Of a stretch of DNA of 64,000 nt, positions 1 through 64,000 are shown one piece after another. The stretch lies in assembly GCF_029109325.1 (NCBI RefSeq), contig NZ_JAQKQJ010000008.1, forward strand, positions 1 to 64,000. The letters run 5' to 3'. The first letter of the stretch is position 1, and every line of letters begins with the position of its first letter. A program made the position numbers and the translations under genes. The notes under the pieces were generated by a model. It was not told where the DNA came from. It saw nothing but the letters and a program-made list of their open reading frames with translations, and did no database searches. The DNA comes from Nodosilinea sp. PGN35 (lineage in GTDB: Bacteria > Cyanobacteriota > Cyanobacteriia > Phormidesmidales > Phormidesmidaceae).

Positions 1-1178
1 GGGGTGGGGAGTGGGGGAGAGGGGGAGGTGAGGTGGGTGGGGGAGATGGGGTGGGTGATGGCTGGGGGAATGGCATCTTGATCGGCGACGGTGATGGGGG
101 GAGGGTCGCTGAAGATGGACTCGATGGAGGGGGGAGATGGGACTGGGGAGAAGATGTCTGGGGATGGGTTGGCTGAGTTGGCTGTTGGTGGAGCTAGATC
201 GGTTTCTGGGGGGAGTTGGGCTTGGGTGAGCCAGGCGAGGGCTTCGGTTTCGGAGGGGAGTTGTGTCTGCCAGTCGGCTGCGTCGGTTGTATGGGGGTCT
301 GCATCGCTAAAGACTGCCGCTAAGAACTCCTCTGCAACGGGTTCTGCAAGCGGTTTTGGGGGGAGGTCTGGAAGAGGGGCGAGGGGTGAAATTGGGGCAG
401 CCAGGGCTTGGAGGGCGGGGGAGGGTTCGCCGCCTGTGGTGGAGCTGCCGGTGAGCACGGCGGCGCGGCCCTGGGCAAAATCGGCCACGGCCAGGCGAGT
501 GATTTCTACGGCCTGGTCTGGGTGGGCGGCGATCGCATCTAGAGCGGTCTGGGCGATCTGGGCAAACCCAGGCAGATCGAGCAGCTCGGCAAAGCCCATA
601 AAGATTTCGGTCTGGGCGCGCAGTTCACCAGCGACTGCGTGGGCCTCGGGCTGCTCTAGCACGCGGGTCAGGTGGTCGAGCCCCTGCTGTACGTCTACCT
701 CAAAGATCGAGGTGGCCATATCAAACCCCAGGTCTGAGGAACTGGGGATGAAGTTCTCGGTGTCGGCCATGGCGCTGGCGAGGCGCTGCTCTAGATCGTG
801 CAGCACGGGTTCGGCTTGGGCTAGGGCCTGCTCTCCATCGAACGCGCCCTCGGTGAGCTGCTGGGTGAGGGGCAGCCGCAGGCAGTCGAAGGCTTGCAGC
901 AGCAGGGTTTCTAGCTCGCTGTCGATCGCTACCCTGTCGCTATAGAGGGCTTTAAATAGAGCCTCCAGTCGATGGGCCAGGGTAGCGATCGGCCCAAGCC
1001 CCACGCTGGCCGCGCCCCCCTTGAGCGAGTGGGCCGCCCGCATGATCTGGTGAATCGCGGCGGTGTCGCGCTGCGATCGCAGCCCCAGCAGGCCCGTCTC
1101 AATGGCGTGCAGCAGCTCGGGGGCTTCTTCGAGGAAGAATTGATAGGCCTGGTCGCGGATGTGGGGAGGGGTGGGCAT
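1..1178 (-). CDS. CheA-type histidine kinase, N-terminal part (runs off window)
   Basis: The reading frame opens at the ATG at 1178 and stays open to base 1, so at least 392 residues are present and the C-terminus lies outside. Residues 1-110 form an Hpt domain with the motif RAAHSLKGGAA, in which His50 is the expected phosphorylated histidine. After about residue 250 the sequence becomes a Pro- and Ser-rich linker. The dimerisation, ATPase and CheW-like domains of a CheA would lie beyond the window, so a stand-alone Hpt protein cannot be excluded. It follows the receptor gene at 1274 and closes a second PATAN-CheY-CheW-MCP-CheA set, matching the PilL/HmpE position. In that role it would phosphorylate the CheY-like proteins controlling type IV pilus motility. 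No clear Shine-Dalgarno sequence precedes the start; the leader is C-rich. Confidence 0.85.
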   Translation of the reverse strand, partial: MPTPPHIRDQAYQFFLEEAPELLHAIETGLLGLRSQRDTAAIHQIMRAAHSLKGGAASVGLGPIATLAHRLEALFKALYSDRVAIDSELETLLLQAFDCLRLPLTQQLTEGAFDGEQALAQAEPVLHDLEQRLASAMADTENFIPSSSDLGFDMATSIFEVDVQQGLDHLTRVLEQPEAHAVAGELRAQTEIFMGFAELLDLPGFAQIAQTALDAIAAHPDQAVEITRLAVADFAQGRAAVLTGSSTTGGEPSPALQALAAPISPLAPLPDLPPKPLAEPVAEEFLAAVFSDADPHTTDAADWQTQLPSETEALAWLTQAQLPPETDLAPPTANSANPSPDIFSPVPSPPSIESIFSDPPPITVADQDAIPPAITHPISPTHLTSPSPPLPT

Positions 1179-1217
1179 GGGAGGGGTGGGGAGTGGGGGA
1201 GTGGGGGAGTGGGGGAG
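1179..1217. repeat. G-rich purine tract (GGGGAGTG units)
   Basis: The + strand is a run of GGGGAGTGGG-like units directly upstream of the minus-strand CheA start, so the mRNA leader is C-rich. The same kind of tract precedes other starts near 5353, 10301, 20549, 23067 and 24510. Confidence 0.7.
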
Positions 1218-1224
1218 TAAAACT

Positions 1225-1272
1225 CCATCACCCCATCACCCCATCACCCCATCACCCCATCACCCCATCACC
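1225..1272. repeat. Tandem octamer repeat ATCACCCC
   Basis: Five perfect copies of ATCACCCC occupy 1227-1266, with degenerate units on both sides. The array starts immediately after the TAG stop of the minus-strand receptor gene (1274-1276) and ends next to the G-rich tract. No function is evident; slippage-prone length variation is likely. Confidence 0.9.
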
Positions 1273-1273
1273 T

Positions 1274-4225
1274 CTAGCTGACCTTGAACCGGCCCACCTC
1301 CTCCTGCAACGCCTGGGCGACGGAGCGCAGCTGGGCGAAGGAGTCGGATACCTGGTTGGCGGCGGTGGAGTTTTGGCTGGCGGTGGTGGCGGCGGTGGTG
1401 ATGGTTTCGCTGACCACTTCGGAGGCTTGGGACTGGACGACGGTGGCGTCGGCGATCGCGGCTACCAGGGCACTGATCTGGCGACTGACGGCGGTGATCT
1501 GGTTGAGGCTCTGGCGGGTTTCATCGACCAGCTGGGTGCCGGTGACCACCTGCTCGGTGCCGGTTTCCATGGCTGTGACCACGGCGTTGGTTTCGGCCTG
1601 AATGCTGGCCACCAGCTTTTCGATTTCGGTGGTGGCTTCGGCTGACTGGCGGGCCAGTTCGCGCACTTCTTCGGCGACTACGGCAAAGCCTTTGCCGCCC
1701 TCTCCGGCGCGGGAGGCTTCGATCGAGGCGTTGAGGGCGAGCATGTTGGTCTGGGCGGCAAAGCTGCTGATCAGGTTCACTACGTTGGAGATTTTTTGGG
1801 AGGATTCGCCCAGGCGCTTCACTTTTTTGGCGGTGTCGGCCACGGTTTCGCGAATGGCCAGAATGCCGTCTACGGTGCGGTTCATAGCATCGTCGCCCTG
1901 GGCCACGGTCTGCTCGGCTGCGAGCACGGCGGCTTCGGCTTTTTCGGCGTTGGTGGCAACGAGGCGCACTGAGCTGGCCATGGCTTGGACGCGATCGAGG
2001 GTGGCCAGCATGGCCTGGGCCTGCTGATTGGCTGACTCGGCCAGGTCGTGCACGGAGGTTTGGTTGGCGTCGGTGGTGGCGGCCACCTGGCGGGAGGCGT
2101 CTTGCACCTGCACCACGATTTTTCTGAGGCTGGCGATGGTGGCGTTGTAGGAGTCGGCCAGGGTGCCAATTTCATCCTCGGTGACCTGGGCGCGCACGGT
2201 CAGGTTGCCCTGGCTGACGGGATCTACGTCCATGAGCAGCTGTAGGGCGCTGCGCTGGAGCCCTTCTTTGATCTGTCGCTGTTCTTCGGCCAGGTTGCGG
2301 GTGCGCTCGATCAGCTGTACCCGGTCGATCACCAGGCCCAGCTGTAGGCCCAGCTGTTTGAGGAAGTCGATTTCGGCCTCTTGCCACGGGTGCTGGGTTT
2401 TGCAGTGGTGGGCGATGAGTAGACCGTAGAGCTGGCTCTGGCTGACGATGGGCACCCCCAAAATCGATTTGACCTGAAGGTTGTCCAGCAGCAGCCGGTG
2501 CTCGGGATGAAGGGCGGCGGTGGCGACGTTGTTTTCGAGCAACAAGCCTGCGGCCTGGTACTTGTCGAGGGTGGCAGTGGGAATACAGGGGTCGCTAAGC
2601 TGCTGTTTATAGGCGCTAGGCCATGAAGAATCTACGGATTCGGCGGCGATCTGGCCGCTCCAGTCGGGGTTGAACCGGTAGATCACGACGCGATCGGCTG
2701 CGAGAATGTCGCGGGCTTCGGCCACCAGGCGTTCGTAGAGGGGCAGCAGGTCGATGGAGTCCACAATTTTGGCCCCGGTAATGGCGGCGGCCAGGTTGGC
2801 GCGGCGGGTGTTGAGGGTTTGCTCGCGCAGAAATCCCCGCACCCGTACCACCAGCTCGTTGAAGGTTTGGGCCAGGGTTTGGGCCTCCGACGACCCGATG
2901 AGTTGGGCGCGGGCGTTGAGGTTGCCCTGGGAGACCTGCTGGGCGGTACCGGCCAGGGCGTCGAGGGGGGAGGAGATCTGGCGGGCCAGTGCCCCAGTGA
3001 GCACGGCGGCGACACCGCCTAGCACCAGGCCCAGCAGACCCAGGGTGATCAGGTTGTCGCGACCGGCGGCGCGGATTTCGGCGGTGTCCATGGAGGCGAT
3101 CGCCACCCAGTTCACCTGGGGCACCGTGGCCAGCGAATACTGCTTGCCCTGATAGGTGAAGGTGGCGACCAGGCTGTCTTGGCCCTGGCCAGAGCTAGCG
3201 GTAGAAATCTCTAGGTTGCCCACCGGAAAGTCTGATCTGAGCTGCTGCTGCAGGTCATTGCTGGCCACGGTCGGCTCGGACTGGGCCGCATCAATCAGGG
3301 CTGTCGCCAGGCTGCCGACCACATCGCCACCGACGAGGTTGAGGGATCTGGGGGTGAGAGCCGCCGCTTGCCCCTGTTCGTTAAAGGTGGCCAGCACGTA
3401 GTTGGAGCGGGGCTCGAGCAGCTGCACCTGCTGAGATCCCTGAATTCCGGCGTTGGCCAGGTACTCGTTGAGCTGCTCAAACTCCAGGGCGGTGATGAAG
3501 AATTTCACCACGCCTAAAAATTCGTTGCTGTTGGGGTCGCGAATGGCGTGGCTAAAGTCGATGCCCACCCGAAAGGTGGAGGCGTCGTAGCCGGGCTGGC
3601 TAAACCAAAACCCGTTGCTTTTGGCCAGCTCCCACCAGTCTTCGCCCGCCTGCACAAAATCGGAGGGAATGTTGCTGTAGCCAACGTTGAGGCCATTGGC
3701 TTCGGTGACGATGATTTCGGCAAATTTTTTGACCTCAGCGGTTTGCGCCAGGTAGCGGTTAAACACCGGATTGGTGGCCAGCTGTTTGGTGGCAATGAAG
3801 CGCGACTCCAGGGTTGCCTCGGGCACCTGGAGCAGGTTGAGATTGCTGGCCAGGGTGCGATCGCGCCGTACTTTATCCAAAATCAGCGGGTTTTGGGCAA
3901 AAATTTGGGCGAAGGCAATTTGCTGGTTCAGGTTGCCGCTCACCGTCTCACTGGCCAGCAACGCCTGCCCCTGGAGATCTTGGGTGATGGTGGCGCGGGT
4001 GCGGCCCTGGGTGAGGGCGTAGGTTATCAGCCCCCCCAGCAGCAGCGGCAGCAGGCTCAGCGGCAACACCGTAGACAGCAGCTGCTGCCGCAGACTGCGC
4101 CCAGCAAAATACTGCCGGATCAGGTCTTGGGATGGGGTGCTACCGGAGTGGGTGGCCCCTACGCTGTTGGCTTCCACCGTGAGGGGCTGCGGGCGGGGGT
4201 GAGATAGCGACGGAACTTGAGTCAT
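1274..4225 (-). CDS. Methyl-accepting chemotaxis receptor with dCache, HAMP and GAF (PilJ/HmpD-like)
   Basis: This 983-residue receptor has a membrane segment near residues 50-72, an extracytoplasmic dCache-like region (about 75-385), a second membrane segment (about 390-412), HAMP (about 412-465), GAF (about 478-640), a second HAMP-like stretch and a methyl-accepting signalling hairpin at the C-terminus. The GAF resembles cyanobacteriochrome GAFs and keeps Asp545-Pro-Cys547, but the canonical Cys-His pair is Glu575-His576, so the usual bilin-anchoring cysteine is missing. It is therefore probably not a photoreceptor, or it binds a ligand non-covalently. Position between cheW and cheA matches pilJ/hmpD, whose products signal to type IV pili. 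The AAGG in the leader is a weak ribosome site. Confidence 0.9.
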
Positions 4226-4286
4226 AGCAAATAACCTTAGGAGTTCAACATAGTTGGCTAAGCCGATGCACTCTGACGGGGCCGGG

Positions 4287-4868
4287 TTAGGTCTGGGCCA
4301 TGGCGTTTAAAACCGCTGTGCCATCTAAGACGAGCTGGAGTCGGTCGGTGCGATCGCCATAACACCCCCGCAAAAAGGGCAGCAGACCGGGCTCAAGGGA
4401 GATCGACGGGGCTGAAATCGCCGCTGACAAAGGCTGTAGAGCGGAGATCGGGTAGGCCACCATAGCCTCCACGGCGTTGACCACCAGGCCCAGGGTAGGG
4501 GGGGGCTCGTCCGCTGGCTGGGTGGCGCTATAGGGGGGCTGGATCACCACCACTGTGTGGCGGGTGGCGGCTTCGGCCTGGTTGTACCAGGGGGCAAACC
4601 CCAAAAAATGGCCCAGGTCGGCGATCCACAACATTTCGCCCCGCCAGTTGTAGAGGCCCATTACCCATGGGGCCATCTGAAACACCGGCACGACCTGGCC
4701 AATGGACAGCTTCATGATTTCGACCAGATTGGCCCCCGGCAGCAGCAGGGGCAGATCGCCATTGACGGTGATCTGTAAGAACTGCTCCTCCGGTGGGGTA
4801 TCGGGCGGGGTGGTGTCTTTCAGTGGAGAGATGAAATGGTCGGTGGGCGTTGCGGTCTCGAAATTCAT
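4287..4868 (-). CDS. CheW-like coupling protein (PilI/HmpC-like)
   Basis: The product has 193 residues with a single CheW/SH3-like domain from about residue 28. The segment [18 protein letters not shown] is the typical CheW core, and [11 protein letters not shown] near the C-terminus is shared with the CheW at 14319. CheW proteins link receptors to CheA at the membrane. A good Shine-Dalgarno sequence AAGGAG lies nine bases before the ATG. It sits 61 bases upstream of the receptor gene at 4225 and downstream of the CheY gene at 5352, as in pil/hmp operons of cyanobacteria. Confidence 0.9.
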
Positions 4869-4986
4869 TGCGCTCGGCTCCTTAGGTCAAATCCGCTGCG
4901 ATCGCACCCGGTTGGCAGGAGCACTGCACTGCCATGCCCCTGCGGGATGCCTTGTTGAATCAGAGTTTCTCAAGGCGGATTTTGTA

Positions 4987-5352
4987 TTAGACATTGACCA
5001 GCTGATTGACCGCCTGCATCAGCTCGTCTTGGTCGATGGGTTTGGCCAGGTAGGCATCGGCCCCCTGTTTTAAGCCCCAAAACTTGTCCATTTCGGTGCC
5101 CTTGGTGGAGCACATAATCACGGGCACCTGCTTAGTGCTGGTGTCTTCTTTCAGTTCGCGGCAGATCTCAAAACCGCTGCGATCGGGCAGCACCACGTCG
5201 AGAATGATCAGATCAAAGCGGTGGCTTTTGACCTGCTCGAAGGCTTCTTCGGCGCTTTTGGCGGTGAGCACGGTAATGCCGCGATCGCGCAGGCAGAGGG
5301 TGAGAATTTCTTTGTCGGTGAGACTGTCTTCGACGATGAGAACTTTGCTCAT
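4987..5352 (-). CDS. CheY-like response regulator (PilH/HmpB-like)
   Basis: This is a single-domain receiver of 121 residues. The acidic pair Glu8-Asp9, the phosphoacceptor Asp52 in LIILDVVLPD and the conserved Lys103 in AKPID are all present, so it should be phosphorylatable. It most resembles the CheY at 14834 in the neighbouring operon, including the shared motif WGLKQGADAYLAKP. It would be a phosphorylation target of the CheA partly encoded at 1178. The short leader is G-rich on the + strand and lacks a clear ribosome site. Confidence 0.93.
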   Translation of the reverse strand: MSKVLIVEDSLTDKEILTLCLRDRGITVLTAKSAEEAFEQVKSHRFDLIILDVVLPDRSGFEICRELKEDTSTKQVPVIMCSTKGTEMDKFWGLKQGADAYLAKPIDQDELMQAVNQLVNV

Positions 5353-5406
5353 GGGATCTTGGGGGGTAGGGGAGTAAGGGAGTGGGGGAGATGGGGAGGG
5401 TGGGGT
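5353..5406. repeat. G-rich purine tract in intergenic spacer
   Basis: Runs of GGGG separated by AGT or AT fill the spacer between the PATAN regulator stop (5407) and the CheY start (5352). It is the same type of tract as at 1179 and 10301. Confidence 0.6.
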
Positions 5407-6603
5407 TTAGATGCGGGCGGGGGCGAGGTGTTTGCGGAGAACGGAGAGAATCACGATGGGCTCCATGGGTTTGCTCAAGAAATCGGTGGCCCCCAGCAGG
5501 CGGGCACGCACCTGATCGACCAGGCCGTCGTTGCCGCTGAGAATGACGATGGGAACGTCTTTAAAGCGCGAAATTTTGCGCAGACTGCTGCAAATTTCGT
5601 AACCATTGGTGTCGGGCATCACCAGGTCTAAAAACACCAGATCTGGCTTTTGGGCCAGCAGAGTCGGTATGGCCCTGGAACCTTCGGTAATTGCCAAAAA
5701 GTCGTGCCCCGCCGCTCGAATCACCTGCCCCAGGGCTTTGCAGACCAGGGGACTGTCGTCAACACAGGCGATCTTGAGGGCTGCTTTGGGGGCAGCCCCA
5801 ATTACCCCAGGTGGGTCTAGCCCTTCCAGGGATGGGAAGTCGGCCACCTCCACCAGACTGATCCAGCCCGACTGAATGTAGGGTTGTAGGGCCTGGGTGA
5901 GGTTCAGCACATCCTGACCCAGTTTGACCGCCAGGTCGCGCAGGCTGCGCTGACCGTCGAGCAGCTGCATCAGCGACTCGTAGACGCGGGGCGAAACCTG
6001 CGCCCGAATCGGTTCGGGATGCTGAATCACCGGGGCCAAATTGGGGGAATAGGCCTCTAGCCCCGCCTCTAGCCAGGCATCCCAGAGGTCGGTCACCGAG
6101 GTCAGCAGCGGAGTGTCGTCTATGTAGATCGATGTCTGGTCGGCGGCCAGGGGCAGTTGTCGGGCCAGTTGATACTGAGTTTCACGGGCTTGTACCACGT
6201 CAAACAGGATGTCGGCCACAATGTTGCTGCTGATGTCTCGCAGCGCCTGAGGCGAGAGTTGCCCCTGACTCAGCCAGTGCTGAAGCAGCTGGTAATCCCT
6301 GGCCCGGAGCCAGCTAGCGCTGGGAGCCGCCACCGCCGAGGACTGTAGTCCCGAATAACTGAGCTCAGGGCCAGGCAGCCGGGCCTGGGCCTGGCGGTAC
6401 CACTGCCGCACGGGGTGGACGCCCCCCTTGCCATAGATCAGCTGTCCCCGGTCAAAAAATAGAGTCCACTGGTGCCCTGCGGGAGCAGACCAGGTGATCT
6501 GCCCACTAAAGCTGAGACGCTTGAGGACGGGAAAAATTTGCAGCTTTTTAACTCGCAAATAATGAGATAGAGGCTTAGAGTACTGCGCCGCTCTACCGCT
6601 CAT
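5407..6603 (-). CDS. PATAN-domain response regulator (PilG/HmpA/PatA-like)
   Basis: The 398-residue protein has an N-terminal PATAN (DUF4388-like) region up to about residue 250 and a C-terminal receiver at about 275-395. The receiver keeps VDDSP, the phosphoacceptor Asp in LVFLDLVMPD and the Lys in LSKPM. In cyanobacteria PATAN-REC proteins of the PatA/PixG/PilG group act downstream of Tax kinases and affect pilus assembly or direction. It is the first gene of the second chemosensory set. AAGGGG precedes the ATG by about eight bases. Confidence 0.88.
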   Translation of the reverse strand: MSGRAAQYSKPLSHYLRVKKLQIFPVLKRLSFSGQITWSAPAGHQWTLFFDRGQLIYGKGGVHPVRQWYRQAQARLPGPELSYSGLQSSAVAAPSASWLRARDYQLLQHWLSQGQLSPQALRDISSNIVADILFDVVQARETQYQLARQLPLAADQTSIYIDDTPLLTSVTDLWDAWLEAGLEAYSPNLAPVIQHPEPIRAQVSPRVYESLMQLLDGQRSLRDLAVKLGQDVLNLTQALQPYIQSGWISLVEVADFPSLEGLDPPGVIGAAPKAALKIACVDDSPLVCKALGQVIRAAGHDFLAITEGSRAIPTLLAQKPDLVFLDLVMPDTNGYEICSSLRKISRFKDVPIVILSGNDGLVDQVRARLLGATDFLSKPMEPIVILSVLRKHLAPARI

Positions 6604-6680
6604 GTTGTGCCCCTTGTCATTGTCAATATTTTGGTCGCCAAACTAAATACATCAGGACGCATAACCAACGGTTTATCGGG

Positions 6681-7172
6681 TTAGGGAAGTAGGGAATCAA
6701 CCTCCAGCAAAAACAGAGGTGGCTCGGTTTCGTTGAGGGTGATCAGGGTGTTGATGCCTCGCAGGTGATGCATCATCAAATAGGTGGCGGGGACTGGGCT
6801 AAAAGCCGACTGGCGCGCCCGTTTTAAGCTGGGCACGCCGTCTATGCGCAACCCCAAAAGCCCAAAACGCGGTGACTCGATCACCAAAATAGACTGGCTC
6901 AAAGCCTTCTGTACCGCTGGCGCTGGGTCGGCTGGGCCTGGCAGCAGGGGGGCAGAGCAATAGACGCGATCGCCCACATCCATAATGGGAATATTCTCCT
7001 GGTTGAGTTGGGTCAGCATGAGGCCCTGGGCTAGCTCATCAACCACAGGAATTACTCGGCGCGCCATGGCCAGAGGTAGGCAAAACCAGCTGTGGCGCAG
7101 TTGAAAGGCAATTAGCCGCAGGGTGGGCTCTTGGGCGGGAAGACGACGGTGGCGGGCGAGGGCGGTGGCCAT
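6681..7172 (-). CDS. CheW-like coupling protein, extra copy
   Basis: This 163-residue protein matches the CheW fold from about residue 18 (LIAFQLRHSWFCLPLAMARRVI) through the motif LGLRIDGVPSL. It is divergent from the two CheW proteins at 4287 and 14319. It follows the CheA gene at 7304 and precedes the second PATAN regulator, so it may be the last gene of the pix-like operon. Such an extra coupling protein could compete for, or bridge, the two neighbouring CheA-receptor arrays; that role is inferred only from position. No clear ribosome site is seen. Confidence 0.8.
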   Translation of the reverse strand: MATALARHRRLPAQEPTLRLIAFQLRHSWFCLPLAMARRVIPVVDELAQGLMLTQLNQENIPIMDVGDRVYCSAPLLPGPADPAPAVQKALSQSILVIESPRFGLLGLRIDGVPSLKRARQSAFSPVPATYLMMHHLRGINTLITLNETEPPLFLLEVDSLLP

Positions 7173-7193
7173 AGGGGTGAGGTGGTGGGGGAA

Positions 7194-7302
7194 AGTTTTA
7201 AGTTTTGAGTTTTAAGTTTTGAGTTTTAAGTTTTGAGTTTTGAGTTTTGAGTTTTGAATTGGGGGCTTAATTCAAAACTCAAAATTGAGAACTAAGAACT
7301 CT
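7194..7302. repeat. AGTTTTGAG tandem array with inverted tail
   Basis: Near-tandem copies of AGTTTTGAG/AGTTTTAAG fill 7194-7260. The last units (7245-7260) pair perfectly over 16 bases with 7269-7284, giving a strong stem-loop. It lies just downstream of the CheA stop at 7304. Similar arrays occur near 10355-10558, 20568 and 23118. Confidence 0.85.
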
Positions 7303-7303
7303 A

Positions 7304-10297
7304 TTAGGACACTAGGGCGGGCTGAATCAGGTCTTCGAGGGTCTTGAGCAGGGTTTGCTCGTTGTAGGGTTTGGTAAAGTAGGCGGCGGCCCCTAGATTC
7401 ATAGCGAGCTGGCGGTGCTTTTTGCTGCTGCGGGAGGTGAGCATGGCCACGGGCAGGTTTTCGTGGTCGGTTTCGGCTTTGAGCCGGGCCAAAAAGCCGT
7501 AGCCGTCGAGGCGGGGCATTTCGACATCGCAGATGACGGCTTCGACGGCGAGGCCGGCGGTGAGTTTGTCGAGGGCGTCTTGACCGTCCTTGGCCTGGGC
7601 CACCTGGTAGCCGGCTTTTTCGAGGGTGAGGGCCAGCAGGCGGCGCACGTTGATCGAGTCGTCGATCAGCAGCACGGTGGGTTTGCGGGAGAGGGTGCTG
7701 GCTTCGTAGCGGGGGCTGCTGGCGATAAAGGCGGGGATGGGGGTGTCGTTCAGGGTGTTGGCACCGGAGGCTTCGCAGCTGGCGATCCAGTACAGCAGCT
7801 CGGTGGTGTTGACCAGGGGCACCACCTGACCGTCGCCCATGATGGTGCAGCTGTTGAAGCCTGGGGGCATGGGCAGGTCGCCCACCACGCGGCGCAGGGC
7901 GACCTCCTGCTCGCCCCACGATCGCTCCACCTGCAGGCCCACAAACCGCTGGTTGGCCCGCACCAGCAGCACCGTGGGGGCCGAGATGGCGGGGGCGGTT
8001 TCGGGGCTTTCGATCACCACGGGGCAGTTGAAGTGCAGCCAGTCGGCCAGGCGCACCAGCTGCACCAGCTCGCCGTTCCACTCAAAACTGTCTTTGCCCG
8101 CTGTGGTGAGAATCTGCTCGGCGGGGAGGGCAAAGATCTCTTCGATCGCATCCACCGGAAAGGCCATGCGCATGCCCCGGCTCTCGGAAATCAGCACCCG
8201 CGTCACCGACAGGGTAAACGGAATAGAAATGGTAAACGTGGTGCCTTCGCCGGGCTGGGTATCGACGTGAATGTCGCCGCGAATGTCTTTGAGGCGGCTG
8301 CGCACCACATCCATGCCGATGCCCCGGCCCGAGAGGTCGGTGACTTCGCTGGCGGTGCTAAAGCCGGGTTCAAAGATCAGCGACAGCAGCTCCTGGGTGC
8401 TGGCTACGGCCAGCAGCCCTTCGTCGAGGCCCATGTGGCGGGCGCGATCGCGAATTTTTTCTACCGCAATGCCGCCGCCGTCATCGCTGATGGTGATGAT
8501 GGTGCGGCTGTTTTGCTGCTGAGCGCTGATGGCGATCGTGCCCGTGGCGGGTTTGCCGCGCTGCCGCCGAGTCTCAGCATTCTCAATGCCGTGGTCGAAG
8601 CAGTTGCGGATGATGTGCATCAGTGGCTCTTGCAGGGCTTCGAGCACGTTGCGATCGACCAGGGTGCGATCGCCCTTGAGCTTGAGTTCCACCGGCTTGT
8701 TGTACTGCAACGACATCTGCCGCAGGGAGCGGGGGTAGCGCTCAAAAATATCCGCCAGGGGCCGCATGCGCAGCTGGGTAATATTCTTTTGCAGCTGGCG
8801 AGAGGTTTTACGCAGGCTGTGGGTGCTCTGCTCAGTGCTGTCGAGGGAGAGCTCAATATCGGCCCCCACCTCTTGCAGCTGAATAATACTTTCAATGATT
8901 TCGCGAAAGGGCAGGTGCAGATCGCGGTAGTGGTCGAGTTCGAGCACATCGAACTGCGGTTGCAGGGCCAGGTCGGTCCCTTGGGGCACTAGGGCCAGCC
9001 CGGTTTGCAGACCGGGGGCCGTGGGCAGCAGCGGTCGCTCCTGGGTGGCGACGCGATCGTAGGCGGCGCGCAGGTCGCTGTTTACCTGGTCGAGGGTGCG
9101 CATGCGGGTTTGCATAGTGCCCACCAGGTCGCGCAGCCGGCTGACTTCTAGCTCCAGGCGGTGGCGCTCGATGGTGAGTTCGCCAAACAGATCGCTGAGC
9201 TGGTTGATCTGCTTGACCGGCACCCGCACGGTGCTGTCGCTGTCAGCTTTGTCGGGGCTGGCCTCGGGGCGTCGGGGGGTGGTGCCCTGGGAGGTGCCCC
9301 AGCGGGCCGCTTCTTCAACGCTAGCGCCGGGGTTTGATTCAGACCAGGTGGTGGTCAGTTCCTCAGGGCTGTCGGCCTCCAGGTAGTCGGGTTGCAGGGC
9401 AGCCTCATCGCCCAGGGGCCAGACAGGGGCGGTGATATCGCCATCCTCTAGATCAGGAATCCCATCGTCAGAGCTTTCGGCAATGGGAATTGTCTCAAAG
9501 GGTACCCCCGCCACCGTCATTTGATCGGGAATTTCGCCCAGGTGGCCGGTGAGCACCAGGGCCTGGGCGCGCCGCCACACCGCTAGCGCCGCTTCTACCA
9601 CCGTCACCAGGTCGCCGTCGCGGGCAACGGTGACCTGGGCCGCCACCGACTGACACAGGCGCACAAACGCTTCGAGCTGAAGCATTTCCCCCAGGCCGCC
9701 CAGCTCCTGGGCGAGAATTTGGGCCTCCTCCCGCAGGCAGGGCGACTGCTCGTCGAGGGCTCCCTCCAGCCGCTTCAGGCAGCCCTCCACCTCGCTTTGA
9801 AACAGCAGCGGAATCACATCCTGGCCGTCTTCAGGGGACAGCATGGAGTGGGCGTCTTCCTCGACCGGGTCGCCCAGGCGATCGTGGAGCTGCTCAAAAA
9901 CTGGGGCGGCGTGCTGCTCAATCCAGCCGTGGTCTACCGGTGTTTGGTGCGGGGTGCCCTGGGCCAGGCAGTGGCGCTGACCCACCATCACCTGGCTCAG
10001 GCAATCGACTGCTGCCAGCAGCAGATGCTCTAGATCGGGGTCGATGTCCACCCTGCCCCGCTGCACTTTGAGCACCTTGAGGCTGTCTTCGAGGCGGTGG
10101 GCAAAGTCGCTGAGCAGCTGAAACCCCATCAGGGCGGCCCCGCCCTTGATTGAGTGGGCCGCCCGCAGGGCTTCGTTGATGGTGCTGGCCTCAAAGGTGT
10201 GGGATAGCCCCATCAGGTGGGTACCCAGGGTTTCCAGGTATTCTTGGGCCTCGTCGAGAAACTGGAGGCGGATTTCGAGTTCCTTGGCGTCGGACAT
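7304..10297 (-). CDS. pixL: Hybrid CheA histidine kinase with receiver domain (PixL-like)
   Basis: The 997-residue kinase starts with an Hpt domain containing RAAHSIKGGAA (His48). A long variable linker (about 110-370) follows, then a dimerisation region, the ATPase domain with N-box HIIRNCFDHGIE and glycine boxes DDGGGI and GRGIGMDVV, a CheW-like regulatory domain, and a C-terminal receiver (about 870-990). The receiver keeps LIDDS, the Asp in VICDVEMPRLDG and the Lys in TKPY. This is the layout of the Tax1/PixL kinases that take signals from PixJ and control phototaxis. It follows pixJ with a repeat-filled spacer. The symbol rests on gene order and on the bilin-type receptor next door. Confidence 0.9.
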   Translation of the reverse strand: MSDAKELEIRLQFLDEAQEYLETLGTHLMGLSHTFEASTINEALRAAHSIKGGAALMGFQLLSDFAHRLEDSLKVLKVQRGRVDIDPDLEHLLLAAVDCLSQVMVGQRHCLAQGTPHQTPVDHGWIEQHAAPVFEQLHDRLGDPVEEDAHSMLSPEDGQDVIPLLFQSEVEGCLKRLEGALDEQSPCLREEAQILAQELGGLGEMLQLEAFVRLCQSVAAQVTVARDGDLVTVVEAALAVWRRAQALVLTGHLGEIPDQMTVAGVPFETIPIAESSDDGIPDLEDGDITAPVWPLGDEAALQPDYLEADSPEELTTTWSESNPGASVEEAARWGTSQGTTPRRPEASPDKADSDSTVRVPVKQINQLSDLFGELTIERHRLELEVSRLRDLVGTMQTRMRTLDQVNSDLRAAYDRVATQERPLLPTAPGLQTGLALVPQGTDLALQPQFDVLELDHYRDLHLPFREIIESIIQLQEVGADIELSLDSTEQSTHSLRKTSRQLQKNITQLRMRPLADIFERYPRSLRQMSLQYNKPVELKLKGDRTLVDRNVLEALQEPLMHIIRNCFDHGIENAETRRQRGKPATGTIAISAQQQNSRTIITISDDGGGIAVEKIRDRARHMGLDEGLLAVASTQELLSLIFEPGFSTASEVTDLSGRGIGMDVVRSRLKDIRGDIHVDTQPGEGTTFTISIPFTLSVTRVLISESRGMRMAFPVDAIEEIFALPAEQILTTAGKDSFEWNGELVQLVRLADWLHFNCPVVIESPETAPAISAPTVLLVRANQRFVGLQVERSWGEQEVALRRVVGDLPMPPGFNSCTIMGDGQVVPLVNTTELLYWIASCEASGANTLNDTPIPAFIASSPRYEASTLSRKPTVLLIDDSINVRRLLALTLEKAGYQVAQAKDGQDALDKLTAGLAVEAVICDVEMPRLDGYGFLARLKAETDHENLPVAMLTSRSSKKHRQLAMNLGAAAYFTKPYNEQTLLKTLEDLIQPALVS

Positions 10298-10300
10298 GGT

Positions 10301-10350
10301 TGGAGAGGGGTGAGGGGTACGGGGGGCGAGGGAGGTGAGGGAGTGGGGGA
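10301..10350. repeat. G-rich purine tract upstream of the CheA start
   Basis: GAGGGGTGAGGGG-type units lie between the pixL-like start (10297) and an AGTTTTGAG array, the same order as in the spacers at 7173, 20546 and 23067. Confidence 0.6.
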
Positions 10351-10351
10351 A

Positions 10352-10558
10352 GAAGTTTTGAGTTTTATAGCCGTAGTCACATCGGTTAGGACGTCAAGTA
10401 ACCTTGAAAACGTTCAAACGTTTGAACGTTCATAGGGAAGCTGTCTCAACCAACCTGGCCATAGCTATAAGTTTTGAGTTTTGAGTTTTGAGTTTTGAAT
10501 TGAATCCTTGACCGGGAGAACTTAAACCTAAGAACTTAAACCTAAGAACTCAAAACTT
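10352..10558. repeat. AGTTTTGAG array interrupted by a palindromic element
   Basis: AGTTTTGAG units occur at 10352-10367 and again at 10468-10558, with the complementary tail GAACTCAAAACT at its end. The 100-bp AACGTT element (10368-10467) sits between them. Removing the element and one TA restores GAGTTTTAAGTTTTGAG, exactly a motif present in the array at 7206-7222. Confidence 0.85.
10366..10469. mobile_element. AACGTT palindromic element, copy A (with TA flanks)
   Basis: The ends TATAGCCGTAG and CCATAGCTATA are inverted repeats, and the centre is the palindromic AACGTTCAAACGTTTGAACG. The element proper is 10368-10467, flanked by TA on both sides (10366-10367, 10468-10469). It interrupts an AGTTTTGAG array, which is the best insertion evidence in the window. 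A TA duplication is typical of Tc1/mariner-IS630 type elements, so a MITE is inferred. Confidence 0.8.
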
Positions 10559-10563
10559 GCCCA

Positions 10564-13500
10564 TCACTCTTCGCCGGTCTTAAAGGTGCCGACGGTGGCC
10601 TGGAGCGATCGCGCCACACCGACCGTCTCGCGCAGGGAGGTGGAAATGTCGAGGGACGACTGGGAGGTGCGGGTGGATTCGGCGGCGATCGCCTGCATGA
10701 GCTGGGTCACGGTCTCGGAGATTTCCACCTGGGAGACGGTGGCATCGGAGATGGAGCGCACCAGGGTGTCAATCTGCTGCGACACATCGAGAATGCGGCC
10801 CAGGTTGAGCTTGGCGTCTTCCACCAGGCGGGTGCCGGCGACCACCTCGGTGGTGCTTTGATCCATGGCGTCTACCACCTCGGCGGTTTCGCGCTGGATG
10901 GTTTCGACGATGCGCTCGATTTCTTTGGTGGCTTCGGCGGAGCGGGCGGCCAGTTCGCCCACCTCTTCGGCCACCACCGCAAAGCCCTGGCCCTCTTCCC
11001 CGGCGCGGGCGGCTTCGATACCGGCGTTGATGGCCAGCAGGTTGGTCTGCATGGCGATCTGGTTGATCAGCGAGACGGCCTTAGAGATTTGCTGAGAGGA
11101 TTCGCCCAGCCGCTTCACTTTTTTGGAGGTCTCGCCGATGATTTCCCGCAGGGTGAGGATGTTTTGCACCGTCAAATCCATCGCCTGGCCGCTGGTTTCG
11201 GCGGTGGTAGAGGCGTTGTTAGCGACCACAGCGGCCTGCTGGGCGCTGCGGGCCACCTGCTGAATCGAGGCGGTCATGGTCTCCACGGAGGCCAGGGTTT
11301 GGGTGACATCGTTGGCCTGGCGCAGGGCCTCGGTGGCCAGGGCCTGAATCGCCCCTTCGTTTTCGCCCAGGGAGGCGTTGACCTGCCCGGCAGCGGTTTT
11401 CACCTGGGTGACGATCTGCCGCAGGCTTTCTACGATCGAGTTGAAGAAGTCGGCGACGGTGCCGATCTCTCCGGCGGTGACATCGGCGCGCACGGTGAGG
11501 TCGCCACGGGAGGCCCCTTCCACCTCGCTGAGCAGCTCGACCAGCTGCATTTGCAGGGCCTCTTGCTTTTGGCGGCGCTCTTCAGAGAGGGCCTCGGCCT
11601 GGGCGTAGAGGCGCGACTGCTCCAGGGCAAAGCCCAGCTGAGTGGCCACCTGGCGAAAGAAGTTGACCTCCATGGCATCCCACTGACGGGGGCCGCTGCA
11701 CTGGTGGGCAATCAGCAGCGCCACCAGCTCTTCGTTGATGATGATGGGGGCGACCAGGTTGGCCTTGACGCTGTACTGCTCGAGCTGGCGCAGGTGGCAC
11801 TCGGTCAGTCCGGCTTCGGCCAGGTTGGCCACCGCCTGCACCCGGCCCTGGCGATACTGTTCGATATATTTTTCTTTGAAGCAGGGGTCGTAGACCTTGT
11901 CTTCGAGGGCGGCGGGCCAGCCCGGCTCGACCGACTCAGCGACAAAGGTGCCCTTCCAGGTGTCGTCGAACTGGTACACACTGACGCGATCGGTTTGCAG
12001 CGCCCGGCGGATTTCGGTAACGGCGGCGCGGAAGATGCGGTCCTGGTCGAGGCTTTCGCGCATGCGGGAGACGATTTCGGTGATCTGACGCTCGCGGGTG
12101 GCGGAGAGCTGCTGCTGCTGCAAGAGGCGGGCCTGGCTGAGGGCGTAGCCAATCTGCACCGAGACCTGCTGGAGTAGATCGATTTCTTCGGCGCTCCAGT
12201 CGCGGGGGCGATCGCACTGGTGCACGCACAGCAGACCAATCAGCTCGTCACCGGCCAGCAGGGGAGCCACCATGTTGGCCCTCACCTCTAGCTTTTCCAA
12301 GATCTCGCAGTGGCAGTGGGAAAGTTCGGCTGCGCTGCGGTCGGTGATGGTGCTGACCCGCCCGGCATGGTAGCGCTCTAGGGCTTCTGGGGTGAGGGGG
12401 TCAGCAATGGTCTGGCCCAGGGCTCGCTTCCAGCCGCGCCCCACGGCCTCCGCCGTAATGTGGCCACCTTTGAAGTCGGGATGAAAATGGTAAATCAGCA
12501 CCCGGTCAACCTCCAGCACATCGCGCAGCCCTTCAACCGACGTGCTGAGAATGGTCTGCTCGTTGAGCGACTGGCGAATGCGACCCGTCAGGTCGGCCAG
12601 CAGCCGTGCCCGAGCGGTGGCCAGCTGCTCCTGCTGGCTCTGGCGGTGCAGCAGATCTTCGGAACCGGCAACGTTTTCGGCCAGCTGGTTAAAGGCCTGG
12701 GCTACCTGGCCCACTTCGTCGGTGGCAAAGACCTCGGCGCGGGCCTGGCGATCGCCCATGCCAAAGCGCCAGGTGGCCTGCTGGAGGTTTTTCAGCGGAC
12801 GCATGATGGAGCGCCCCAGCAGGGCGGCAATGCCCACGTCGGCGACCAGAGCAAGCAGGGCAAGCAGCATTTGCAGGCGCAGGCTGTTGCCAATCAGGGT
12901 ATTGAGCGCCGCTTCGGAGGTGCCGCGCACCATCACCGCGACCGGCTGGCCGTTGAAATCCTCGATGGCGCGGGCGGCCAGGGTGTAGGTGGTGCCGTCG
13001 ATGCGATCGCGGCGAGTCACCTCCTGGTCGGGTCGGGCCACCGCCTGCTCGATCAGGGTAGAGGAGTCGAGGGGCACGTTGGCCGCCGCCGCGTCTAGCT
13101 CGGGGTTATCCCCCGCGTAGAGGCCCGTGGCCAGCTCAAAGGTGCCGTCGTCGCCCCGCTGGTAGAGGGCGCTGTAGCCGTTGCCAAAGGGGGCGATCGC
13201 CCCGCGAGGAATGGCATTTTTGCCGTTGACAATGTCGCCGGAGACCAGCGCCCCTACCACCGCCCCCGTCGCCGGGTCGCTCACCGGGGTGACGGTGTAG
13301 CGCACCAGGGCATCCTGGTTGGCAAAGCCCGCCGGCAGGGGCGGGGCCTCATTGCTCAGCTCGGCCCAGCTGACAATGGCGCTGGCTTTGATCTGGCGGG
13401 GGTTTTGCAGCACCGTGCCCACCAGGCCGTTGGGGTCAAACTGCTGACCCCGGCGATCGCGGTTGGCATTGGCAATAATTCTCAGATCGTTGCCCACCAG

Positions 13501-14043
13501 GGTGGCGTACTCAATGTTGCGGGCCTCAATTTCGTTCTCTAGAATTTGCTGCACTGCGGCGATCGACCCGGCGGGTATGGTTTCGCCCCGCGCGTAGGCC
13601 GCCGCCGCATCGACAATGGCGCGGTTGTCTGACTGACCGCGAAAGCCAAAGCCCATCTGGTTGATCTTGATGTTGTACTCAATGTCGGTGACCGCCAGCT
13701 CGGCCTTGGCCTGGTTGAGCAGCTGACTGCGGCCACCGGCCACAATCAAGAACGACCCCACCCCCACCAGGCCCAGCACCGAAATTACCTCCGAGGTAAA
13801 CAGGCCAGCCAGCTGCTTTTGCCGCACGCTCAGGTTGCTGAACCACTGCACGGGGCCAAACTGCGATCGCTGGGTGATGGTCACGGCGCTGCGATTGTTG
13901 GAGCCGTAGGTTACCCCACGATATTTCAGCTCTGGGGCGCTGTTTGCCGTCGCATTGGGGCCGCTGGCGGCTCCATTAGATGGCGCTAAATCCTCGATTT
14001 CAGCGCTATCTAATGGGGAATAGGGGCGAAAATCAGTGGTCAT
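10564..14043 (-). CDS. pixJ: Phototaxis receptor with tandem cyanobacteriochrome-type GAF domains (PixJ)
   Basis: The 1159-residue receptor has a membrane segment at about 79-103, an extracytoplasmic region, a second membrane segment (about 388-410), HAMP (410-465), two GAF domains (about 480-640 and 655-815), a HAMP-like region (830-885) and a methyl-accepting hairpin. GAF2 carries Asp719-Pro-Cys721-Phe722 and Cys749-His750, the two-cysteine signature of DXCF cyanobacteriochromes such as PixJ of Synechocystis and Thermosynechococcus, usually blue/green switching. GAF1 keeps Cys577-His578 but has Asp-Pro-Leu in place of the DXCF cysteine. It should bind bilin through GAF2 and perhaps also GAF1, and control CheA by light. 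A weak AAGG lies before the ATG. Confidence 0.92.
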
Positions 14044-14135
14044 GGGTCAACTACCTTGTAATGAGCTGGACGAAAGGGTCTGAATTGGGTGTAGCCATAG
14101 GCCCAGGGGGACGGGCACGATGTTTAGGATGCTGG

Positions 14136-14252
14136 ACAGCTGTAGCCAGGCCGGTTGAGACGTTTGCTAAAGGAACTTTCAAACGTTTGAACGTTCTGGG
14201 GTGAACGTTTTGGGGACTTTGGGGTGTTCTAACCAGCGTGACTACGGCTGTA
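14136..14252. mobile_element. AACGTT palindromic element, copy B
   Basis: It begins ACAGCTGTAGCCAGGCCGG and ends GTGACTACGGCTGTA, with the core TTTCAAACGTTTGAACGTTC. It lies in the pixJ leader between pixJ and the CheW gene. It is about 15 bases longer than other copies because of extra sequence in the right arm. Confidence 0.75.
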
Positions 14253-14318
14253 AACCGCTGATGGCAGGGAGAGTAGGTAGCCCTGGCCAGGGGCGCTAGC
14301 GCCCTGGGGTAAACGACT

Positions 14319-14837
14319 CTAAAGCGCTTGCAGCGCCGGGGCGCGCAACAGGGCTTCGCCGTCGAGCCCCAGCAGCACTTCTCCCTCTTGCAGGATGCAG
14401 CCCCGCAAAAAGGGCACCAGCCCTGGCGGCACGTGGGTGGGGGCGGGCTGCAAGTGCTGGGGCGACAGACTGAGAATGCCGTCGATGTGGCTCACCCGCA
14501 GCCCCAGGGCCACGGTGCCCACCTGCATGAGCACCAGGTTGTACTGCTGGGAGTTGGGGTAGGCGGTGGGCAATCCCAGCAGCAGGGCTAAATCGACCAC
14601 CCACAGCACCCGGCTGCGGCGGTTGATTAACCCCAGCAGGGCCGGGGGCATGTTGGGCATGGGGGTAATGCGGGCGGCGGGGGTGGCGATCGCCTCCTGT
14701 ACCTGGCGGGTGGGCAGCAGGGCCGCCTGGCTGCCCAAGGTAAAACGTAGGTAGCTATGGGTCAGCGGCGTCAGGGCCTGGGTGGCCAGGGCACCGTTGG
14801 CCGAGGGGTAGGGCTGCGCTAGAGACAGGTTGCTCAT
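14319..14837 (-). CDS. pixI: CheW-like coupling protein (PixI-like)
   Basis: The 172-residue product starts at MSNLSLAQ; its ATG (14837-14835) overlaps the TGA of the upstream CheY gene (14836-14834) as ATGA, so translational coupling decides this start over a longer frame. The CheW domain spans about residues 20-165, with LLGLINRRSRVLWVVDLA and VPPGLVPFLRGCI as recognisable segments. It should connect PixJ to the PixL-like CheA. Gene order PATAN-REC, CheY, CheW, receptor is that of pixGHIJ. Confidence 0.9.
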   Translation of the reverse strand: MSNLSLAQPYPSANGALATQALTPLTHSYLRFTLGSQAALLPTRQVQEAIATPAARITPMPNMPPALLGLINRRSRVLWVVDLALLLGLPTAYPNSQQYNLVLMQVGTVALGLRVSHIDGILSLSPQHLQPAPTHVPPGLVPFLRGCILQEGEVLLGLDGEALLRAPALQAL

Positions 14838-15220
14838 CGGTTCACCTTCATCACGGCGAGCACCGACTGCACGAGCTGTTCGCGGGTGTAGGGCTTGGTC
14901 AGGTAGGCATCGGCCCCCTGGCGCATGCCCCACAGCCGGTCAATATCCTGGTTTTTGGAGGTGCAGAGCACGATGGGCACGTGGGCGGTGGCGGGCTGCT
15001 TTTTCAGGCTGCGGCACAGCTCAAAGCCGCTCATGCCGGGCATTACCACATCGCTGACGATCACATCCGGGGGGTGCTGGGCGGCCTTTTCCAGCGCATC
15101 CTGGGCGGTTGTGGCACAGACCACGGTACAGCCGCTGTCGCGCAGGTAGTGCACCATCAGCTCCATTTCGGAAGGGGTATCTTCAACTACCAAAATGGTG
15201 CCTGCTAGAGTCGCTTGCAT
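14834..15220 (-). CDS. pixH: CheY-like response regulator (PixH-like)
   Basis: A single receiver domain of 128 residues with Glu13-Asp14, phosphoacceptor Asp57 in VIVSDVVMPGMSG and the conserved Lys in LTKPYTREQ. AGGTG lies about nine bases upstream of the ATG. Its stop overlaps the next CheW start. By position it is the PixH-type regulator that accepts phosphate from the CheA at 7304. It is clearly paralogous to the CheY at 4987. Confidence 0.92.
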   Translation of the reverse strand: MQATLAGTILVVEDTPSEMELMVHYLRDSGCTVVCATTAQDALEKAAQHPPDVIVSDVVMPGMSGFELCRSLKKQPATAHVPIVLCTSKNQDIDRLWGMRQGADAYLTKPYTREQLVQSVLAVMKVNR

Positions 15221-15449
15221 AGTTGTTTCACCTAGATTTAGTAAGTGGATTGCCGCCGCAGCGGTGGGCAGCGGAGCCGCATTGAGCAGCTTTGGTAGCT
15301 GCGGCTCGATCGCTCCAAAGGCAACTTAATTTAGGAATAAAAGCCAGACCATAGCTTGCCGTAGATTTAAGAGCATGGACTCTAAAAGAGTTCTCCCTAA
15401 ACCACAACCTGCGCTCTGTCGATAGACTCTTAAAATCCTAAAAATTTAG

Positions 15450-15591
15450 CTAGTAGACTGCCAAGCTAAAGATGACGGGTCAGTGGGGTATACGGTTCAA
15501 GGTTTCAGGTTCAAGGCGAGCCGAAGACCGTATACCTTGCACCCTGCACGAACGGCTGGCCCCTGTCAAAATCAGCTTGGTCAAGTGCTAG
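15450..15591. mobile_element. CTAG-ended MITE-like element, copy 1
   Basis: The 142-bp unit has imperfect terminal inverted repeats (CTAGTAGACTGCCAAGCT against the complement of AGCTTGGTCAAGTGCTAG) and an inner inverted pair GGTATACGG/CCGTATACC. An almost identical copy lies at 17693-17837. The right-hand CTAG contains the TAG stop of the PATAN regulator gene (15588-15590). Confidence 0.85.
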
Positions 15592-16631
15592 TTCAAATAC
15601 TTAAAAATGAACTTAAGCAGATCGGATTGATTAAATGGCTTCGTCAAATAGCCCGAGGCCCGCACCAGTTTGGCCTTGGCGCGATCGATAAATCCAGTAT
15701 TGCTGGTCACCATAATAATGGGGGTGGTCTTAAAATCTGGATGGCGACGCAGCAGCGAGCACAGCTCGTAGCCGTCGAGGCTGGGCATGGTGACATCGAG
15801 CAAAATTAGATCGGGCTTCGTGCGAATCACCTGCATCAGCGCTTTCACGGGGTCGTCGATCATAATGACCGAGAAGATTTTGTCGTCTAAAAAGCTGTTG
15901 ATCGCCTGGAGTACCGTCGGGCTGTCATCAATGCAGGCAATGGTGTAATGGGCCTTTGCGTCCGGCTTTAGGCTCCCCGTCTGCCCTCCCCTACCCCCCG
16001 CAACCACCGCAGGCCCCGCTTCGACAGGGGTGGTTGCTACCGTTGCCACCCCCAGCCGCTGGGGGCCACCGTTGACCTGGCTATAGCCAGTGCGGCGCTG
16101 CTTGAGCCGGGCGTAGCACTCTTCTACCGTGGTGCGCAGGTTGAGTTGGCAGTAGCGGGGGGCGTTGCCCAGGCTGTTGCCCTCGACCAGCTCATAGCTG
16201 CCCTGGCGCACCTCTAAAAAGGCTTCTAACACCTCTTTAGAGAGGGTTTCAACCAGCGTTGAGGCCTGATTGGGCTGCAAGTGCTGCTGCTCAACTAGCC
16301 AGCAGATCGCCTGGTAGTCGGCATCGGCGGCGGTGGCCTGCTGCTCAAACAGCAGCCGCACCTGTACCCGCACGGCGCTGACCAAAGACGGCACCTGCAC
16401 GCTCAGCCGCCGCAGATGGCTATCCAATCGCTCGAAGGCTCGCTCGACGGTCGAAACATAGCTGAGCTGCCCCTGGTCTAGGTGCAGGAGCCAGGTGTTG
16501 GTGGGGGTCATCACCTGGAGACAGCCGGTGGCCTGGCGACTACTCACCTGAGCCAGCAGGCTGAGGGGGTGCAGTGGGTTGGGGGAAGACGGTGATGCCA
16601 TGGGAACGGTATTCAAGAGCGATGGTTGCAT
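15588..16631 (-). CDS. pixG: PATAN-domain response regulator (PixG-like)
   Basis: The 347-residue protein has a PATAN region (about 15-185), a variable linker and a receiver (about 230-345). The receiver keeps CIDDSP, the Asp in LILLDVTMPSLDG and the Lys in LTKPFN. In-frame ATGs lie at 16631 and at 16601 (MASPSS); the longer form is listed but the start is uncertain. The stop codon TAG is part of the terminal CTAG of a MITE-like element, yet the C-terminus FIFKYLN looks natural for a receiver end. It is the first gene of the pix-like operon. Confidence 0.88.
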   Translation of the reverse strand: MQPSLLNTVPMASPSSPNPLHPLSLLAQVSSRQATGCLQVMTPTNTWLLHLDQGQLSYVSTVERAFERLDSHLRRLSVQVPSLVSAVRVQVRLLFEQQATAADADYQAICWLVEQQHLQPNQASTLVETLSKEVLEAFLEVRQGSYELVEGNSLGNAPRYCQLNLRTTVEECYARLKQRRTGYSQVNGGPQRLGVATVATTPVEAGPAVVAGGRGGQTGSLKPDAKAHYTIACIDDSPTVLQAINSFLDDKIFSVIMIDDPVKALMQVIRTKPDLILLDVTMPSLDGYELCSLLRRHPDFKTTPIIMVTSNTGFIDRAKAKLVRASGYLTKPFNQSDLLKFIFKYLN

Positions 16632-16751
16632 AGCGGTTCACTAGAGAATCAGGGAATGCACGGGGACGGGCAGATGGTTTTGGTCTCCAAACGGGCGCTG
16701 GGGTGGCGCTGCCACAACGCTGGAAACGTCTTTGGAAAAGACTGTTAGCAC

Positions 16752-16769
16752 CCGGGGCGATCGCCCCGG
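16752..16769. other. 18-bp perfect palindrome centred on a HIP1 octamer
   Basis: CCGGGGCGATCGCCCCGG is a complete palindrome upstream of pixG and contains the HIP1 sequence GCGATCGC. It could fold in the leader RNA or simply be an extended HIP1 site. Confidence 0.5.
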
Positions 16770-17286
16770 CAGCAAAACACAAGCTCGGCCAATGGCCTAG
16801 CCGGTCGGCAAACAGCAGTGGAGGAAAGACTGGTATCAACCCTGGGGTTCAACCCTATAGCGGTCCGGCCTGAATTGTAAAAATCCGCAGTTTGGGCGAG
16901 CCGTCTGCACGGGCAGAAGACCCGTCCCGCTGGGAATCAATTCGGATTGCTATCGTTAAACCATTTCAAAAAAGCTACGATTTTAGCAGCAAATTTTGAC
17001 GGGATAGATGCGGGATTGAGAAGGGTTAGGAGTTAATGACTCACGCCCGATTGGGGGGCTACACAGAGAGTTAAACTAAAAACCCAAATGCGTTGACAAA
17101 AATAGATTGGGCTTGAAAAGCGATCGATAGTCAGGAATGAAGCGCTAAACCGTTACCTTATGATTTGATGATAGCAGACTGAATAAGCAAAAATATAAAA
17201 AATAAGTGAACGATATAAAAATCGGCTTGTCCAACTATAAAGCGAAAATAAAGGTTCCATATTCAAACTCTGTTGAGCTTTATCTG
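16770..17286. other. Gene-free, relatively AT-rich stretch upstream of pixG
   Basis: No open frame with coding character is visible. The AT-rich part around 16960-17260 is the likely promoter region of the pix-like operon, but no specific box is assigned. Confidence 0.4.
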
Positions 17287-17321
17287 TTTGCAGAGATATT
17301 GCAGTGCCATATCTCTGCAAA
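17287..17321. terminator. 13-bp perfect hairpin
   Basis: TTTGCAGAGATAT pairs with ATATCTCTGCAAA around the loop TGCAGTGCC. A T-run (GGTTTTTTTTAGG) follows about 25 bases later on the + strand. It could be a terminator or a dispersed palindrome; its centre ATTGCAGTGC is close to that of the palindrome at 38678. Confidence 0.5.
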
Positions 17322-17359
17322 GTTCTGGTTTTGAGTTGCGGTTTTTTTTAGGACAGATT

Positions 17360-17545
17360 GAGCGTCATTCGTGAAGTGGTGAGACGCAGCGGGTGGGCCA
17401 ATCTGCATTGCTCACGAGATGACCGCACAGGTCGCCGTACCCTGGAGAGTGAACAGCCGAGACGGCTATCCCACAGGATTTTTCCATAGGCCCTTGTGGC
17501 CCAGGAGGTCAGCCGCCGATGGGATGGGCCTCTGACCCGTTCTAA
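17360..17545. other. Cluster of stem-loops, possible non-coding RNA
   Basis: Four short stems follow each other: GTGAG/CTCAC with inner GCAG/CTGC (17379-17415), GACC/GGTC (17421-17433), AGCCG/CGGCT (17455-17467) and GGTCAG/CTGACC (17507-17537). AGGCCC/GGGCCT (17488-17531) is an alternative pairing. No protein frame fits and no known RNA family was recognised. Strand and boundaries are unknown. Confidence 0.3.
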
Positions 17546-17561
17546 CTAAGTCCTGAGTAAA

Positions 17562-17696
17562 CTAGTGGTCAGTCAAGTTAAATGTGACGGGTTGACGGTC
17601 TACGGTAAACGGTACACGGCTCGCCTTAAACCGCTTACCGTGAACCGTGTACCCTAAGTCACACCGCCCGTCATTATTTTTTTGACTGAACACTAG
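17562..17696. mobile_element. CTAG-ended MITE-like element, divergent relative
   Basis: The ends CTAGTGGTCAGTCAA and the complement of TTGACTGAACACTAG form terminal inverted repeats, and TGACGGG follows on both sides. The interior holds GGTACACGG/CCGTGTACC. Read on the other strand, the interior resembles that of the 15450 and 17693 elements. It abuts the next element and shares its CTAG (17693-17696). Confidence 0.8.
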
Positions 17697-17837
17697 TAGC
17701 CTGCCAAGCTGAAGATGACGGGTCAGTGGGGTATACGGTTCAAGGTTTCAGGTTCAAGGCGAGCCGTAGACCGTATACCTTGCACCCTGCACCCAGAACG
17801 GCTGGCCCCTGTCAAAATCAGCTTGGTCAAGTCCTAG
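17693..17837. mobile_element. CTAG-ended MITE-like element, copy 2
   Basis: This 145-bp unit matches the element at 15450 almost base for base, differing mainly by a few substitutions and a three-base indel. The terminal inverted repeats pair CCAAGCTGA with TCAGCTTGG. It is placed directly after the divergent element at 17562. Confidence 0.87.
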
Positions 17838-18001
17838 GCTAAGAGTGTTCCAGCTAAATACCTATCCAGAGTTTTACGGCGACATGTCCAGCGAGCCGAG
17901 TTTGTGGCCTGAAAGGGGACATTTGTTTAGAAATGGTCGGCAGTGCCAACCCTACGGTGGTTGCAGTCGATAGAGCGGAGATCTTCTTTTCCAGCCATCT
18001 C

Positions 18002-20545
18002 CTAAGCTAGCGATCGCAGCAGGGTTTGAATCTTGCGCCGCTGCTGGGAGGCCAGCGCCGCAGGGAAGCTCAATTCCAGCACTAGCCTAGCCTCCACCCC
18101 GTTGAGGCTAGGCAGTTCGATCGCCTGGTTCACCTGGGCCACAACGCTCTGGGCCGTGGGCAGGTCATCTCCGGAGGGAAACAGCAGCCCCACGGTAGGA
18201 AAGGTTTCGAGCAGGGTGGCGCGATCGAGTTCGCTCACGTTCTGCACCTCCAGGCGCAGGTCGCGGCTGCCCATTTCCACCACGCGGGCCGGGTAGCTGT
18301 CGCCGTGCCAGCCCTCCCAGGCCAGCTGCACGGGGGCCTGCAATTGCTTGCGCATTTTTTGACCGATGGCCGGTTCAAAGTCTGTAAAGACGCGCCAGAG
18401 AGTAGTGGCGATAAACTGGAGCGATCGCAGCGGCTTATCCACCTGCTGACGGGTCTGAGAATACCATTCCTTCACGTCCGAAAACAGCACCAGGGTGAGA
18501 TCGTCGGCCTGGCTGGGGCTGAGGTTGATAAAATCCATCGCCAGCTCAGTCTCCAGGCGGCTGGTGGCCGTAGCGCGAATAATCTGGGCCTCCAGCAGGG
18601 CGCGGCCATCGTAGTCGCCCACCAGCTCGACCCACACCTGGTCAGCCACATTCGGCCATTCGTCCAGCCTGATCTGCGCTCCGCTCTCGCTAACATCGAT
18701 GGTTTTGCCCGTCCAGCTGTGGCCGTCGCTGTGGATGATGGCGGTCAGCTGTCGGGGCAGGCGGTGGGCGCGGCGCAGCTGGGGTTGCTCCAGCGCGACT
18801 AAGCAGGCGGCCAGCACCAGCACCAGGTTAAAGCCGCACCAGAGGGCGTTGATCAGCACCGCCTGGGTGTCTTCGGGGCTGAGCAGCAGCCAAAAGGGCA
18901 CCGCCAGTAGCGAGGCCGCCGTCAGCAGGCCCAAAATCAGCAGGTACCGCACGCTGTTGGCGTCAAAGGTGCGCTGGTTGACCACCAGCCCCTTCGCTGT
19001 GACGTTAAAACTGCCCAGTTTTGGGTTCACCAGGGCCAGCAGGGTGACAATGCCCGCCTGAAACGACATGGCAAACTCGTAGATCTCATTCCAAAACGAA
19101 AACCGCACCCGCTTGTAGGGAATGTGGTTGGTTTGCATGGACAGCACAATGTGGGGCAGCGCGTAGAACAGGGTCTCAATGCCCAGGCCCCGTACCGAGT
19201 TGATGCTAAACAGCAAAAACAGCGTCGGGGCCAGGGCGTACATCAGCCGGGGAAAGCCAAAGAAAAAGTGAGACGTAGCGCTGAAGTAGCAGATGCGCTG
19301 GGGCAGTGACAGCTTGAGCTGGCGGTTAAACAGCGGGTTTTCTAGCCGCAGAATTTGGGCCATGCCCCGCGCCCAGCGCACCTGCTGCCCCACGTAGGCC
19401 GAAAATTTCTCGGGGGCCAGCCCCGCCACCATGATCTTGTCGTAGTAGATGGTGCGGTAGCCCAACGAGTGCAGCCGCAGGGAGGTGTGGCAGTCTTCGG
19501 TGACGGTTTCGGTGGCAATGCCCCCCACCTCTAGCAGGTGGTTGCGCCGCACTACCGCCGCCGAACCGCAAAAGAAGGCCGCATTCCAGGCGTCGTTGCC
19601 CTTTTGCAGCACCTTGTAGAACAGCTCGTTGCCCACGGGCACCTGGCCCTGGGTGAGCAGGTTGCGCTCAAAGGGGTCGGGGTTGTAGAACCAGTGGGGC
19701 GTCTGCACCAGAGCCACGGTTTTGTCTAAAAAGAAGCCCACGGTTTCGGTCAAAAAGCCCCGCACCGGAATGTGGTCGCAGTCGAGAATCAGCACCAGGT
19801 CGCCCGTGGTGCGCTCCAGGGCGGTGTTGATGTTGCCTGCCTTGGCGTGGTCGTTGTTGTCGCGCACCAGCAGCTTGGCCCCCAGCTCGTCGCAGACGGC
19901 CTGAAGTTTTGCCCGCCGCTCGGGGTACTTGCGCCCGTCATCCAAGACATAGACCTGCTTTTTGCCGGGCGGATAGTCGATTGCCACCGCCGCCACCACG
20001 GTCTTGCGCACGATCTCCACATCTTCGTCGTAGGTGGGAATGTACACATCCACCGTAGGCCACTGGGTTTGGGGCACCGGGGTGAGGTCTACGGCGGTGC
20101 GATCGCGCAGCCGCAGCGTCTGAAAATACGACAGAAATAAAGTCCCCAGGGCGTACAGCTCGGCTCCGTAGAGCAACAGCGAAAAGGTCGCATCCAGTCC
20201 GGTGTCAAAGTTGAGGGTGTAGCGGGTGCGGTAGTAGAGGTAGCGCAGGGTGGTGAGGCTGCTGAGGGTGACCATAAACAGGTGCAGCCGCTCGCGATCG
20301 CCGCTGCTGTGGGCATGGCCATCCTCCAAATGCAGAATGCTGTAGCCCAGAGCAATCAGCAGCCCCGCCACAATTGCCTGCTGCCAAATCGCCGGATGGG
20401 CCACCAGCAGCGGCCTGGTCAATAGCCCCAGGCAGGCCAGCAGCAGCAGCATCTGCCAGCGACTCAGGTGTTGGGTGAGCGCGTAGGTGCGATCGGGCAG
20501 GGTTTTGGTCAGCCAGTGGTGGAGGGGTGGGGTGGGGTGGAGCAT
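18002..20545 (-). CDS. bcsA: Cellulose synthase catalytic subunit with PilZ domain (BcsA)
   Basis: The 847-residue membrane protein carries the GT2 processive synthase signature: Asp202-Asp203-Gly, the DCD motif at 255-257, TED at 349-351 and QQVRW at 387-391. Membrane helices flank the catalytic domain (about 30-140 and 415-585). A PilZ region follows with RxxxR at 591-595 and DxSxxG at 617-622, the c-di-GMP binding signature. It polymerises UDP-glucose into beta-1,4-glucan and exports the chain through the inner membrane when c-di-GMP is bound. It is the last gene of an operon with bcsB, a GH8 enzyme, a TPR protein and a barrel. Confidence 0.93.
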   Translation of the reverse strand: MLHPTPPLHHWLTKTLPDRTYALTQHLSRWQMLLLLACLGLLTRPLLVAHPAIWQQAIVAGLLIALGYSILHLEDGHAHSSGDRERLHLFMVTLSSLTTLRYLYYRTRYTLNFDTGLDATFSLLLYGAELYALGTLFLSYFQTLRLRDRTAVDLTPVPQTQWPTVDVYIPTYDEDVEIVRKTVVAAVAIDYPPGKKQVYVLDDGRKYPERRAKLQAVCDELGAKLLVRDNNDHAKAGNINTALERTTGDLVLILDCDHIPVRGFLTETVGFFLDKTVALVQTPHWFYNPDPFERNLLTQGQVPVGNELFYKVLQKGNDAWNAAFFCGSAAVVRRNHLLEVGGIATETVTEDCHTSLRLHSLGYRTIYYDKIMVAGLAPEKFSAYVGQQVRWARGMAQILRLENPLFNRQLKLSLPQRICYFSATSHFFFGFPRLMYALAPTLFLLFSINSVRGLGIETLFYALPHIVLSMQTNHIPYKRVRFSFWNEIYEFAMSFQAGIVTLLALVNPKLGSFNVTAKGLVVNQRTFDANSVRYLLILGLLTAASLLAVPFWLLLSPEDTQAVLINALWCGFNLVLVLAACLVALEQPQLRRAHRLPRQLTAIIHSDGHSWTGKTIDVSESGAQIRLDEWPNVADQVWVELVGDYDGRALLEAQIIRATATSRLETELAMDFINLSPSQADDLTLVLFSDVKEWYSQTRQQVDKPLRSLQFIATTLWRVFTDFEPAIGQKMRKQLQAPVQLAWEGWHGDSYPARVVEMGSRDLRLEVQNVSELDRATLLETFPTVGLLFPSGDDLPTAQSVVAQVNQAIELPSLNGVEARLVLELSFPAALASQQRRKIQTLLRSLA

Positions 20546-20567
20546 TTTGGGGAGTGGGCGGGTGAGG

Positions 20568-20763
20568 GAGTTTTGAGTTCTTAGTTTTGAGTTCTTAGTT
20601 TTGAGTTTTGGGTTCTTAGTTTTGCCTTGAAGGTTCTTAGTTTTGAGTTTTAGGTTCTTAGTTTTGAGTTTTAGGTTCTTAGTTTTGAGTTTTAGGTTCT
20701 TAGTTTTGAGTTTTGGGTTCTGCTGGTCAGCAATTCAAAACTTAAAATTCAAAATTCAAAACT
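20568..20763. repeat. AGTTTTGAG/GTTCTTAG tandem array with complementary tail
   Basis: Alternating AGTTTTGAG and AGGTTCTT units fill the spacer between the bcsB stop (20775) and the bcsA start (20545). The end AATTCAAAACTTAAAATTC is complementary to the array, so a long imperfect hairpin can form. A short G-rich tract (20549-20568) separates it from the bcsA start. Confidence 0.85.
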
Positions 20764-20774
20764 CTTTCATGCGC

Positions 20775-23066
20775 TTACTCCGCGCTGCGCCGCATTAGTG
20801 CCTGGGCGGCTCCGTAGAGCAGCAGTGCCAGGGCAACGGTGGCGGGCACGATGAACATCCAGTTGTGGCGGGTCACCTGCCAGACCCAGGGGTAGGGGTT
20901 GGTGGTGGCGAGCTGCACCTGGGGCGACTGGCGCAGGGTGGCCAGGCGGTAGTGGTTGCTGGTATAGGGGTCGGGGTTGGGCACCTGGGCGCTAACCAAC
21001 ACGGTGTCGCCCTCGATCTGGTAGAAGAGGGGGTCGTGGCGCAGCAGGTCGGCAACCTGGGCCAGGCCGGTATCATCGCGACCGCTGAGAGCCAGCACCA
21101 CCCGCTGGGAATTCCAGGGCGAAATCACCGATTTCATCAGCCCTTCGCCATCGGGGAGGGGCTGTACTTGGGTGTCGCCCCACTGGCGGGTGCCGCTGCC
21201 CCGCAGGGCAAAGCCCTCCTCACTCAACAATTCGGGCAGGGGGAAGCGGGGTTGGGCACCGATCGCCACCAGATGCCGATCCTTGCGAACCTCCTCGGGC
21301 AGGTCGGCCTGGCGATAGACGGCGAGCTGTACCGAGTCGGCCACACTCAGGCGGCCCAGGCGCTCGGCCAGCTCCAGCAGCACGGTGACATCGTTGCGGT
21401 TGGGGGCGTCCGGCAGCACGACCGCCGTGGTGGAGAGATCCTGCGGGGCGGTGAAGGGATAGCCGGTTTTGAATAGATCTAGGTCGGGCAGGCTGGTGAT
21501 GGCGCTGCGCTGGAGGCTAAAGCGGGTGTCGCTGTGGATGGTGCCCCAGAGCTGCTGGTCGGTAACTCGGCTGCACGATCGCCGCTCGCGAGGATCCAAC
21601 CGAAAGTTGACCTGGAGCTTGGAGGTGGGGGTGACGCGATCGCCCGGCAGATTTACCTCTAGGGTGCGGTGGTTCGCGCCTTTGACCTCCGTCAGCCGTT
21701 CGCCGGTAATCGAAACCCCGTCTAGCTCCACATCCACCATGGAGGTGAGGGGGTTGACCTGGGGCCCATAGCTATAGGAAAGGCGCATTTTGCTGCCCCG
21801 CAGCAGGCGATCGTCGGGCAGCGCCCTGAAGTCGATTTCCATCGCTGGGGCGTGGGAGCCGCGCACGGTCATCTCGTCTAGGGGCTGGCGGGTCGGGGAG
21901 GTCAAATCCGTCAGCAAAAAGTCATTGTCTTCGGGCAGGTAGCCAGGCCAATGGCGGGCGGGGGGGGTGGGCACCTCCCCGGCCTGGTGCACTACGACCC
22001 CGTGGCCGGTGGCAATCTGCTGGTTTTGGGGCTGCACCAGGTACTGCACCGCCTTGGCCACCCCGGCCTCGCCGTTACCCGTAATCACCAGTACGGGAGA
22101 CGTCTCCTCCGCTGCTGTAGACCACATCAGCAGGCCAGAGTCGTCGGCGAGAGGTTTCCCTGTGTCATCCACAAATTTGCCGTCTTTGAGTTCAAAGGGC
22201 AGAGTTAAGTCGGCTAAGCCAGGCTGCTGGGCCGGAGTGCCCAAGACCACAAGCCGTTCTCCGGCTGCCAGTGTCTCCACGCTAGTTACCAGGCGGGTGT
22301 CGAGGGGGCGGTAGTGGGCGGTGCGGCCCAGGTAGGTTTGCAGCCGGGCCGTGGCCGTCAGCCAGGGGCTATCGGTAGCGGCGGGTTGCAGGTAGGCGAC
22401 CCGGTTGGGTTGCAGACTCAGAATGTCGAACAGCGGGTAGGGAAACTGGCTAAAGTCGGGCGTCACCGCCTGGGGCTGGTAGTTAAACACCAGCTTTGAG
22501 TCGGGCAGCACCTCGGTCCACAGCGAGGGGTCGAAGGGGTCTTGGGTGCAGGTGGGGGAGTTGTTTTGCAACGCCGCAAGGATCAGCTCGTTGTCGTCTT
22601 GGAGCAGATCGGCGGGCACCTCCATCACCGCATCGCCGATTTCGCCCATGGGCTGGTTGAGGGGCAGACTGCCAATGCTGGTGCCGTTGACCAGCACCGT
22701 GAGGTTAGAGCGAGTGGCGTAGAGAGCGGCGGAATGGCGGTAGCGCAGCAGCACCTTGACCGACTCGGCCTGCCAGTGGCGGGGGCGGGTAAAGTGCAGC
22801 CGCTGCTCGTCGTAGATGCCGCTAAAGCGGAGACGGTTGCCCACCACCGGGCTGCGGTTAAATTCCAAAATGTACTGGCCGGGCTCGCCGGGGGCAATCA
22901 CCGGGGCGGCGGGCAGCGCCTGGGGCAGCGCGATCTCTGCCAGGGCGGCAGGGGTTTCCGTAGGAGAAGTCGCCTCCTGGGCCAGCAGGGGTTGCCCGGT
23001 GATCAGCAGCAGGGTGGTGAGGTAGAGGGCGAGGCGACGGCGGGCGCGGGGGGAGAGGGGGAGCAT
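20775..23066 (-). CDS. bcsB: Cellulose synthase periplasmic subunit BcsB
   Basis: From the chosen ATG at 23066 the protein has 763 residues, with a signal peptide (RRRLALYLTTLLLITGQPLLAQ) right at the N-terminus. The open frame extends further upstream, but that part is repeat-derived and Pro-rich. The body fits BcsB: repeated carbohydrate-binding and flavodoxin-like regions, for example FNRSPVVGNRLRFSG and SYSYGPQVNPLTSMVDVELDG. A single C-terminal membrane helix (WMFIVPATVALALLLYGAAQAL) would anchor it beside BcsA. BcsB guides the nascent glucan through the periplasm. Confidence 0.88.
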   Translation of the reverse strand: MLPLSPRARRRLALYLTTLLLITGQPLLAQEATSPTETPAALAEIALPQALPAAPVIAPGEPGQYILEFNRSPVVGNRLRFSGIYDEQRLHFTRPRHWQAESVKVLLRYRHSAALYATRSNLTVLVNGTSIGSLPLNQPMGEIGDAVMEVPADLLQDDNELILAALQNNSPTCTQDPFDPSLWTEVLPDSKLVFNYQPQAVTPDFSQFPYPLFDILSLQPNRVAYLQPAATDSPWLTATARLQTYLGRTAHYRPLDTRLVTSVETLAAGERLVVLGTPAQQPGLADLTLPFELKDGKFVDDTGKPLADDSGLLMWSTAAEETSPVLVITGNGEAGVAKAVQYLVQPQNQQIATGHGVVVHQAGEVPTPPARHWPGYLPEDNDFLLTDLTSPTRQPLDEMTVRGSHAPAMEIDFRALPDDRLLRGSKMRLSYSYGPQVNPLTSMVDVELDGVSITGERLTEVKGANHRTLEVNLPGDRVTPTSKLQVNFRLDPRERRSCSRVTDQQLWGTIHSDTRFSLQRSAITSLPDLDLFKTGYPFTAPQDLSTTAVVLPDAPNRNDVTVLLELAERLGRLSVADSVQLAVYRQADLPEEVRKDRHLVAIGAQPRFPLPELLSEEGFALRGSGTRQWGDTQVQPLPDGEGLMKSVISPWNSQRVVLALSGRDDTGLAQVADLLRHDPLFYQIEGDTVLVSAQVPNPDPYTSNHYRLATLRQSPQVQLATTNPYPWVWQVTRHNWMFIVPATVALALLLYGAAQALMRRSAE

Positions 23067-23116
23067 GGGAGGGGTGGATGGGTAGGGGGGTGGGGGGATG
23101 GGGGAGGTGAGGGATA
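23067..23116. repeat. G-rich purine tract upstream of bcsB
   Basis: GGGGTGGATGGGTAGGGGGG-type sequence directly precedes the bcsB start on the + strand, followed by an AGTTTTGAG array. Confidence 0.6.
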
Positions 23117-23117
23117 A

Positions 23118-23205
23118 AAGTTTTGAGTTTTGAGTGCTTAGTTTTGAATGCTGGGTTTGGGTTCTGGGGTTTGGGCTGAACGGCAGAATCCAAACTTCAA
23201 AACTC
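23118..23205. repeat. Degenerate AGTTTTGAG array with complementary tail
   Basis: AGTTTTGAGTTTTGAG at 23119-23134 is complementary in part to CAAACTTCAAAACTC at 23191-23205. It lies between the GH8 stop (23213) and bcsB. Confidence 0.75.
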
Positions 23206-23212
23206 GACCTCC

Positions 23213-24493
23213 CTACTCCTGCGATTGGCAGAGGTTCTCTGCGGTGGATTGGAGGCGGTCGGGGGAGATGTCTAGGGGTAGGAGGCCAAACCAGGCCAGG
23301 TTTTGGGTGTAGTAGGCGGTGTCGTTGTCCCAAAAGCCGTTGCTGTATACGGGCTGAAGCTTTTCACGCAGAATTTCGTCAGCGATCGCAGGATCTACCT
23401 GGGTCAGGGCCAGGTAGACCATCGCGTAGTGAGCGGTGGCCTCAAAGCTGGCCTCGGCATTGCCATCTAGGGTGAGGCGGGCGGGCAGGCGGCCATTTTG
23501 CTGCCAGCGGCGGATCAGTTCGGGGGTGCGGCCCTCTAAGTACGCCTGGGCGCGGGGTTCGTTAAACCAGACGGCATCTTGAGCAACCCGCCACCAAACC
23601 CGAAAGGCGTCGAAGCTGTAGCGGCTTTGCAGCGGGTAGTCGAGGGGGAGCTGGCGGTAGGTGCCCGTAGCCGGGTTGTAGGCAATCCAGTCGGGGGGCA
23701 GGCCGGTGGCAGAAAACTCCGACAGGTCACTGAGCAGGGTGTAGCCGCTGTCGATCAGACTGTTCCAGTCGTGGTCGGGGTCTACCTCGGCAAATAGACG
23801 AAAGCTGGCGGGGGCAAAATACGACGGGTTGAGAATGATCTGGTCGGGCTCCAGACTAAAGGCTTCAGCGGGGCCGGGGATGAGCTGGCGATTGCCGTTG
23901 GGAAGGTCTAGGGTGCCGTGGTTCCAGATGTCGGCCAGCAGGGCGCGGGCGTCGTCGAGGTACTGGGGGCACGACCAGCGGCGAGCGGCCAAGATCAGCG
24001 CGGTGGCGGCGTCGATGTCGGCATCGGTGGCAAAGTTGGGGTCGAGGGCATCCCAGGAGCCATCGGGGCGCTGACCCCACTTCCAGGCCCAGAGCAAGTC
24101 GGTGGGTTCGCCCGCTTCATCCAGGCGAGCGAGGTTGCTTTTGGCCCAGGTGTAGGTGCGATCGAAGGTGGCAGGGTCGTTGACGGCGACGGCCCGCAGC
24201 ATGGCGTAGGCCTGGCCTTCGGAGACGGTGCGATCGCCGTCTTCGCGATCAATCACCCGGCCATCGTCCTGAATGAACCGGCTGCGGTAGGCTTGCCAGC
24301 TCTCGATCAGCAGATCGTTTTGGGGGCTGTTGACGGGCAGCTCTAGGGCAATTCCGTTCTCAGGATTGAGGCAGGCGCAGGCGGCGGTGCGAGTGGTGCA
24401 GCTGGGGGTGGCGGCCAGCAGCACCAGAGCCAGGGGCAGCACTGAGAGCAGCAGGCGGGTTTGAGAGCGCCGCAGGTTAAAGAGTCGCATCAT
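23213..24493 (-). CDS. bcsZ: Glycoside hydrolase family 8 endoglucanase (BcsZ-like)
   Basis: From the ATG at 24493 the product has 426 residues, beginning with a hydrophobic export segment (LLLSVLPLALVLLA) followed by a cysteine. Family 8 features are VSEGQAYAML, where Glu92 would be the catalytic acid, and FATDADIDAATAL (Asp157-Asp161). BcsZ-type cellulases sit in the periplasm and trim or edit nascent glucan. The upstream part of the open frame is translated G-rich spacer and is not counted. The gene lies inside a cellulose operon, which supports the call. Confidence 0.88.
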   Translation of the reverse strand: MMRLFNLRRSQTRLLLSVLPLALVLLAATPSCTTRTAACACLNPENGIALELPVNSPQNDLLIESWQAYRSRFIQDDGRVIDREDGDRTVSEGQAYAMLRAVAVNDPATFDRTYTWAKSNLARLDEAGEPTDLLWAWKWGQRPDGSWDALDPNFATDADIDAATALILAARRWSCPQYLDDARALLADIWNHGTLDLPNGNRQLIPGPAEAFSLEPDQIILNPSYFAPASFRLFAEVDPDHDWNSLIDSGYTLLSDLSEFSATGLPPDWIAYNPATGTYRQLPLDYPLQSRYSFDAFRVWWRVAQDAVWFNEPRAQAYLEGRTPELIRRWQQNGRLPARLTLDGNAEASFEATAHYAMVYLALTQVDPAIADEILREKLQPVYSNGFWDNDTAYYTQNLAWFGLLPLDISPDRLQSTAENLCQSQE

Positions 24494-24509
24494 GGTAGTC
24501 ACCGTGAGG

Positions 24510-24562
24510 GGAAGTGCGTGGGTGCGTGGGCGGTGGGGAGTGGGGAGTGGGGGGTGGGGTCT
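24510..24562. repeat. G-rich tract upstream of the GH8 gene
   Basis: GTGGGGAGTGGGGAGTGGGG lies between the TPR gene stop and the GH8 start. Confidence 0.6.
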
Positions 24563-24585
24563 TCGCTTTTCGTTCTTTCGTTTTC

Positions 24586-26973
24586 TCAATACCTCTCCCA
24601 GCTGGGTTGAAAGCCACGGCGGCGCAGCAGCTCAAACTCCACGTCCTGGGCGCGCCGGTCGAGGTTGATGGGAGCGGCTTGGGGGGGGAGCTGCCGCAGC
24701 TGGTCTAGGGCGGAGAGCTTTTGGTCGTCGGCGATGTTGAGTTCTGCGATCGCATAGCGGGCCTCCCAGTAGTCAGGCTCGACCGCTAGCACCTGGTTGT
24801 AGAGGGCGCGGGCGGTGACCAGGTTGCCCTGCTGAAACTGCACTCCGGCCAGGGCCGCCAGGGCACCCAGATTCTCGGGCTCCCGCTCTAGCACCCGCTG
24901 GTAGGCGGTGGCGGCTAGGGGGAGGTTGCCCTGGCGCTGGGCCAGATCGCCCTGAAAGAAGTACACCGTCAGGTCGTCGGGGTTGGCGGCAATCAGCGCG
25001 TCCAGCTCGGTTTGGGCCTGGGTGGGGTTGGTCTGGGCCAGCAGCTCAACGGTGCGCCACCGCAGCCAGAGGTCGTCTGGCCGCTGGGCGAGCAGGGTTT
25101 GGTAGAGGTGGTTGCGATCGCCGTCAGCGGGGAGTGCCCCTGCCAGCTCAAACAGCTCGGGCGGAGGATTCTCCAAGCTTTGGGAGGCCAGCCAGCTATC
25201 GAGGGTGGCGGCGGCGGCGGTGGCGGTGATCTGCTCGGTGCGGTAGGCCAGCAGGGCGTAGCCCAGAGGATAGTCGGGGTGGTCGGGGTGGGCGGCGATC
25301 GCCGCTAAATACACCGGCAGCGCCGCTTCGGGCTGGCCTTGCTGTGTTCTCACAAAAGCCAGTCCTCGCAGGGCATCGGCAGTGGTTTGTGAACCGGGCT
25401 GAGCGGCAATGACAGCCTCGTAGCGGCGGGCGCTAGCCTCAAGATCGCCCAGCTGCCGCTCCAGGTCGGCTACCAGCAGTGCTGTACCCCAATCGCCCTG
25501 CCCCGCATCGGTGGTGCTGTAGCTGGCGAGGGCGTCGCGGGCCGCCTGCAAATTGCCCTGGCTCAGGTAGATCTGAGCGATGCGGTAAGTCAGCAAAGGC
25601 GCATCTACCGCTGCGGCGGCGGCGGCGTAAACCGGCAGTAGAGCCGGGTCGGGATGATCTAAACGCACCAGGGCGGTGGTAATGGCCCGCTGCTCCGGTG
25701 CTGAGCTGGGTAGGGGGGAGAGCAGCGGTAAGATTTGCTCGGCTACAGTGGCGGCACTTGCGTTTCCCAAGCTGTAGGCCAGCAGGCGTGCTTTTACCAT
25801 CAAGCTGGTGGTGTTAGGATTCTCCACCGCCAGTTGCTCAAACATGGTGAGAGCCAGGGGCTCGGTGTCGGGCCATTCGCTCAGCACGTCGGCCACCTCG
25901 ACCCGCAGCCCGTAGCTGGGGGCGGTGGCCGCATCCAATGCCTGGCGGTACAGCACCGTAGCTTGTTCAAACAGAGTGGCGTCGAGCTGGCGACGACCGA
26001 TCGCGCTGTAGGCGCGGGCCAGGGCCAGTCGAGCGTCGGCCTTGCCCACCAGAGGATTTAATAATTCCAGCGCTTTAGCGGTCTGGCCGCTGGCATCGTA
26101 GGCGTTGGCCAGGCCCGCGCGAATGCCTAAAGAAAGGTCGTCGGTGCGGGTAGGCTCCCTCAGCTGGGGTTCTAGGAGGGCGATCGCCCCCGCCGCATCA
26201 CCCGTCTCCTGCCGGGCCAGCGCATAGGCCGTCAGCGCCTCAGCTGGAATTACCCCCGACTGCCGGTAGCGGTTGAACAGGGCCAGAGCACCGGCATAGT
26301 CGCCGCTAAAGGCGTAGATCTGCGCCGCCCCCAGCAGAGTTTGGGCAGATGGATTGCGCCCCAGCAGGACGTCATAATCGGCCAGTGATTCCGTAAAGCG
26401 TCCCTGGTAGCCGTAGAGCAACGCCCGCTGGCTGAGAGCCGTTACATTACCCGGATTTTGGTCTAAAAGCCGGGTCAAAGCCTGAATGCCGCCGGGCTGC
26501 CATTCGGGACGGTAGCCGCCCAGTTCTCCCAGGGCTGCTAACGCTGGGGCATTGTCAGGGCTGACTTGCAGCACCGCCTGGTAGGCATTCCAGGCGTCGG
26601 CGTCGCGGCCCGCCCGCTGGTAGGCGATCGCCAGCCCCAGCCGCGCCTCTGCCGAGTTGGGCTGCTGGCGCAGGGCTGCTTGGAAGGCGGCGATCGCATC
26701 GTTCACCCAGCCGCGATCGAGCATAGTGTAGCCCTCGCGGGTTTGGGGCGATGTCTGGGCCAGGGCCGCAGGGCTAACGACTATTTCTAACCCGAGAACG
26801 AGGGCTCCTATCAAAAGGGAACTTTGCAGTAGGTAACGGCCTCTAGAGATCCCCCCAGTTTCTTGAGGTAGAGGATTCTCCTTGAAGCCTGCCTTAGGGA
26901 ATGGGGAAGTTTTGCCATTGTCCAGTTGCTCATGGCCCCCCTTTTTAAGGGGGGTAGGGGGGATCATCGTCAT
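24586..26973 (-). CDS. TPR-rich cellulose export scaffold (N-terminal part of BcsC)
   Basis: The 795-residue protein consists almost wholly of TPR helices from about residue 70 to 780, as in the periplasmic arm of BcsC, which binds the BcsA-BcsB-peptidoglycan side. It lacks the C-terminal beta-barrel of BcsC; a barrel protein is encoded by the gene just upstream. The ATG at 26973 overlaps that gene's stop as ATGA. The first 45 residues (IPPTPLKKGG and following) come from a common cyanobacterial dispersed repeat, and the export signal (LLIGALVLGLEIVVSPAALAQ) comes after it, so a later non-ATG start is possible. Confidence 0.8.
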   Translation of the reverse strand: MTMIPPTPLKKGGHEQLDNGKTSPFPKAGFKENPLPQETGGISRGRYLLQSSLLIGALVLGLEIVVSPAALAQTSPQTREGYTMLDRGWVNDAIAAFQAALRQQPNSAEARLGLAIAYQRAGRDADAWNAYQAVLQVSPDNAPALAALGELGGYRPEWQPGGIQALTRLLDQNPGNVTALSQRALLYGYQGRFTESLADYDVLLGRNPSAQTLLGAAQIYAFSGDYAGALALFNRYRQSGVIPAEALTAYALARQETGDAAGAIALLEPQLREPTRTDDLSLGIRAGLANAYDASGQTAKALELLNPLVGKADARLALARAYSAIGRRQLDATLFEQATVLYRQALDAATAPSYGLRVEVADVLSEWPDTEPLALTMFEQLAVENPNTTSLMVKARLLAYSLGNASAATVAEQILPLLSPLPSSAPEQRAITTALVRLDHPDPALLPVYAAAAAAVDAPLLTYRIAQIYLSQGNLQAARDALASYSTTDAGQGDWGTALLVADLERQLGDLEASARRYEAVIAAQPGSQTTADALRGLAFVRTQQGQPEAALPVYLAAIAAHPDHPDYPLGYALLAYRTEQITATAAAATLDSWLASQSLENPPPELFELAGALPADGDRNHLYQTLLAQRPDDLWLRWRTVELLAQTNPTQAQTELDALIAANPDDLTVYFFQGDLAQRQGNLPLAATAYQRVLEREPENLGALAALAGVQFQQGNLVTARALYNQVLAVEPDYWEARYAIAELNIADDQKLSALDQLRQLPPQAAPINLDRRAQDVEFELLRRRGFQPSWERY
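26860..26968. repeat. Dispersed repeat fused into the start of the TPR gene
   Basis: The sequence CCCCCCTTTTTAAGGGGGG (26937-26955) is a palindromic core, flanked by GGGGGGATC and by ATCCCCCCAGTTTC. Translated on the minus strand it gives PPTPLKKGG, a peptide seen widely where this cyanobacterial repeat overlaps genes (recalled from general knowledge). Confidence 0.6.
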
Positions 26974-28421
26974 TCTGCTGCCCTCCGCAATGGGTTCCAC
27001 ATCAGGTCGTAGCGCACCCGAAAGCCCAGGTAAGTTTCGCTAAAGGCGTTGCGCTGCTGCACACTCACCCCGGCTCGCAGGTTGTCAATAATTTGAGTGT
27101 CGTAGAACAGCTCCCACACGTCGGGAGTGGGGCCGCCGCTGGCCTGGCGCAGGTCGCTGTTAGAGAGCTGACGACCGTAGCCCAGCCCCAGGCGATCGCC
27201 CGGCATCAATACATCCAGCCCGTTGACGCCCAGGCTGTAGGTCTGGCCACTGGCCCCCAGGGTTTGGTTGGTGTACCAGCCGTAGCGGCCAAAAAAGCCC
27301 AGCTTGAGATTGGGGATAAACGCCTCGGCGTTGAGGCCAAAACCCGTCTCGCGATCGCCCGGCAGCGGGCCAAACTGGCCATTGCCTCGCTCCAGGCTAA
27401 AAATTTCGCTAAATCCGTCGCGGCGGCCCGCGTCGGTGGAGGTGACATAGGTGCCCCGCACAATGGCGTTGCCAAACCGTACCCCTACCTCCCCGGCAAA
27501 CGAGTCGAGGGCAAAGCTGCCCAGGTCACGGCTCGACGAAAACGCGGTGGCCGTCAGCGACAGCGCATCCACCGGAGTCCAGTTCACCAGGGCACCGGGG
27601 CGCGAGGCCACATTCACTGCGCTCAAGGCCGGGTTGGTTTGAAACACCGGATTAAAGAAATGGGTGAGTGAATCTTTGGCGAAGCTGTTGCGATCGAGGT
27701 AGGAGGTCAAATCCATCAGCCCCACCGTGAACCGCAGCTCGCTCAGGTTGGCCGGTGAGGCCGTCAGGTACAGCTCGCTGAGGCTGAGGCCGGTTTGGTC
27801 GGTGTCAGAAAACGCCTTCCCGGTGCTCAGGTCTACGGTGGCTCCGGCAAACACCGAGGGGCTGAGCACGTAGATGCCCCCCGCCCGCAGCCGCGCCGAT
27901 CCGGCGTCTCCCTGCTGCAAGTAGGCCGCCTGCACAAACACCTCAGAGCGCTCCGCCGGGGCCAAAACGGCCTCGGGGTCGGGGGGCTGGGTAATGCTCT
28001 GCTCGGGCTCGGGGGCAGCGGGGCGATCGCCCAGGGCACTGCCCTCAGGGTCGGGGGCGATCGCTTCTGCCAGGGTGCGATCGCCCTCATCAGGGATCCG
28101 CCTCAGAGCAGAAGCGGTCTTGGTTGCCTCTGGCTTAGAACCTTGCCAACCGCCGCCCTGGGCGGGAGACCACTCGGCTATCCAAGGCCGGGGGAGGCCC
28201 GCGGCCTGGTCATCAGAGCGTGCGGTGGTCGCTGGTAACTCAGTCGCAGATAGGGGTTCAGACAGCGCCCCGGCGGGTGCAGGGCTGTCTGGGGCAGCAT
28301 CGGGCGTGCCCCAGGCCGCCGCAGTCAAACCAGGCAGTGCTGTTGTCAGCAACAACGCCGCAATTACGCCGGGGTTGAGCCCATGCCTGAGCGCCAACCA
28401 AGCACCGATAGAACATTTCAT
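26970..28421 (-). CDS. Outer-membrane beta-barrel protein, first gene of cellulose operon
   Basis: The 483-residue protein starts with a signal peptide (VIAALLLTTALPGLTAAAWG). A low-complexity Pro/Ala/Ser region follows to about residue 150, then 330 residues of alternating aromatic/Gly-rich beta strands ending VRYDLMWNPL. The strands VFAGATVDLSTGKAF, GEVGVRFGNAIVRGTY and LGLGYGRQL have porin character. It is translationally coupled to the TPR gene. Together the pair could replace BcsC, with this protein as the outer-membrane export channel; that is an inference. A carbohydrate porin unrelated to export is the alternative. Confidence 0.65.
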   Translation of the reverse strand: MKCSIGAWLALRHGLNPGVIAALLLTTALPGLTAAAWGTPDAAPDSPAPAGALSEPLSATELPATTARSDDQAAGLPRPWIAEWSPAQGGGWQGSKPEATKTASALRRIPDEGDRTLAEAIAPDPEGSALGDRPAAPEPEQSITQPPDPEAVLAPAERSEVFVQAAYLQQGDAGSARLRAGGIYVLSPSVFAGATVDLSTGKAFSDTDQTGLSLSELYLTASPANLSELRFTVGLMDLTSYLDRNSFAKDSLTHFFNPVFQTNPALSAVNVASRPGALVNWTPVDALSLTATAFSSSRDLGSFALDSFAGEVGVRFGNAIVRGTYVTSTDAGRRDGFSEIFSLERGNGQFGPLPGDRETGFGLNAEAFIPNLKLGFFGRYGWYTNQTLGASGQTYSLGVNGLDVLMPGDRLGLGYGRQLSNSDLRQASGGPTPDVWELFYDTQIIDNLRAGVSVQQRNAFSETYLGFRVRYDLMWNPLRRAAE

Positions 28422-28557
28422 AACATACTCAAAATATGGGTCGAAAATTAGGTGCGCGAGATATTCTGGCCTGCTGAGCAGTCAGATCTAAGCCCTAGAT
28501 TTAGGGCATTTAGAATGGGTCAATAGGGGTGAATCTCAGACGATCTGTACCCGGCTT

Positions 28558-28662
28558 TATAGCTGTAGCTAGACTGGCTAAGACAGTTTCTCTAAAAACG
28601 TTTGAACGTTCAAACGTCCCTAGAGCTTTTGATTGTCCTACCCAGGCCACCATGGCGATATA
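28558..28662. mobile_element. AACGTT palindromic element, copy C
   Basis: The ends are TATAGCTGTAGCTAGACTGG and GGCCACCATGGCGATATA, and the core is AACGTTTGAACGTTCAAACG. It lies in the leader or promoter region of the cellulose operon. Confidence 0.8.
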
Positions 28663-28665
28663 AGT

Positions 28666-28812
28666 TTGGATGAACCAGAAAAACACTGGGCTTCAAATTG
28701 CATTGACCACTTAAAAGTAGCCAATCAGGGGCTCAGCCTCGGGCCAACCGACGGACTCAAGGATGAACACCAGGACTGGGTTCAAAAGCTAAAAGAATTC
28801 ACGTATTCATAG
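28666..28812 (+). CDS. Possible small protein or gene remnant (48 aa)
   Basis: A frame from TTG at 28666 to TAG at 28810 encodes 48 residues with plausible protein composition (for example KHWASNCIDHLKVANQGLSL and DEHQDWVQKLKEFTYS). It begins four bases after palindromic element copy C, and the frame stays open into the element, so it may be the tail of a gene interrupted there. No ATG, ribosome site or recognised family supports it. Confidence 0.25.
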   Translation: MDEPEKHWASNCIDHLKVANQGLSLGPTDGLKDEHQDWVQKLKEFTYS

Positions 28813-29167
28813 CTTAGACAAACAAGCTGAGAATCAAGTGCAGGCATCCAGTGATGCAATAACGATGTCAGGACGATTTCAGCTCAGGTACGGTTTAGGC
28901 TCAGGAATTAGCGCTGTCTCCTCCTACAGGTAGATTTCTTCCCGTCAGGATAAAACTCGAAAAAAGTTTTAAAGCTGGCCGCTTTGTGTGGAGTCGTCGA
29001 AGCTACGCCTGACCGATTGATCATCGCCGCTGCCTGTGGTTGCATGGGTCATGTAGCGATTCTGAGTCAAGCGTGAACCGTAGGGAGCTGGTTCGCTCAG
29101 CCGTGATGCCTCTCCTGCCGGTATGGGTTAATTCGGATGACTGTAGTATTTCTCGTGCCCTTGGCCA
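28813..29167. other. Intergenic region without recognised gene
   Basis: This stretch between the possible remnant and the lipoprotein gene has no convincing frame or hairpin. It must contain the promoter of the + strand lipoprotein gene; no boxes are assigned. Confidence 0.4.
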
Positions 29168-29890
29168 ATGATACTTTTACGGCTTAAAATCACTGGGCTG
29201 CTGGTGCTGACCCTGTGTGCGGGGTGTCAAGCCGCTCGGCTGCCCCTATCGCCCCCATCGCCAGAGGCCACCACCCTGACCATTGAAGCCACGGCTTTAG
29301 CTGCGGGTGAGTTTGCCCTGGAGGGCACTACCAACCTGCCCGACAACACGCGGCTGACGGCCATTGCCCTGCGCCACCTGGTGCCCCAGCCAGCCACCGC
29401 TGGGGAGCAGCCGTTTTACTCGGTACTTGACTACCAGCCGGTTACCGTGGTCAATGGCGCATGGTCAGCGCAGCTCAATCTCTGGCGGGTGGCAGCCGAT
29501 GGCCGCTACCAAGAGGCCTGGCAGGCCCAGCTCGACACCCTCGAACTAGTCGCTCAGCCCAGTGCTACGGTGCAGTTTGCCGTTACGGTGGCTCCCCACC
29601 ACGTGGGGGCAGCCCTGAGCAATCGGCTTACCCAGGCTGGCCGCCAGCGGCTGGCAGGCGTGCTGCGAGTTACCGCCGATGGCGAACCGTTTTTGTGGGT
29701 CGATCGGGCGATTGCAGTGGAACTGCCCAGCGGGCAAACGACTCCTGCTGTCGATCTGCTGGCCCGCACCAACGGGGGCTGGGGCGATCGTCACCTGCTG
29801 GTGCCAGAGCCGCCTCTGCCCTATACCCTGACCCCCCTCAACGAGCGCCAAACCAACGCTCCGCCCACTCCAGGCGAGCTACTGCGCTAG
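29168..29890 (+). CDS. Predicted lipoprotein, unknown function
   Basis: The 240-residue protein begins with a lipoprotein signal peptide (LLVLTLCAGC), so it should be anchored at Cys19 or so. The mature part is beta-rich with no recognised domain; sequences such as TTLTIEATALAAGEFALEG suggest immunoglobulin-like or similar beta folds. Its TAG stop shares the palindrome CTAG (29887-29890) with the stop of the convergent pentapeptide-repeat gene. Confidence 0.75.
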   Translation: MILLRLKITGLLVLTLCAGCQAARLPLSPPSPEATTLTIEATALAAGEFALEGTTNLPDNTRLTAIALRHLVPQPATAGEQPFYSVLDYQPVTVVNGAWSAQLNLWRVAADGRYQEAWQAQLDTLELVAQPSATVQFAVTVAPHHVGAALSNRLTQAGRQRLAGVLRVTADGEPFLWVDRAIAVELPSGQTTPAVDLLARTNGGWGDRHLLVPEPPLPYTLTPLNERQTNAPPTPGELLR

Positions 29891-30423
29891 GCCGAGGGCT
29901 GCCCAACGATGCATTCTGAATCGCGGATAGTGCCGTCGGGCATTACGGTTTGGCAAAACTTGGCCCCCGTCAGGTTGGCCTTAGCCAGGTTGGCCCCGGT
30001 CAAGTTGGTGTAGCGCAGGTTGGCCCAGTAGAGGTTGGCGTGGGCCAGGTCGGCCTTGGTCAGGTTGGCCCCTTCTAAATTGGCGTGGCTGAAGTCGGCA
30101 TGATCGAGGCAGCTATCGCGCAAATCGGCGTTGACCAGAGTGGCGCGGTGGCAGTGGGCTTTGCGCAGATCGGCCTCGCGCAGTACGGCATTGGCCAGAG
30201 AAGCCCCCCGTAGATCGGCCTGGGCCAGGGTCATTTGGTAGCCGTCAATGTGGGTGAGGTCGGCCTGGTTGAGGTTGGCGCGGGTTAGGTTGCTGCGGCG
30301 CAGGTCGGCAGCGGCCAGGTGAGCAGCGGCCAAGTTGACCCCCTGCAAATCAAGCCCGTGGAGATCGCGAGCGCCGGCCTGGTAGTAGCGATTGATCAGG
30401 TCTATCAAGGTAGCCGGGGTCAT
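29887..30423 (-). CDS. Pentapeptide-repeat protein
   Basis: The 178-residue protein has about 25 consecutive A(D/N)LXX pentapeptides from residue 20 to 155, for example ANLNQADLTHID and ANLTKADLAHANLYWANL. These build a right-handed quadrilateral beta-helix. Cyanobacteria hold many such proteins, mostly of unknown function. The C-terminal FCQTVMPDGTIRDSECI is a common ending of this subfamily. The stop overlaps the convergent lipoprotein stop. Confidence 0.9.
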   Translation of the reverse strand: MTPATLIDLINRYYQAGARDLHGLDLQGVNLAAAHLAAADLRRSNLTRANLNQADLTHIDGYQMTLAQADLRGASLANAVLREADLRKAHCHRATLVNADLRDSCLDHADFSHANLEGANLTKADLAHANLYWANLRYTNLTGANLAKANLTGAKFCQTVMPDGTIRDSECIVGQPSA

Positions 30424-30467
30424 TGCGGTAATGCCCTCAAATAACGTTCCAAAGTAGCGCCCAAAAA

Positions 30468-30501
30468 CAATGGGGGCGGCTGTTACGCCGTACCCCCATT
30501 G
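30468..30501 (-). terminator. Intrinsic terminator of the gene at 30565
   Basis: Read on the minus strand, CAATGGGGG and CCCCCATTG form a stem that includes CGGC/GCCG, followed by TTGTTTTTGG. It lies 64 bases past the stop of the 113-residue gene. Confidence 0.75.
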
Positions 30502-30564
30502 TCGCGCCGCGATCGCACCCGCGCATCGAGCATTACAAGAATGCTACATTCTCAGGCCACCAGA

Positions 30565-30906
30565 CTAGATTTGCCCAACACCCTTGCTGCGCTCATCCGA
30601 CTGAGTGGTCACCTTGCCCTCTTCGTCGGTCTGATTGATGGCGCTCAATTCGGCCTCGCGCTGGGCTTTTTTGGCTTCCTCCTCTTCGCGCAGGTCGCCG
30701 GGCTCGTTGATGTACATTTCAGGCTCAATGGGGTAGTTGTTGGCCAGCCCTTCCTTGTCTACTGTCTGGCCACCGCTGACATCCATACCGCTGCCGTCCT
30801 CGCGCGGCTGCTTAAAATCAGTGCCCTCGCGCTCTTTACGGGCAGCAGTTTCCGCCGGAATAATATGCGGGTCGTAGTTATCGCTTTCAACTCTGGGGTT
30901 AGACAT
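30565..30906 (-). CDS. Conserved cyanobacterial hypothetical, acidic, 113 aa
   Basis: The start MSNPRVES at 30906 is chosen because GGAGG lies seven bases upstream; a further upstream ATG overlaps that ribosome site. The product is hydrophilic and highly charged, with KEREGTDFKQPREDGSGMDV and a coiled EEEEAKKAQREAEL segment, and it has no membrane segment. It appears intrinsically disordered. No function is recognised. Confidence 0.75.
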   Translation of the reverse strand: MSNPRVESDNYDPHIIPAETAARKEREGTDFKQPREDGSGMDVSGGQTVDKEGLANNYPIEPEMYINEPGDLREEEEAKKAQREAELSAINQTDEEGKVTTQSDERSKGVGQI

Positions 30907-31107
30907 CGGAGCCTCCATTGAGAATAACTGAGCGATTTGAATAAGCAGCAGCTTAGACCACTTACCTATCGCTGATACAACCCTAGGCCTAGACCTGCCA
31001 CTCTGTATCTACCCGGAGAATGAGGCCATGGCTATGACCTTTGGCTGAGGCCGTTGGCCCTCTATTTTTTGGTAGGCAAAATAAAAATTTGAGCCTGACC
31101 CAGGTGG

Positions 31108-31210
31108 TCTAGCTGTAGCCAGTCTAGTCAGGACAATCTTTCTAGAACGTTCCAACGTTTGAACGTTTCTAAGGGTGCTGAATGTCTTAACCCAATTGAC
31201 CATGGCTATA
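31108..31210. mobile_element. AACGTT palindromic element, copy D
   Basis: The ends are TCTAGCTGTAGCCAGTCTAG and CCAATTGACCATGGCTATA; the core GAACGTTCCAACGTTTGAAC is slightly imperfect. It lies in the gap between the 113-residue gene and the antiporter. The rest of that gap holds no gene. Confidence 0.82.
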
Positions 31211-31294
31211 AAAATAAGCCCTTGACACAGGCCCTGGGAATTTATTGGGTGATGGCAAAAGCTGATGACTTTAAATACTATTCCCAATATCCCC

Positions 31295-33046
31295 CTACCC
31301 CTTGCCCACCTGAGCCGCCGGGCGAATGCTGCGGTAGCGATCCTGGCGAATCCAATCCAGCACCGACTGAATTTCAACCGACTTTTCGCCCAGGGTGTTG
31401 AGCAGGTGAGAGCCCAGTTCTAGGGCGGCCTCAAACTCGGGCTGCACCACCTCCCTGGCCCCCAGCTGGGTCAGGACGTCGATTTCTTCGTTGTTGTGCG
31501 ATCGCGCAATGATGTCCAGCTCGGGTGCCCTCAGCAGCGCCCGCTGTAGCACCAGGCGGGTGGTGGTGGGGTCGGGCAGGGTGATGGCCAGGGCCTTGGC
31601 GGTTTCTAGAGAGGTCTTCTCCAGCACCAGCTCGCTGTCGGCATCGCCGTAGACAAAGGGTATCTGCACCAGGGGCGCGTGGCGGTTGCGCAGGCGCTGA
31701 ATGGCGGTTTCGCTGTTTTCGACCACCAGCACCGAGTAGCCCCGGCTGAGCAGCACATTCACCAGCACCTCCCCCACCCGGCCATAGCCCGCCACAATCA
31801 CGTGGTCGTGGATATCGCCGGGCACCGATAGCAGTTTCGGTTCCTCCGCCTGGTTGAGAAAATCCTTGAGCACCGGCAGGTTGTGCAGCCAGTCGGCCAC
31901 CTTGGGGGCCAGGTTAATCCACAGCGGGGTGAGCATGAGGGAAATAGCAATCGTGCCCAGCAAGAGTGAGTAGCGCTGCTCGGTAATCAGCCCCAGCTCT
32001 AGCCCCATCAGGGCCAGCACAAAGGAGAATTCGCCAATTTGATTGAGGCCAAAGCTGGCCTTGACCGCTGTTTTGAGCGAATAGCCAAACCCCATCACAA
32101 TCGGCAAAATAATCAGCGCCTTGCCCACCATAATCAGCGCCACCAGCTCTAAAATTCTGCCCAGGTCGTTGAGGATTAGATCGGGGTCGATCAGCATGCC
32201 AATGGAGGCAAAAAATAGGCAGGCAAAGGTGTCGCGCAGGGGCAAAATTTTGCCCAGGGCCTGGTCGGCGTAGTCAATTTCAGAAATCATCAGGCCAGCG
32301 ACAAAGGCTCCCATGGCAATGGAGAGACCCAAAATAGAGGTCACCCAGGCAATGCCCAGGCACAGGGCCACTACCGTGAGCAAAAACAACTCGCTGCTTT
32401 CGGTGGCGGCAATGTGCTGAATCAGCTGGGGCACTACCCAGCGCCCCAGGGCGATCGCCCCGGCCAAAAACAGCCCAAACTTCAGCGCCGCGATCGCCAG
32501 CGCTGGCCCCAGGGCGTCGGGCTGGTTGAGCACCGGCAGCACCGCCAGCATTAGCCCCAGGGCAATGTCCTGGGCAATCAGCAGGCCCAGCATCACCTGG
32601 CCGTGGACGGTGGCGGTTTCGCCGCGATCGGTGAGGGTTTTAAGCACCACCGCCGTAGACGACAGCGACAGCACCAGCCCCAGAAAAATTCCCTGGAGCG
32701 GTGAATCTGCGGTGCCTGAGAGCAGCGACACCGAGCACACCAGCAGCGTGGTGAGTCCAATTTGCAGCAGACTGCCCCGCAGGGCGATCGCCCGCACCCG
32801 CCTCAGCTCCGCCAGCGAAAACTCGACCCCCAGGGCAAACAGCAAAAAGGCTATTCCCACCTCCGCCAGCGCCTGAATTTGCTCCACATCGGTCTGGAGA
32901 CCCAGGCCAAAGGGGCCAATCACCAGGCCGGTGATCAGGTAGCCCAGCAGGGCCGGTTGTTTGAGGCGGTGGGCAATGTAGCCACCCAGGGCAGAACACC
33001 CCAGGGCCAGGGTGAGATCGAGGACGAAGTTTGGTTCAGCGGTCAT
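31295..33046 (-). CDS. CPA2-family cation:proton antiporter with RCK domain (KefB/C-like)
   Basis: From the ATG at 33046 the protein has 583 residues: about 12 membrane segments over residues 5-380 (for example LLGYLITGLVIGPFGLGL and VALCLGIAWVTSILGLSIAMGAFVAGLMIS), then an NAD-binding RCK_N domain beginning HVIVAGYGRVGEVLV. It would exchange K+ or Na+ for protons across the cytoplasmic membrane. The open frame continues 43 residues upstream but that part has no membrane or domain character. The start is not marked by a ribosome site. Confidence 0.85.
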   Translation of the reverse strand: MTAEPNFVLDLTLALGCSALGGYIAHRLKQPALLGYLITGLVIGPFGLGLQTDVEQIQALAEVGIAFLLFALGVEFSLAELRRVRAIALRGSLLQIGLTTLLVCSVSLLSGTADSPLQGIFLGLVLSLSSTAVVLKTLTDRGETATVHGQVMLGLLIAQDIALGLMLAVLPVLNQPDALGPALAIAALKFGLFLAGAIALGRWVVPQLIQHIAATESSELFLLTVVALCLGIAWVTSILGLSIAMGAFVAGLMISEIDYADQALGKILPLRDTFACLFFASIGMLIDPDLILNDLGRILELVALIMVGKALIILPIVMGFGYSLKTAVKASFGLNQIGEFSFVLALMGLELGLITEQRYSLLLGTIAISLMLTPLWINLAPKVADWLHNLPVLKDFLNQAEEPKLLSVPGDIHDHVIVAGYGRVGEVLVNVLLSRGYSVLVVENSETAIQRLRNRHAPLVQIPFVYGDADSELVLEKTSLETAKALAITLPDPTTTRLVLQRALLRAPELDIIARSHNNEEIDVLTQLGAREVVQPEFEAALELGSHLLNTLGEKSVEIQSVLDWIRQDRYRSIRPAAQVGKG

Positions 33047-33376
33047 AGAGGAGCAAGGGAGGGCGATGAAGTAGCGTCCGCTGGCGGCAGCGTCTACAAA
33101 GCCCCCTGCACCAGTGGACACAGGGGGCTTAAAGTCGGTAGAGATAGCCAGGGGCGTGGTGTTTCCCCAGCACAAGACCAGCTAACGAAAGCAGCAGGAG
33201 GCTCGTCTTCTATTGTCACCAATTCAGCGTAAGTACGCTATCAAAAGGTAAATTTTGGTGCGCGATCGCGGCATTGCCCGATCGCGGCACCCCGGTTTGC
33301 CGCTGTCAGAGCTTGGGGAGGCAGCAAAAGGGGCAATCCGGGCGTTTCTGCACTGGAAGTGATGTTGAAGCTGGGG

Positions 33377-34090
33377 CTACAGATCGTCAGGCTCGAGGCC
33401 CGCCGCCCGGAGCTGTGCGGCCAGGCGATCGGCCCGCTGGCGCTCCTGCTCGGCCCGCTGGCGTTCCTGCTCAGCCCGCTGGCGCTCCTGCTCGGCCCGA
33501 TTGCGCTCTTGCTCCAGCAGCTGCCCCAGCTCTGTGTAGGTCAAAAACCGCTGGCCATCGGGGCGGTAGAGCTCCAGCCCGGTGTCAGTCATTTGAAAGC
33601 GAATTTGCAACCGGGGGCTCACCCACCCGTGCATGGATTCGATCACCTCTAGCCCTTGGGGGCTGCGGTGAAGCCCGGTCAGCTCCAGCTTGTCGGGGTC
33701 GTAGATATAGTATTCTTCAACGCCGTGGCGATCGTAGAAGCCCAGCTTGCGCAGCATTTCGCCAAAGCGATTCCCCGGCGACAAAATTTCAAACACCACC
33801 TGGGGGGCCAGGCCGCCCTCTTCCCACTGGCGGTAGGAGCCGCGATCGCCCTTGGGCCGCCCCATCACCACCATGGCATCGGGGGCCTGGCGCATGGTGT
33901 TGTCCCCCTCCACCGGATACCAGAGTAAATCTCCGGCAACAAACACCTGGGGATTGTCTGCAAACAGCAGCTCCAGATTTTCCTTGATCACCACAATCCA
34001 GCGGAACTGCTTGGTATTGTCGGCCATGGGCTGCCCATCGCTGTCGGGGTAGTCAATTGTGGTTAAGGCGTCGGGCTGGAGTTGCTGCAT
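33377..34090 (-). CDS. Uma2-family (DUF820) putative endonuclease with coiled-coil tail
   Basis: The 237-residue protein carries a PD-(D/E)XK-like Uma2 domain in residues 20-175, including PDAMVVMG and VVFEILSPGN. The C-terminal tail has three near-identical copies of the heptad EQERQRA (about residues 200-222), likely a coiled coil. Uma2 proteins are strongly expanded in cyanobacteria; their biological role is not established. The tail repeat is visible in DNA as GCTGGCGCTCCTGCTCGGCC-type units. Confidence 0.88.
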   Translation of the reverse strand: MQQLQPDALTTIDYPDSDGQPMADNTKQFRWIVVIKENLELLFADNPQVFVAGDLLWYPVEGDNTMRQAPDAMVVMGRPKGDRGSYRQWEEGGLAPQVVFEILSPGNRFGEMLRKLGFYDRHGVEEYYIYDPDKLELTGLHRSPQGLEVIESMHGWVSPRLQIRFQMTDTGLELYRPDGQRFLTYTELGQLLEQERNRAEQERQRAEQERQRAEQERQRADRLAAQLRAAGLEPDDL

Positions 34091-34597
34091 GGTGGCAATG
34101 CTTGGGCCTGAGCTTCTAGTGTAATCCCTGGCCTGGGGATGTTGATATGACGGCTGCTTGCGGCTGATAGAGCCGTCCCAGCTGACCTGACCAACTCTCG
34201 CCCCTTGACGCCGTTTTCTGGTGCGGTTAGGATTCCTGTGTAGTGCAATTTTGCGCCCTCCCGTTTAATGTTGTCTTTGCAGCTACCCCTCGCCCCTCTC
34301 TTCAGCCTGCTACTAGGGCTGGGGCTGCTGCTGCGCCTTGGGCGCAACTAATTTTTTGAAATAAAGGCGAAACGCCCTGAATAGTTTCTCTCCCCAGGTC
34401 ACAGGTTGCCCCTAGGCCTGACCATCCTAGGGAGTCTGGGCGGCAGTCTGCGCTGCCGTAGGGTGCATGCGCCCGGCTTATGCCGCGCACCTCAGACCCC
34501 TTAGGGTGGGCACCGCCCACCATCCCCATCAGGCGACCCGTAGCCATCCCCCCACCCTTGCTACCCACAACTGCTACCTAAATTTGAGACATTTCCC
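34091..34597. other. Divergent intergenic region upstream of leuA
   Basis: No gene is seen. A hairpin GGTGGGC/GCCCACC (34505-34521) lies about 75 bases before the leuA start and could act as an attenuator or be incidental. Promoters for leuA and the Uma2 gene must lie here. Confidence 0.4.
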
Positions 34598-36301
34598 ATG
34601 TTGACCAACCCCGCCGAAAAATACCGCCCCTTTGCCCCCGTGAACTTGCCCAATCGCACCTGGCCCAGCCAGGTGATTACCAAACCCCCGATCTGGCTCA
34701 GCACTGACCTGCGCGACGGCAACCAGGCGCTGATCGAGCCGATGTCCGTAGAGCAAAAGCTGCGGATGTTCGAGCTGCTGGTGGCGATCGGCTTCAAAGA
34801 GATCGAGGTGGCCTTTCCCTCGGCTTCGGAGACCGACTTCACCTTTGTGCGCCGCCTGATCGAAGAAAAACGGGTGCCCGATGATGTGGAAATCCAGGTG
34901 CTGACCCAGGCGCGGGAAGACCTGATTCGCCGCACCTTTGAGTCGCTCTCTGGGGCCAAGCGGGCGATCGTCCACGTCTACAATGCCACGGCCCCGGTGT
35001 TTCGCCGGGTGGTGTTTCGCCATGACCCGGCCCAGACCATCGCCCTGGCGGTGAATGCGGCGACGCTGATCCGCGATCTGGCGGCGGCGCGGCCCGAAAC
35101 CCGGTGGCGCTTCCAGTATTCGCCCGAGGTGTTTTCGCAGACGGAGCTGGAGTTTGCCCGCGATATCTGCAACGCCGTCCTTGAGGTGTGGCAGCCGACC
35201 CCCGATCGCAAGGCGATCATCAACCTGCCCGCCACAGTCGAAAGCGCTACCCCCAACGTGTTCGCCGACCAGGTGGAGTGGATGCACCGCCACCTGGCCT
35301 ACCGCGACAGCGTGGATTTGAGTGTGCACAACCACAACGACCGGGGCTGTGCGATCGCCGCCGCCGAGCTGGGCCAGATGGCCGGGGCCGATCGCGTCGA
35401 GGGCTGCCTGTTTGGCAACGGCGAGCGCACCGGCAACGTCGATATCGTCACCCTGGCGCTGAACCTCTACACCCAGGGCATTCACCCCGGGCTGGATTTC
35501 TCGCGCATCAACGAGGTGGCTCGGGTGGTGGAAGACTGTACTCAATTGCCCATCCACCCCCGCCACCCCTACGTGGGCGACCTGGTGTTCACGGCCTTCT
35601 CCGGCTCCCACCAGGATGCGATTCGCAAGGGCTTTGCCGCCCGCCACCCCGACGACCTGTGGGACATGCCCTACCTGCCCCTCGACCCGGCGGATCTGGG
35701 CCGCTCCTACGAGTCGGTGGTGCGGGTGAACAGCCAGTCGGGCAAAGGCGGCATCGCCTTTTTGCTGGAGCGCCACTACAACCTCAGTCTGCCCCGGCGC
35801 TTGCAGATTGAGTTTAGCCAGGTGGTGCAGCGGGCCATGGATGCCACCGGCAAGGAGATGACTGCCCCCATGCTGTGGGACTTGTTTGAGCAGGAGTACC
35901 TGCGGGCCAATGCGCCGTTTAAGTACGTCAGCCACCACTGGCGCGACGACCAAAACCCGACGGCAATTTCCACAACTGTGGACTTTCAGGGTACTCCCCT
36001 CACCCGCGAGGGTCAGGGCAACGGCCCCATCGACGCCTTTGTGGCTGCCCTGGGGCTGGGTCTGCGGGTGCATAGCTACGAGGAAAAATCCCTGGGCCAC
36101 GGCAGCGATGCCGATGCGATCGCCCTGATCGAAATTGCCGCCGACTGGATGGATGGCAACATTCACGGGGTAGGCATCCACAGCAACATTGTCACGGCCT
36201 CGCTGCTGGCGGTGCTCAGCGCGGTCAACCGGGGGCTGGCCACGCTCACCCCCGCCCAGCGGCAGGGTATTTTGCCCGCAGACCAAGCCCGAATCGCATA
36301 A
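34598..36301 (+). CDS. leuA: 2-isopropylmalate synthase
   Basis: The 567-residue protein is a full-length LeuA of the longer type (similar to the actinobacterial form). It condenses acetyl-CoA with 2-oxoisovalerate, the first committed step of leucine synthesis. The metal-site segments are [11 protein letters not shown] near residue 37 and [10 protein letters not shown] near 247; [10 protein letters not shown] follows. The C-terminal 140 residues form the leucine-sensing LeuA_dimer domain. No other leucine gene is adjacent. Confidence 0.93.
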
Positions 36302-36330
36302 CCTCGATTCAAGCCTGCCAAGTCTTCCCT

Positions 36331-36354
36331 AGGGGCAAACTGTCGTTTGCCCCT
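36331..36354 (+). terminator. Hairpin terminator after leuA
   Basis: AGGGGCAAAC and GTTTGCCCCT pair perfectly around TGTC, 30 bases after the leuA stop. There is no U-run, as is common in cyanobacteria. Confidence 0.7.
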
Positions 36355-36465
36355 GCAATTCAGCAATTTCCAATAATCTTCTTGTGCCCTGGTGCGCGAT
36401 ACAAAACTATCTCGCTACGATTGTCTCAGCATGATTTATGGGTTCTGGCGCAGGTCAGCAGCGGG

Positions 36466-37020
36466 ATGAAGCAGTTTAGTCAGGTGATCGGCGGCCTGGT
36501 TGTGTTGGGGCTGGCAGCGGGCTGTACCCCAAACTTGCCACCGGGGGGCAGCGGTGCTACGGATGGGGCAGATATTCCTAACGGTGCGATCGCCCCCACC
36601 ATTGACGAGTTTGATTTTGATGAGATCGCCGGGCGCGGCTGCGGCATGTCTCTACGGCGGGCTGAGCGCAGCCCCCAAGACCGTCAGTACGTGCTGTTTA
36701 ACGGCCTGGTGCAGCACAGCCTCAGCGAGTTTGACGTGAGTATGGAAATGAAGATCGACGATCAGGTGGTCGTCTTTAGCCGTACCGACTATGAGGGTGA
36801 ACAATTTTCGGTCGAAAACTACCCCTGGCAGAGGTTTGTCAGTGAGGATGGCTCGCTGGTGGCCACCGTTGAGGTCGAGGCCCTACCCCCCACTGCACCG
36901 CCTGCTGGCGTGCCCAGCAGCGGCGAGTCAGCGGTGGTGATAATCTCTCGCGGCACGGTGACCGTTGAGCGGGATGGCCAGACCGACAGCGTCTCGGTGG
37001 TGGGCGACGCGGGGTGCTAG
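36466..37020 (+). CDS. Predicted lipoprotein, unknown function
   Basis: The start MKQFSQVIGG at 36466 is chosen because a lipoprotein signal (VVLGLAAGC) follows at once; the frame is open further upstream without signal character. The 184-residue product has a beta-rich core including RGCGMSLRRAE and VLFNGLVQHSLSEFDVSMEMK, reminiscent of small cyanobacterial lipoproteins of unknown role. Its stop shares CTAG (37017-37020) with the convergent GAF gene. Confidence 0.7.
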   Translation: MKQFSQVIGGLVVLGLAAGCTPNLPPGGSGATDGADIPNGAIAPTIDEFDFDEIAGRGCGMSLRRAERSPQDRQYVLFNGLVQHSLSEFDVSMEMKIDDQVVVFSRTDYEGEQFSVENYPWQRFVSEDGSLVATVEVEALPPTAPPAGVPSSGESAVVIISRGTVTVERDGQTDSVSVVGDAGC

Positions 37021-37607
37021 CCCCGATTGGCTTTGGGGTGGTGGGTTTGCCCATACTGTTGGGCTAAGGGTGTGAGCCCAGGGATAGCCTGCTCAATCAG
37101 GTGGCGATCGGCCTGGCTCCACTGGCGGGGAGCATCGAAGACACAGGCCTGCAAAATGCCCCACAGGGTTTGCCCTGAGCACAGATGGGCGTGAATTAAG
37201 GCCCGATGGCCAAAGGTGGCGCGCTCAAAGTCTCGGTTTAAAACCGTAGGGCTGGCGGTTTCCACATCTGCTACAAAAATGCTGGGCTGAGCCTTGAGCG
37301 CCGCCGCAAACATGGGGTCTTCGTCAGCCAGAGATGAGGGCTCGGGCTTCCACTCCGGGTCGTAGATCTGGGGAACCGATGGCCGCGATCGCCAGCAAAA
37401 CGGCACCCGCCCCAGCTGAGAATCGGGGCAGCGCAGGTAGAGAAAAACGCGATCGCACCGCAAGCGCTGACCCAGCGTAGCCAACAGCTCGTCCATTAGC
37501 CGCGCCCAGTTCTGGCTGTGGGGCGAGACATTAGACAGTTGGCCCATTAAAGCGTTCAGTCTGTCGGTTGCCATGGCGTTGGCAACTAAAGAATCGGAAT
37601 TAGCCAT
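37017..37607 (-). CDS. GAF-domain protein
   Basis: The 196-residue protein is essentially one GAF domain (about 28-185) with LRCDRVFLYLRCPDS and LCSGQTLWGILQACVFDAPRQW. Neither the DXCF nor the Cys-His chromophore motif is present, so bilin binding is unlikely. It may be a stand-alone sensor that partners another protein. It lies convergent to the lipoprotein gene and overlaps it by four bases. Confidence 0.8.
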   Translation of the reverse strand: MANSDSLVANAMATDRLNALMGQLSNVSPHSQNWARLMDELLATLGQRLRCDRVFLYLRCPDSQLGRVPFCWRSRPSVPQIYDPEWKPEPSSLADEDPMFAAALKAQPSIFVADVETASPTVLNRDFERATFGHRALIHAHLCSGQTLWGILQACVFDAPRQWSQADRHLIEQAIPGLTPLAQQYGQTHHPKANRG

Positions 37608-37758
37608 AGATATCCACAGTGGTTATGTCAGCACCTTAAAGCTATTGCCTGATTTTTTTCCCCTGCCGTAGTGAAGCTTTGAGCTCATCCTTGCGAGGGA
37701 AATACTGTGCCCAACAAAATACGTTTTACAGAAAAGATGATTTTTGCCCGCGCTCAGC

Positions 37759-37872
37759 TATAGCTGTAGCCAATCTGGTTAAGACAATTCCCCTAGGAAC
37801 GTTTGAACGTTCAAACGTTCCTAAGCGTTCCTAGAAGTGCTGAATGGCCTCACTCAATTGACCATGGCTATA
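37759..37872. mobile_element. AACGTT palindromic element, copy E
   Basis: The core AGGAACGTTTGAACGTTC continues symmetrically to CCT, a 28-bp perfect palindrome, with GCGTTCCTAG repeated once to its right. The ends are TATAGCTGTAGCCAATCTGG and CAATTGACCATGGCTATA. The gap 37608-38008 around it holds no gene. Confidence 0.87.
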
Positions 37873-38008
37873 TTTTCGCTTCTGGCCAAGATATGTCCTT
37901 TGAGCGATAAGCTTCTCAAAAGAGTTGCCTACCGTGTTCACTAGTGACTCAGCAGGCAGATTGCTTAGCTGAGGTTCGCAATTTGGACTGATTCTGAGGT
38001 AATTTGTA

Positions 38009-38371
38009 ATGAAGCATTTTTTGGGCACCCTGAAAGCCGTACTGAACCAGATTCGCTGGCGGCAGTTTGCCGTGGCTTGCTCTGCGGTTGTTGTTTTACT
38101 AACCGCTAGCGGCCTCAAAGCCGACCAAAGCTCTAGTGGGCGCACCTACGGCAACGAACTGCCCCCCACCCAGGAGGTCGGTCGCCCCCGCACCATGGGC
38201 CAGTGGGAAGCCGAGAACGAAGCCCTAGAAGGGCAACCCGGCAAAAAGCTACAGCGCATTGCTGAAGAATCAGCCGATGCAGTTAAAAATTGGGCTGAGA
38301 TCTACCCTCAAAATGCCAGAACTCTGACCCCTGGCGTAGATAATGGCGAGCTGCCTAACGACGATAAGTAG
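38009..38371 (+). CDS. Conserved hypothetical with one membrane or signal segment, 120 aa
   Basis: A hydrophobic segment at about residues 21-38 (FAVACSAVVVLLTASGLKA) is followed by a soluble tail rich in Gly, Pro and Glu, so the protein is exported or anchored. The motif GRTYGNELPPTQ and WEAENEALEGQPGKKLQRIAE are distinctive but not assigned. No neighbour forms an operon with it. Confidence 0.7.
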   Translation: MKHFLGTLKAVLNQIRWRQFAVACSAVVVLLTASGLKADQSSSGRTYGNELPPTQEVGRPRTMGQWEAENEALEGQPGKKLQRIAEESADAVKNWAEIYPQNARTLTPGVDNGELPNDDK

Positions 38372-38506
38372 TCTACGTTCTCGTCGTCCTGCTCAGGTTT
38401 AATGTTGGATTCTCAAGCCAGCGCGGCAAGCTGAAATAAAGGGCGCTTACTCAGGTGTCATCCCGGATCTTGCTTCGCCGCAGTTTCTTACGCACTATTC
38501 TGGATC

Positions 38507-38609
38507 TGTAGCGGTAGCCAGTCTAGTTAAGACATTTCCCTAGGAACGTTTAAACGTTTGAACGTTCCTAGAATGGCTGAAGCTCTTAACCCGGTTGACC
38601 ATGGCTATA
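38507..38609. mobile_element. AACGTT palindromic element, copy F
   Basis: The outer stem CTAGGAACGTTT continues through AAACGTTTGAACGTTCCTAG. The ends are TGTAGCGGTAGCCAGTCTAG and CCGGTTGACCATGGCTATA. It lies in the gene-free gap 38372-38778. Confidence 0.87.
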
Positions 38610-38677
38610 TGCAACCCCTTAAGGTTTTGAAAAGCTCAGAATCGGCATTGAGACAGCCCAATTTAAAGCAAGGTTTT

Positions 38678-38708
38678 TGTCGGGACATTGCACTGCAATG
38701 TCCCGACA
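38678..38708. other. 31-bp near-perfect palindrome (15-bp arms)
   Basis: TGTCGGGACATTGCA is followed by one C and then its exact complement. It lies between copy F and the TUDOR-like gene. The centre ATTGCACTGCAAT resembles the loop region of the hairpin at 17287. It could be a dispersed palindrome or a processing signal. Confidence 0.75.
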
Positions 38709-38778
38709 TCGCGGGTGCAAATCCACGAGGGCAGGTTTGGAATTTTCCCCTTTGAACAGCTAAAATTAACCAATCACC

Positions 38779-38991
38779 ATGACACAGACTTTTAAGCAGG
38801 GAGATAAAGTCTCCTGGAATACGGCCCAGGGCAAAACCGTTGGCAAGGTCGTGAAAAAACTGACCTCTCGCACAGAAATTAAAGGCCACACGGTTGCCGC
38901 TTCTAAGGACGATCCCCAGTATTTGGTGGAAAGCGAAAAGACCGGCAGCCAGGCCGCTCACAAACCCGACGCTCTCACCAAAGAAGATTAG
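38779..38991 (+). CDS. Small TUDOR-like (DUF2945) protein
   Basis: The 70-residue protein matches the small hypervirulence-associated TUDOR-like family: QGDKVSWNTAQGKTVGKVVKKLT followed by KGHTVAASKDDPQYLVESEKTG. This describes a single SH3-like barrel. The role of bacterial members is unknown. The stop TAG overlaps the convergent Uma2 pseudogene stop in TTAG (38988-38991). Confidence 0.8.
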   Translation: MTQTFKQGDKVSWNTAQGKTVGKVVKKLTSRTEIKGHTVAASKDDPQYLVESEKTGSQAAHKPDALTKED

Positions 38992-39579
38992 GCCGCCTGA
39001 CTAACCCACTGGCGGAACTGTCTGATCAGGCTGTTTTCGCCAGTGGTGGGTTGCAGGCGCAAAAACCGTTCGATAGCGCTGGCGGTGAGCGGTGGCAACG
39101 CCAGGCTGGTTGGGCTAACGGTGTAGCTTTCGTCCCGCAGCGTGTAGATAGTCAGATGTTCACCATCGAACCGCCAGAGTTCTGGAATGCCATAGGGCCG
39201 AGTAGATTGCCATGGGGTTGAGCGAGCTGCTGGTGATGTCAATCTCAACCGCCAGATCGGGAGGTGGACAGTGGGCTAGGTCAATCTGCGCGAGGCCCCG
39301 CACCTCGACCTCGTGTTGAATGTAGTAGCACTGGTCGGGTTCTAAACCCTTTGCCAGATCCTCGCGATCGCAGGTGCGCGACCCCATACTGCGAATTTCT
39401 AGCCCTAGTTCTTCGGTAGCAGCTTCAATCAACCGTCCCAGCAGCTTTTTGAAGGTCTCGTGGGGGTCGAGGGGTATCCGAATTTCGAGGCTACCGCGAT
39501 CGTAGGTGAGGCGAATTGCTGGTTCCTGCTCGAAGTCCTTGATCAGCGAGCGGTAGGTCTGCCAGCTAATGTTGTGCAA
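38988..39579 (-). pseudogene. Frameshifted Uma2-family (DUF820) gene
   Basis: Residues 1-128 (MHNISWQTYRSLIKDF through LNPMAIYSAL) and the second part (GIPELWRFDGEHLTIYTL onward) belong to one Uma2 protein but lie in different frames. The shift is at about 39191-39194, where the coding strand reads GCCCTATGGCATT; dropping one base restores ALGIPELWR. The normal family has this GIPE(L/F)WR motif uninterrupted. It is a recent one-base insertion or a sequencing error. It would otherwise encode about 195 residues, slightly longer than the core domain. Confidence 0.8.
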
Positions 39580-39757
39580 GACAACGCGATCGGGGCTTTG
39601 AATTCAGGGTGGCGGTCATAGCGACGCCTGGGTTGAGAGGTAGGAACTTGGGTAAATGCTGGGCAATGCCCTAAGCGGTTAGCTGCTTTTATTATAAATG
39701 CTCGATTCTCCCCCTTGACCGCAGGAGGCGGACTTAGCCCCATGGGACTGTACGCAA

Positions 39758-39823
39758 AGACCCCAGGATTCTGCTGCGAGCATGCTAAACTAATTGGCTG
39801 TTCACCGAAGAACCCTGGGGTCT
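39758..39823. terminator. Long-armed inverted repeat with terminator-like stem
   Basis: AGACCCCAGGATTCT pairs with AGAACCCTGGGGTCT at 14 of 15 positions around a 36-base loop. It lies downstream of ccmK4 and upstream of the Uma2 pseudogene. Confidence 0.5.
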
Positions 39824-39829
39824 GATCAG

Positions 39830-39847
39830 CGGGCGCTCTAGCGCCCG
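39830..39847 (-). terminator. Hairpin overlapping the ccmK4 stop
   Basis: CGGGCGC and GCGCCCG pair around TCTA; the TAG stop of ccmK4 (39840-39838) lies in the loop. It is a plausible end of the ccmK3-ccmK4 transcript, though no U-run follows. Confidence 0.55.
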
Positions 39848-40185
39848 GTGGAACCAGGCAGGATCGGCTGTTCGACGGCCTGGCGGTAGATTTCGGTTTC
39901 GTCGTTGAAGTCGATGGGCAGCACAGCGACCACGTTTTCGTGGGGGCGGGGGATGATCACCCAGGTTTCGAGAATGCCGCCGGGGGTCTTTTCGGCGGCT
40001 TCTACCCCTGCGGCCATGGCGGCTTTGACTTCGGAGACATCGCCACGAATGTTGATGGCGAAGCGGGCACTACCGGCGCGAATGTAGCCAATCAGCGTTA
40101 CGCGCCCCGCTTTTACCATCGCATCGGCAGCGGCGAGCACCGGGGGAAACCCTCTGGTTTCGAGCGACCCGACAGCCTGTGGCAT
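39838..40185 (-). CDS. ccmK4: Carboxysome shell protein CcmK4
   Basis: The 115-residue single BMC-domain protein starts MPQAVGSLETRGFPPVLAAADAM. KAGRVTLIGYIRAGSARFAINIRGDV and WVIIPRPHENVVAVLPIDF are diagnostic of CcmK4. It forms hexamers of the beta-carboxysome facet, whose pores pass metabolites. It lies downstream of ccmK3 in the same direction, the usual satellite locus away from the main ccm operon. The spacer carries half a palindromic element. Confidence 0.93.
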   Translation of the reverse strand: MPQAVGSLETRGFPPVLAAADAMVKAGRVTLIGYIRAGSARFAINIRGDVSEVKAAMAAGVEAAEKTPGGILETWVIIPRPHENVVAVLPIDFNDETEIYRQAVEQPILPGSTGR

Positions 40186-40295
40186 GGTTGTACTCCTGAG
40201 AAAGTTTCGTGGGTAAAAAAATCAACCTTCATTGTACGGGGCGGTGGTCGCGATCGCGCCGTGTCGATTTATTAAAGACTGTAGGGGGGGCGTAA

Positions 40296-40360
40296 TATAG
40301 CCACAGTCAGGTTGGCGGAAATCTAAGTAACCCCATGAACGTTAGAACGTTCCAACGTTA
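40296..40360. mobile_element. AACGTT palindromic element, truncated copy G
   Basis: The left end TATAGCCACAGTCAGGTTGG and the core GAACGTTAGAACGTTCCAAC are present, but the right arm is missing. The element ends at the ccmK3 stop codon: its terminal TTA (40358-40360) is the TAA stop of ccmK3. Confidence 0.75.
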
Positions 40361-40669
40361 TACCCGAAACGGTTCCGAGGCCGAGGTAAACCCAATGGGC
40401 AAGATGGCATCAATGTTGTCGGTGGGGTTGGGGATGATCACGTGGGTGGTGACTTCGGCCAGGTTGGGGCAGGCGTTGGCCGCCACCAGGCCCGCTTCCA
40501 TGGCCCGCTTGACCTCGGCCACCAGGCCGCGAATCACCACAAACTGCCGTCCGCTCTCGGAGCGATCTTGCACCGAGACGGTGACGTTGCCCGCTTTGAC
40601 CATGGCATCGGCGGCGGCCAGCACCGCCGGAAAGGTCTGGGTTTCAATGACGCCGACGGCAATGGCCAT
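40358..40669 (-). CDS. ccmK3: Carboxysome shell protein CcmK3
   Basis: The 103-residue BMC protein begins MAIAVGVIETQTFPAVLAAADAM and contains VVIRGLVAEVKRAM and HVIIPNPTDNIDAILPIGF, as in CcmK3 rather than CcmK1/2/4. Known CcmK3 proteins do not form hexamers alone but mix with CcmK4. It precedes ccmK4 on the same strand. Its length is normal although its stop codon belongs to a truncated palindromic element. Confidence 0.9.
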   Translation of the reverse strand: MAIAVGVIETQTFPAVLAAADAMVKAGNVTVSVQDRSESGRQFVVIRGLVAEVKRAMEAGLVAANACPNLAEVTTHVIIPNPTDNIDAILPIGFTSASEPFRV

Positions 40670-40715
40670 GGGGTGCTCCTCGGGTGTAGTTTAGTGAGTC
40701 CTGCCCAACATTAAA

Positions 40716-41303
40716 CTACACCTTGATGCCGCTGGGTTCTCCGGCGGTGGCGATGATGCGATCGCACCCCGACTCGGGCTTGGCCCAGTCGCAGTGGCAG
40801 TCCTTGGGGTCGCCCCAGCACAGGCTGAGATACAGCTCCTCCCGCGTGGCCGACAGCTCGGCCCATTCGCTGGCCGCCATGCGGTCTTCCACGGCAGCTA
40901 AGGTTGTCGGTTGAGGGTCATGCCCTGCCAGCCACAGCCGCAAACCCGTGACTGAAGCTCGCCAAAACTCGAGGATGGCGGGGCGAGCGGCCGCCAGGGC
41001 GGCCTTGTCGGCGGGAATGGCGATCAGCTGGGGGTGCAGCTCGGGCACGCGAATGCTGCGCTCCCGGAACCGGCAGGTGTGCCACACCAGGCCCGACACC
41101 CCGTGCTGGTGCTGGTAGTCGTGAATCTGAGCGCGAAAGTCTTGAATGGCAAATACTTTGCTGAGCTTGTCGGTGCCGATCGCCTTGGAGAGCACCGGGT
41201 TGTCGATGCGATCGGCGGAGGAGAGCACCACCCGCTCGCCCTTCCAAGTGGCGCGCAGTTCGCGATCGAGAAACTCCAGCAGCTGTTCGGTGGTGTAGCT
41301 CAT
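40716..41303 (-). CDS. Conserved hypothetical with Cys-rich C-terminus, 195 aa
   Basis: The 195-residue soluble protein is unrecognised. Its C-terminal part has the motif CWGDPKDCHCDWAKPESGC with four cysteines and one histidine, which could bind metal. It starts 43 bases after the nucleoside hydrolase stop and ends 46 bases before ccmK3, so it may be co-transcribed with the shell genes. A carboxysome role is only a guess from position. Confidence 0.75.
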   Translation of the reverse strand: MSYTTEQLLEFLDRELRATWKGERVVLSSADRIDNPVLSKAIGTDKLSKVFAIQDFRAQIHDYQHQHGVSGLVWHTCRFRERSIRVPELHPQLIAIPADKAALAAARPAILEFWRASVTGLRLWLAGHDPQPTTLAAVEDRMAASEWAELSATREELYLSLCWGDPKDCHCDWAKPESGCDRIIATAGEPSGIKV

Positions 41304-41346
41304 GGGGCTATCTTAGCAACCCTCCCCAGCAGAGTTTTGTGCCCGG

Positions 41347-42279
41347 CTATAGTTTCCCCAGCCGTTCTGTCAAAAGTGTGTAAAAACCTTCGGCATCGAC
41401 GGTTTCAATCACCCTAGCGTTGGCCGGAGCGGCGGCGGTGGGGTAGGCATTGGCCACCGTGCGCCCCAGGCAGAGCGACCCTTCGGTTTCCACCGCCAGG
41501 CGCATGGGGCGGCCGGTGAACAGGTCGGGGCGCAGCAGGTAGGCGATCACGCAGGGGTCGTGGAGGGGCGGAGCCGCGAGACCGTGGCGCTCCACGTCGA
41601 GCTGGCCGTAGTGGCGCAGCATGCCGGCGGCGGCCTGGCCCACGGGGGTGCCGAGGCTTTCTAAGGCCCTCAGCCGCTCGGGGGTGGTCACCACCTGGTG
41701 GGTGACATCCAGGCCGATCATGGTCAAAGGTAGCCCTGCCTCGACCACAACCTTGGCGGCATGGGGATCCACATAGATGTTGAACTCGGCGGCGGGGGTA
41801 ATGTTGCCGCCCCCCAGCGCTCCCCCCATCATCACCACCCGGTCGATGCCCTGGGCGATCTCGGGGCACTGAATCAGGGCGACCGCCAGATTGGTCAGCG
41901 GCCCAAGGGTCACCAGCGTAATCGGGGCCGAGGCGGTGGTGAGTTGCTCGATCAAAAACGCTACGGCGTGCTGGACGGGGAGCGGCAGGGTGGGTTCAGG
42001 CAACTCGGCCCCTTGCAGACCCGTCGCGCCGTGAATGTCTTCGGCGGTGATGAGCGATCGCAGCAGCGGCCTGGGGCACCCGGCATACACTGGCACCCCA
42101 CGCTGGGCCAGGTGGCAAATGCGGCGGGCGTTGGCCGTTGTCAACGCCAGGGGCACGTTGCCCGCCACGGTGGTAATACCCAGCAGATTGAACTCAGCAG
42201 GAGATGCCAGGGCCAGGAGGATGGCGATCGCATCGTCAACCCCAGGGTCGCAGTCAATAATCAGCGGTCGAGGCAGCAT
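41347..42279 (-). CDS. Inosine/uridine-preferring nucleoside hydrolase
   Basis: The 310-residue enzyme starts with the metal-binding motif DCDPGVDDA (about 9-17), followed by GITTVAGNV, VTLGPLTNLA and VVMMGGALGGGN. It cleaves ribonucleosides to base and ribose in purine/pyrimidine salvage. The length is typical of the family. It heads a tight minus-strand run that continues into the hypothetical and ccmK3-ccmK4 genes. Confidence 0.9.
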   Translation of the reverse strand: MLPRPLIIDCDPGVDDAIAILLALASPAEFNLLGITTVAGNVPLALTTANARRICHLAQRGVPVYAGCPRPLLRSLITAEDIHGATGLQGAELPEPTLPLPVQHAVAFLIEQLTTASAPITLVTLGPLTNLAVALIQCPEIAQGIDRVVMMGGALGGGNITPAAEFNIYVDPHAAKVVVEAGLPLTMIGLDVTHQVVTTPERLRALESLGTPVGQAAAGMLRHYGQLDVERHGLAAPPLHDPCVIAYLLRPDLFTGRPMRLAVETEGSLCLGRTVANAYPTAAAPANARVIETVDAEGFYTLLTERLGKL

Positions 42280-42388
42280 GGGTGGAATCTCAATCTCTGT
42301 AGGGGTGGCACAGCGTCGCCCGCCGAGGCCAGGGGTGCTGTCCTAAAATACGCTGTGTAGGTCTGCATAGATTCTCCGCTCACCCGCT

Positions 42389-42395
42389 AAGGAGG
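42389..42395 (+). promoter_or_regulatory. Strong ribosome site AAGGAGG deciding a TTG start
   Basis: AAGGAGG stands seven to eight bases before TTG at 42403. The next in-frame ATG would remove the signal peptide start. Confidence 0.8.
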
Positions 42396-42402
42396 TTGCC
42401 CC

Positions 42403-43380
42403 TTGTCTGCTGCGCTGCGTCTCACGACTCTCATGGTATCTGGACTCAGTCTGCTGCTGGTAGCAGGCTGCGCGGGCAGCTCCCTGGAACAGTCCCTGGA
42501 GGCCGATCCGCAACTGCAAGAGCGGCCCGTATTTACCGGCGAAGACCCCGAAGCCCCGTCCACGGCAGAGGTCGCCCCCGACCCAGCGGCGGCTCCGGAC
42601 TCCGCCGAGGCCAGCCCCCCCGAGCCTGATACCCCCCCTCGGGGGAGCACCACGGCCCGGCTCGCAGAGGTGCCCGAAGACCTGCGCCCCTACGTGCGCA
42701 ACTGGCTGGCCCTCGGCCTGGTCGAACCAGCCGCTGGCCAGGCTGCCGACGGCGGCGCTGCTGCCTCCGACTTCCAGCCCAATCAGCCCATTACCCGAGG
42801 CGAGTTTGCCCACTGGCTGCTCACCGCCAACAACGCGTTCTATCGAGACGTACCGGCCAAACGCATGCGCCCCGCCACCGCTGGTACCGCCCCAGCCTTT
42901 CAGGATGTGCCCGCCTCGCACCCCTACTTTGCCGCCATTCAGGGCCTGGCCGAGGCTGGCATCATCCCTAGCGCTAAAACCGGCAACGCCACCGCCGTTA
43001 CCTTTCGGCCCGATGCCCCCCTCACCCGCGAAACCCTGGTGCTGTGGAAGGTGCCCCTAGACCTGCGCGCCCCCCTACCCACCGCCAGTGCCGAGGCGGT
43101 GACCACCGCCTGGGGGTTTCAAGACACTGCCCAGGTAGAGCCCCTGGCCCTGCGGGCGGTGCTGGCCGACCACCAAAACGGCGATTTTGCCAATATTCGC
43201 CGGGCCTTTGGCTACACCACGCTATTTCAGCCCCAGAAAGGCGTCACCCAGGCCGAAGCTGCCGCTGCTCTGTGGCGTTTTGGCAACCAGACCGAGGGTA
43301 TTTCTGCCGAAGAGCTGTTGGGACGATCTGCCGGTCAATCAAGTTCCCCAGAATCGACCACCCCTGCAAACTCTCTTTAA
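42403..43380 (+). CDS. SLH-domain lipoprotein
   Basis: Translation likely starts at TTG 42403, given the strong ribosome site. The 325-residue protein has a lipoprotein signal ending LLLVAGCAGS, a Pro/Ala/Glu-rich linker, then S-layer homology repeats (FQPNQPITRGEFAHWLL, FQDVPASHPYFAAIQGLAEAGII, TFRPDAPLTRETLVLW). SLH proteins attach the cell envelope to peptidoglycan or secondary polymers. The C-terminal PQKGVTQAEAAAALWRFG looks like a third partial repeat. Confidence 0.85.
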   Translation: MSAALRLTTLMVSGLSLLLVAGCAGSSLEQSLEADPQLQERPVFTGEDPEAPSTAEVAPDPAAAPDSAEASPPEPDTPPRGSTTARLAEVPEDLRPYVRNWLALGLVEPAAGQAADGGAAASDFQPNQPITRGEFAHWLLTANNAFYRDVPAKRMRPATAGTAPAFQDVPASHPYFAAIQGLAEAGIIPSAKTGNATAVTFRPDAPLTRETLVLWKVPLDLRAPLPTASAEAVTTAWGFQDTAQVEPLALRAVLADHQNGDFANIRRAFGYTTLFQPQKGVTQAEAAAALWRFGNQTEGISAEELLGRSAGQSSSPESTTPANSL

Positions 43381-43510
43381 TTCCTCTAATTCCTCTAAAT
43401 TATTAGCCCGTCGCCCTAGGCCTCCCATCAACCCGTTCTTCCTCGGCTGCTACCCACCGTCGGAGCGCTGGGTTCGCTCTGCTTCGCCCGCCCTCCGCAG
43501 ATCCTGTAGT

Positions 43511-43614
43511 TATAGCTGTAGCCAGTCTGGTTAGGACAATTTCCCCAGGAACGCTCAAACGTTTGAACGTTCCTGGGGTTGCGGGATGTCTGAACCCGAT
43601 TGACTATGGCTACA
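43511..43614. mobile_element. AACGTT palindromic element, copy H
   Basis: The outer stem CCCCAGGAACG pairs perfectly with CGTTCCTGGGG, while copies E and F have CTAGG/CCTAG at that place: compensatory changes. The ends are TATAGCTGTAGCCAGTCTGG and GATTGACTATGGCTACA. Confidence 0.87.
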
Positions 43615-43662
43615 ATAACGCCTGCCTACCTGGGGGGCCAGAGAATGGCTGCTCAAGCGTCT

Positions 43663-43983
43663 CTAGATAACGCCAAACAGCGACAGCCCCATACCCACAA
43701 AGGCCAGCACTCCCGCCACAATCATGAGGACGGCGGGCATGGCTTTGCGGGTCTGCATCCAGCGGCGAATGAAGATAATCACCAGGGCCGCCGTTACCCC
43801 CATGGTCATACCGGCCCCGCCAGCGGAACCGGCCTGCCAGAGCCAGGCTCCGGTCAGCAGCAGGGCGGCACTCACCAAACCGCTGATCAGCGATACCTGG
43901 CTGCGGGCCTGGGCGTACCCAATCAGGCCACCGATCGCAGAGAGGGCCGCGTAGGCGATCGCACACAGGGCTCCAGTGGGCAT
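43663..43983 (-). CDS. TMEM14-family small membrane protein
   Basis: The 106-residue protein has four hydrophobic segments and the family sequence AIAYAALSAIGGLIGYAQARSQVSLISGLVSA. Eukaryotic TMEM14/FAX1 relatives move fatty acids or porphyrins across membranes; the bacterial role is not established. Palindromic element copy H lies just downstream of its stop. Confidence 0.82.
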   Translation of the reverse strand: MPTGALCAIAYAALSAIGGLIGYAQARSQVSLISGLVSAALLLTGAWLWQAGSAGGAGMTMGVTAALVIIFIRRWMQTRKAMPAVLMIVAGVLAFVGMGLSLFGVI

Positions 43984-44529
43984 AGCGGCTCGTACGATAG
44001 GAACAACTCTAGGCTACCGGGGTTTTCGCTGGTGCACAACCCGGCAATGGGCCTGGCCATAGAGACATTGAGCTTTGCCTATCGCCAGCCTCACGAGGCA
44101 GCTTGCGCCAGGCTTACCCTGCCATAAATGTATTGAAAAACACATTTTCGGACGGTCTGCCAAAAGGATTTGATACTCTGCGGGAACAAAAAGCAGGCCT
44201 AAAACGTAAGCATTGCACCATCTATCTAAAGGCATAAATTTGATAAAACTTCCACGGAAAAAATAAGGATAAAGGAACTATAAAGATGAGAACTTCTTCA
44301 TGATCTCAGCAAAACGATAGTGGTAGTTTCACTGACATGGTGACTTTGCGATCGGCCAAAGTCCTTGCATTTCATGAATCCTAGTTTTGTTAGGGTTCTC
44401 TGAGAAAGCACTGGGGGAGCTGGCTTCTACCTAAAATTGCCTCCTGTTTCAACCGGAATCGGGTGCGTCTACAGCTTTTGTTCAACGGCTCCCCAAGACT
44501 CAGCACTTATTCTTAGGAATAGTGAGTTC
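43984..44529. other. Gene-free region upstream of the polysaccharide cluster
   Basis: The sequence becomes relatively AT-rich around 44130-44400. No coding frame or obvious hairpin stands out. It should hold the promoter of the exopolysaccharide cluster. Confidence 0.4.
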
Positions 44530-45555
44530 ATGAATTCCACCAGCCCAGGTCATGCATCAAAAAGTCTCAGTATTTCAGTCATTATCCCCGTGTACAACGG
44601 CGGCGAGAGCTTCCGCCGCTGCCTCGAAAGCCTGAAACAGTCGAGCCGCCAGCCCGACGAGGTGATTGTAGTTGCCGATGGTGACACCGACGGCTCGTGG
44701 GAAGTGGCAAAAGAGTTTGGAGCCAAGGTGTTTCGCTACGACTCACCGGGCGGCCCGGCCCGCGCCCGCAATCGGGGAGCGTCTATGGCCCAGGGCAACA
44801 TTCTGTTTTTTGTCGATGCCGATGTCACCGTAGGGCTAGACACCCTTTGCGGCGTCGAAGCCGCCTTCCAAAAAGACATCAACCTGGCGGCGCTGATTGG
44901 CTCCTACGACGACCAGCCGGGGGCCACCAACTTTTTGTCGCAGTACAAAAACCTGTTTCACCACTATACCCACCAGGTATCCGCCGAAAAGGCTTCGACC
45001 TTTTGGGGGGCCTGCGGGGCCATTCGCGCCGAGGCATTTCACGCCGTGGGCGGGTTTGATGAGCGCTACGTCAAACCCTGCGTCGAAGACATTGAGCTGG
45101 GCTACCGGCTGCGGCGGGCGGGCTACACCATTCGTCTGTGCAAGCACATTCAGGTCAAGCACCTGAAGCGCTGGGAGCCGGTTTCACTGCTGCGGGCCGA
45201 AATTTTCTATCGCGCCCTGCCCTGGGCGGAACTGATTCTCAGCCAGGGGCAGCCGATGAATGACCTCAACCTCGATCGCACTAACCGCCTCAGCGTAGTG
45301 CTCACCTTTGCGGCCCTGGGGTGTCTGCTGGGGGGCTGGGTTGAACCCTTTTTGTGGATTGTTGCCGTTGCCATCATGGTTGGGCTGCTGGTGATCAACC
45401 AGCGGGTCTATCGCTTTTTTTGGTACAAGCGCGGGCCGTTGTTTGCCCTGCGGGTCATCCCCTGGCACTGGTTTTATTTTCTCTACGGCGGTGCCGCCTT
45501 CGCCTACGGATTGGTGACCCATCGGTTTCGGCAGCTGTCTACCCTGGCCGACTAG
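44530..45555 (+). CDS. Glycosyltransferase family 2, membrane-associated
   Basis: From the ATG at 44530 the product has 341 residues. The GT-A domain runs to about 235: SVIIPVYNGGESFRRCLESL, VADGDTDGS, ARARNRGAS, FFVDADVTV (DxD-like) and the acceptor-side AVGGFDERY with VEDIELGYRL. Two hydrophobic helices at about 265-310 suggest membrane attachment. It is the first gene of a plus-strand polysaccharide cluster and would transfer a sugar to a lipid-linked intermediate. Confidence 0.85.
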   Translation: MNSTSPGHASKSLSISVIIPVYNGGESFRRCLESLKQSSRQPDEVIVVADGDTDGSWEVAKEFGAKVFRYDSPGGPARARNRGASMAQGNILFFVDADVTVGLDTLCGVEAAFQKDINLAALIGSYDDQPGATNFLSQYKNLFHHYTHQVSAEKASTFWGACGAIRAEAFHAVGGFDERYVKPCVEDIELGYRLRRAGYTIRLCKHIQVKHLKRWEPVSLLRAEIFYRALPWAELILSQGQPMNDLNLDRTNRLSVVLTFAALGCLLGGWVEPFLWIVAVAIMVGLLVINQRVYRFFWYKRGPLFALRVIPWHWFYFLYGGAAFAYGLVTHRFRQLSTLAD

Positions 45556-45613
45556 CCAGCCACTTGGCCTAAGTTTTATCAGTGCAGTTACACCTGATTT
45601 TTGGAGTTAAATA

Positions 45614-47089
45614 ATGCAGTCTTTACCTGTAGTAATCATTGGCGGCGGGCCTGCTGGTCTGACCGCAGGCTACGAATTGATGAAGCACGGCAAAAAGTCG
45701 GTGGTGCTCGAAAAAGCCGACAAAGTGGGCGGTATCTCCCGCACCGAAACCTATAAGGGCTATCGCTTTGACATTGGTGGCCACCGCTTTTTTACCAAGG
45801 TCAGCGAAGTACAGGCGGTGTGGAAAGAAATTTTGGGCGACGACTTTATCCAGACTCCCCGTATGTCGCGCATTTACTACGACAATAAGTTTTACGACTA
45901 CCCGCTGTCGCTGATGAAGACACTCAAAAATCTTGGGCCTATTACCAGCGCGCTGATTCTCTTTAGCTACCTCAAAGCCAAGGGCCATAAGTACCTAAAT
46001 CCGGGTATTGAGGCCGAAACCTTTGAAGAATGGGTAATCGACTGCTTTGGCGATCGCCTCTACCGAATTTTCTTTAAGACCTACACCGAGAAGGTGTGGG
46101 GCATTCCCTGTAGCCAGATTCGCGCCGACTGGGCGGCCCAGCGCATTCAAAACATGTCGCTCAAGCAGGCGGTGATCAACGCAATTTTTGGCAGCCAAAA
46201 CGCCAAGAGCTTGATCAAAAAGTTTGACTACCCCCGCCTTGGCCCCGGCATGATGTGGGAGCGCTGCCAGGAACTGCTCGACATGCACGGTTCGCCAGTG
46301 CACCTCAACACCGAGGTGGTGCGGGTGGAGCGCCAGGGCAAGCGGATTACTAAGGTGGTGGCCAAAAAGGGCGACCAGACCTTTGACATTGTGGGCGAGC
46401 ATTTCATCAACTCTATGCCCATTTCTCTGCTGCTCAATCGCCTCGATCCGCTGCCCCCAGAGGAGGTACTGGCGGCGGCGCGAGGACTTAAGTATCGCGA
46501 TTTCTTAATTGTCTCACTGATTATCGACAGCCCCGATCTCTTCCCCGACAACTGGCTCTATATTCACAGCCCTGAGTTTAAGGTGGGGCGCATTCAAAAC
46601 TTCAAGAACTGGAGCCCCGAGATGGTGCCCGACCCCAGCAAAACCTGTCTGGGCATGGAGTATTTTTGCAGCGAAGGCGATGACCTCTGGGAAATGCCCA
46701 ACGAAAAGCTGATCGAGCTGGCTTCAGCGGAAATTGCCCGCTTGGGCCTGGGGGTGAAGCGCGAGGATGTGGAAGACGGCTGCGTGATTCGCCAGTTTAA
46801 GGCCTACCCGGTGTACGACGGCGAGTACCGTCAGCACCTCAAGGTGCTGGAAGACTACATTCGCGGCTTTGAGAATCTGCAAACCGTGGGCCGCAACGGC
46901 ATGCACCGCTACAACAACCAGGATCACTCGATGCTGTCGGCGCTGCTGGCCGCCAAAAACATCGTGGGCGAAAACCACGACATCTGGAATATCAACGTCG
47001 AGCGCTCGTACCACGAAAACTTTACCGACCAGGAGTGGTCAAAGCTGAGATCGGGGGGCAAGCCCGTACCCGTTGCCCAGGCGGTCTAG
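45614..47089 (+). CDS. FAD-dependent oxidoreductase (UDP-galactopyranose mutase-like)
   Basis: The 491-residue flavoprotein has an N-terminal FAD-binding motif VVIIGGGPAGLTAGYELMKHG and GGISRTETYKGYRFDIGGHRF, typical of the amine-oxidase/protoporphyrinogen-oxidase/UGM-like group found in polysaccharide loci. The C-terminal GRNGMHRYNNQDHSMLSALLAA matches this subfamily. The substrate is unknown; a nucleotide-sugar conversion is inferred from the neighbouring glycosyltransferases. Confidence 0.85.
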   Translation: MQSLPVVIIGGGPAGLTAGYELMKHGKKSVVLEKADKVGGISRTETYKGYRFDIGGHRFFTKVSEVQAVWKEILGDDFIQTPRMSRIYYDNKFYDYPLSLMKTLKNLGPITSALILFSYLKAKGHKYLNPGIEAETFEEWVIDCFGDRLYRIFFKTYTEKVWGIPCSQIRADWAAQRIQNMSLKQAVINAIFGSQNAKSLIKKFDYPRLGPGMMWERCQELLDMHGSPVHLNTEVVRVERQGKRITKVVAKKGDQTFDIVGEHFINSMPISLLLNRLDPLPPEEVLAAARGLKYRDFLIVSLIIDSPDLFPDNWLYIHSPEFKVGRIQNFKNWSPEMVPDPSKTCLGMEYFCSEGDDLWEMPNEKLIELASAEIARLGLGVKREDVEDGCVIRQFKAYPVYDGEYRQHLKVLEDYIRGFENLQTVGRNGMHRYNNQDHSMLSALLAAKNIVGENHDIWNINVERSYHENFTDQEWSKLRSGGKPVPVAQAV

Positions 47090-47202
47090 CTGACCAATCG
47101 CAGGGGCAAGCGGCGGTTTTTTCTGCGAGTGATGCGGCACTGTCGCGACCCTGCGTCTCTAGGCCCTGAACAGGACTCCCAACGCGAAAGGATGGTGGAT
47201 CG

Positions 47203-48297
47203 ATGACAGTACCTAAGGTAACGCTGGTGGTCTCGCCCCGAGAGCGCTTTAGCTACACCCAAACCTCCCTGGAGAGCATCTACGACCAGACTCAGATGCC
47301 TTTTAAGCTGGTGTATGTAGACGGCAACTCGCCCAAACCCGTGGCTGAATACCTGGCGGCCCAGGCCCTTGAGAAAGGGTTTGAGCTGGTGCGGGTTGAC
47401 CACTTTCTCACCCCCAACCAGGCCAGAAATATCGGTCTGGCCCGGGTCGATACGCCCTACGTGGTGTTTGTCGATAACGATGTGGTGGTGTCGCCCGGCT
47501 GGCTGGAGGCGCTGGTGCAGTGTGCCGAGGAAACAGGGGCCGCCATTGTGGGGCCGCTCACCTGTCAGGATGAGCCGGTGCATGAGACGATTCACTTTGC
47601 CAATGGCGAGGCCCGCATCATTGTCGATGTGAAGGGGCGGCGGCGACTGCGGGAAAAAATGTGCCGCCAGGGGCAGCGGGTCGCCCAGGTGGCCCACAAG
47701 CTGGAGCGCACCCCGGCGGAGCTGGTGGAGTTTCACTGCATGCTGGTGCGCACCAGCGTGTTTGAGCAGCTGGGGCCGCTGGATGAGGGCTTTCTCAATA
47801 CCAAGGAGCATGTGGATCTGTGCCTGGGGGTGGCCCAGGCGGGGGGCACCATCTATTTTGAGCCCACCTCGGTGATTACCTACGTGCCGGGCATTGCCTG
47901 GAGCTGGGCCGATCTGCACCTCTACATGCTGCGCTGGAGCGACGCCTGGGAGCGGGAGAGCCTGGTGCATCTGCGCCAGAAGTGGAGCTTGCCCGAGGAT
48001 GTCTACTTCAGCCAAAAGCTCAAGGCCCTGGGCTGGCGGCGGCGGCGGATGATTTTGTCGCCGCTGCTGCACCGCATGACCTTTGGGCTGGTGAAGCATC
48101 GGCTGGTGGAAAAGGTGCTGATGTACGGGGCGCTGGCCCCGGTCGATCGGGTGCTCAACCGCTATTTGACCCGTCGCCACGCCCGTCTGTGGCTGCACCC
48201 ACAGCAGGCCATGGCTGTAAAACCGCCTCAACCGATGGCTGAACTACCGGCGCGATCGCCCCAGGAGCAGGTCAATGAAAATTCTACTGCTGCATGA
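47203..48297 (+). CDS. Glycosyltransferase family 2
   Basis: The 364-residue enzyme has TLVVSPRERFSYTQTSLESI, VYVDGNS and the DxD motif in VVFVDNDVVVSPGWLEAL, followed by HVDLCLGVAQAGGTIYFEP. The N-terminal two-thirds is the GT-A fold; a C-terminal extension is without a clear helix bundle. It overlaps the next gene by 23 bases, which implies co-translation. Confidence 0.85.
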   Translation: MTVPKVTLVVSPRERFSYTQTSLESIYDQTQMPFKLVYVDGNSPKPVAEYLAAQALEKGFELVRVDHFLTPNQARNIGLARVDTPYVVFVDNDVVVSPGWLEALVQCAEETGAAIVGPLTCQDEPVHETIHFANGEARIIVDVKGRRRLREKMCRQGQRVAQVAHKLERTPAELVEFHCMLVRTSVFEQLGPLDEGFLNTKEHVDLCLGVAQAGGTIYFEPTSVITYVPGIAWSWADLHLYMLRWSDAWERESLVHLRQKWSLPEDVYFSQKLKALGWRRRRMILSPLLHRMTFGLVKHRLVEKVLMYGALAPVDRVLNRYLTRRHARLWLHPQQAMAVKPPQPMAELPARSPQEQVNENSTAA

Positions 48298-49504
48298 CTA
48301 CGGCACTGCCAGCGGTGGGGCTGAGCTGCAAATGCTGTCGCTGCGCCAGGGGTTGAGCGATCGCGGCCACCAGGTGCGGCTGTTTGCCAGCGGCGCTCTG
48401 CCGGTAGCAGGCCACCCCCAGCTGGCGGATGACACCTGCTTTGGCACCACGTCGCGGCTCCAGGTGCTGAGCCAGACCGCCAACCCCTCGGCCTACTGGC
48501 GGCTGCGGCGGGTGCTGCGGGAGTTTCAGCCCGATGTGGTGCACATGCGCATGTTTATGTGGCAGCTGTCGCCGCTGATTTTGCCGCTGCTGCGATCGCG
48601 CCCCTGCGTCTACCAGACGGCGGTGTACAAAGCCATTTGCCCGGCGGGAACCAAGGTACTGCCCGACGGCAGCCCCTGCCAGGTAGCGCCGGGGCGCGTC
48701 TGTCTAAGCGGCGGCTGCCTCACCCCCCAAACCTGGGCGGTGCTGATGGTGCAGTACCGGCTCTGGCAGCGCTGGCGCGGGGCGATTGACCGGGTGGTGG
48801 CCCTCAGCCAGGGGATGAAAGCCCAGCTGGAGGCGGCGGGGCTCAGCCCGGTGGAGGTGATCTACAACGGTGTGCCGGTGCGCGACCCCCGGCCCGCCCT
48901 CAGCGACCCGCCGACGGTGGTTTTTGCCGGGCGGCTGGTCCCCGAGAAGGGGGTGGATGTGCTGCTCAAGGCCTTTGCCGTGGCACGTTCCCGCATTCCT
49001 ACCGCTCAATTGCTGATTGCGGGTCAGGGGCCAGCGGCAGAATCCCTCAGGGCTTTGGCCCAGCAGCTTGGCCTGGGGGACAGTGTCATCTGGCTGGGGC
49101 ATGTGTCGCGACCTGCGCTCGAAGCCCACTTTGAGTGCGCCTGGGTGCAGGCGGTGCCCTCCCAGTGGGAGGAGCCCTTTGGCAACGTCACCACCGAGGC
49201 CATGATGCGGGGTACGGCGGTGGTGGCCAGCGCCGTGGGGGCCCAGCCTGAGATCATCCACGGCGATCGCACCGGGTTTTTGGTGCCCCCCGGCGATATC
49301 GAGACCTGGGGCGATCGCCTCACCCGGCTGCTGCAAAACCGAGAGCTGGCCGAAACCATGGGCCGGGCGGGGCGCGATCGCGCCCTGGCCCACTTCAGCG
49401 AAGCCAGCCGCACCGACCAGTTTTTGGCCCTCTACCAGAGATTGCAGAACGGCTATAGAGGGAGGCCGCTACCCGTCGGCCAATCGGCCCCTTTAGGTCT
49501 TTAA
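48275..49504 (+). CDS. Glycosyltransferase family 4
   Basis: The 409-residue GT-B enzyme begins KILLLHDYGTASGGAELQ and includes VFAGRLVPEKGVDVLLKAF and the C-terminal EEPFGNVTTEAMMRGTAVVAS, the retaining GT4 signature with the EX7E-like motif. AGGAG lies upstream of the ATG inside the previous gene. A cysteine-containing insert (CPAGTKVLPDGSPCQV with RVCLSGGC) at about 125-150 is shared by a subgroup of such enzymes. Confidence 0.9.
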   Translation: MKILLLHDYGTASGGAELQMLSLRQGLSDRGHQVRLFASGALPVAGHPQLADDTCFGTTSRLQVLSQTANPSAYWRLRRVLREFQPDVVHMRMFMWQLSPLILPLLRSRPCVYQTAVYKAICPAGTKVLPDGSPCQVAPGRVCLSGGCLTPQTWAVLMVQYRLWQRWRGAIDRVVALSQGMKAQLEAAGLSPVEVIYNGVPVRDPRPALSDPPTVVFAGRLVPEKGVDVLLKAFAVARSRIPTAQLLIAGQGPAAESLRALAQQLGLGDSVIWLGHVSRPALEAHFECAWVQAVPSQWEEPFGNVTTEAMMRGTAVVASAVGAQPEIIHGDRTGFLVPPGDIETWGDRLTRLLQNRELAETMGRAGRDRALAHFSEASRTDQFLALYQRLQNGYRGRPLPVGQSAPLGL

Positions 49505-49561
49505 ACTCCCTGGCTGGTTCCTTGCTAAGCACCCCATTTAACCCCTGGTCAACGAGCGTTT

Positions 49562-51067
49562 ATGGCACCGTCGAACCCTCACCTTGAAACCGCAGGCTTG
49601 CGATCGCGACTCCAGCGCCAGGCGCTGCGTTCGGGAGTGGTGATGCTGGCGGCCCAGCCGGTTAAGCTCGCCATTGGCATTGGCACGACGGCCATACTGG
49701 CCCGCCTGCTGGTACCCGCCGACTTTGGCCTGCTGGCCATGGTGGCTCCGCTGCTGCTGATTGTAGACAGCTTGAGCAACCTGGGTCTAGAAACCGTTAC
49801 GGTGCAGCGAGAAGAGCTAGACCAGGCTCAGGCGAGCGCTATATTCTGGCTGTCGCTCAAAATCAATGCCTGCGTGATCGGTGCCATGGTGCTGGCGGGG
49901 CCTCTGTTGGCCAGGTTCTATGGGGAGCCCGCCCTCACTCCAATCACGGCGGCTATGGCGGTTGGGGCGTTGAGTCTGTGCGTGTCATTTCAGCACCTGT
50001 CTCTGCTGAAGCGACAGATGAAGTTTGGCCTGCTGACCACGATTGAGGTGATGGCTATGGCTATGGCGGCGGTCTGTGCGATCGCCGCTGCCCGACTCGG
50101 CCTGGGGTTTTGGGCACTGGTTCTGCAAATCGTGGTGATGCAGGTAATTCAGGGCGGAGCCTACTGGCTATGGTGCAGCTGGCGGCCAACGCCTGCGGCG
50201 GCGGGGGCGGCAACCAACCTGCGCCCTATGGTGGCCTACGGGGCACATCTGACCGGCTATCGATTTTTAACGCGGGTGGCAACGCAGATCGACCGCGTTT
50301 TGCTGGGATACCTGAGCGGGGCTCAGGCCCTGGGCCTGTACTCTGTGGCCTACCAGTGGGCCTACTTCCCCTTTAACCAAATCTACTTTCCGCTGTTTGA
50401 TGTGGCGATCGCCAGTCTGAGCCGCAGCCTACCCAACCCAGAGCAATACCGGGCCTACTGCCGCCACAGCCTGATGCCCATTTTTGCGGTCTGTATGCCG
50501 GCCCTGGCCTATCTGTTTGTGACCGCCCACGACGTGATCCTCCTGCTGCTGGGCAGCCAGTGGACAGGGGCTATTCCGCTGTTTCGGGTGCTGACGGTGG
50601 CGGTGTTTGTGGGCAGCCTTTACCGCGTCACCAAATGGATCTATGTCTCCTCGGGGCAAACCCAGCGACAGCTGCGCTGGAGTCTGGTCTATACGCCAGT
50701 GATGCTCGTGTCGGTGGCCCTCGGTGCCCAGTGGGGGGCCTTGGGTATTGCGTTGGGCTACACCTTCGGCATTTGCCTGTTGACCTATCCCTCGGTGCTG
50801 TACTGCGTGGCGTCATGCCCGATCACCCTGGGAGATTTTATGGGTGCCGTCTGGCGACCGGCGATCGCCTCTCTGCTTTCGGCGGCGCTGCTGTACCTGA
50901 CCAGTTTGGCGCTGCCGGAGTCGTCGATTTTAGCCCTTACCCTGGCCCTTCAGGGACTGATCTATGGGGTTTTCTACGTTGGCATTTGGCTGCTGCTGCC
51001 GGGGGGCTACCGCGAGGCCCGGGCCATGGTGCAGCTGGTGCTCAAGGCCAAAGCCAAACCCAAGTAG
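49562..51067 (+). CDS. Polysaccharide flippase (MOP superfamily, Wzx-like)
   Basis: The 501-residue membrane protein has 12-14 hydrophobic segments with the family pattern GTTAILARLLVPADFGLLAMV near the N-terminus and LGLYSVAYQWAYFPFNQIYFPLF in the middle. It should flip lipid-linked oligosaccharides to the periplasmic face. It sits among glycosyltransferases, which supports the role. Confidence 0.88.
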   Translation: MAPSNPHLETAGLRSRLQRQALRSGVVMLAAQPVKLAIGIGTTAILARLLVPADFGLLAMVAPLLLIVDSLSNLGLETVTVQREELDQAQASAIFWLSLKINACVIGAMVLAGPLLARFYGEPALTPITAAMAVGALSLCVSFQHLSLLKRQMKFGLLTTIEVMAMAMAAVCAIAAARLGLGFWALVLQIVVMQVIQGGAYWLWCSWRPTPAAAGAATNLRPMVAYGAHLTGYRFLTRVATQIDRVLLGYLSGAQALGLYSVAYQWAYFPFNQIYFPLFDVAIASLSRSLPNPEQYRAYCRHSLMPIFAVCMPALAYLFVTAHDVILLLLGSQWTGAIPLFRVLTVAVFVGSLYRVTKWIYVSSGQTQRQLRWSLVYTPVMLVSVALGAQWGALGIALGYTFGICLLTYPSVLYCVASCPITLGDFMGAVWRPAIASLLSAALLYLTSLALPESSILALTLALQGLIYGVFYVGIWLLLPGGYREARAMVQLVLKAKAKPK

Positions 51068-51169
51068 CGGGCTCCCATAGGCGGCATGGAGCGTTCCTCG
51101 GGCAGACCATCGTCACCGATCGCCACCGAATCCTCATGTACTGTCAGCAACTAGCGAAGAGTTTTACCT

Positions 51170-52081
51170 ATGGCATCCTACGTCTTTTCCGTGGTTATAC
51201 CCACCTACAACCGGCCCGAGCGGCTGGCCAGCTGTCTGCTCAGCCTCACCCGGCTCAGCTACCCCCGTGACGGCTTTGAGGTCATCGTCGTGGACGACGG
51301 CAGCGCCCAGCCCCTGGCCGCCACGGTCGAGCCCTTTGAGGCGGTGCTCAACTTGACGCTGCTGCGGCAGGTCAACAGCGGCCCGGCCAAGGCCCGCAAC
51401 GCCGGGGCCGCCCGCGCCCAAGGCCAGTACCTGGTGTTTACCGACGACGACTGCCAGCCCCACCCCAGCTGGCTCAATGCCCTGGCGGCCCAGCTCGACC
51501 AGCAGCCCCTGGCCCTGGTGGGCGGCCACACCCTCAACGCCCTGCCCGACAACGTCTTTTCCACCGCCAGCCAGCTGCTGATCGACTACCTCTACGACTA
51601 CTACAACAGCCGTCGTGCGCCCAGCTTTTTTGCCTCCAACAATTTTGCTATGGCCGCCGAGCAGTTTCGGCAGCTGGGGGGGTTTGACACGTCCTTTCCC
51701 CTGGCGGCGGGGGAAGATCGGGAGTTTTGCGATCGCTGGCTCCAGCACGGATTTCCTATGGCCTACGCCCCCGAGGCGCGGGTTGACCACAGCCATCACC
51801 TGTCGCTGCGGCGGTTTTGGCGACAGCACTTTAACTACGGGCGCGGTGCCTACTGCTTTCACCGGGTCAGGTCGCGCCGCGCCGCCGCGCAGGTTAAAGT
51901 TGAGCCGCTAGAGTTTTACTGGCAGCTGCTGACCTATCCCCTGGTGCGGCGGTTTCAGGTTCAGGGCATGCTGTTGTCGGGGCTGCTGTTGATGTCCCAG
52001 GTGGCCAATGTGGTGGGCTTCTTTTGGGAGCGCCGCCAGCAAAAAGCACCCCCGGCCTCGGCTCCGGCGGCCCCCTGCTGA
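51170..52081 (+). CDS. Glycosyltransferase family 2
   Basis: The 303-residue enzyme has SVVIPTYNRPERLASCLLSL, VIVVDDGS, ARNAGAARAQGQYLVFTDDDCQPHPSW (DDD) and GEDREFCDRWL, so the GT-A catalytic residues are complete. The C-terminus has a hydrophobic helix (GMLLSGLLLMSQVANVVGFF). It is the third GT2 of the cluster. Confidence 0.88.
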   Translation: MASYVFSVVIPTYNRPERLASCLLSLTRLSYPRDGFEVIVVDDGSAQPLAATVEPFEAVLNLTLLRQVNSGPAKARNAGAARAQGQYLVFTDDDCQPHPSWLNALAAQLDQQPLALVGGHTLNALPDNVFSTASQLLIDYLYDYYNSRRAPSFFASNNFAMAAEQFRQLGGFDTSFPLAAGEDREFCDRWLQHGFPMAYAPEARVDHSHHLSLRRFWRQHFNYGRGAYCFHRVRSRRAAAQVKVEPLEFYWQLLTYPLVRRFQVQGMLLSGLLLMSQVANVVGFFWERRQQKAPPASAPAAPC

Positions 52082-52128
52082 GTTGGGGCCGACTGTACCG
52101 CTAGCCCGCTGTCCCTAGGAGTTTCACG

Positions 52129-53376
52129 ATGAAACTGCGCTCCTTCAGCCATTCCCAGCAAAAGGTCTGCTTTCTCTGCGGCATTACCGCCATCTACCTG
52201 GCGATCGCGGCCTGGCTCAATTTTTTGCAGGGCCCCCCCTGGTGGGACGAGGCCGACTTTTGGCAGTCGAGTTTGACCTTTAGCGACAGCCTGCTGCCGT
52301 CCCTGGCTGACCTGCGGGAGTACTACAGCCTAAACACGCCGCTGCCCTTTATGGTGTTTGGCCTGCTGGAGTACCTGTTTGGCCAGGGCATGGTGGCGGG
52401 GCGACTGTTTAATTTGCTCCTGTCGCTGGGTATTGTGGCCACCATTGGCTGGCCCAGCAAAGACAAGGGTGGACGGGCCATCCTGTGTTTGATCGGGCTA
52501 TTTTTGTGCCCCTACTTTCTCTTTCTCAGCGGGCGGCTCTACACCGAAATGATTACCTGCACCTGGGTGCTGCTGGGGTTTGTGGCCTACCTTCGCGATC
52601 GCCACTGGGTGAGCTGTCTGGCCTTTGTGCTGGCGATCGCCTCGCGGCAGTACATGCTGGCCTTTCCGGCGGCGATCGCCACCTACGAATTTTTAGCCAC
52701 CGCCCAGCAGTACCGCCAGGGGCAGCCCGTCGGCCTGGCTCAGCACCAGCGCTGGCTGGCCCCGGCGGTCGCCAGCCTGTCGCTGTTGGGCTGGGTGGCC
52801 CTGTTTGACGGGCTGGCCCCCGCCGATGCGATCGCCGCCAAATCGCCCGAGGTGCAAAAGAGCACCCTGGCCCTCACCCCCGGCGGGGCGATCAACTTTC
52901 TGGCCTTTGTCGGAGCCTACATTGTAATTCCAGAGTTTTTGCTGTTTCGGCCCGTCGCCCTGCGGCAGGCCCTGCGCCACCACTGGCAGAAAGGGCTGCT
53001 GATCGCGGTGGGCCTGCTCCTGGTCTGCCTGGCGTTTCCGCCCCTCGATACCCCCTACGGCACCATGGGCAAGGTGGCCGATCTGCTGCCCTACGGGCTG
53101 GTGATGGCCATGTACTACGGTCTGGCCCTGCTCACCTGCCTGCGCTTTGCCAGGCCCGATCTGCTGTTTTGGCTGATCGTGTTCAATGCCTTGATCATGA
53201 TGAAAGCCATCCCCTGGGATCGCTACGTGCTGCCCCTGGCGGTGGCCTTCTGGTATCTCAAATCGCTCCGCTACCCTGGCGCTGACGCCCAGACCGGGGC
53301 AGACGCTGGCCGCCATCGGCCCAGCCCAGCAGTTGGGCAATCTGGCGACCCAGGGTCACCGGGTCAAAGGGTTTAG
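52129..53376 (+). CDS. Multi-spanning GT-C-like membrane glycosyltransferase
   Basis: The 415-residue protein has about ten membrane segments. The first extracytoplasmic loop contains PPWWDEADFW, the Asp-Glu motif seen in GT-C enzymes (GT39/ArnT type) that use lipid-linked sugars. A polymerase role cannot be excluded. The last 40 residues (GADAQTGADAGRHRPSP and on) are not membrane-like and coincide with the 119-base overlap with the convergent receiver gene, so the original stop may have been lost. Confidence 0.7.
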   Translation: MKLRSFSHSQQKVCFLCGITAIYLAIAAWLNFLQGPPWWDEADFWQSSLTFSDSLLPSLADLREYYSLNTPLPFMVFGLLEYLFGQGMVAGRLFNLLLSLGIVATIGWPSKDKGGRAILCLIGLFLCPYFLFLSGRLYTEMITCTWVLLGFVAYLRDRHWVSCLAFVLAIASRQYMLAFPAAIATYEFLATAQQYRQGQPVGLAQHQRWLAPAVASLSLLGWVALFDGLAPADAIAAKSPEVQKSTLALTPGGAINFLAFVGAYIVIPEFLLFRPVALRQALRHHWQKGLLIAVGLLLVCLAFPPLDTPYGTMGKVADLLPYGLVMAMYYGLALLTCLRFARPDLLFWLIVFNALIMMKAIPWDRYVLPLAVAFWYLKSLRYPGADAQTGADAGRHRPSPAVGQSGDPGSPGQRV

Positions 53377-53773
53377 CAATTACCCCCGCCACCTCCATCT
53401 GCTCAAACCGGGCATAGTCCCTCGCCATGACCTGGGAGGTCAGCAGCACGATGGGCAGTCGGCAGGTTTGGGGATGCGATCGCAGGGCCAGCACCAGGGC
53501 CGCCTGGGTGATCTGGTCAACCGAGATCTCCAGTAAGATAGCGTCCCAGGGGGGCCTGCTGCCGATGTCTAAGGCACTGGAATCGGGGCAGGTGGTCACC
53601 TGCCAGCCCTCAAATTCGCGCAGGGCGTCCTGCACTAGCAGACAGATATCGGGTTCGTTATCAATCAGAAGTAAGTGCCGCCGCCCCGACTCCGCCCCTG
53701 GGGTGCAAGCAGCGTCATAGCGAGCTGTCGCTGCTGAGGGAAGCGGTAGTTCTACTGCTGAGAAATTGGCCAT
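53258..53773 (-). CDS. Degenerate response-regulator receiver protein
   Basis: From the ATG at 53773 it has 171 residues and one receiver domain (about 32-155). The acidic pocket LLLIDNEPD and the Lys in VIAKPFDP are intact, but the phosphoacceptor position reads LLEIS, with Glu82 in place of Asp. It could be locked in an active-like state. The 3' end overlaps the GT-C gene by 119 bases on the opposite strand. The frame extends upstream to TTG at 53911, but that part looks non-coding. Confidence 0.75.
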   Translation of the reverse strand: MANFSAVELPLPSAATARYDAACTPGAESGRRHLLLIDNEPDICLLVQDALREFEGWQVTTCPDSSALDIGSRPPWDAILLEISVDQITQAALVLALRSHPQTCRLPIVLLTSQVMARDYARFEQMEVAGVIAKPFDPVTLGRQIAQLLGWADGGQRLPRSGRQRQGSGAI

Positions 53774-54212
53774 ACAGTCGGTTGCTGTCTGAACTCTGAA
53801 CGAACTGCACCTTGGAATTAAAACAGGGAATAGCTCCAGATTTAGAGGCTGACAGTATTCGCCCTTAGACCAATCTATAGTCAGGCTGCGGCTGGCAAGA
53901 GGGCCTGACAAACGGGCGATCTGATCACCGGGGAGTTAGAGAATTATTCGGAGACAGACCCAACATAATTTGAGGAGTAATGGGCCGTCTACTCAAGATC
54001 GCAAGATATTTCTGCAAGATAAAATTTACGGTCTTGAGGTTTATAATTTGGGACACTTTTGAGCTGTTATCGATCTCGTGCCAAGTCTGACTTTTGAGCG
54101 GTTTTTACGGTATGTCTAACCGTGACCGGCATCGACGATCCGATTTGATGCCGATCCTAATTTTGCATCGGGATTAGCTCAGGTTAGACGCTCAAGGATG
54201 TCTGGATAGCAA
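53774..54212. other. Intergenic region upstream of the AAA pair
   Basis: The stretch 53930-54212 is AT-richer than its surroundings. No gene or strong hairpin is visible. It likely holds the promoter for the HTH-AAA/AAA-WD40 pair. Confidence 0.4.
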
Positions 54213-55544
54213 ATGACCCAAACCATGAACTCAAGCGATCGCCGCCGCCGGGGTGTCGTGCTCAGCTCCCAGGGCTGGCAGCGGCTGCGGGCGGCGGAGC
54301 AGCTGCTGTCGTTACAGCACAATGGCGGCAACCCCTACACCCTCGACCAGCTCTGTGCGGTAACTGGGCTGAGTGCCAACACCCTGGTCAAGGCCCGGCG
54401 GCGGCAAAAACCCGTTGACCTCACCACCCTTGACACCTACTTCGCCGCCTTCGATCTCACCCTGACCGCCGACGACTACCTGCTTCCCGACGACACCCAG
54501 CGCCTCGACACCTCCATCGCCGCCCAGCGGGGGCCGCTCAACGGCCCGCTGTCCCTAGACTCGCCCTTTTACCTCTATCGGCCCGCAGTAGAGTCGAGCG
54601 GCACCCAAGAAATTCTCACCCCTGGGGCCATGGTGCGGATTAAAGCGCCGCGCCAGTTTGGCAAGACCTCGCTGATCAACTTGATGCTGGGCCACGCCCA
54701 GGACTACGGCCTGCGTACGGCGGTGGTCAGCCTGCGGGCCATCGATCGCAGCACCCTGGCCGATATCAACCAAACCCTGCGCTGGTTTTGCGCCACTGTG
54801 GCCCGCGCCCTCGGCCTGCCCAACCAGCTCGATCAGCGGTGGGACGGCCTGTTTGGCGGCATCTACAGCTGTACCGACTACTTTGAGACCTACCTGCTGC
54901 CCGCTGCTGACCAGCCCCTGCTGCTCGTCATTGACGACCTCGACGAAATCTTTGTCTACGGCGATGGGGCCACCGATCTGCTGGGCATGCTGCGGGCCTG
55001 GTACGAACAGGGGCGCTACGGCATCGGTCACAGCCTCTGGCCTCAGCTGCGGCTGGTGATCGCCCATTCCACTGAGGCCTGGCTGCCCCTTGGTCTGCAT
55101 CAGTCCCCCTTTAATGTGGGCCTCTCGCTGGAGCTGCCCCCCTTGGGCCTCGATCTGGTGCAGGAGCTGGCCCTGCGCTACGGCCTCACCCCCAGCGACG
55201 ACGAGCTGCGGCAGCTGCTCGACCTGGTGGGCGGCCACCCCTACCTGACCCACCTCACCCTCTTTCACCTGACCCAGCAGCCCCTCGGGGCCATCGTCGA
55301 ACAGGCGATCGCCTACGACGGCCTCTACAGCAGCCACCTGCGCCAGTTCATGGATAGCCTGGAGGGCGACCTTGACCTGCTGGAGGCCATGGTGCAGGTG
55401 GCCCAGACCCCCGGCGGCGTCAGGCTGCCGCCCCAGGTGGCATTTCGGCTTCAGGGGCTGGGGCTGGTACGCTTTAAGCAGCAGCTTTCTGTGGCCAGTT
55501 GCGAGCTGTATCGCCGGTACTTTGCCACCCTGCTGGAGAACTAG
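54213..55544 (+). CDS. HTH-AAA (AAA_35-like) ATPase
   Basis: The 443-residue protein has an N-terminal helix-turn-helix-like domain (about 12-95: VVLSSQGWQRLRAAEQLL, TLDQLCAVTGLSANTLVKARR) and an AAA-like ATPase domain (about 115-440). The Walker A is RIKAPRQFGKTSLI and the Walker B LLLVIDDLDEI. The family (Pfam AAA_35 type) is related to STAND ATPases and often paired with effector or repeat domains in cyanobacteria. Its stop overlaps the GTG start of the next gene by one base, so they are translated together. Confidence 0.8.
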   Translation: MTQTMNSSDRRRRGVVLSSQGWQRLRAAEQLLSLQHNGGNPYTLDQLCAVTGLSANTLVKARRRQKPVDLTTLDTYFAAFDLTLTADDYLLPDDTQRLDTSIAAQRGPLNGPLSLDSPFYLYRPAVESSGTQEILTPGAMVRIKAPRQFGKTSLINLMLGHAQDYGLRTAVVSLRAIDRSTLADINQTLRWFCATVARALGLPNQLDQRWDGLFGGIYSCTDYFETYLLPAADQPLLLVIDDLDEIFVYGDGATDLLGMLRAWYEQGRYGIGHSLWPQLRLVIAHSTEAWLPLGLHQSPFNVGLSLELPPLGLDLVQELALRYGLTPSDDELRQLLDLVGGHPYLTHLTLFHLTQQPLGAIVEQAIAYDGLYSSHLRQFMDSLEGDLDLLEAMVQVAQTPGGVRLPPQVAFRLQGLGLVRFKQQLSVASCELYRRYFATLLEN

Positions 55545-58500
55545 TGCTCACCCAGCCCGTTCAGTCGCCCTACCAGGTGGGGGGCAGCCTGCCGCCCACC
55601 GCCGCCACCTACGTTGAGCGGCGGGCCGACAGCCAGCTGCAACAGCTGCTGCTGGCCGGTCACTTTTGCTACGTGTTTAACGCCCGGCAGATGGGCAAGT
55701 CGAGCCTGCGGGTGCACACCATGGCCACCCTGGCGCAGCTGGGGGTGCAGAGTGTCGCCATTGACCTGACGGCCATTGGCAGTCAGCAGATTACGGTAGA
55801 CCAGTGGTACGCGGCGATCGCCGCGTACCTGACGCGGGGGCTCAAGCTGCCGATAGACCTGGGCATGTGGTGGCGCAGCCAGGCCCATCTGCCCGCCGTA
55901 GCCCGCCTCGGCCACCTAATCGACGAGATCATCCTGCCCGCGTTAGCCTCCCCCCTGGTGATCTTTATTGACGAAATCGACAGCATTTTGGGGCTGGCCT
56001 TTCCCACCGACGACTTTTTTGCCCTGATTCGCACCTGCTTTAACCGCCGGGCCGACAGTTCTGCCTACCGGCGGCTCACCTTTGCCCTGTTTGGGGTCGC
56101 CACCCCCAGCGCCCTGATGCGCGATAAAGCCCGCACTCCCTTCAATATTGGTCAGGCCGTCGAGCTGGCGGGGTTTACCCTGGCCGAGGCCCAGCCCCTG
56201 GTGGAGCCGCTGCGGCCCTGGATAGACGACCCCGCCGCCGTGCTGGCGCGGGTGCTGCACTGGAGCGGGGGGCAGCCGTTCTTAACCCAAAAGCTCTGCC
56301 ACCTGGTGGTTAAGGCTGCCGCCAGCCAGGGCAAACCCGCTACCGCCTGGGTTGACCAGCTGGTGCAGCAGCAGATTATTTGCAACTGGGAGCGCCACGA
56401 CGAGCCCGAACACCTCAAGACCATCCGCGATCGCCTGGCCCGGCAGCCCCAGCGCCTGGGTCAGCTGCTCGGCCTCTACCAGCAGGTGCTGGAGCAGGGA
56501 GCGGTAGCCCTAGACAACTCCCCCGACCAGACCGAGCTGCTGCTGCTGGGTCTAGTCGATCGGTGCGACGGCCATATTCAAGTCAAAAACCCCATCTACC
56601 GGGCGGTGTTTGACCCCGCCTGGGTGCAGCAGCAGCTCAACGATCTGCGACCCTACGCCGCCCCTCTCAATGCCTGGGTGGCCTCAGACTGCACCGACGA
56701 GTCGCGCCTGCTGCGGGGGCAAGCCCTGCAAGAAACCCTGACCTGGGCCGAGCACCGCCGCCTCAGCCCCCTCGACTATCAGTTTTTGGCCGCCAGTCAG
56801 GAGCTAGATCGCCAGGAGGCCCTGGCCCGAGCCGAAGTCGAGCGCCTGGCGGAAGTTGAGGCCCGGCTGGCCATCGAGCACCAGCGCACCCATGAGCAGC
56901 AGCGGCATCTGCGCCGCCAGCGGCTGCTGCTGGGGGCCGTCACAACGGCCCTGGTGGCCACCACCGCCCTGGGGTTTATCGCTCGCCGTCAGTACCACCA
57001 AGCGGCCCAGAGCGAGGCCCAGGCTATCGTGCGGAGTGCCGAATCGCTGCTGGCCTCAGATCAATCCTTTGAGGCGCTGATCGAGGCCATTCGCGGCCAG
57101 CAGCGGCTGCGCCAGCTGCCCAGGGTCAACCCCGCCCTGCAAACCCAGGCCGACGCCATTCTGGAGCGGATTGTGCTGGGCCTGCACCAAAAAAACCGCC
57201 TCAGGGGCCACAGCGCAGCGGTGCTAGCCACGAGTTTTAACCCTGGGCCAGCCCACGCCGGACAGATCGCCACGGCGGGCGTCGATACCACCGTTAAGCT
57301 CTGGCGGCCCGACGGCCCGCTGATCGCTACTCTCACCGGCCATCAGGCCACGATTCGAGCCCTCAAGTACAGTCCCGACGGGCGCTACCTGGCCTCAGCC
57401 GGAGACGATGGCACCATTCGTCTATGGAGCCCGGCGGGGACGCTGGAGCGCACCATCAAAACCCCGATGGCCTCGATCTGGAGCCTGGCCTTTAGCGCCG
57501 ACGGGCGATCGCTGCTGGCCGCAGGCAATGGCAACCAGGCCTTGCTCTACAGCCTGGAGGGAGAGGTGCTGAGGCGCTTTGAACACCCTGGCGAGGTCAC
57601 TGGTCTGCGATCGGTGGCCTACAGCCCGAAGGGGGATGCGATCGCCCTGGGGGGCAACAACAGCGTCATTTCGCTGTGGCGAGCGGACGGGCAGTACCTC
57701 AAGTCCCTCACCGATCACAGCGATCCGATCCACAGTTTGGCCTACAGCCCCGCAGGCGATCGGCTGATCAGCGGCAGCACCGACAAAACCATCAAACTCT
57801 GGACCATTGACGGCGACCTGATCAGCACCCTGACCCACCACCAGGCCCCGGTCAAAGAGATTGCCTTTAGCCCCGATGGGCGAGAGTTTGTCTCCGCCAG
57901 CTGGGATAAAACCCTGGCCCTGTGGAGCGCCAGCGGTACCCTGCTCACGACCCTAAAGGGTCACAGCGCCGCTGTCTGGGGGGTTGCCTACAGCCCCGAT
58001 GGCACCACCATCGCCTCCGCTGGAGCCGACAGTGAAGTGCTGCTGTGGCAAGCCCAAAACCCGTTTTATAAAAAGCTCCAGGGGTTGAGTGCGGTGGCCC
58101 TGGGCGCGGTCTTTAGCCCCGACGGCCAAACCCTGGCCACGGCAGGCAGCGACCAGTACGTCACTTTCATTGCGCCAGGGCCAGCCACAATGACCAAGCT
58201 GGAAGCTCACCAGGCGGGGGTTTCTAACCTGGCCCTGCACCCCACCCAGCCCTGGCTGACCACCACCAGCGAAGACGGCAGCGTTAGAGTGTGGGACTTT
58301 AGCCGCACCCTCAAACAGAGCTTTGGCAGCCACGATGCCGCCGTTCTGGGGGCCGCCTGGCACCCCAGCGGCGATGAGCTGCTGGCCAGCACCGTCACCG
58401 GCCAGCTGTATCGGTGGCAGGCCGACGGCACCCTGCTCGAGCGCTGGGCCGGGGCCTTGGCCCCGATCTGGGATATCGCCTACAGCCCTGACGGCAGTCA

Positions 58501-59074
58501 GTTTGCCACCGCCAGCAATGACGGCAACCTGCGCCTCTGGAACCGCGAGGGCGAGCTGCTGCACAGCTTAGAGCATGGCTCGGCGGTGTGGCGTGTGGCC
58601 TACAGCCCCGATGGTCAATGGTTGGTCACCGGCAGCGGCGACAACACGGCCCGCCTCTGGCAACCCGACGGCACCCTAGCCGCCACCCTCACAGGGCACC
58701 AGGCCGCCGTCTGGGGCCTTGACTTTAACCCTGCCAGCAGCCTGCTGGCCACCGCCAGCATTGACGAAACCGTCAAACTCTGGCGTCTAGATTGTCTGAC
58801 CACCCCCGCCTGCCAGGCGGAGGCAGCCCCTGGGCAGTCCACTACCCTGATTACTACCCTCAACCAGCACAATTCCGGAATTCGCAGCCTGCGCTTCAAC
58901 GCCCAGGGCACCGTGCTGGCCTCGGTAGGCGACGACGAAACCGTCGTGCTGTGGAACGTAGAGCCGATTTTGGCCCTCGACCCCCTGGCCTATGGCTGCG
59001 CCTGGATCGCCGACTACCTGCGTACCAATGCCCAGGTGTCCCAGCGCGATCGCCAGCTGTGCGACGAACTTTAG
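55544..59074 (+). CDS. AAA-like ATPase fused to 14 WD40 repeats
   Basis: From GTG 55544 (overlapping the previous TAG) the protein has 1176 residues. An AAA_35-like ATPase (about 10-375, Walker A NARQMGKSSL, Walker B LVIFIDEIDSI) is followed by a charged coiled coil (about 420-465), one hydrophobic helix (LLLGAVTTALVATTALGFIA) and then 14 WD40 repeats to the C-terminus, enough for two seven-bladed propellers. Several repeats end in SAGDDGTIRLW-type motifs. It may be a membrane-anchored signalling ATPase; a link to conflict or stress response is inferred from family behaviour only. Confidence 0.85.
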   Translation: MLTQPVQSPYQVGGSLPPTAATYVERRADSQLQQLLLAGHFCYVFNARQMGKSSLRVHTMATLAQLGVQSVAIDLTAIGSQQITVDQWYAAIAAYLTRGLKLPIDLGMWWRSQAHLPAVARLGHLIDEIILPALASPLVIFIDEIDSILGLAFPTDDFFALIRTCFNRRADSSAYRRLTFALFGVATPSALMRDKARTPFNIGQAVELAGFTLAEAQPLVEPLRPWIDDPAAVLARVLHWSGGQPFLTQKLCHLVVKAAASQGKPATAWVDQLVQQQIICNWERHDEPEHLKTIRDRLARQPQRLGQLLGLYQQVLEQGAVALDNSPDQTELLLLGLVDRCDGHIQVKNPIYRAVFDPAWVQQQLNDLRPYAAPLNAWVASDCTDESRLLRGQALQETLTWAEHRRLSPLDYQFLAASQELDRQEALARAEVERLAEVEARLAIEHQRTHEQQRHLRRQRLLLGAVTTALVATTALGFIARRQYHQAAQSEAQAIVRSAESLLASDQSFEALIEAIRGQQRLRQLPRVNPALQTQADAILERIVLGLHQKNRLRGHSAAVLATSFNPGPAHAGQIATAGVDTTVKLWRPDGPLIATLTGHQATIRALKYSPDGRYLASAGDDGTIRLWSPAGTLERTIKTPMASIWSLAFSADGRSLLAAGNGNQALLYSLEGEVLRRFEHPGEVTGLRSVAYSPKGDAIALGGNNSVISLWRADGQYLKSLTDHSDPIHSLAYSPAGDRLISGSTDKTIKLWTIDGDLISTLTHHQAPVKEIAFSPDGREFVSASWDKTLALWSASGTLLTTLKGHSAAVWGVAYSPDGTTIASAGADSEVLLWQAQNPFYKKLQGLSAVALGAVFSPDGQTLATAGSDQYVTFIAPGPATMTKLEAHQAGVSNLALHPTQPWLTTTSEDGSVRVWDFSRTLKQSFGSHDAAVLGAAWHPSGDELLASTVTGQLYRWQADGTLLERWAGALAPIWDIAYSPDGSQFATASNDGNLRLWNREGELLHSLEHGSAVWRVAYSPDGQWLVTGSGDNTARLWQPDGTLAATLTGHQAAVWGLDFNPASSLLATASIDETVKLWRLDCLTTPACQAEAAPGQSTTLITTLNQHNSGIRSLRFNAQGTVLASVGDDETVVLWNVEPILALDPLAYGCAWIADYLRTNAQVSQRDRQLCDEL

Positions 59075-59093
59075 CCCCACAACAGACCACAAA

Positions 59094-59120
59094 GAGGCCG
59101 ATAGCTGAACCATCGGCCTC
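59094..59120 (+). terminator. Hairpin terminator after the WD40 gene
   Basis: GAGGCCGAT pairs with ATCGGCCTC around a nine-base loop, 20 bases after the stop. It lies between this gene and the convergent psaK. Confidence 0.7.
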
Positions 59121-59180
59121 CTCTCAACGGGTCTCCCTGCGTGCACCTCCTCAGGGCAAGGGAGCCACAGGATGCATAAG

Positions 59181-59456
59181 CTAGAGAGCACCCAGATTGG
59201 CCAGGCCCAAAATTACTCCGGCCCCGATGATGTGGCCAAAGCTAGTGGTGGCCAGCACGGCGGGCAGGCCAAACCCGCCAAACATTTCCGAAGACGGCAT
59301 CGCCGGGGGGGCGCTCTGATGCTTGATGGTGAACTTGCCAAAGGCAATGGCCAAAATATTGCAGATGACCATGACGGCCGCCACCTTAGGGCTCCAGCTC
59401 AGCGTGTTTGGAACTGCGGCTAACAGCGGTAAAAATGCCAATGTACCAGCCTCCAT
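59181..59456 (-). CDS. psaK: Photosystem I reaction centre subunit PsaK
   Basis: From the ATG at 59456 the product has 91 residues. The diagnostic core is TLSWSPKVAAVMVICNILAIAFGKFTIKH and MPSSEMFGGFGLPAVLATTSFGHIIGAGVILGLANLG, with two membrane helices. PsaK lies at the outer edge of photosystem I and helps couple phycobilisomes or trimer neighbours. The longer frame (59483) would add ten residues not typical of the family. Confidence 0.95.
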   Translation of the reverse strand: MEAGTLAFLPLLAAVPNTLSWSPKVAAVMVICNILAIAFGKFTIKHQSAPPAMPSSEMFGGFGLPAVLATTSFGHIIGAGVILGLANLGAL

Positions 59457-59719
59457 AAAGAAAGTGTTGGGTGGGCAAGTCAATTGCCTAGGCTCACTTT
59501 TTCATGCGGGTAGGAAGTTCTGTCGATGGCCGTTGCAAGACTTTACAATTTAGAGGGGCGCAGAGCCCGATGGACAGCCAAAAGTCTGGCCGCCCTGGGG
59601 AGCAGGGTCTATATCCACCGAGTGCGGCGGCTCTCGGCGGCGGCTCTCGGTGGAGCATCCCAGGGCATGCTTTTGACTCAGGCGGCCTACCCTATAAATA
59701 GTGAGGATAAGATCTATCT

Positions 59720-60148
59720 ATGGAACGAGGACTGCTGTGGCTGCCCCTGCTGGGGGTATTTATTGGCTTAGCCTGGGCGGGCTGGCATGAGTTTCAGAAG
59801 GTGCAGGCCTACGAAGCCTGGGCCACCGGGTTCGACCGCAGCAAGTACGACATTCGATCGATGCTGGGCCAGCGGGGCGACGATCTGACCTGGGGGCGAC
59901 CCACCCGCCGGGGGGCCATCGACCTCACCACCCTATCTCTCCGGCAGGTGACCAGCCTTCAGCTCGAAATCGACGGGGAGGCAGCACCTCCAGAACCAGC
60001 CCCGCTGACGGGTAAGTCAGTGGCGCTGGCCCTGGTTACGGCAAGCGGCACAACCTACCGCATTCCCTTCACCGACGGCGATCTGGCCCGCCGCTGGGAA
60101 AAAGCGTTGCATCAATCTCTTCAGGCGCTAAAATCGGCATCAGCCTAA
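59720..60148 (+). CDS. Conserved hypothetical with N-terminal membrane helix, 142 aa
   Basis: The protein starts with one hydrophobic helix (LLWLPLLGVFIGLAWAGWHEF) and has a soluble C-terminal part of about 110 residues containing QVTSLQLEIDGE and YRIPFTDGDLARRWEKALHQ, a small beta-sandwich-like domain. It lies upstream of ftsQ on the same strand with 96 bases between; a role in division or envelope is not shown. Family not recognised. Confidence 0.75.
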   Translation: MERGLLWLPLLGVFIGLAWAGWHEFQKVQAYEAWATGFDRSKYDIRSMLGQRGDDLTWGRPTRRGAIDLTTLSLRQVTSLQLEIDGEAAPPEPAPLTGKSVALALVTASGTTYRIPFTDGDLARRWEKALHQSLQALKSASA

Positions 60149-60244
60149 CGGCAGCCTAGGAAGGGGGAGGGTTTCGGTCCCTCTACGCGCTGTCTTGAGC
60201 GGCAGTTCTGTTCGCCGGGCGGCTTAGCCCTCACCCCTGATGCC

Positions 60245-61096
60245 ATGACCCGTGTTTCTTCCCTGTCTCGCGACGAACTCAAGACCCGGCGAAAGAGTCT
60301 GCGGCGGCGGCGGCGCATTTCGATCAGCCAGGCGCTCTGGCGGTTTTGGGCGCTCTCTGGGCTGACGGCGGCAATTTTTTGGGGGGCCACCCGGCCGGCG
60401 TGGCTAATCCACAGCTCCGCCCAGATCAACGTCAGCGGCAACGAGCTGCTCAGTACCGAAATGGTGCAGAGCCTGGTGCCGCTGAGCTATCCCCAGCCGC
60501 TGATGAAGGTGGAACCGGAGGTGTTGGCCCGGCAGCTGCGCGATCGCGGCCCCATTGTCAGCGCTGAGGTCACCCGCCAGCTGCTGCCGCCGCGCCTCAA
60601 TGTGCGGGTGCAGGAGCGGGTGCCCGTTGCCCTGGTGCTGCCGGTGGGCAACGCCGAGGGCAGCGGCAATCAGTATCTTCAGGCGGGGTTCCTCGACGCC
60701 CACGGTGCCTGGATGCCCCTGGCCAGCTTTGGTCTGGGCAGCGCCTCGCCCCAGCTGCCCACCCTGCAGCTCCGGGGCATTCAACCCCACTACCAGCGCT
60801 ACTGGCCCCAGATCTACGAAACCATCGTCACCAGCCCGGTGGCCATTACCGAGATCGATTGGCAAGATCCCAACAACCTGGTGCTTGAGACCGCCCTGGG
60901 CACGGTTTACCTGGGCCCCTACAGCCCAGAACTAGAGCAGCAGCTGGCCACCCTCGACAAAATGCGCAACCTGCCCAACCAGCTGGCCGCTAACGAAGTG
61001 GCCCGCATTGACCTCAGCAACCCCGATGTACCCTCGGTGGCCGTCGTCGATACCGCTGCGCCGGGTGCCGCTGTCAATTCGGGCACCAACCCGTGA
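60245..61096 (+). CDS. ftsQ: Cell division protein FtsQ
   Basis: The 283-residue protein has a basic cytoplasmic tail (RRKSLRRRRRISIS), one membrane helix at about 35-55, a POTRA domain (INVSGNELLSTEMVQSLVPLSYPQPLMKV) and the FtsQ beta domain (RLNVRVQERVPVALVLPVG). It belongs to the divisome and in cyanobacteria directly precedes ftsZ, as here. Confidence 0.92.
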   Translation: MTRVSSLSRDELKTRRKSLRRRRRISISQALWRFWALSGLTAAIFWGATRPAWLIHSSAQINVSGNELLSTEMVQSLVPLSYPQPLMKVEPEVLARQLRDRGPIVSAEVTRQLLPPRLNVRVQERVPVALVLPVGNAEGSGNQYLQAGFLDAHGAWMPLASFGLGSASPQLPTLQLRGIQPHYQRYWPQIYETIVTSPVAITEIDWQDPNNLVLETALGTVYLGPYSPELEQQLATLDKMRNLPNQLAANEVARIDLSNPDVPSVAVVDTAAPGAAVNSGTNP

Positions 61097-61368
61097 GCCC
61101 CCAGCTGCGGCTTCCCACGGTGGCCCCGTTGTCTGCTCACGGTTGAAGAAAAAATATTCAGGATCACTGTATTGATTCAAAAGAGTTTATTTTTCCAATT
61201 TCAGTGGTTAAATCAGGTAGTTTAAGTCTTGCCAAGGCAGTTTGGTTTTTTCTGGCGAAGTACTCTATAGTTGTCTAGCATCAGCCGGGGTTAGATTTTT
61301 AGGGCTTAGATGTTATCTTCGGTTATCTAGTACGGGTAATTTCTATATTGTCTACGGCCTCAACCTCT

Positions 61369-62697
61369 ATGACCCCCGACGATTCCCACGGCAACGGTGC
61401 TGCCCACAGCGACGCTGACTACGAGTCTTACTCGTCTTCTCAGGCTGAGACTGCAACCTCTGACCTGATTCCGTCGGCTGGTGCTGTGACCGCCTTCGCT
61501 GGCCCGTCTAACCCGTTTAGCCACGGCGAGCTTACCTCCAGTCAACCCCACAATGCCAGAGCTATGCCCGGAGAAACGTACACCAACAACTCGGCTTTGC
61601 CCAGCAGCGTCGCCCGCATTAAGGTAATTGGGGTAGGCGGCGGCGGCTGCAATGCTGTCAACCGCATGATTAGCAGTGGCCTGTCGGGCATTGAGTTCTG
61701 GTCTATCAACACCGATGCCCAGGCCCTTGACAACACCACTCAAACCAACAGTCTGCACATTGGTCAAAAGCTGACTCGCGGGCTGGGGGCTGGGGGTAAT
61801 CCCGCCATTGGTCAAAAGGCCGCCGAAGAGTCGCGCGAAGAAATCGCCGCTGCCCTCGAAGAGTCTGACCTGGTGTTTATCACCGCTGGCATGGGCGGGG
61901 GTACCGGCACTGGCGCGGCCCCGATTGTGGCCGAGGTGGCTAAAGAAGCGGGCGCTCTGACGGTGGGCGTGGTGACGCGTCCCTTCACCTTTGAGGGCCG
62001 CCGCCGCATGAACCAGGCCGACGAGGGTATTGCCGCCCTGCAGGGCCGGGTCGATACGCTAATTATTATTCCCAACGACAAGCTGCTGTCGGTAATCTCT
62101 GAGCAGACTCCGGTACAGGAGGCTTTTCGCACCGCTGACGACATTCTGCGCCAGGGGGTGCAGGGAATCTCTGACATCATTACCATCCCCGGTCTGGTCA
62201 ACGTTGACTTTGCCGACGTGCGGGCTATTATGGCCGACGCGGGCACGGCACTGATGGGTATTGGCATGGGCTCAGGCAAGTCGCGGGCGCGGGAAGCGGC
62301 GATCGCCGCCATCTCCTCTCCCCTGCTGGAGTCCTCCATCGACGGGGCCTCGGGAGCCGTGTTTAATATCACCGGAGGGTCAGATCTCACCCTCCACGAA
62401 GTCAACGCCGCTGCCGAGATCATCTACGAAGGGGTTGACCCCAACGCCAACATTATCTTTGGCGCGGTGATCGACGAGCGCATGCAGGGCGAAGTGTGCA
62501 TTACCGTAATTGCTACGGGCTTTAACACCCGCGCTGGAGCTGAGCCTGAGCTAGAGGTGGCCCGCGTCACCCCCTTTAAGCGCACCCTGGCGACACCGCC
62601 CATTAACCCTCCGGCCAGCAGTGGGGCAGGCGGTCTGGGCGCTGGGCTAGACATCCCTGAATTCTTGCAGCGGCGGCGACCGAACGGCAACCGCTAG
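61369..62697 (+). CDS. ftsZ: Cell division protein FtsZ
   Basis: From the ATG at 61369 (MTPDDSHG, aligned to other cyanobacterial starts; an upstream TTG at 61348 is possible) the protein has 442 residues. A cyanobacterial N-terminal extension of about 80 residues precedes the GTPase core with [30 protein letters not shown] (tubulin signature) and the C-terminal peptide [11 protein letters not shown] that binds partners. It forms the division ring. Its stop is two bases before thiD. Confidence 0.96.
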
Positions 62698-62699
62698 CC

Positions 62700-63515
62700 A
62701 TGACCACGTCATCTCCTTGGCCTGCGGCCCTGACCATCGCTGGCTCTGACAGCGGCGGCGGGGCGGGCATTCAGGCCGATTTACGCACCTTTGCCTTTCA
62801 CCTGGTTCACGGTACCAGCGCCCTCACCTGTGTCACGGCCCAAAATACCCTGGGGGTGACGCGGGTGGATGCCCTGCCCCCCGACGCGGTGGTGGCTCAG
62901 ATCGACGCAGTGACTGGCGACATTGCTGTGCAGGGGATAAAAACCGGCATGCTGCTCAACCAGGGCATCATTCAGGCGGTGGCGGGGGCGTTGAGCGCCC
63001 TACCCGAGACAATTCCGATAGTGGTGGATCCGGTGATGGTGTCGCGTACGGGGGCACAGCTAATTGACGACGATGCGATCGCCACCCTGACCCGCCGCCT
63101 GATTCCCCAGGCCCGTATTCTCACCCCTAACCGCCACGAGGCCCAGATGCTCAGCGGTTTGGAGATCACCACCCTGGCCGATATGGAAGCGGCGGCCCGC
63201 AAAATTCATCAGCTTGGCTCCCAGGCCGTGCTGGTGAAAGGGGGCGGAATGAAAGATGCCCTACGTAGCACCGATGTCTGGTTTGATGGCAGCGCAATGG
63301 TGGTGCTAGAGGCAGAAATTGTAGAAACAAAGCACACCCACGGCACCGGCTGCACGCTGTCGGCGGCGATCGCCGCCAACCTCGCTCTGGGCAAAGAGCC
63401 TCTGACTGCCGTCAGAGCCGCCAAAGACTACGTGACCAATGCCCTCAAACACGCCCTGGCGATTGGTCAGGGCCAAGGCCCCGTTGGCCACTTCTTTCCG
63501 CTATTAGCCAAGTAG
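62700..63515 (+). CDS. thiD: Hydroxymethylpyrimidine/phosphomethylpyrimidine kinase
   Basis: The 271-residue ribokinase-like enzyme has TIAGSDSGGGAGIQADLRTF, KTGMLLNQGIIQ, VVDPVMVSRTGAQL, LTPNRHEAQML and the catalytic HGTGCTLSAAIAANLA. It phosphorylates HMP and HMP-P in thiamine synthesis. It starts two bases after ftsZ, so the two are probably co-transcribed. Its stop lies inside a long hairpin shared with the convergent gene. Confidence 0.95.
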   Translation: MTTSSPWPAALTIAGSDSGGGAGIQADLRTFAFHLVHGTSALTCVTAQNTLGVTRVDALPPDAVVAQIDAVTGDIAVQGIKTGMLLNQGIIQAVAGALSALPETIPIVVDPVMVSRTGAQLIDDDAIATLTRRLIPQARILTPNRHEAQMLSGLEITTLADMEAAARKIHQLGSQAVLVKGGGMKDALRSTDVWFDGSAMVVLEAEIVETKHTHGTGCTLSAAIAANLALGKEPLTAVRAAKDYVTNALKHALAIGQGQGPVGHFFPLLAK

Positions 63516-63553
63516 GCTGGGTTTGATCAAGTCAAACCCAGCCTACTTGGCTA
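63505..63553. terminator. Bidirectional terminator, 22-bp perfect stem
   Basis: The arms 63505-63526 and 63532-63553 are fully complementary around TCAAG. The thiD stop lies inside the left arm and the stop of the convergent gene (63551-63553) inside the right arm. No U-run is seen on either side. Confidence 0.75.
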
Positions 63554-64000
63554 TTGATCCGTTGGTTGCGGCCAGACCGATTCCCAGTCGGGGCACTGGC
63601 GTTCTTCCTCGGGGCCAAAGGGGTGCATGGCGCACACCAGGGTGTTGCCCCCGTAGGACTGACCACAGAAGTTGCGGCAGCCCACACAGGCCGGGTAGTT
63701 TTGCAGCAGCGGCTCCACGGTGCTGTTGAAGGGGCCAGAGACCTCTTCAAACCACTGATCAACGCCCGATAACCCCGTCACCAGCGGCCCTAGAATGTCG
63801 TTGAGCTCGTCGGCCACGTAGTTGATTTCAGCATTGATGGTGACTCGAAACGGCCCTACCACATGGCTGATCTCATCTACAATGCGATCGATCTCAGGAT
63901 CAATGGCCTCCTGCACCTGCTCGGCCCACTGGTCGGTGGTCTGTACCAGGCCATCGGAGGCGATCGCCAGCTGCTCAGCCAGACTATCGAGCCAGCGTTC
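63551..64000 (-). CDS. Conserved cyanobacterial hypothetical with Cys motif (N-terminus outside)
   Basis: The frame is open across the window edge, so the start lies beyond 64000; at least 149 residues are visible. The N-terminal part is amphipathic and helical (IDRIVDEISHVVGPFRVTINA). The end holds a conserved motif ACVGCRNFCGQSYGGNTLVC, AMHP and RQCPDWE, seen in cyanobacterial hypothetical proteins and possibly metal-binding. No function is recognised. Confidence 0.75.
   Translation of the reverse strand, partial: ERWLDSLAEQLAIASDGLVQTTDQWAEQVQEAIDPEIDRIVDEISHVVGPFRVTINAEINYVADELNDILGPLVTGLSGVDQWFEEVSGPFNSTVEPLLQNYPACVGCRNFCGQSYGGNTLVCAMHPFGPEEERQCPDWESVWPQPTDQ

Follow-up and report, generated by a model that had tools for sequence, protein, structure and literature searches.

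The palindromic repeats dispersed through the genome of Nodosilinea sp. PGN35 (6.39 Mb, 25 contigs) are very probably an IS630-type MITE, most likely moved by the transposase of a larger transposon of related cyanobacteria. The element is a 100-bp TAGC...GCTA sequence with terminal inverted repeats and no coding capacity, which is flanked by a duplicated TA (about 104 bp with the flanks). Its copy number, the single TA at its empty sites and the IS630 transposase with matching ends that occurs in the genus are all as predicted for a MITE, and from these sequences we infer that the copies in the present genome would have been mobilised by an IS630 transposase. Such an element is of an ordinary kind, and the family itself seems undescribed; a literature search with the end sequences gave, among the matches listed, unrelated papers only. 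This reading accounts for a repeat that is conspicuous in Nodosilinea genomes, and ties it to its likely parent IS.

Copies in the window and in the genus

A preliminary description had reported eight copies of the repeat in the window, that is, the whole stretch of 64,000 nucleotides that was analysed (61% G+C). All eight were recovered by R1, a model derived from 49 copies of the genome and used solely for copy finding, with E-values from 2.3e-26 (copy 43511) to 2.5e-7 (copy 40296) (Table 1). The structure held in R1 is partial because the RNAalifold consensus fold recovered mainly the inner hairpin. Chance can practically be excluded for both the left end and the core: the 20-bp left end, with up to 3 mismatches, was matched five times in the window and never in 100 shuffles, and AACGTTYRAACGTT, from the AACGTT palindromic core said to be common to the copies, occurred 16 times, twice in each of the eight, where 0.02 matches were expected. 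Two entries had to be amended. The copy placed at 14136 is present but starts one base earlier and is longer than given, and the supposed half copy at 40296 is a near full-length, decayed one on the minus strand. Copy 10366 is inverted with respect to most others in the window, since R1 scored better on its minus strand. The copies, described earlier as intergenic, all lie between called genes or merely touch a gene end. No covariance model of Rfam 15 reached its gathering score in the window.

Table 1. Coordinates of the MITE copies in the window, of the parts of copy 43511, and loci of related elements
Feature	Position	Strand	Remarks
MITE copy, 104 bp including TA flanks	10366..10469	-	R1 E 3.6e-24 on - strand
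MITE copy, 118 bp, enlarged core	14135..14252	+	R1 E 1.4e-12
MITE copy	28558..28660	+	R1 E 7.3e-23
MITE copy	31108..31210	+	R1 E 2.6e-24
MITE copy, 114 bp	37759..37872	+	R1 E 1.1e-21
MITE copy	38507..38609	+	R1 E 9.5e-23
Decayed MITE copy	40296..40390	-	R1 model positions 1-104, E 2.5e-7
MITE copy, CCCCAGG/CCTGGGG core variant	43511..43614	+	R1 E 2.3e-26, top match in window
Left terminal repeat TATAGCTGTAGCCAGTCTGGTTAGGACA	43511..43538	+	26/28 bases equal to the IS630 end upstream of the transposase
Right terminal repeat	43587..43614	-	Corresponds to the other IS630 end
Palindromic AACGTT core, 8-bp units	43543..43578	.	Absent from the IS
Same-end MITEs with different hairpin cores, other cyanobacterial families	L283 (G227), L281 (G062), L291 (G157), L098, L099, L102

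The many copies anticipated on a genome-wide search were found, with at least 150 full-length ones in the own genome (R1); the left end alone, with up to 2 mismatches, occurred at 195 places against 16 for a reversed-pattern control. Median pairwise identity among 49 copies was 76%, and the copies form subfamilies, the main groups of which are 91-92% alike to their own consensus. Distribution in the genus is patchy: at least 67 copies were counted in each of G010, G014 and G024, 56 in G008, 38 in G022 and 31 in G018, and few or none in most other congeners (R1, with stricter filters than for the own-genome count). Among named genomes, exact end matches are mainly in Nodosilinea (PCC 7104, LEGE 07298), besides single contigs that bear other labels. 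Nodosilinea nodulosa PCC 7104 holds seven identical copies at different places, which show that the family spread recently there and give mobility indirect support. Moreover, the intergenic place occupied by copy 37759 is empty in four congeners (L192, L194, L198, L200).

Some single loci deserve mention. A contig labelled as an Ectothiorhodospiraceae MAG (L159, SLKC01000130.1) carries two Nodosilinea-type MITEs and is likely a mis-binned cyanobacterial contig. A 149-bp element (L018:2561-2709, C4:22560-22706) resembles a chimera of two MITE subfamilies. At L047:2311-2514 (C24:162310-162513), two copies stand head to tail with one TATA in common where they meet, which would fit insertion of one copy at the other's end.

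Insertion at TA

The copies start with TATAGC and end with GCTATA, and beyond these sharp boundaries the flanking bases are mixed and unrelated. Congener sites could not serve for reading the target duplication at base level because their intergenic flanks have diverged; it was read from paralogous repeats instead. Four copies (L050, L062, L059 and window 10366) lie inside other repeats which exist elsewhere without the insertion. At L050, a copy of a dispersed repeat of about 125 bp that carries the MITE, the sequence is GACCGTATATAGC...GCTATACCTTG, as against GACCGTATACCTTG in the empty copies of that repeat. The other three behave in the same way at the junction; copy 10366 sits in a GTTTTGA tandem tract whose empty counterpart is the tract at window 7176-7246. 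In these cases the empty site is restored by taking out the 100-bp TAGC...GCTA element and one TA, and the TA flanks expected of a MITE were borne out by the single TA at all four empty counterparts. A 4-bp TATA duplication was ruled out at L050, where the site needs TA only. Duplication of a TA target is typical of the IS630/Tc1-mariner family.

The repeat of about 125 bp that is filled at L050 is a third dispersed repeat, found at window 15470-15592 and 17713-17837 and also in L013, L060, L247 and L259. GTTTTGA-type heptamer tracts lie between genes at window 10350-10500, 7176-7246, 20549-20610 and 23069-23149, and resemble the short tandem repeats of filamentous cyanobacteria.

Candidate parent element

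The search for an IS with the same ends led to the same genus: of the DDE_3 proteins examined in ten congeners, a single group is bounded by the MITE ends. It belongs to an IS630-family IS of 961 bp (L108, L109, L125) in genomes G022 and G027, which has two ORFs, 128 and 204 aa long, that differ in frame. In L108, an A8 run lies where the two ORFs overlap, and the IS is presumably read by frameshift, like IS630 elements for which this is the rule. ORF matches were to NF033545 (5e-41), DDE_3 (2.1e-41) and HTH_Tnp_IS630 (2.4e-10). Upstream of the transposase, the IS end agrees with the left end of the MITE at 26 of 28 bases, and the opposite IS end agrees with the right one at 23-24 of 28, against 6-8 of 28 for the ends of unrelated IS630 elements (control, L111 row left out). 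Related IS copies with the same ends were found in G021 and G004, and a decayed remnant (L173) in PCC 7104.

A search of the own genome for an IS transposase of the matching clade gave no match, and no intact close relative of it was found in the copy-rich G010, G014 and G024. The one intact IS630 of the own genome (L049) was rejected as parent; its ends, ACTAGTGTTCAGTCAA, differ from those of the MITE. The other IS630 groups of PCC 7104 were likewise rejected as a source of active transposase, being without MITE ends except for the remnant L173. A parent element in the same genome is usual for a MITE and not required, and its absence from the own genome leaves MITE membership intact.

Two further observations concern IS630 elements in general. 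A second MITE-like repeat, of 137 bp, lies at window 17561-17697; its ends, ACTAGTGGTCAGTCAA / TTGACTGAACACTAGT, match those of L049, and similar elements occur in L253 and L016/L067. In G019, G021, G012 and G002, many contigs end in fragments of IS630-type transposases, which suggests that draft assemblies collapse multi-copy IS and count too few of them.

We propose that an IS630 transposase would bind the shared terminal 28 bp or so, excise the MITE and insert it at a TA. The MITE itself may have arisen by the joining of the two ends of such an IS around a palindromic core unrelated to it; since the IS did not supply the core, a simple internal deletion of the IS fails to explain the origin. 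The copies of the present genome look orphaned because the transposase is absent there. Their core might evolve by gain and loss of 8-bp AACGTTYR units through slippage, for which length classes about 8 bp apart are expected; those observed are 96, 104 and 111-114. Core variants would be spread by a master copy, and survival mainly outside genes, oftener between convergent ones, would be consistent with the purging of harmful insertions.

Core, fold and alternative explanations

The preliminary description held that the fold rather than the sequence of the repeat is kept. This stands in part: matched changes are in excess in the inner palindrome, but in the outer stem there are none beyond chance. 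Scored against each copy's own subfamily, the inner AACGTT palindrome had 19 paired changes of 16 types where coincidence would give about 2.5 (a rough estimate), together with 116 single changes and 71 broken cells. The outer stem had 6 paired changes, with about 3.3 expected by coincidence, 212 single changes and 135 broken cells. Pair-breaking single changes dominate in both parts alike. In a pooled test of 48 distinct copies, cells changed on both sides numbered 81 against 52.5 in shuffles; most of them come from three core pairs that separate subfamilies, and this pooled signal is largely one of inherited subfamily differences. Thus the arms of the inner palindrome change together at times, and the whole fold is not kept.

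The simplest account of the matched changes would be that one arm templates the repair of the other. Selection might instead maintain them, if transposition required a DNA cruciform or if AACGTT were the binding site of a host protein, an explanation that competes with our account of core evolution only and not with MITE identity. We consider it unlikely. The 71 pair-breaking against 19 matched changes in the inner palindrome mean that selection on old copies is weak, and arm-templated repair accounts for the matched changes without selection. What speaks for selection is that near-perfect hairpins, though with other sequences, also form the cores of same-end MITEs in further cyanobacterial families. 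With the core ignored, the two-end pattern was found in 16 of 291 cyanobacterial genomes, from 7 of 130 genera, and its reversed control had 0 matches in the same 291 genomes. The core differs from group to group and is in most cases an unrelated, near-perfect hairpin, for instance ACATTTTTGTGGGGCGGC-GAA-GCCGCCCCACAAAAATGT in G227 (39 copies), and a hairpin of AAAACCCAA...GAGAGTTGCGGCGC / GCGCCGCAACTCTC...TTGGGTTTT in G157. The loop of the G227 element occurs in both orientations (GAA/TTC, GGA/TCC).

Judged by these sequences, cyanobacteria appear to hold several MITE families with common ends and different hairpin centres. One might go further and see in them a modular IS630 MITE system, in which one conserved pair of ends, TATAGCYRTRGYCA...TTAGGACA, encloses a near-perfect hairpin that differs between lineages and is exchanged in the course of time, the hairpin itself having a necessary function, be it in transposition (end pairing as a cruciform) or as an RNA structure that makes insertions harmless. 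To this proposal we give slightly less credence even than to selection on the core. The same ends with different cores are nevertheless a natural set for testing whether a palindromic core matters in MITE movement.

It is improbable that the copies are dispersed RNA elements (attenuator, 3'-end stabiliser or small RNA) with a selected fold and with mobility that is incidental. The folds are strong, with z from -1.8 to -6.7 for six copies (copy 43511: -51.7 kcal/mol, z -6.7), and the excess of matched changes in the inner palindrome and in the pooled test would agree with an RNA; yet the outer stem, which makes up most of the fold, shows the near-chance count of matched changes and the 135 broken pairs given above. 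The genomic context is similarly divided. Genome-wide, 127 of 136 copies are intergenic by our own codon-based gene calls, which are rough (coding about 80% of long stretches). Gaps between convergent genes hold 46 of these 127 copies against 22 of 127 in the background (p 0.001) and gaps between divergent genes 16 against 30 (p 0.03), a bias that is suggestive only, as the background gaps come from stretches partly chosen for holding copies. The preference for convergent genes would suit an RNA element, but between tandem genes the orientation is even (33 vs 32), the window has no Rfam match, and presence at the same place differs between congeners. A scan for intrinsic terminators found 19 against 16.2 in shuffles, which is no excess. 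Nothing here favours an RNA role over mobility.

Comparison with known systems

That the repeats are REP elements moved by a RAYT (Y1_Tnp, REP-associated tyrosine transposase) can practically be dismissed: the left end does contain the GTAG that marks one REP superfamily (PMC3733652), and the genome encodes seven Y1_Tnp proteins, but the five Y1_Tnp genes examined have no copy within 1.5 kb. The cyanobacterial REP elements GTAG-12, -15 and -16, which are linked to Y1 tyrosine transposases, are 20-40 bp long (PMC3733652). The present repeats are like them in being palindromic and dispersed, with GTAG near one end, and unlike them in their length of about 100 bp, their TA duplication and the 28-bp ends that they have in common with IS630.

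The IS630-type MITE that we favour has a counterpart in kind in Nezha, a cyanobacterial MITE (Zhou, Tran and Xu 2008, as cited in PMC10969869 and PMC3733652). The closest likeness is to the IS630/Tc1-mariner ISs and their MITEs, with which the repeats share TA duplication, common terminal inverted repeats, the non-coding state and many copies. Unlike such MITEs, they have a core, the 40-bp AACGTT palindrome, that is absent from the IS, and a parent transposase that is absent from their own genome.
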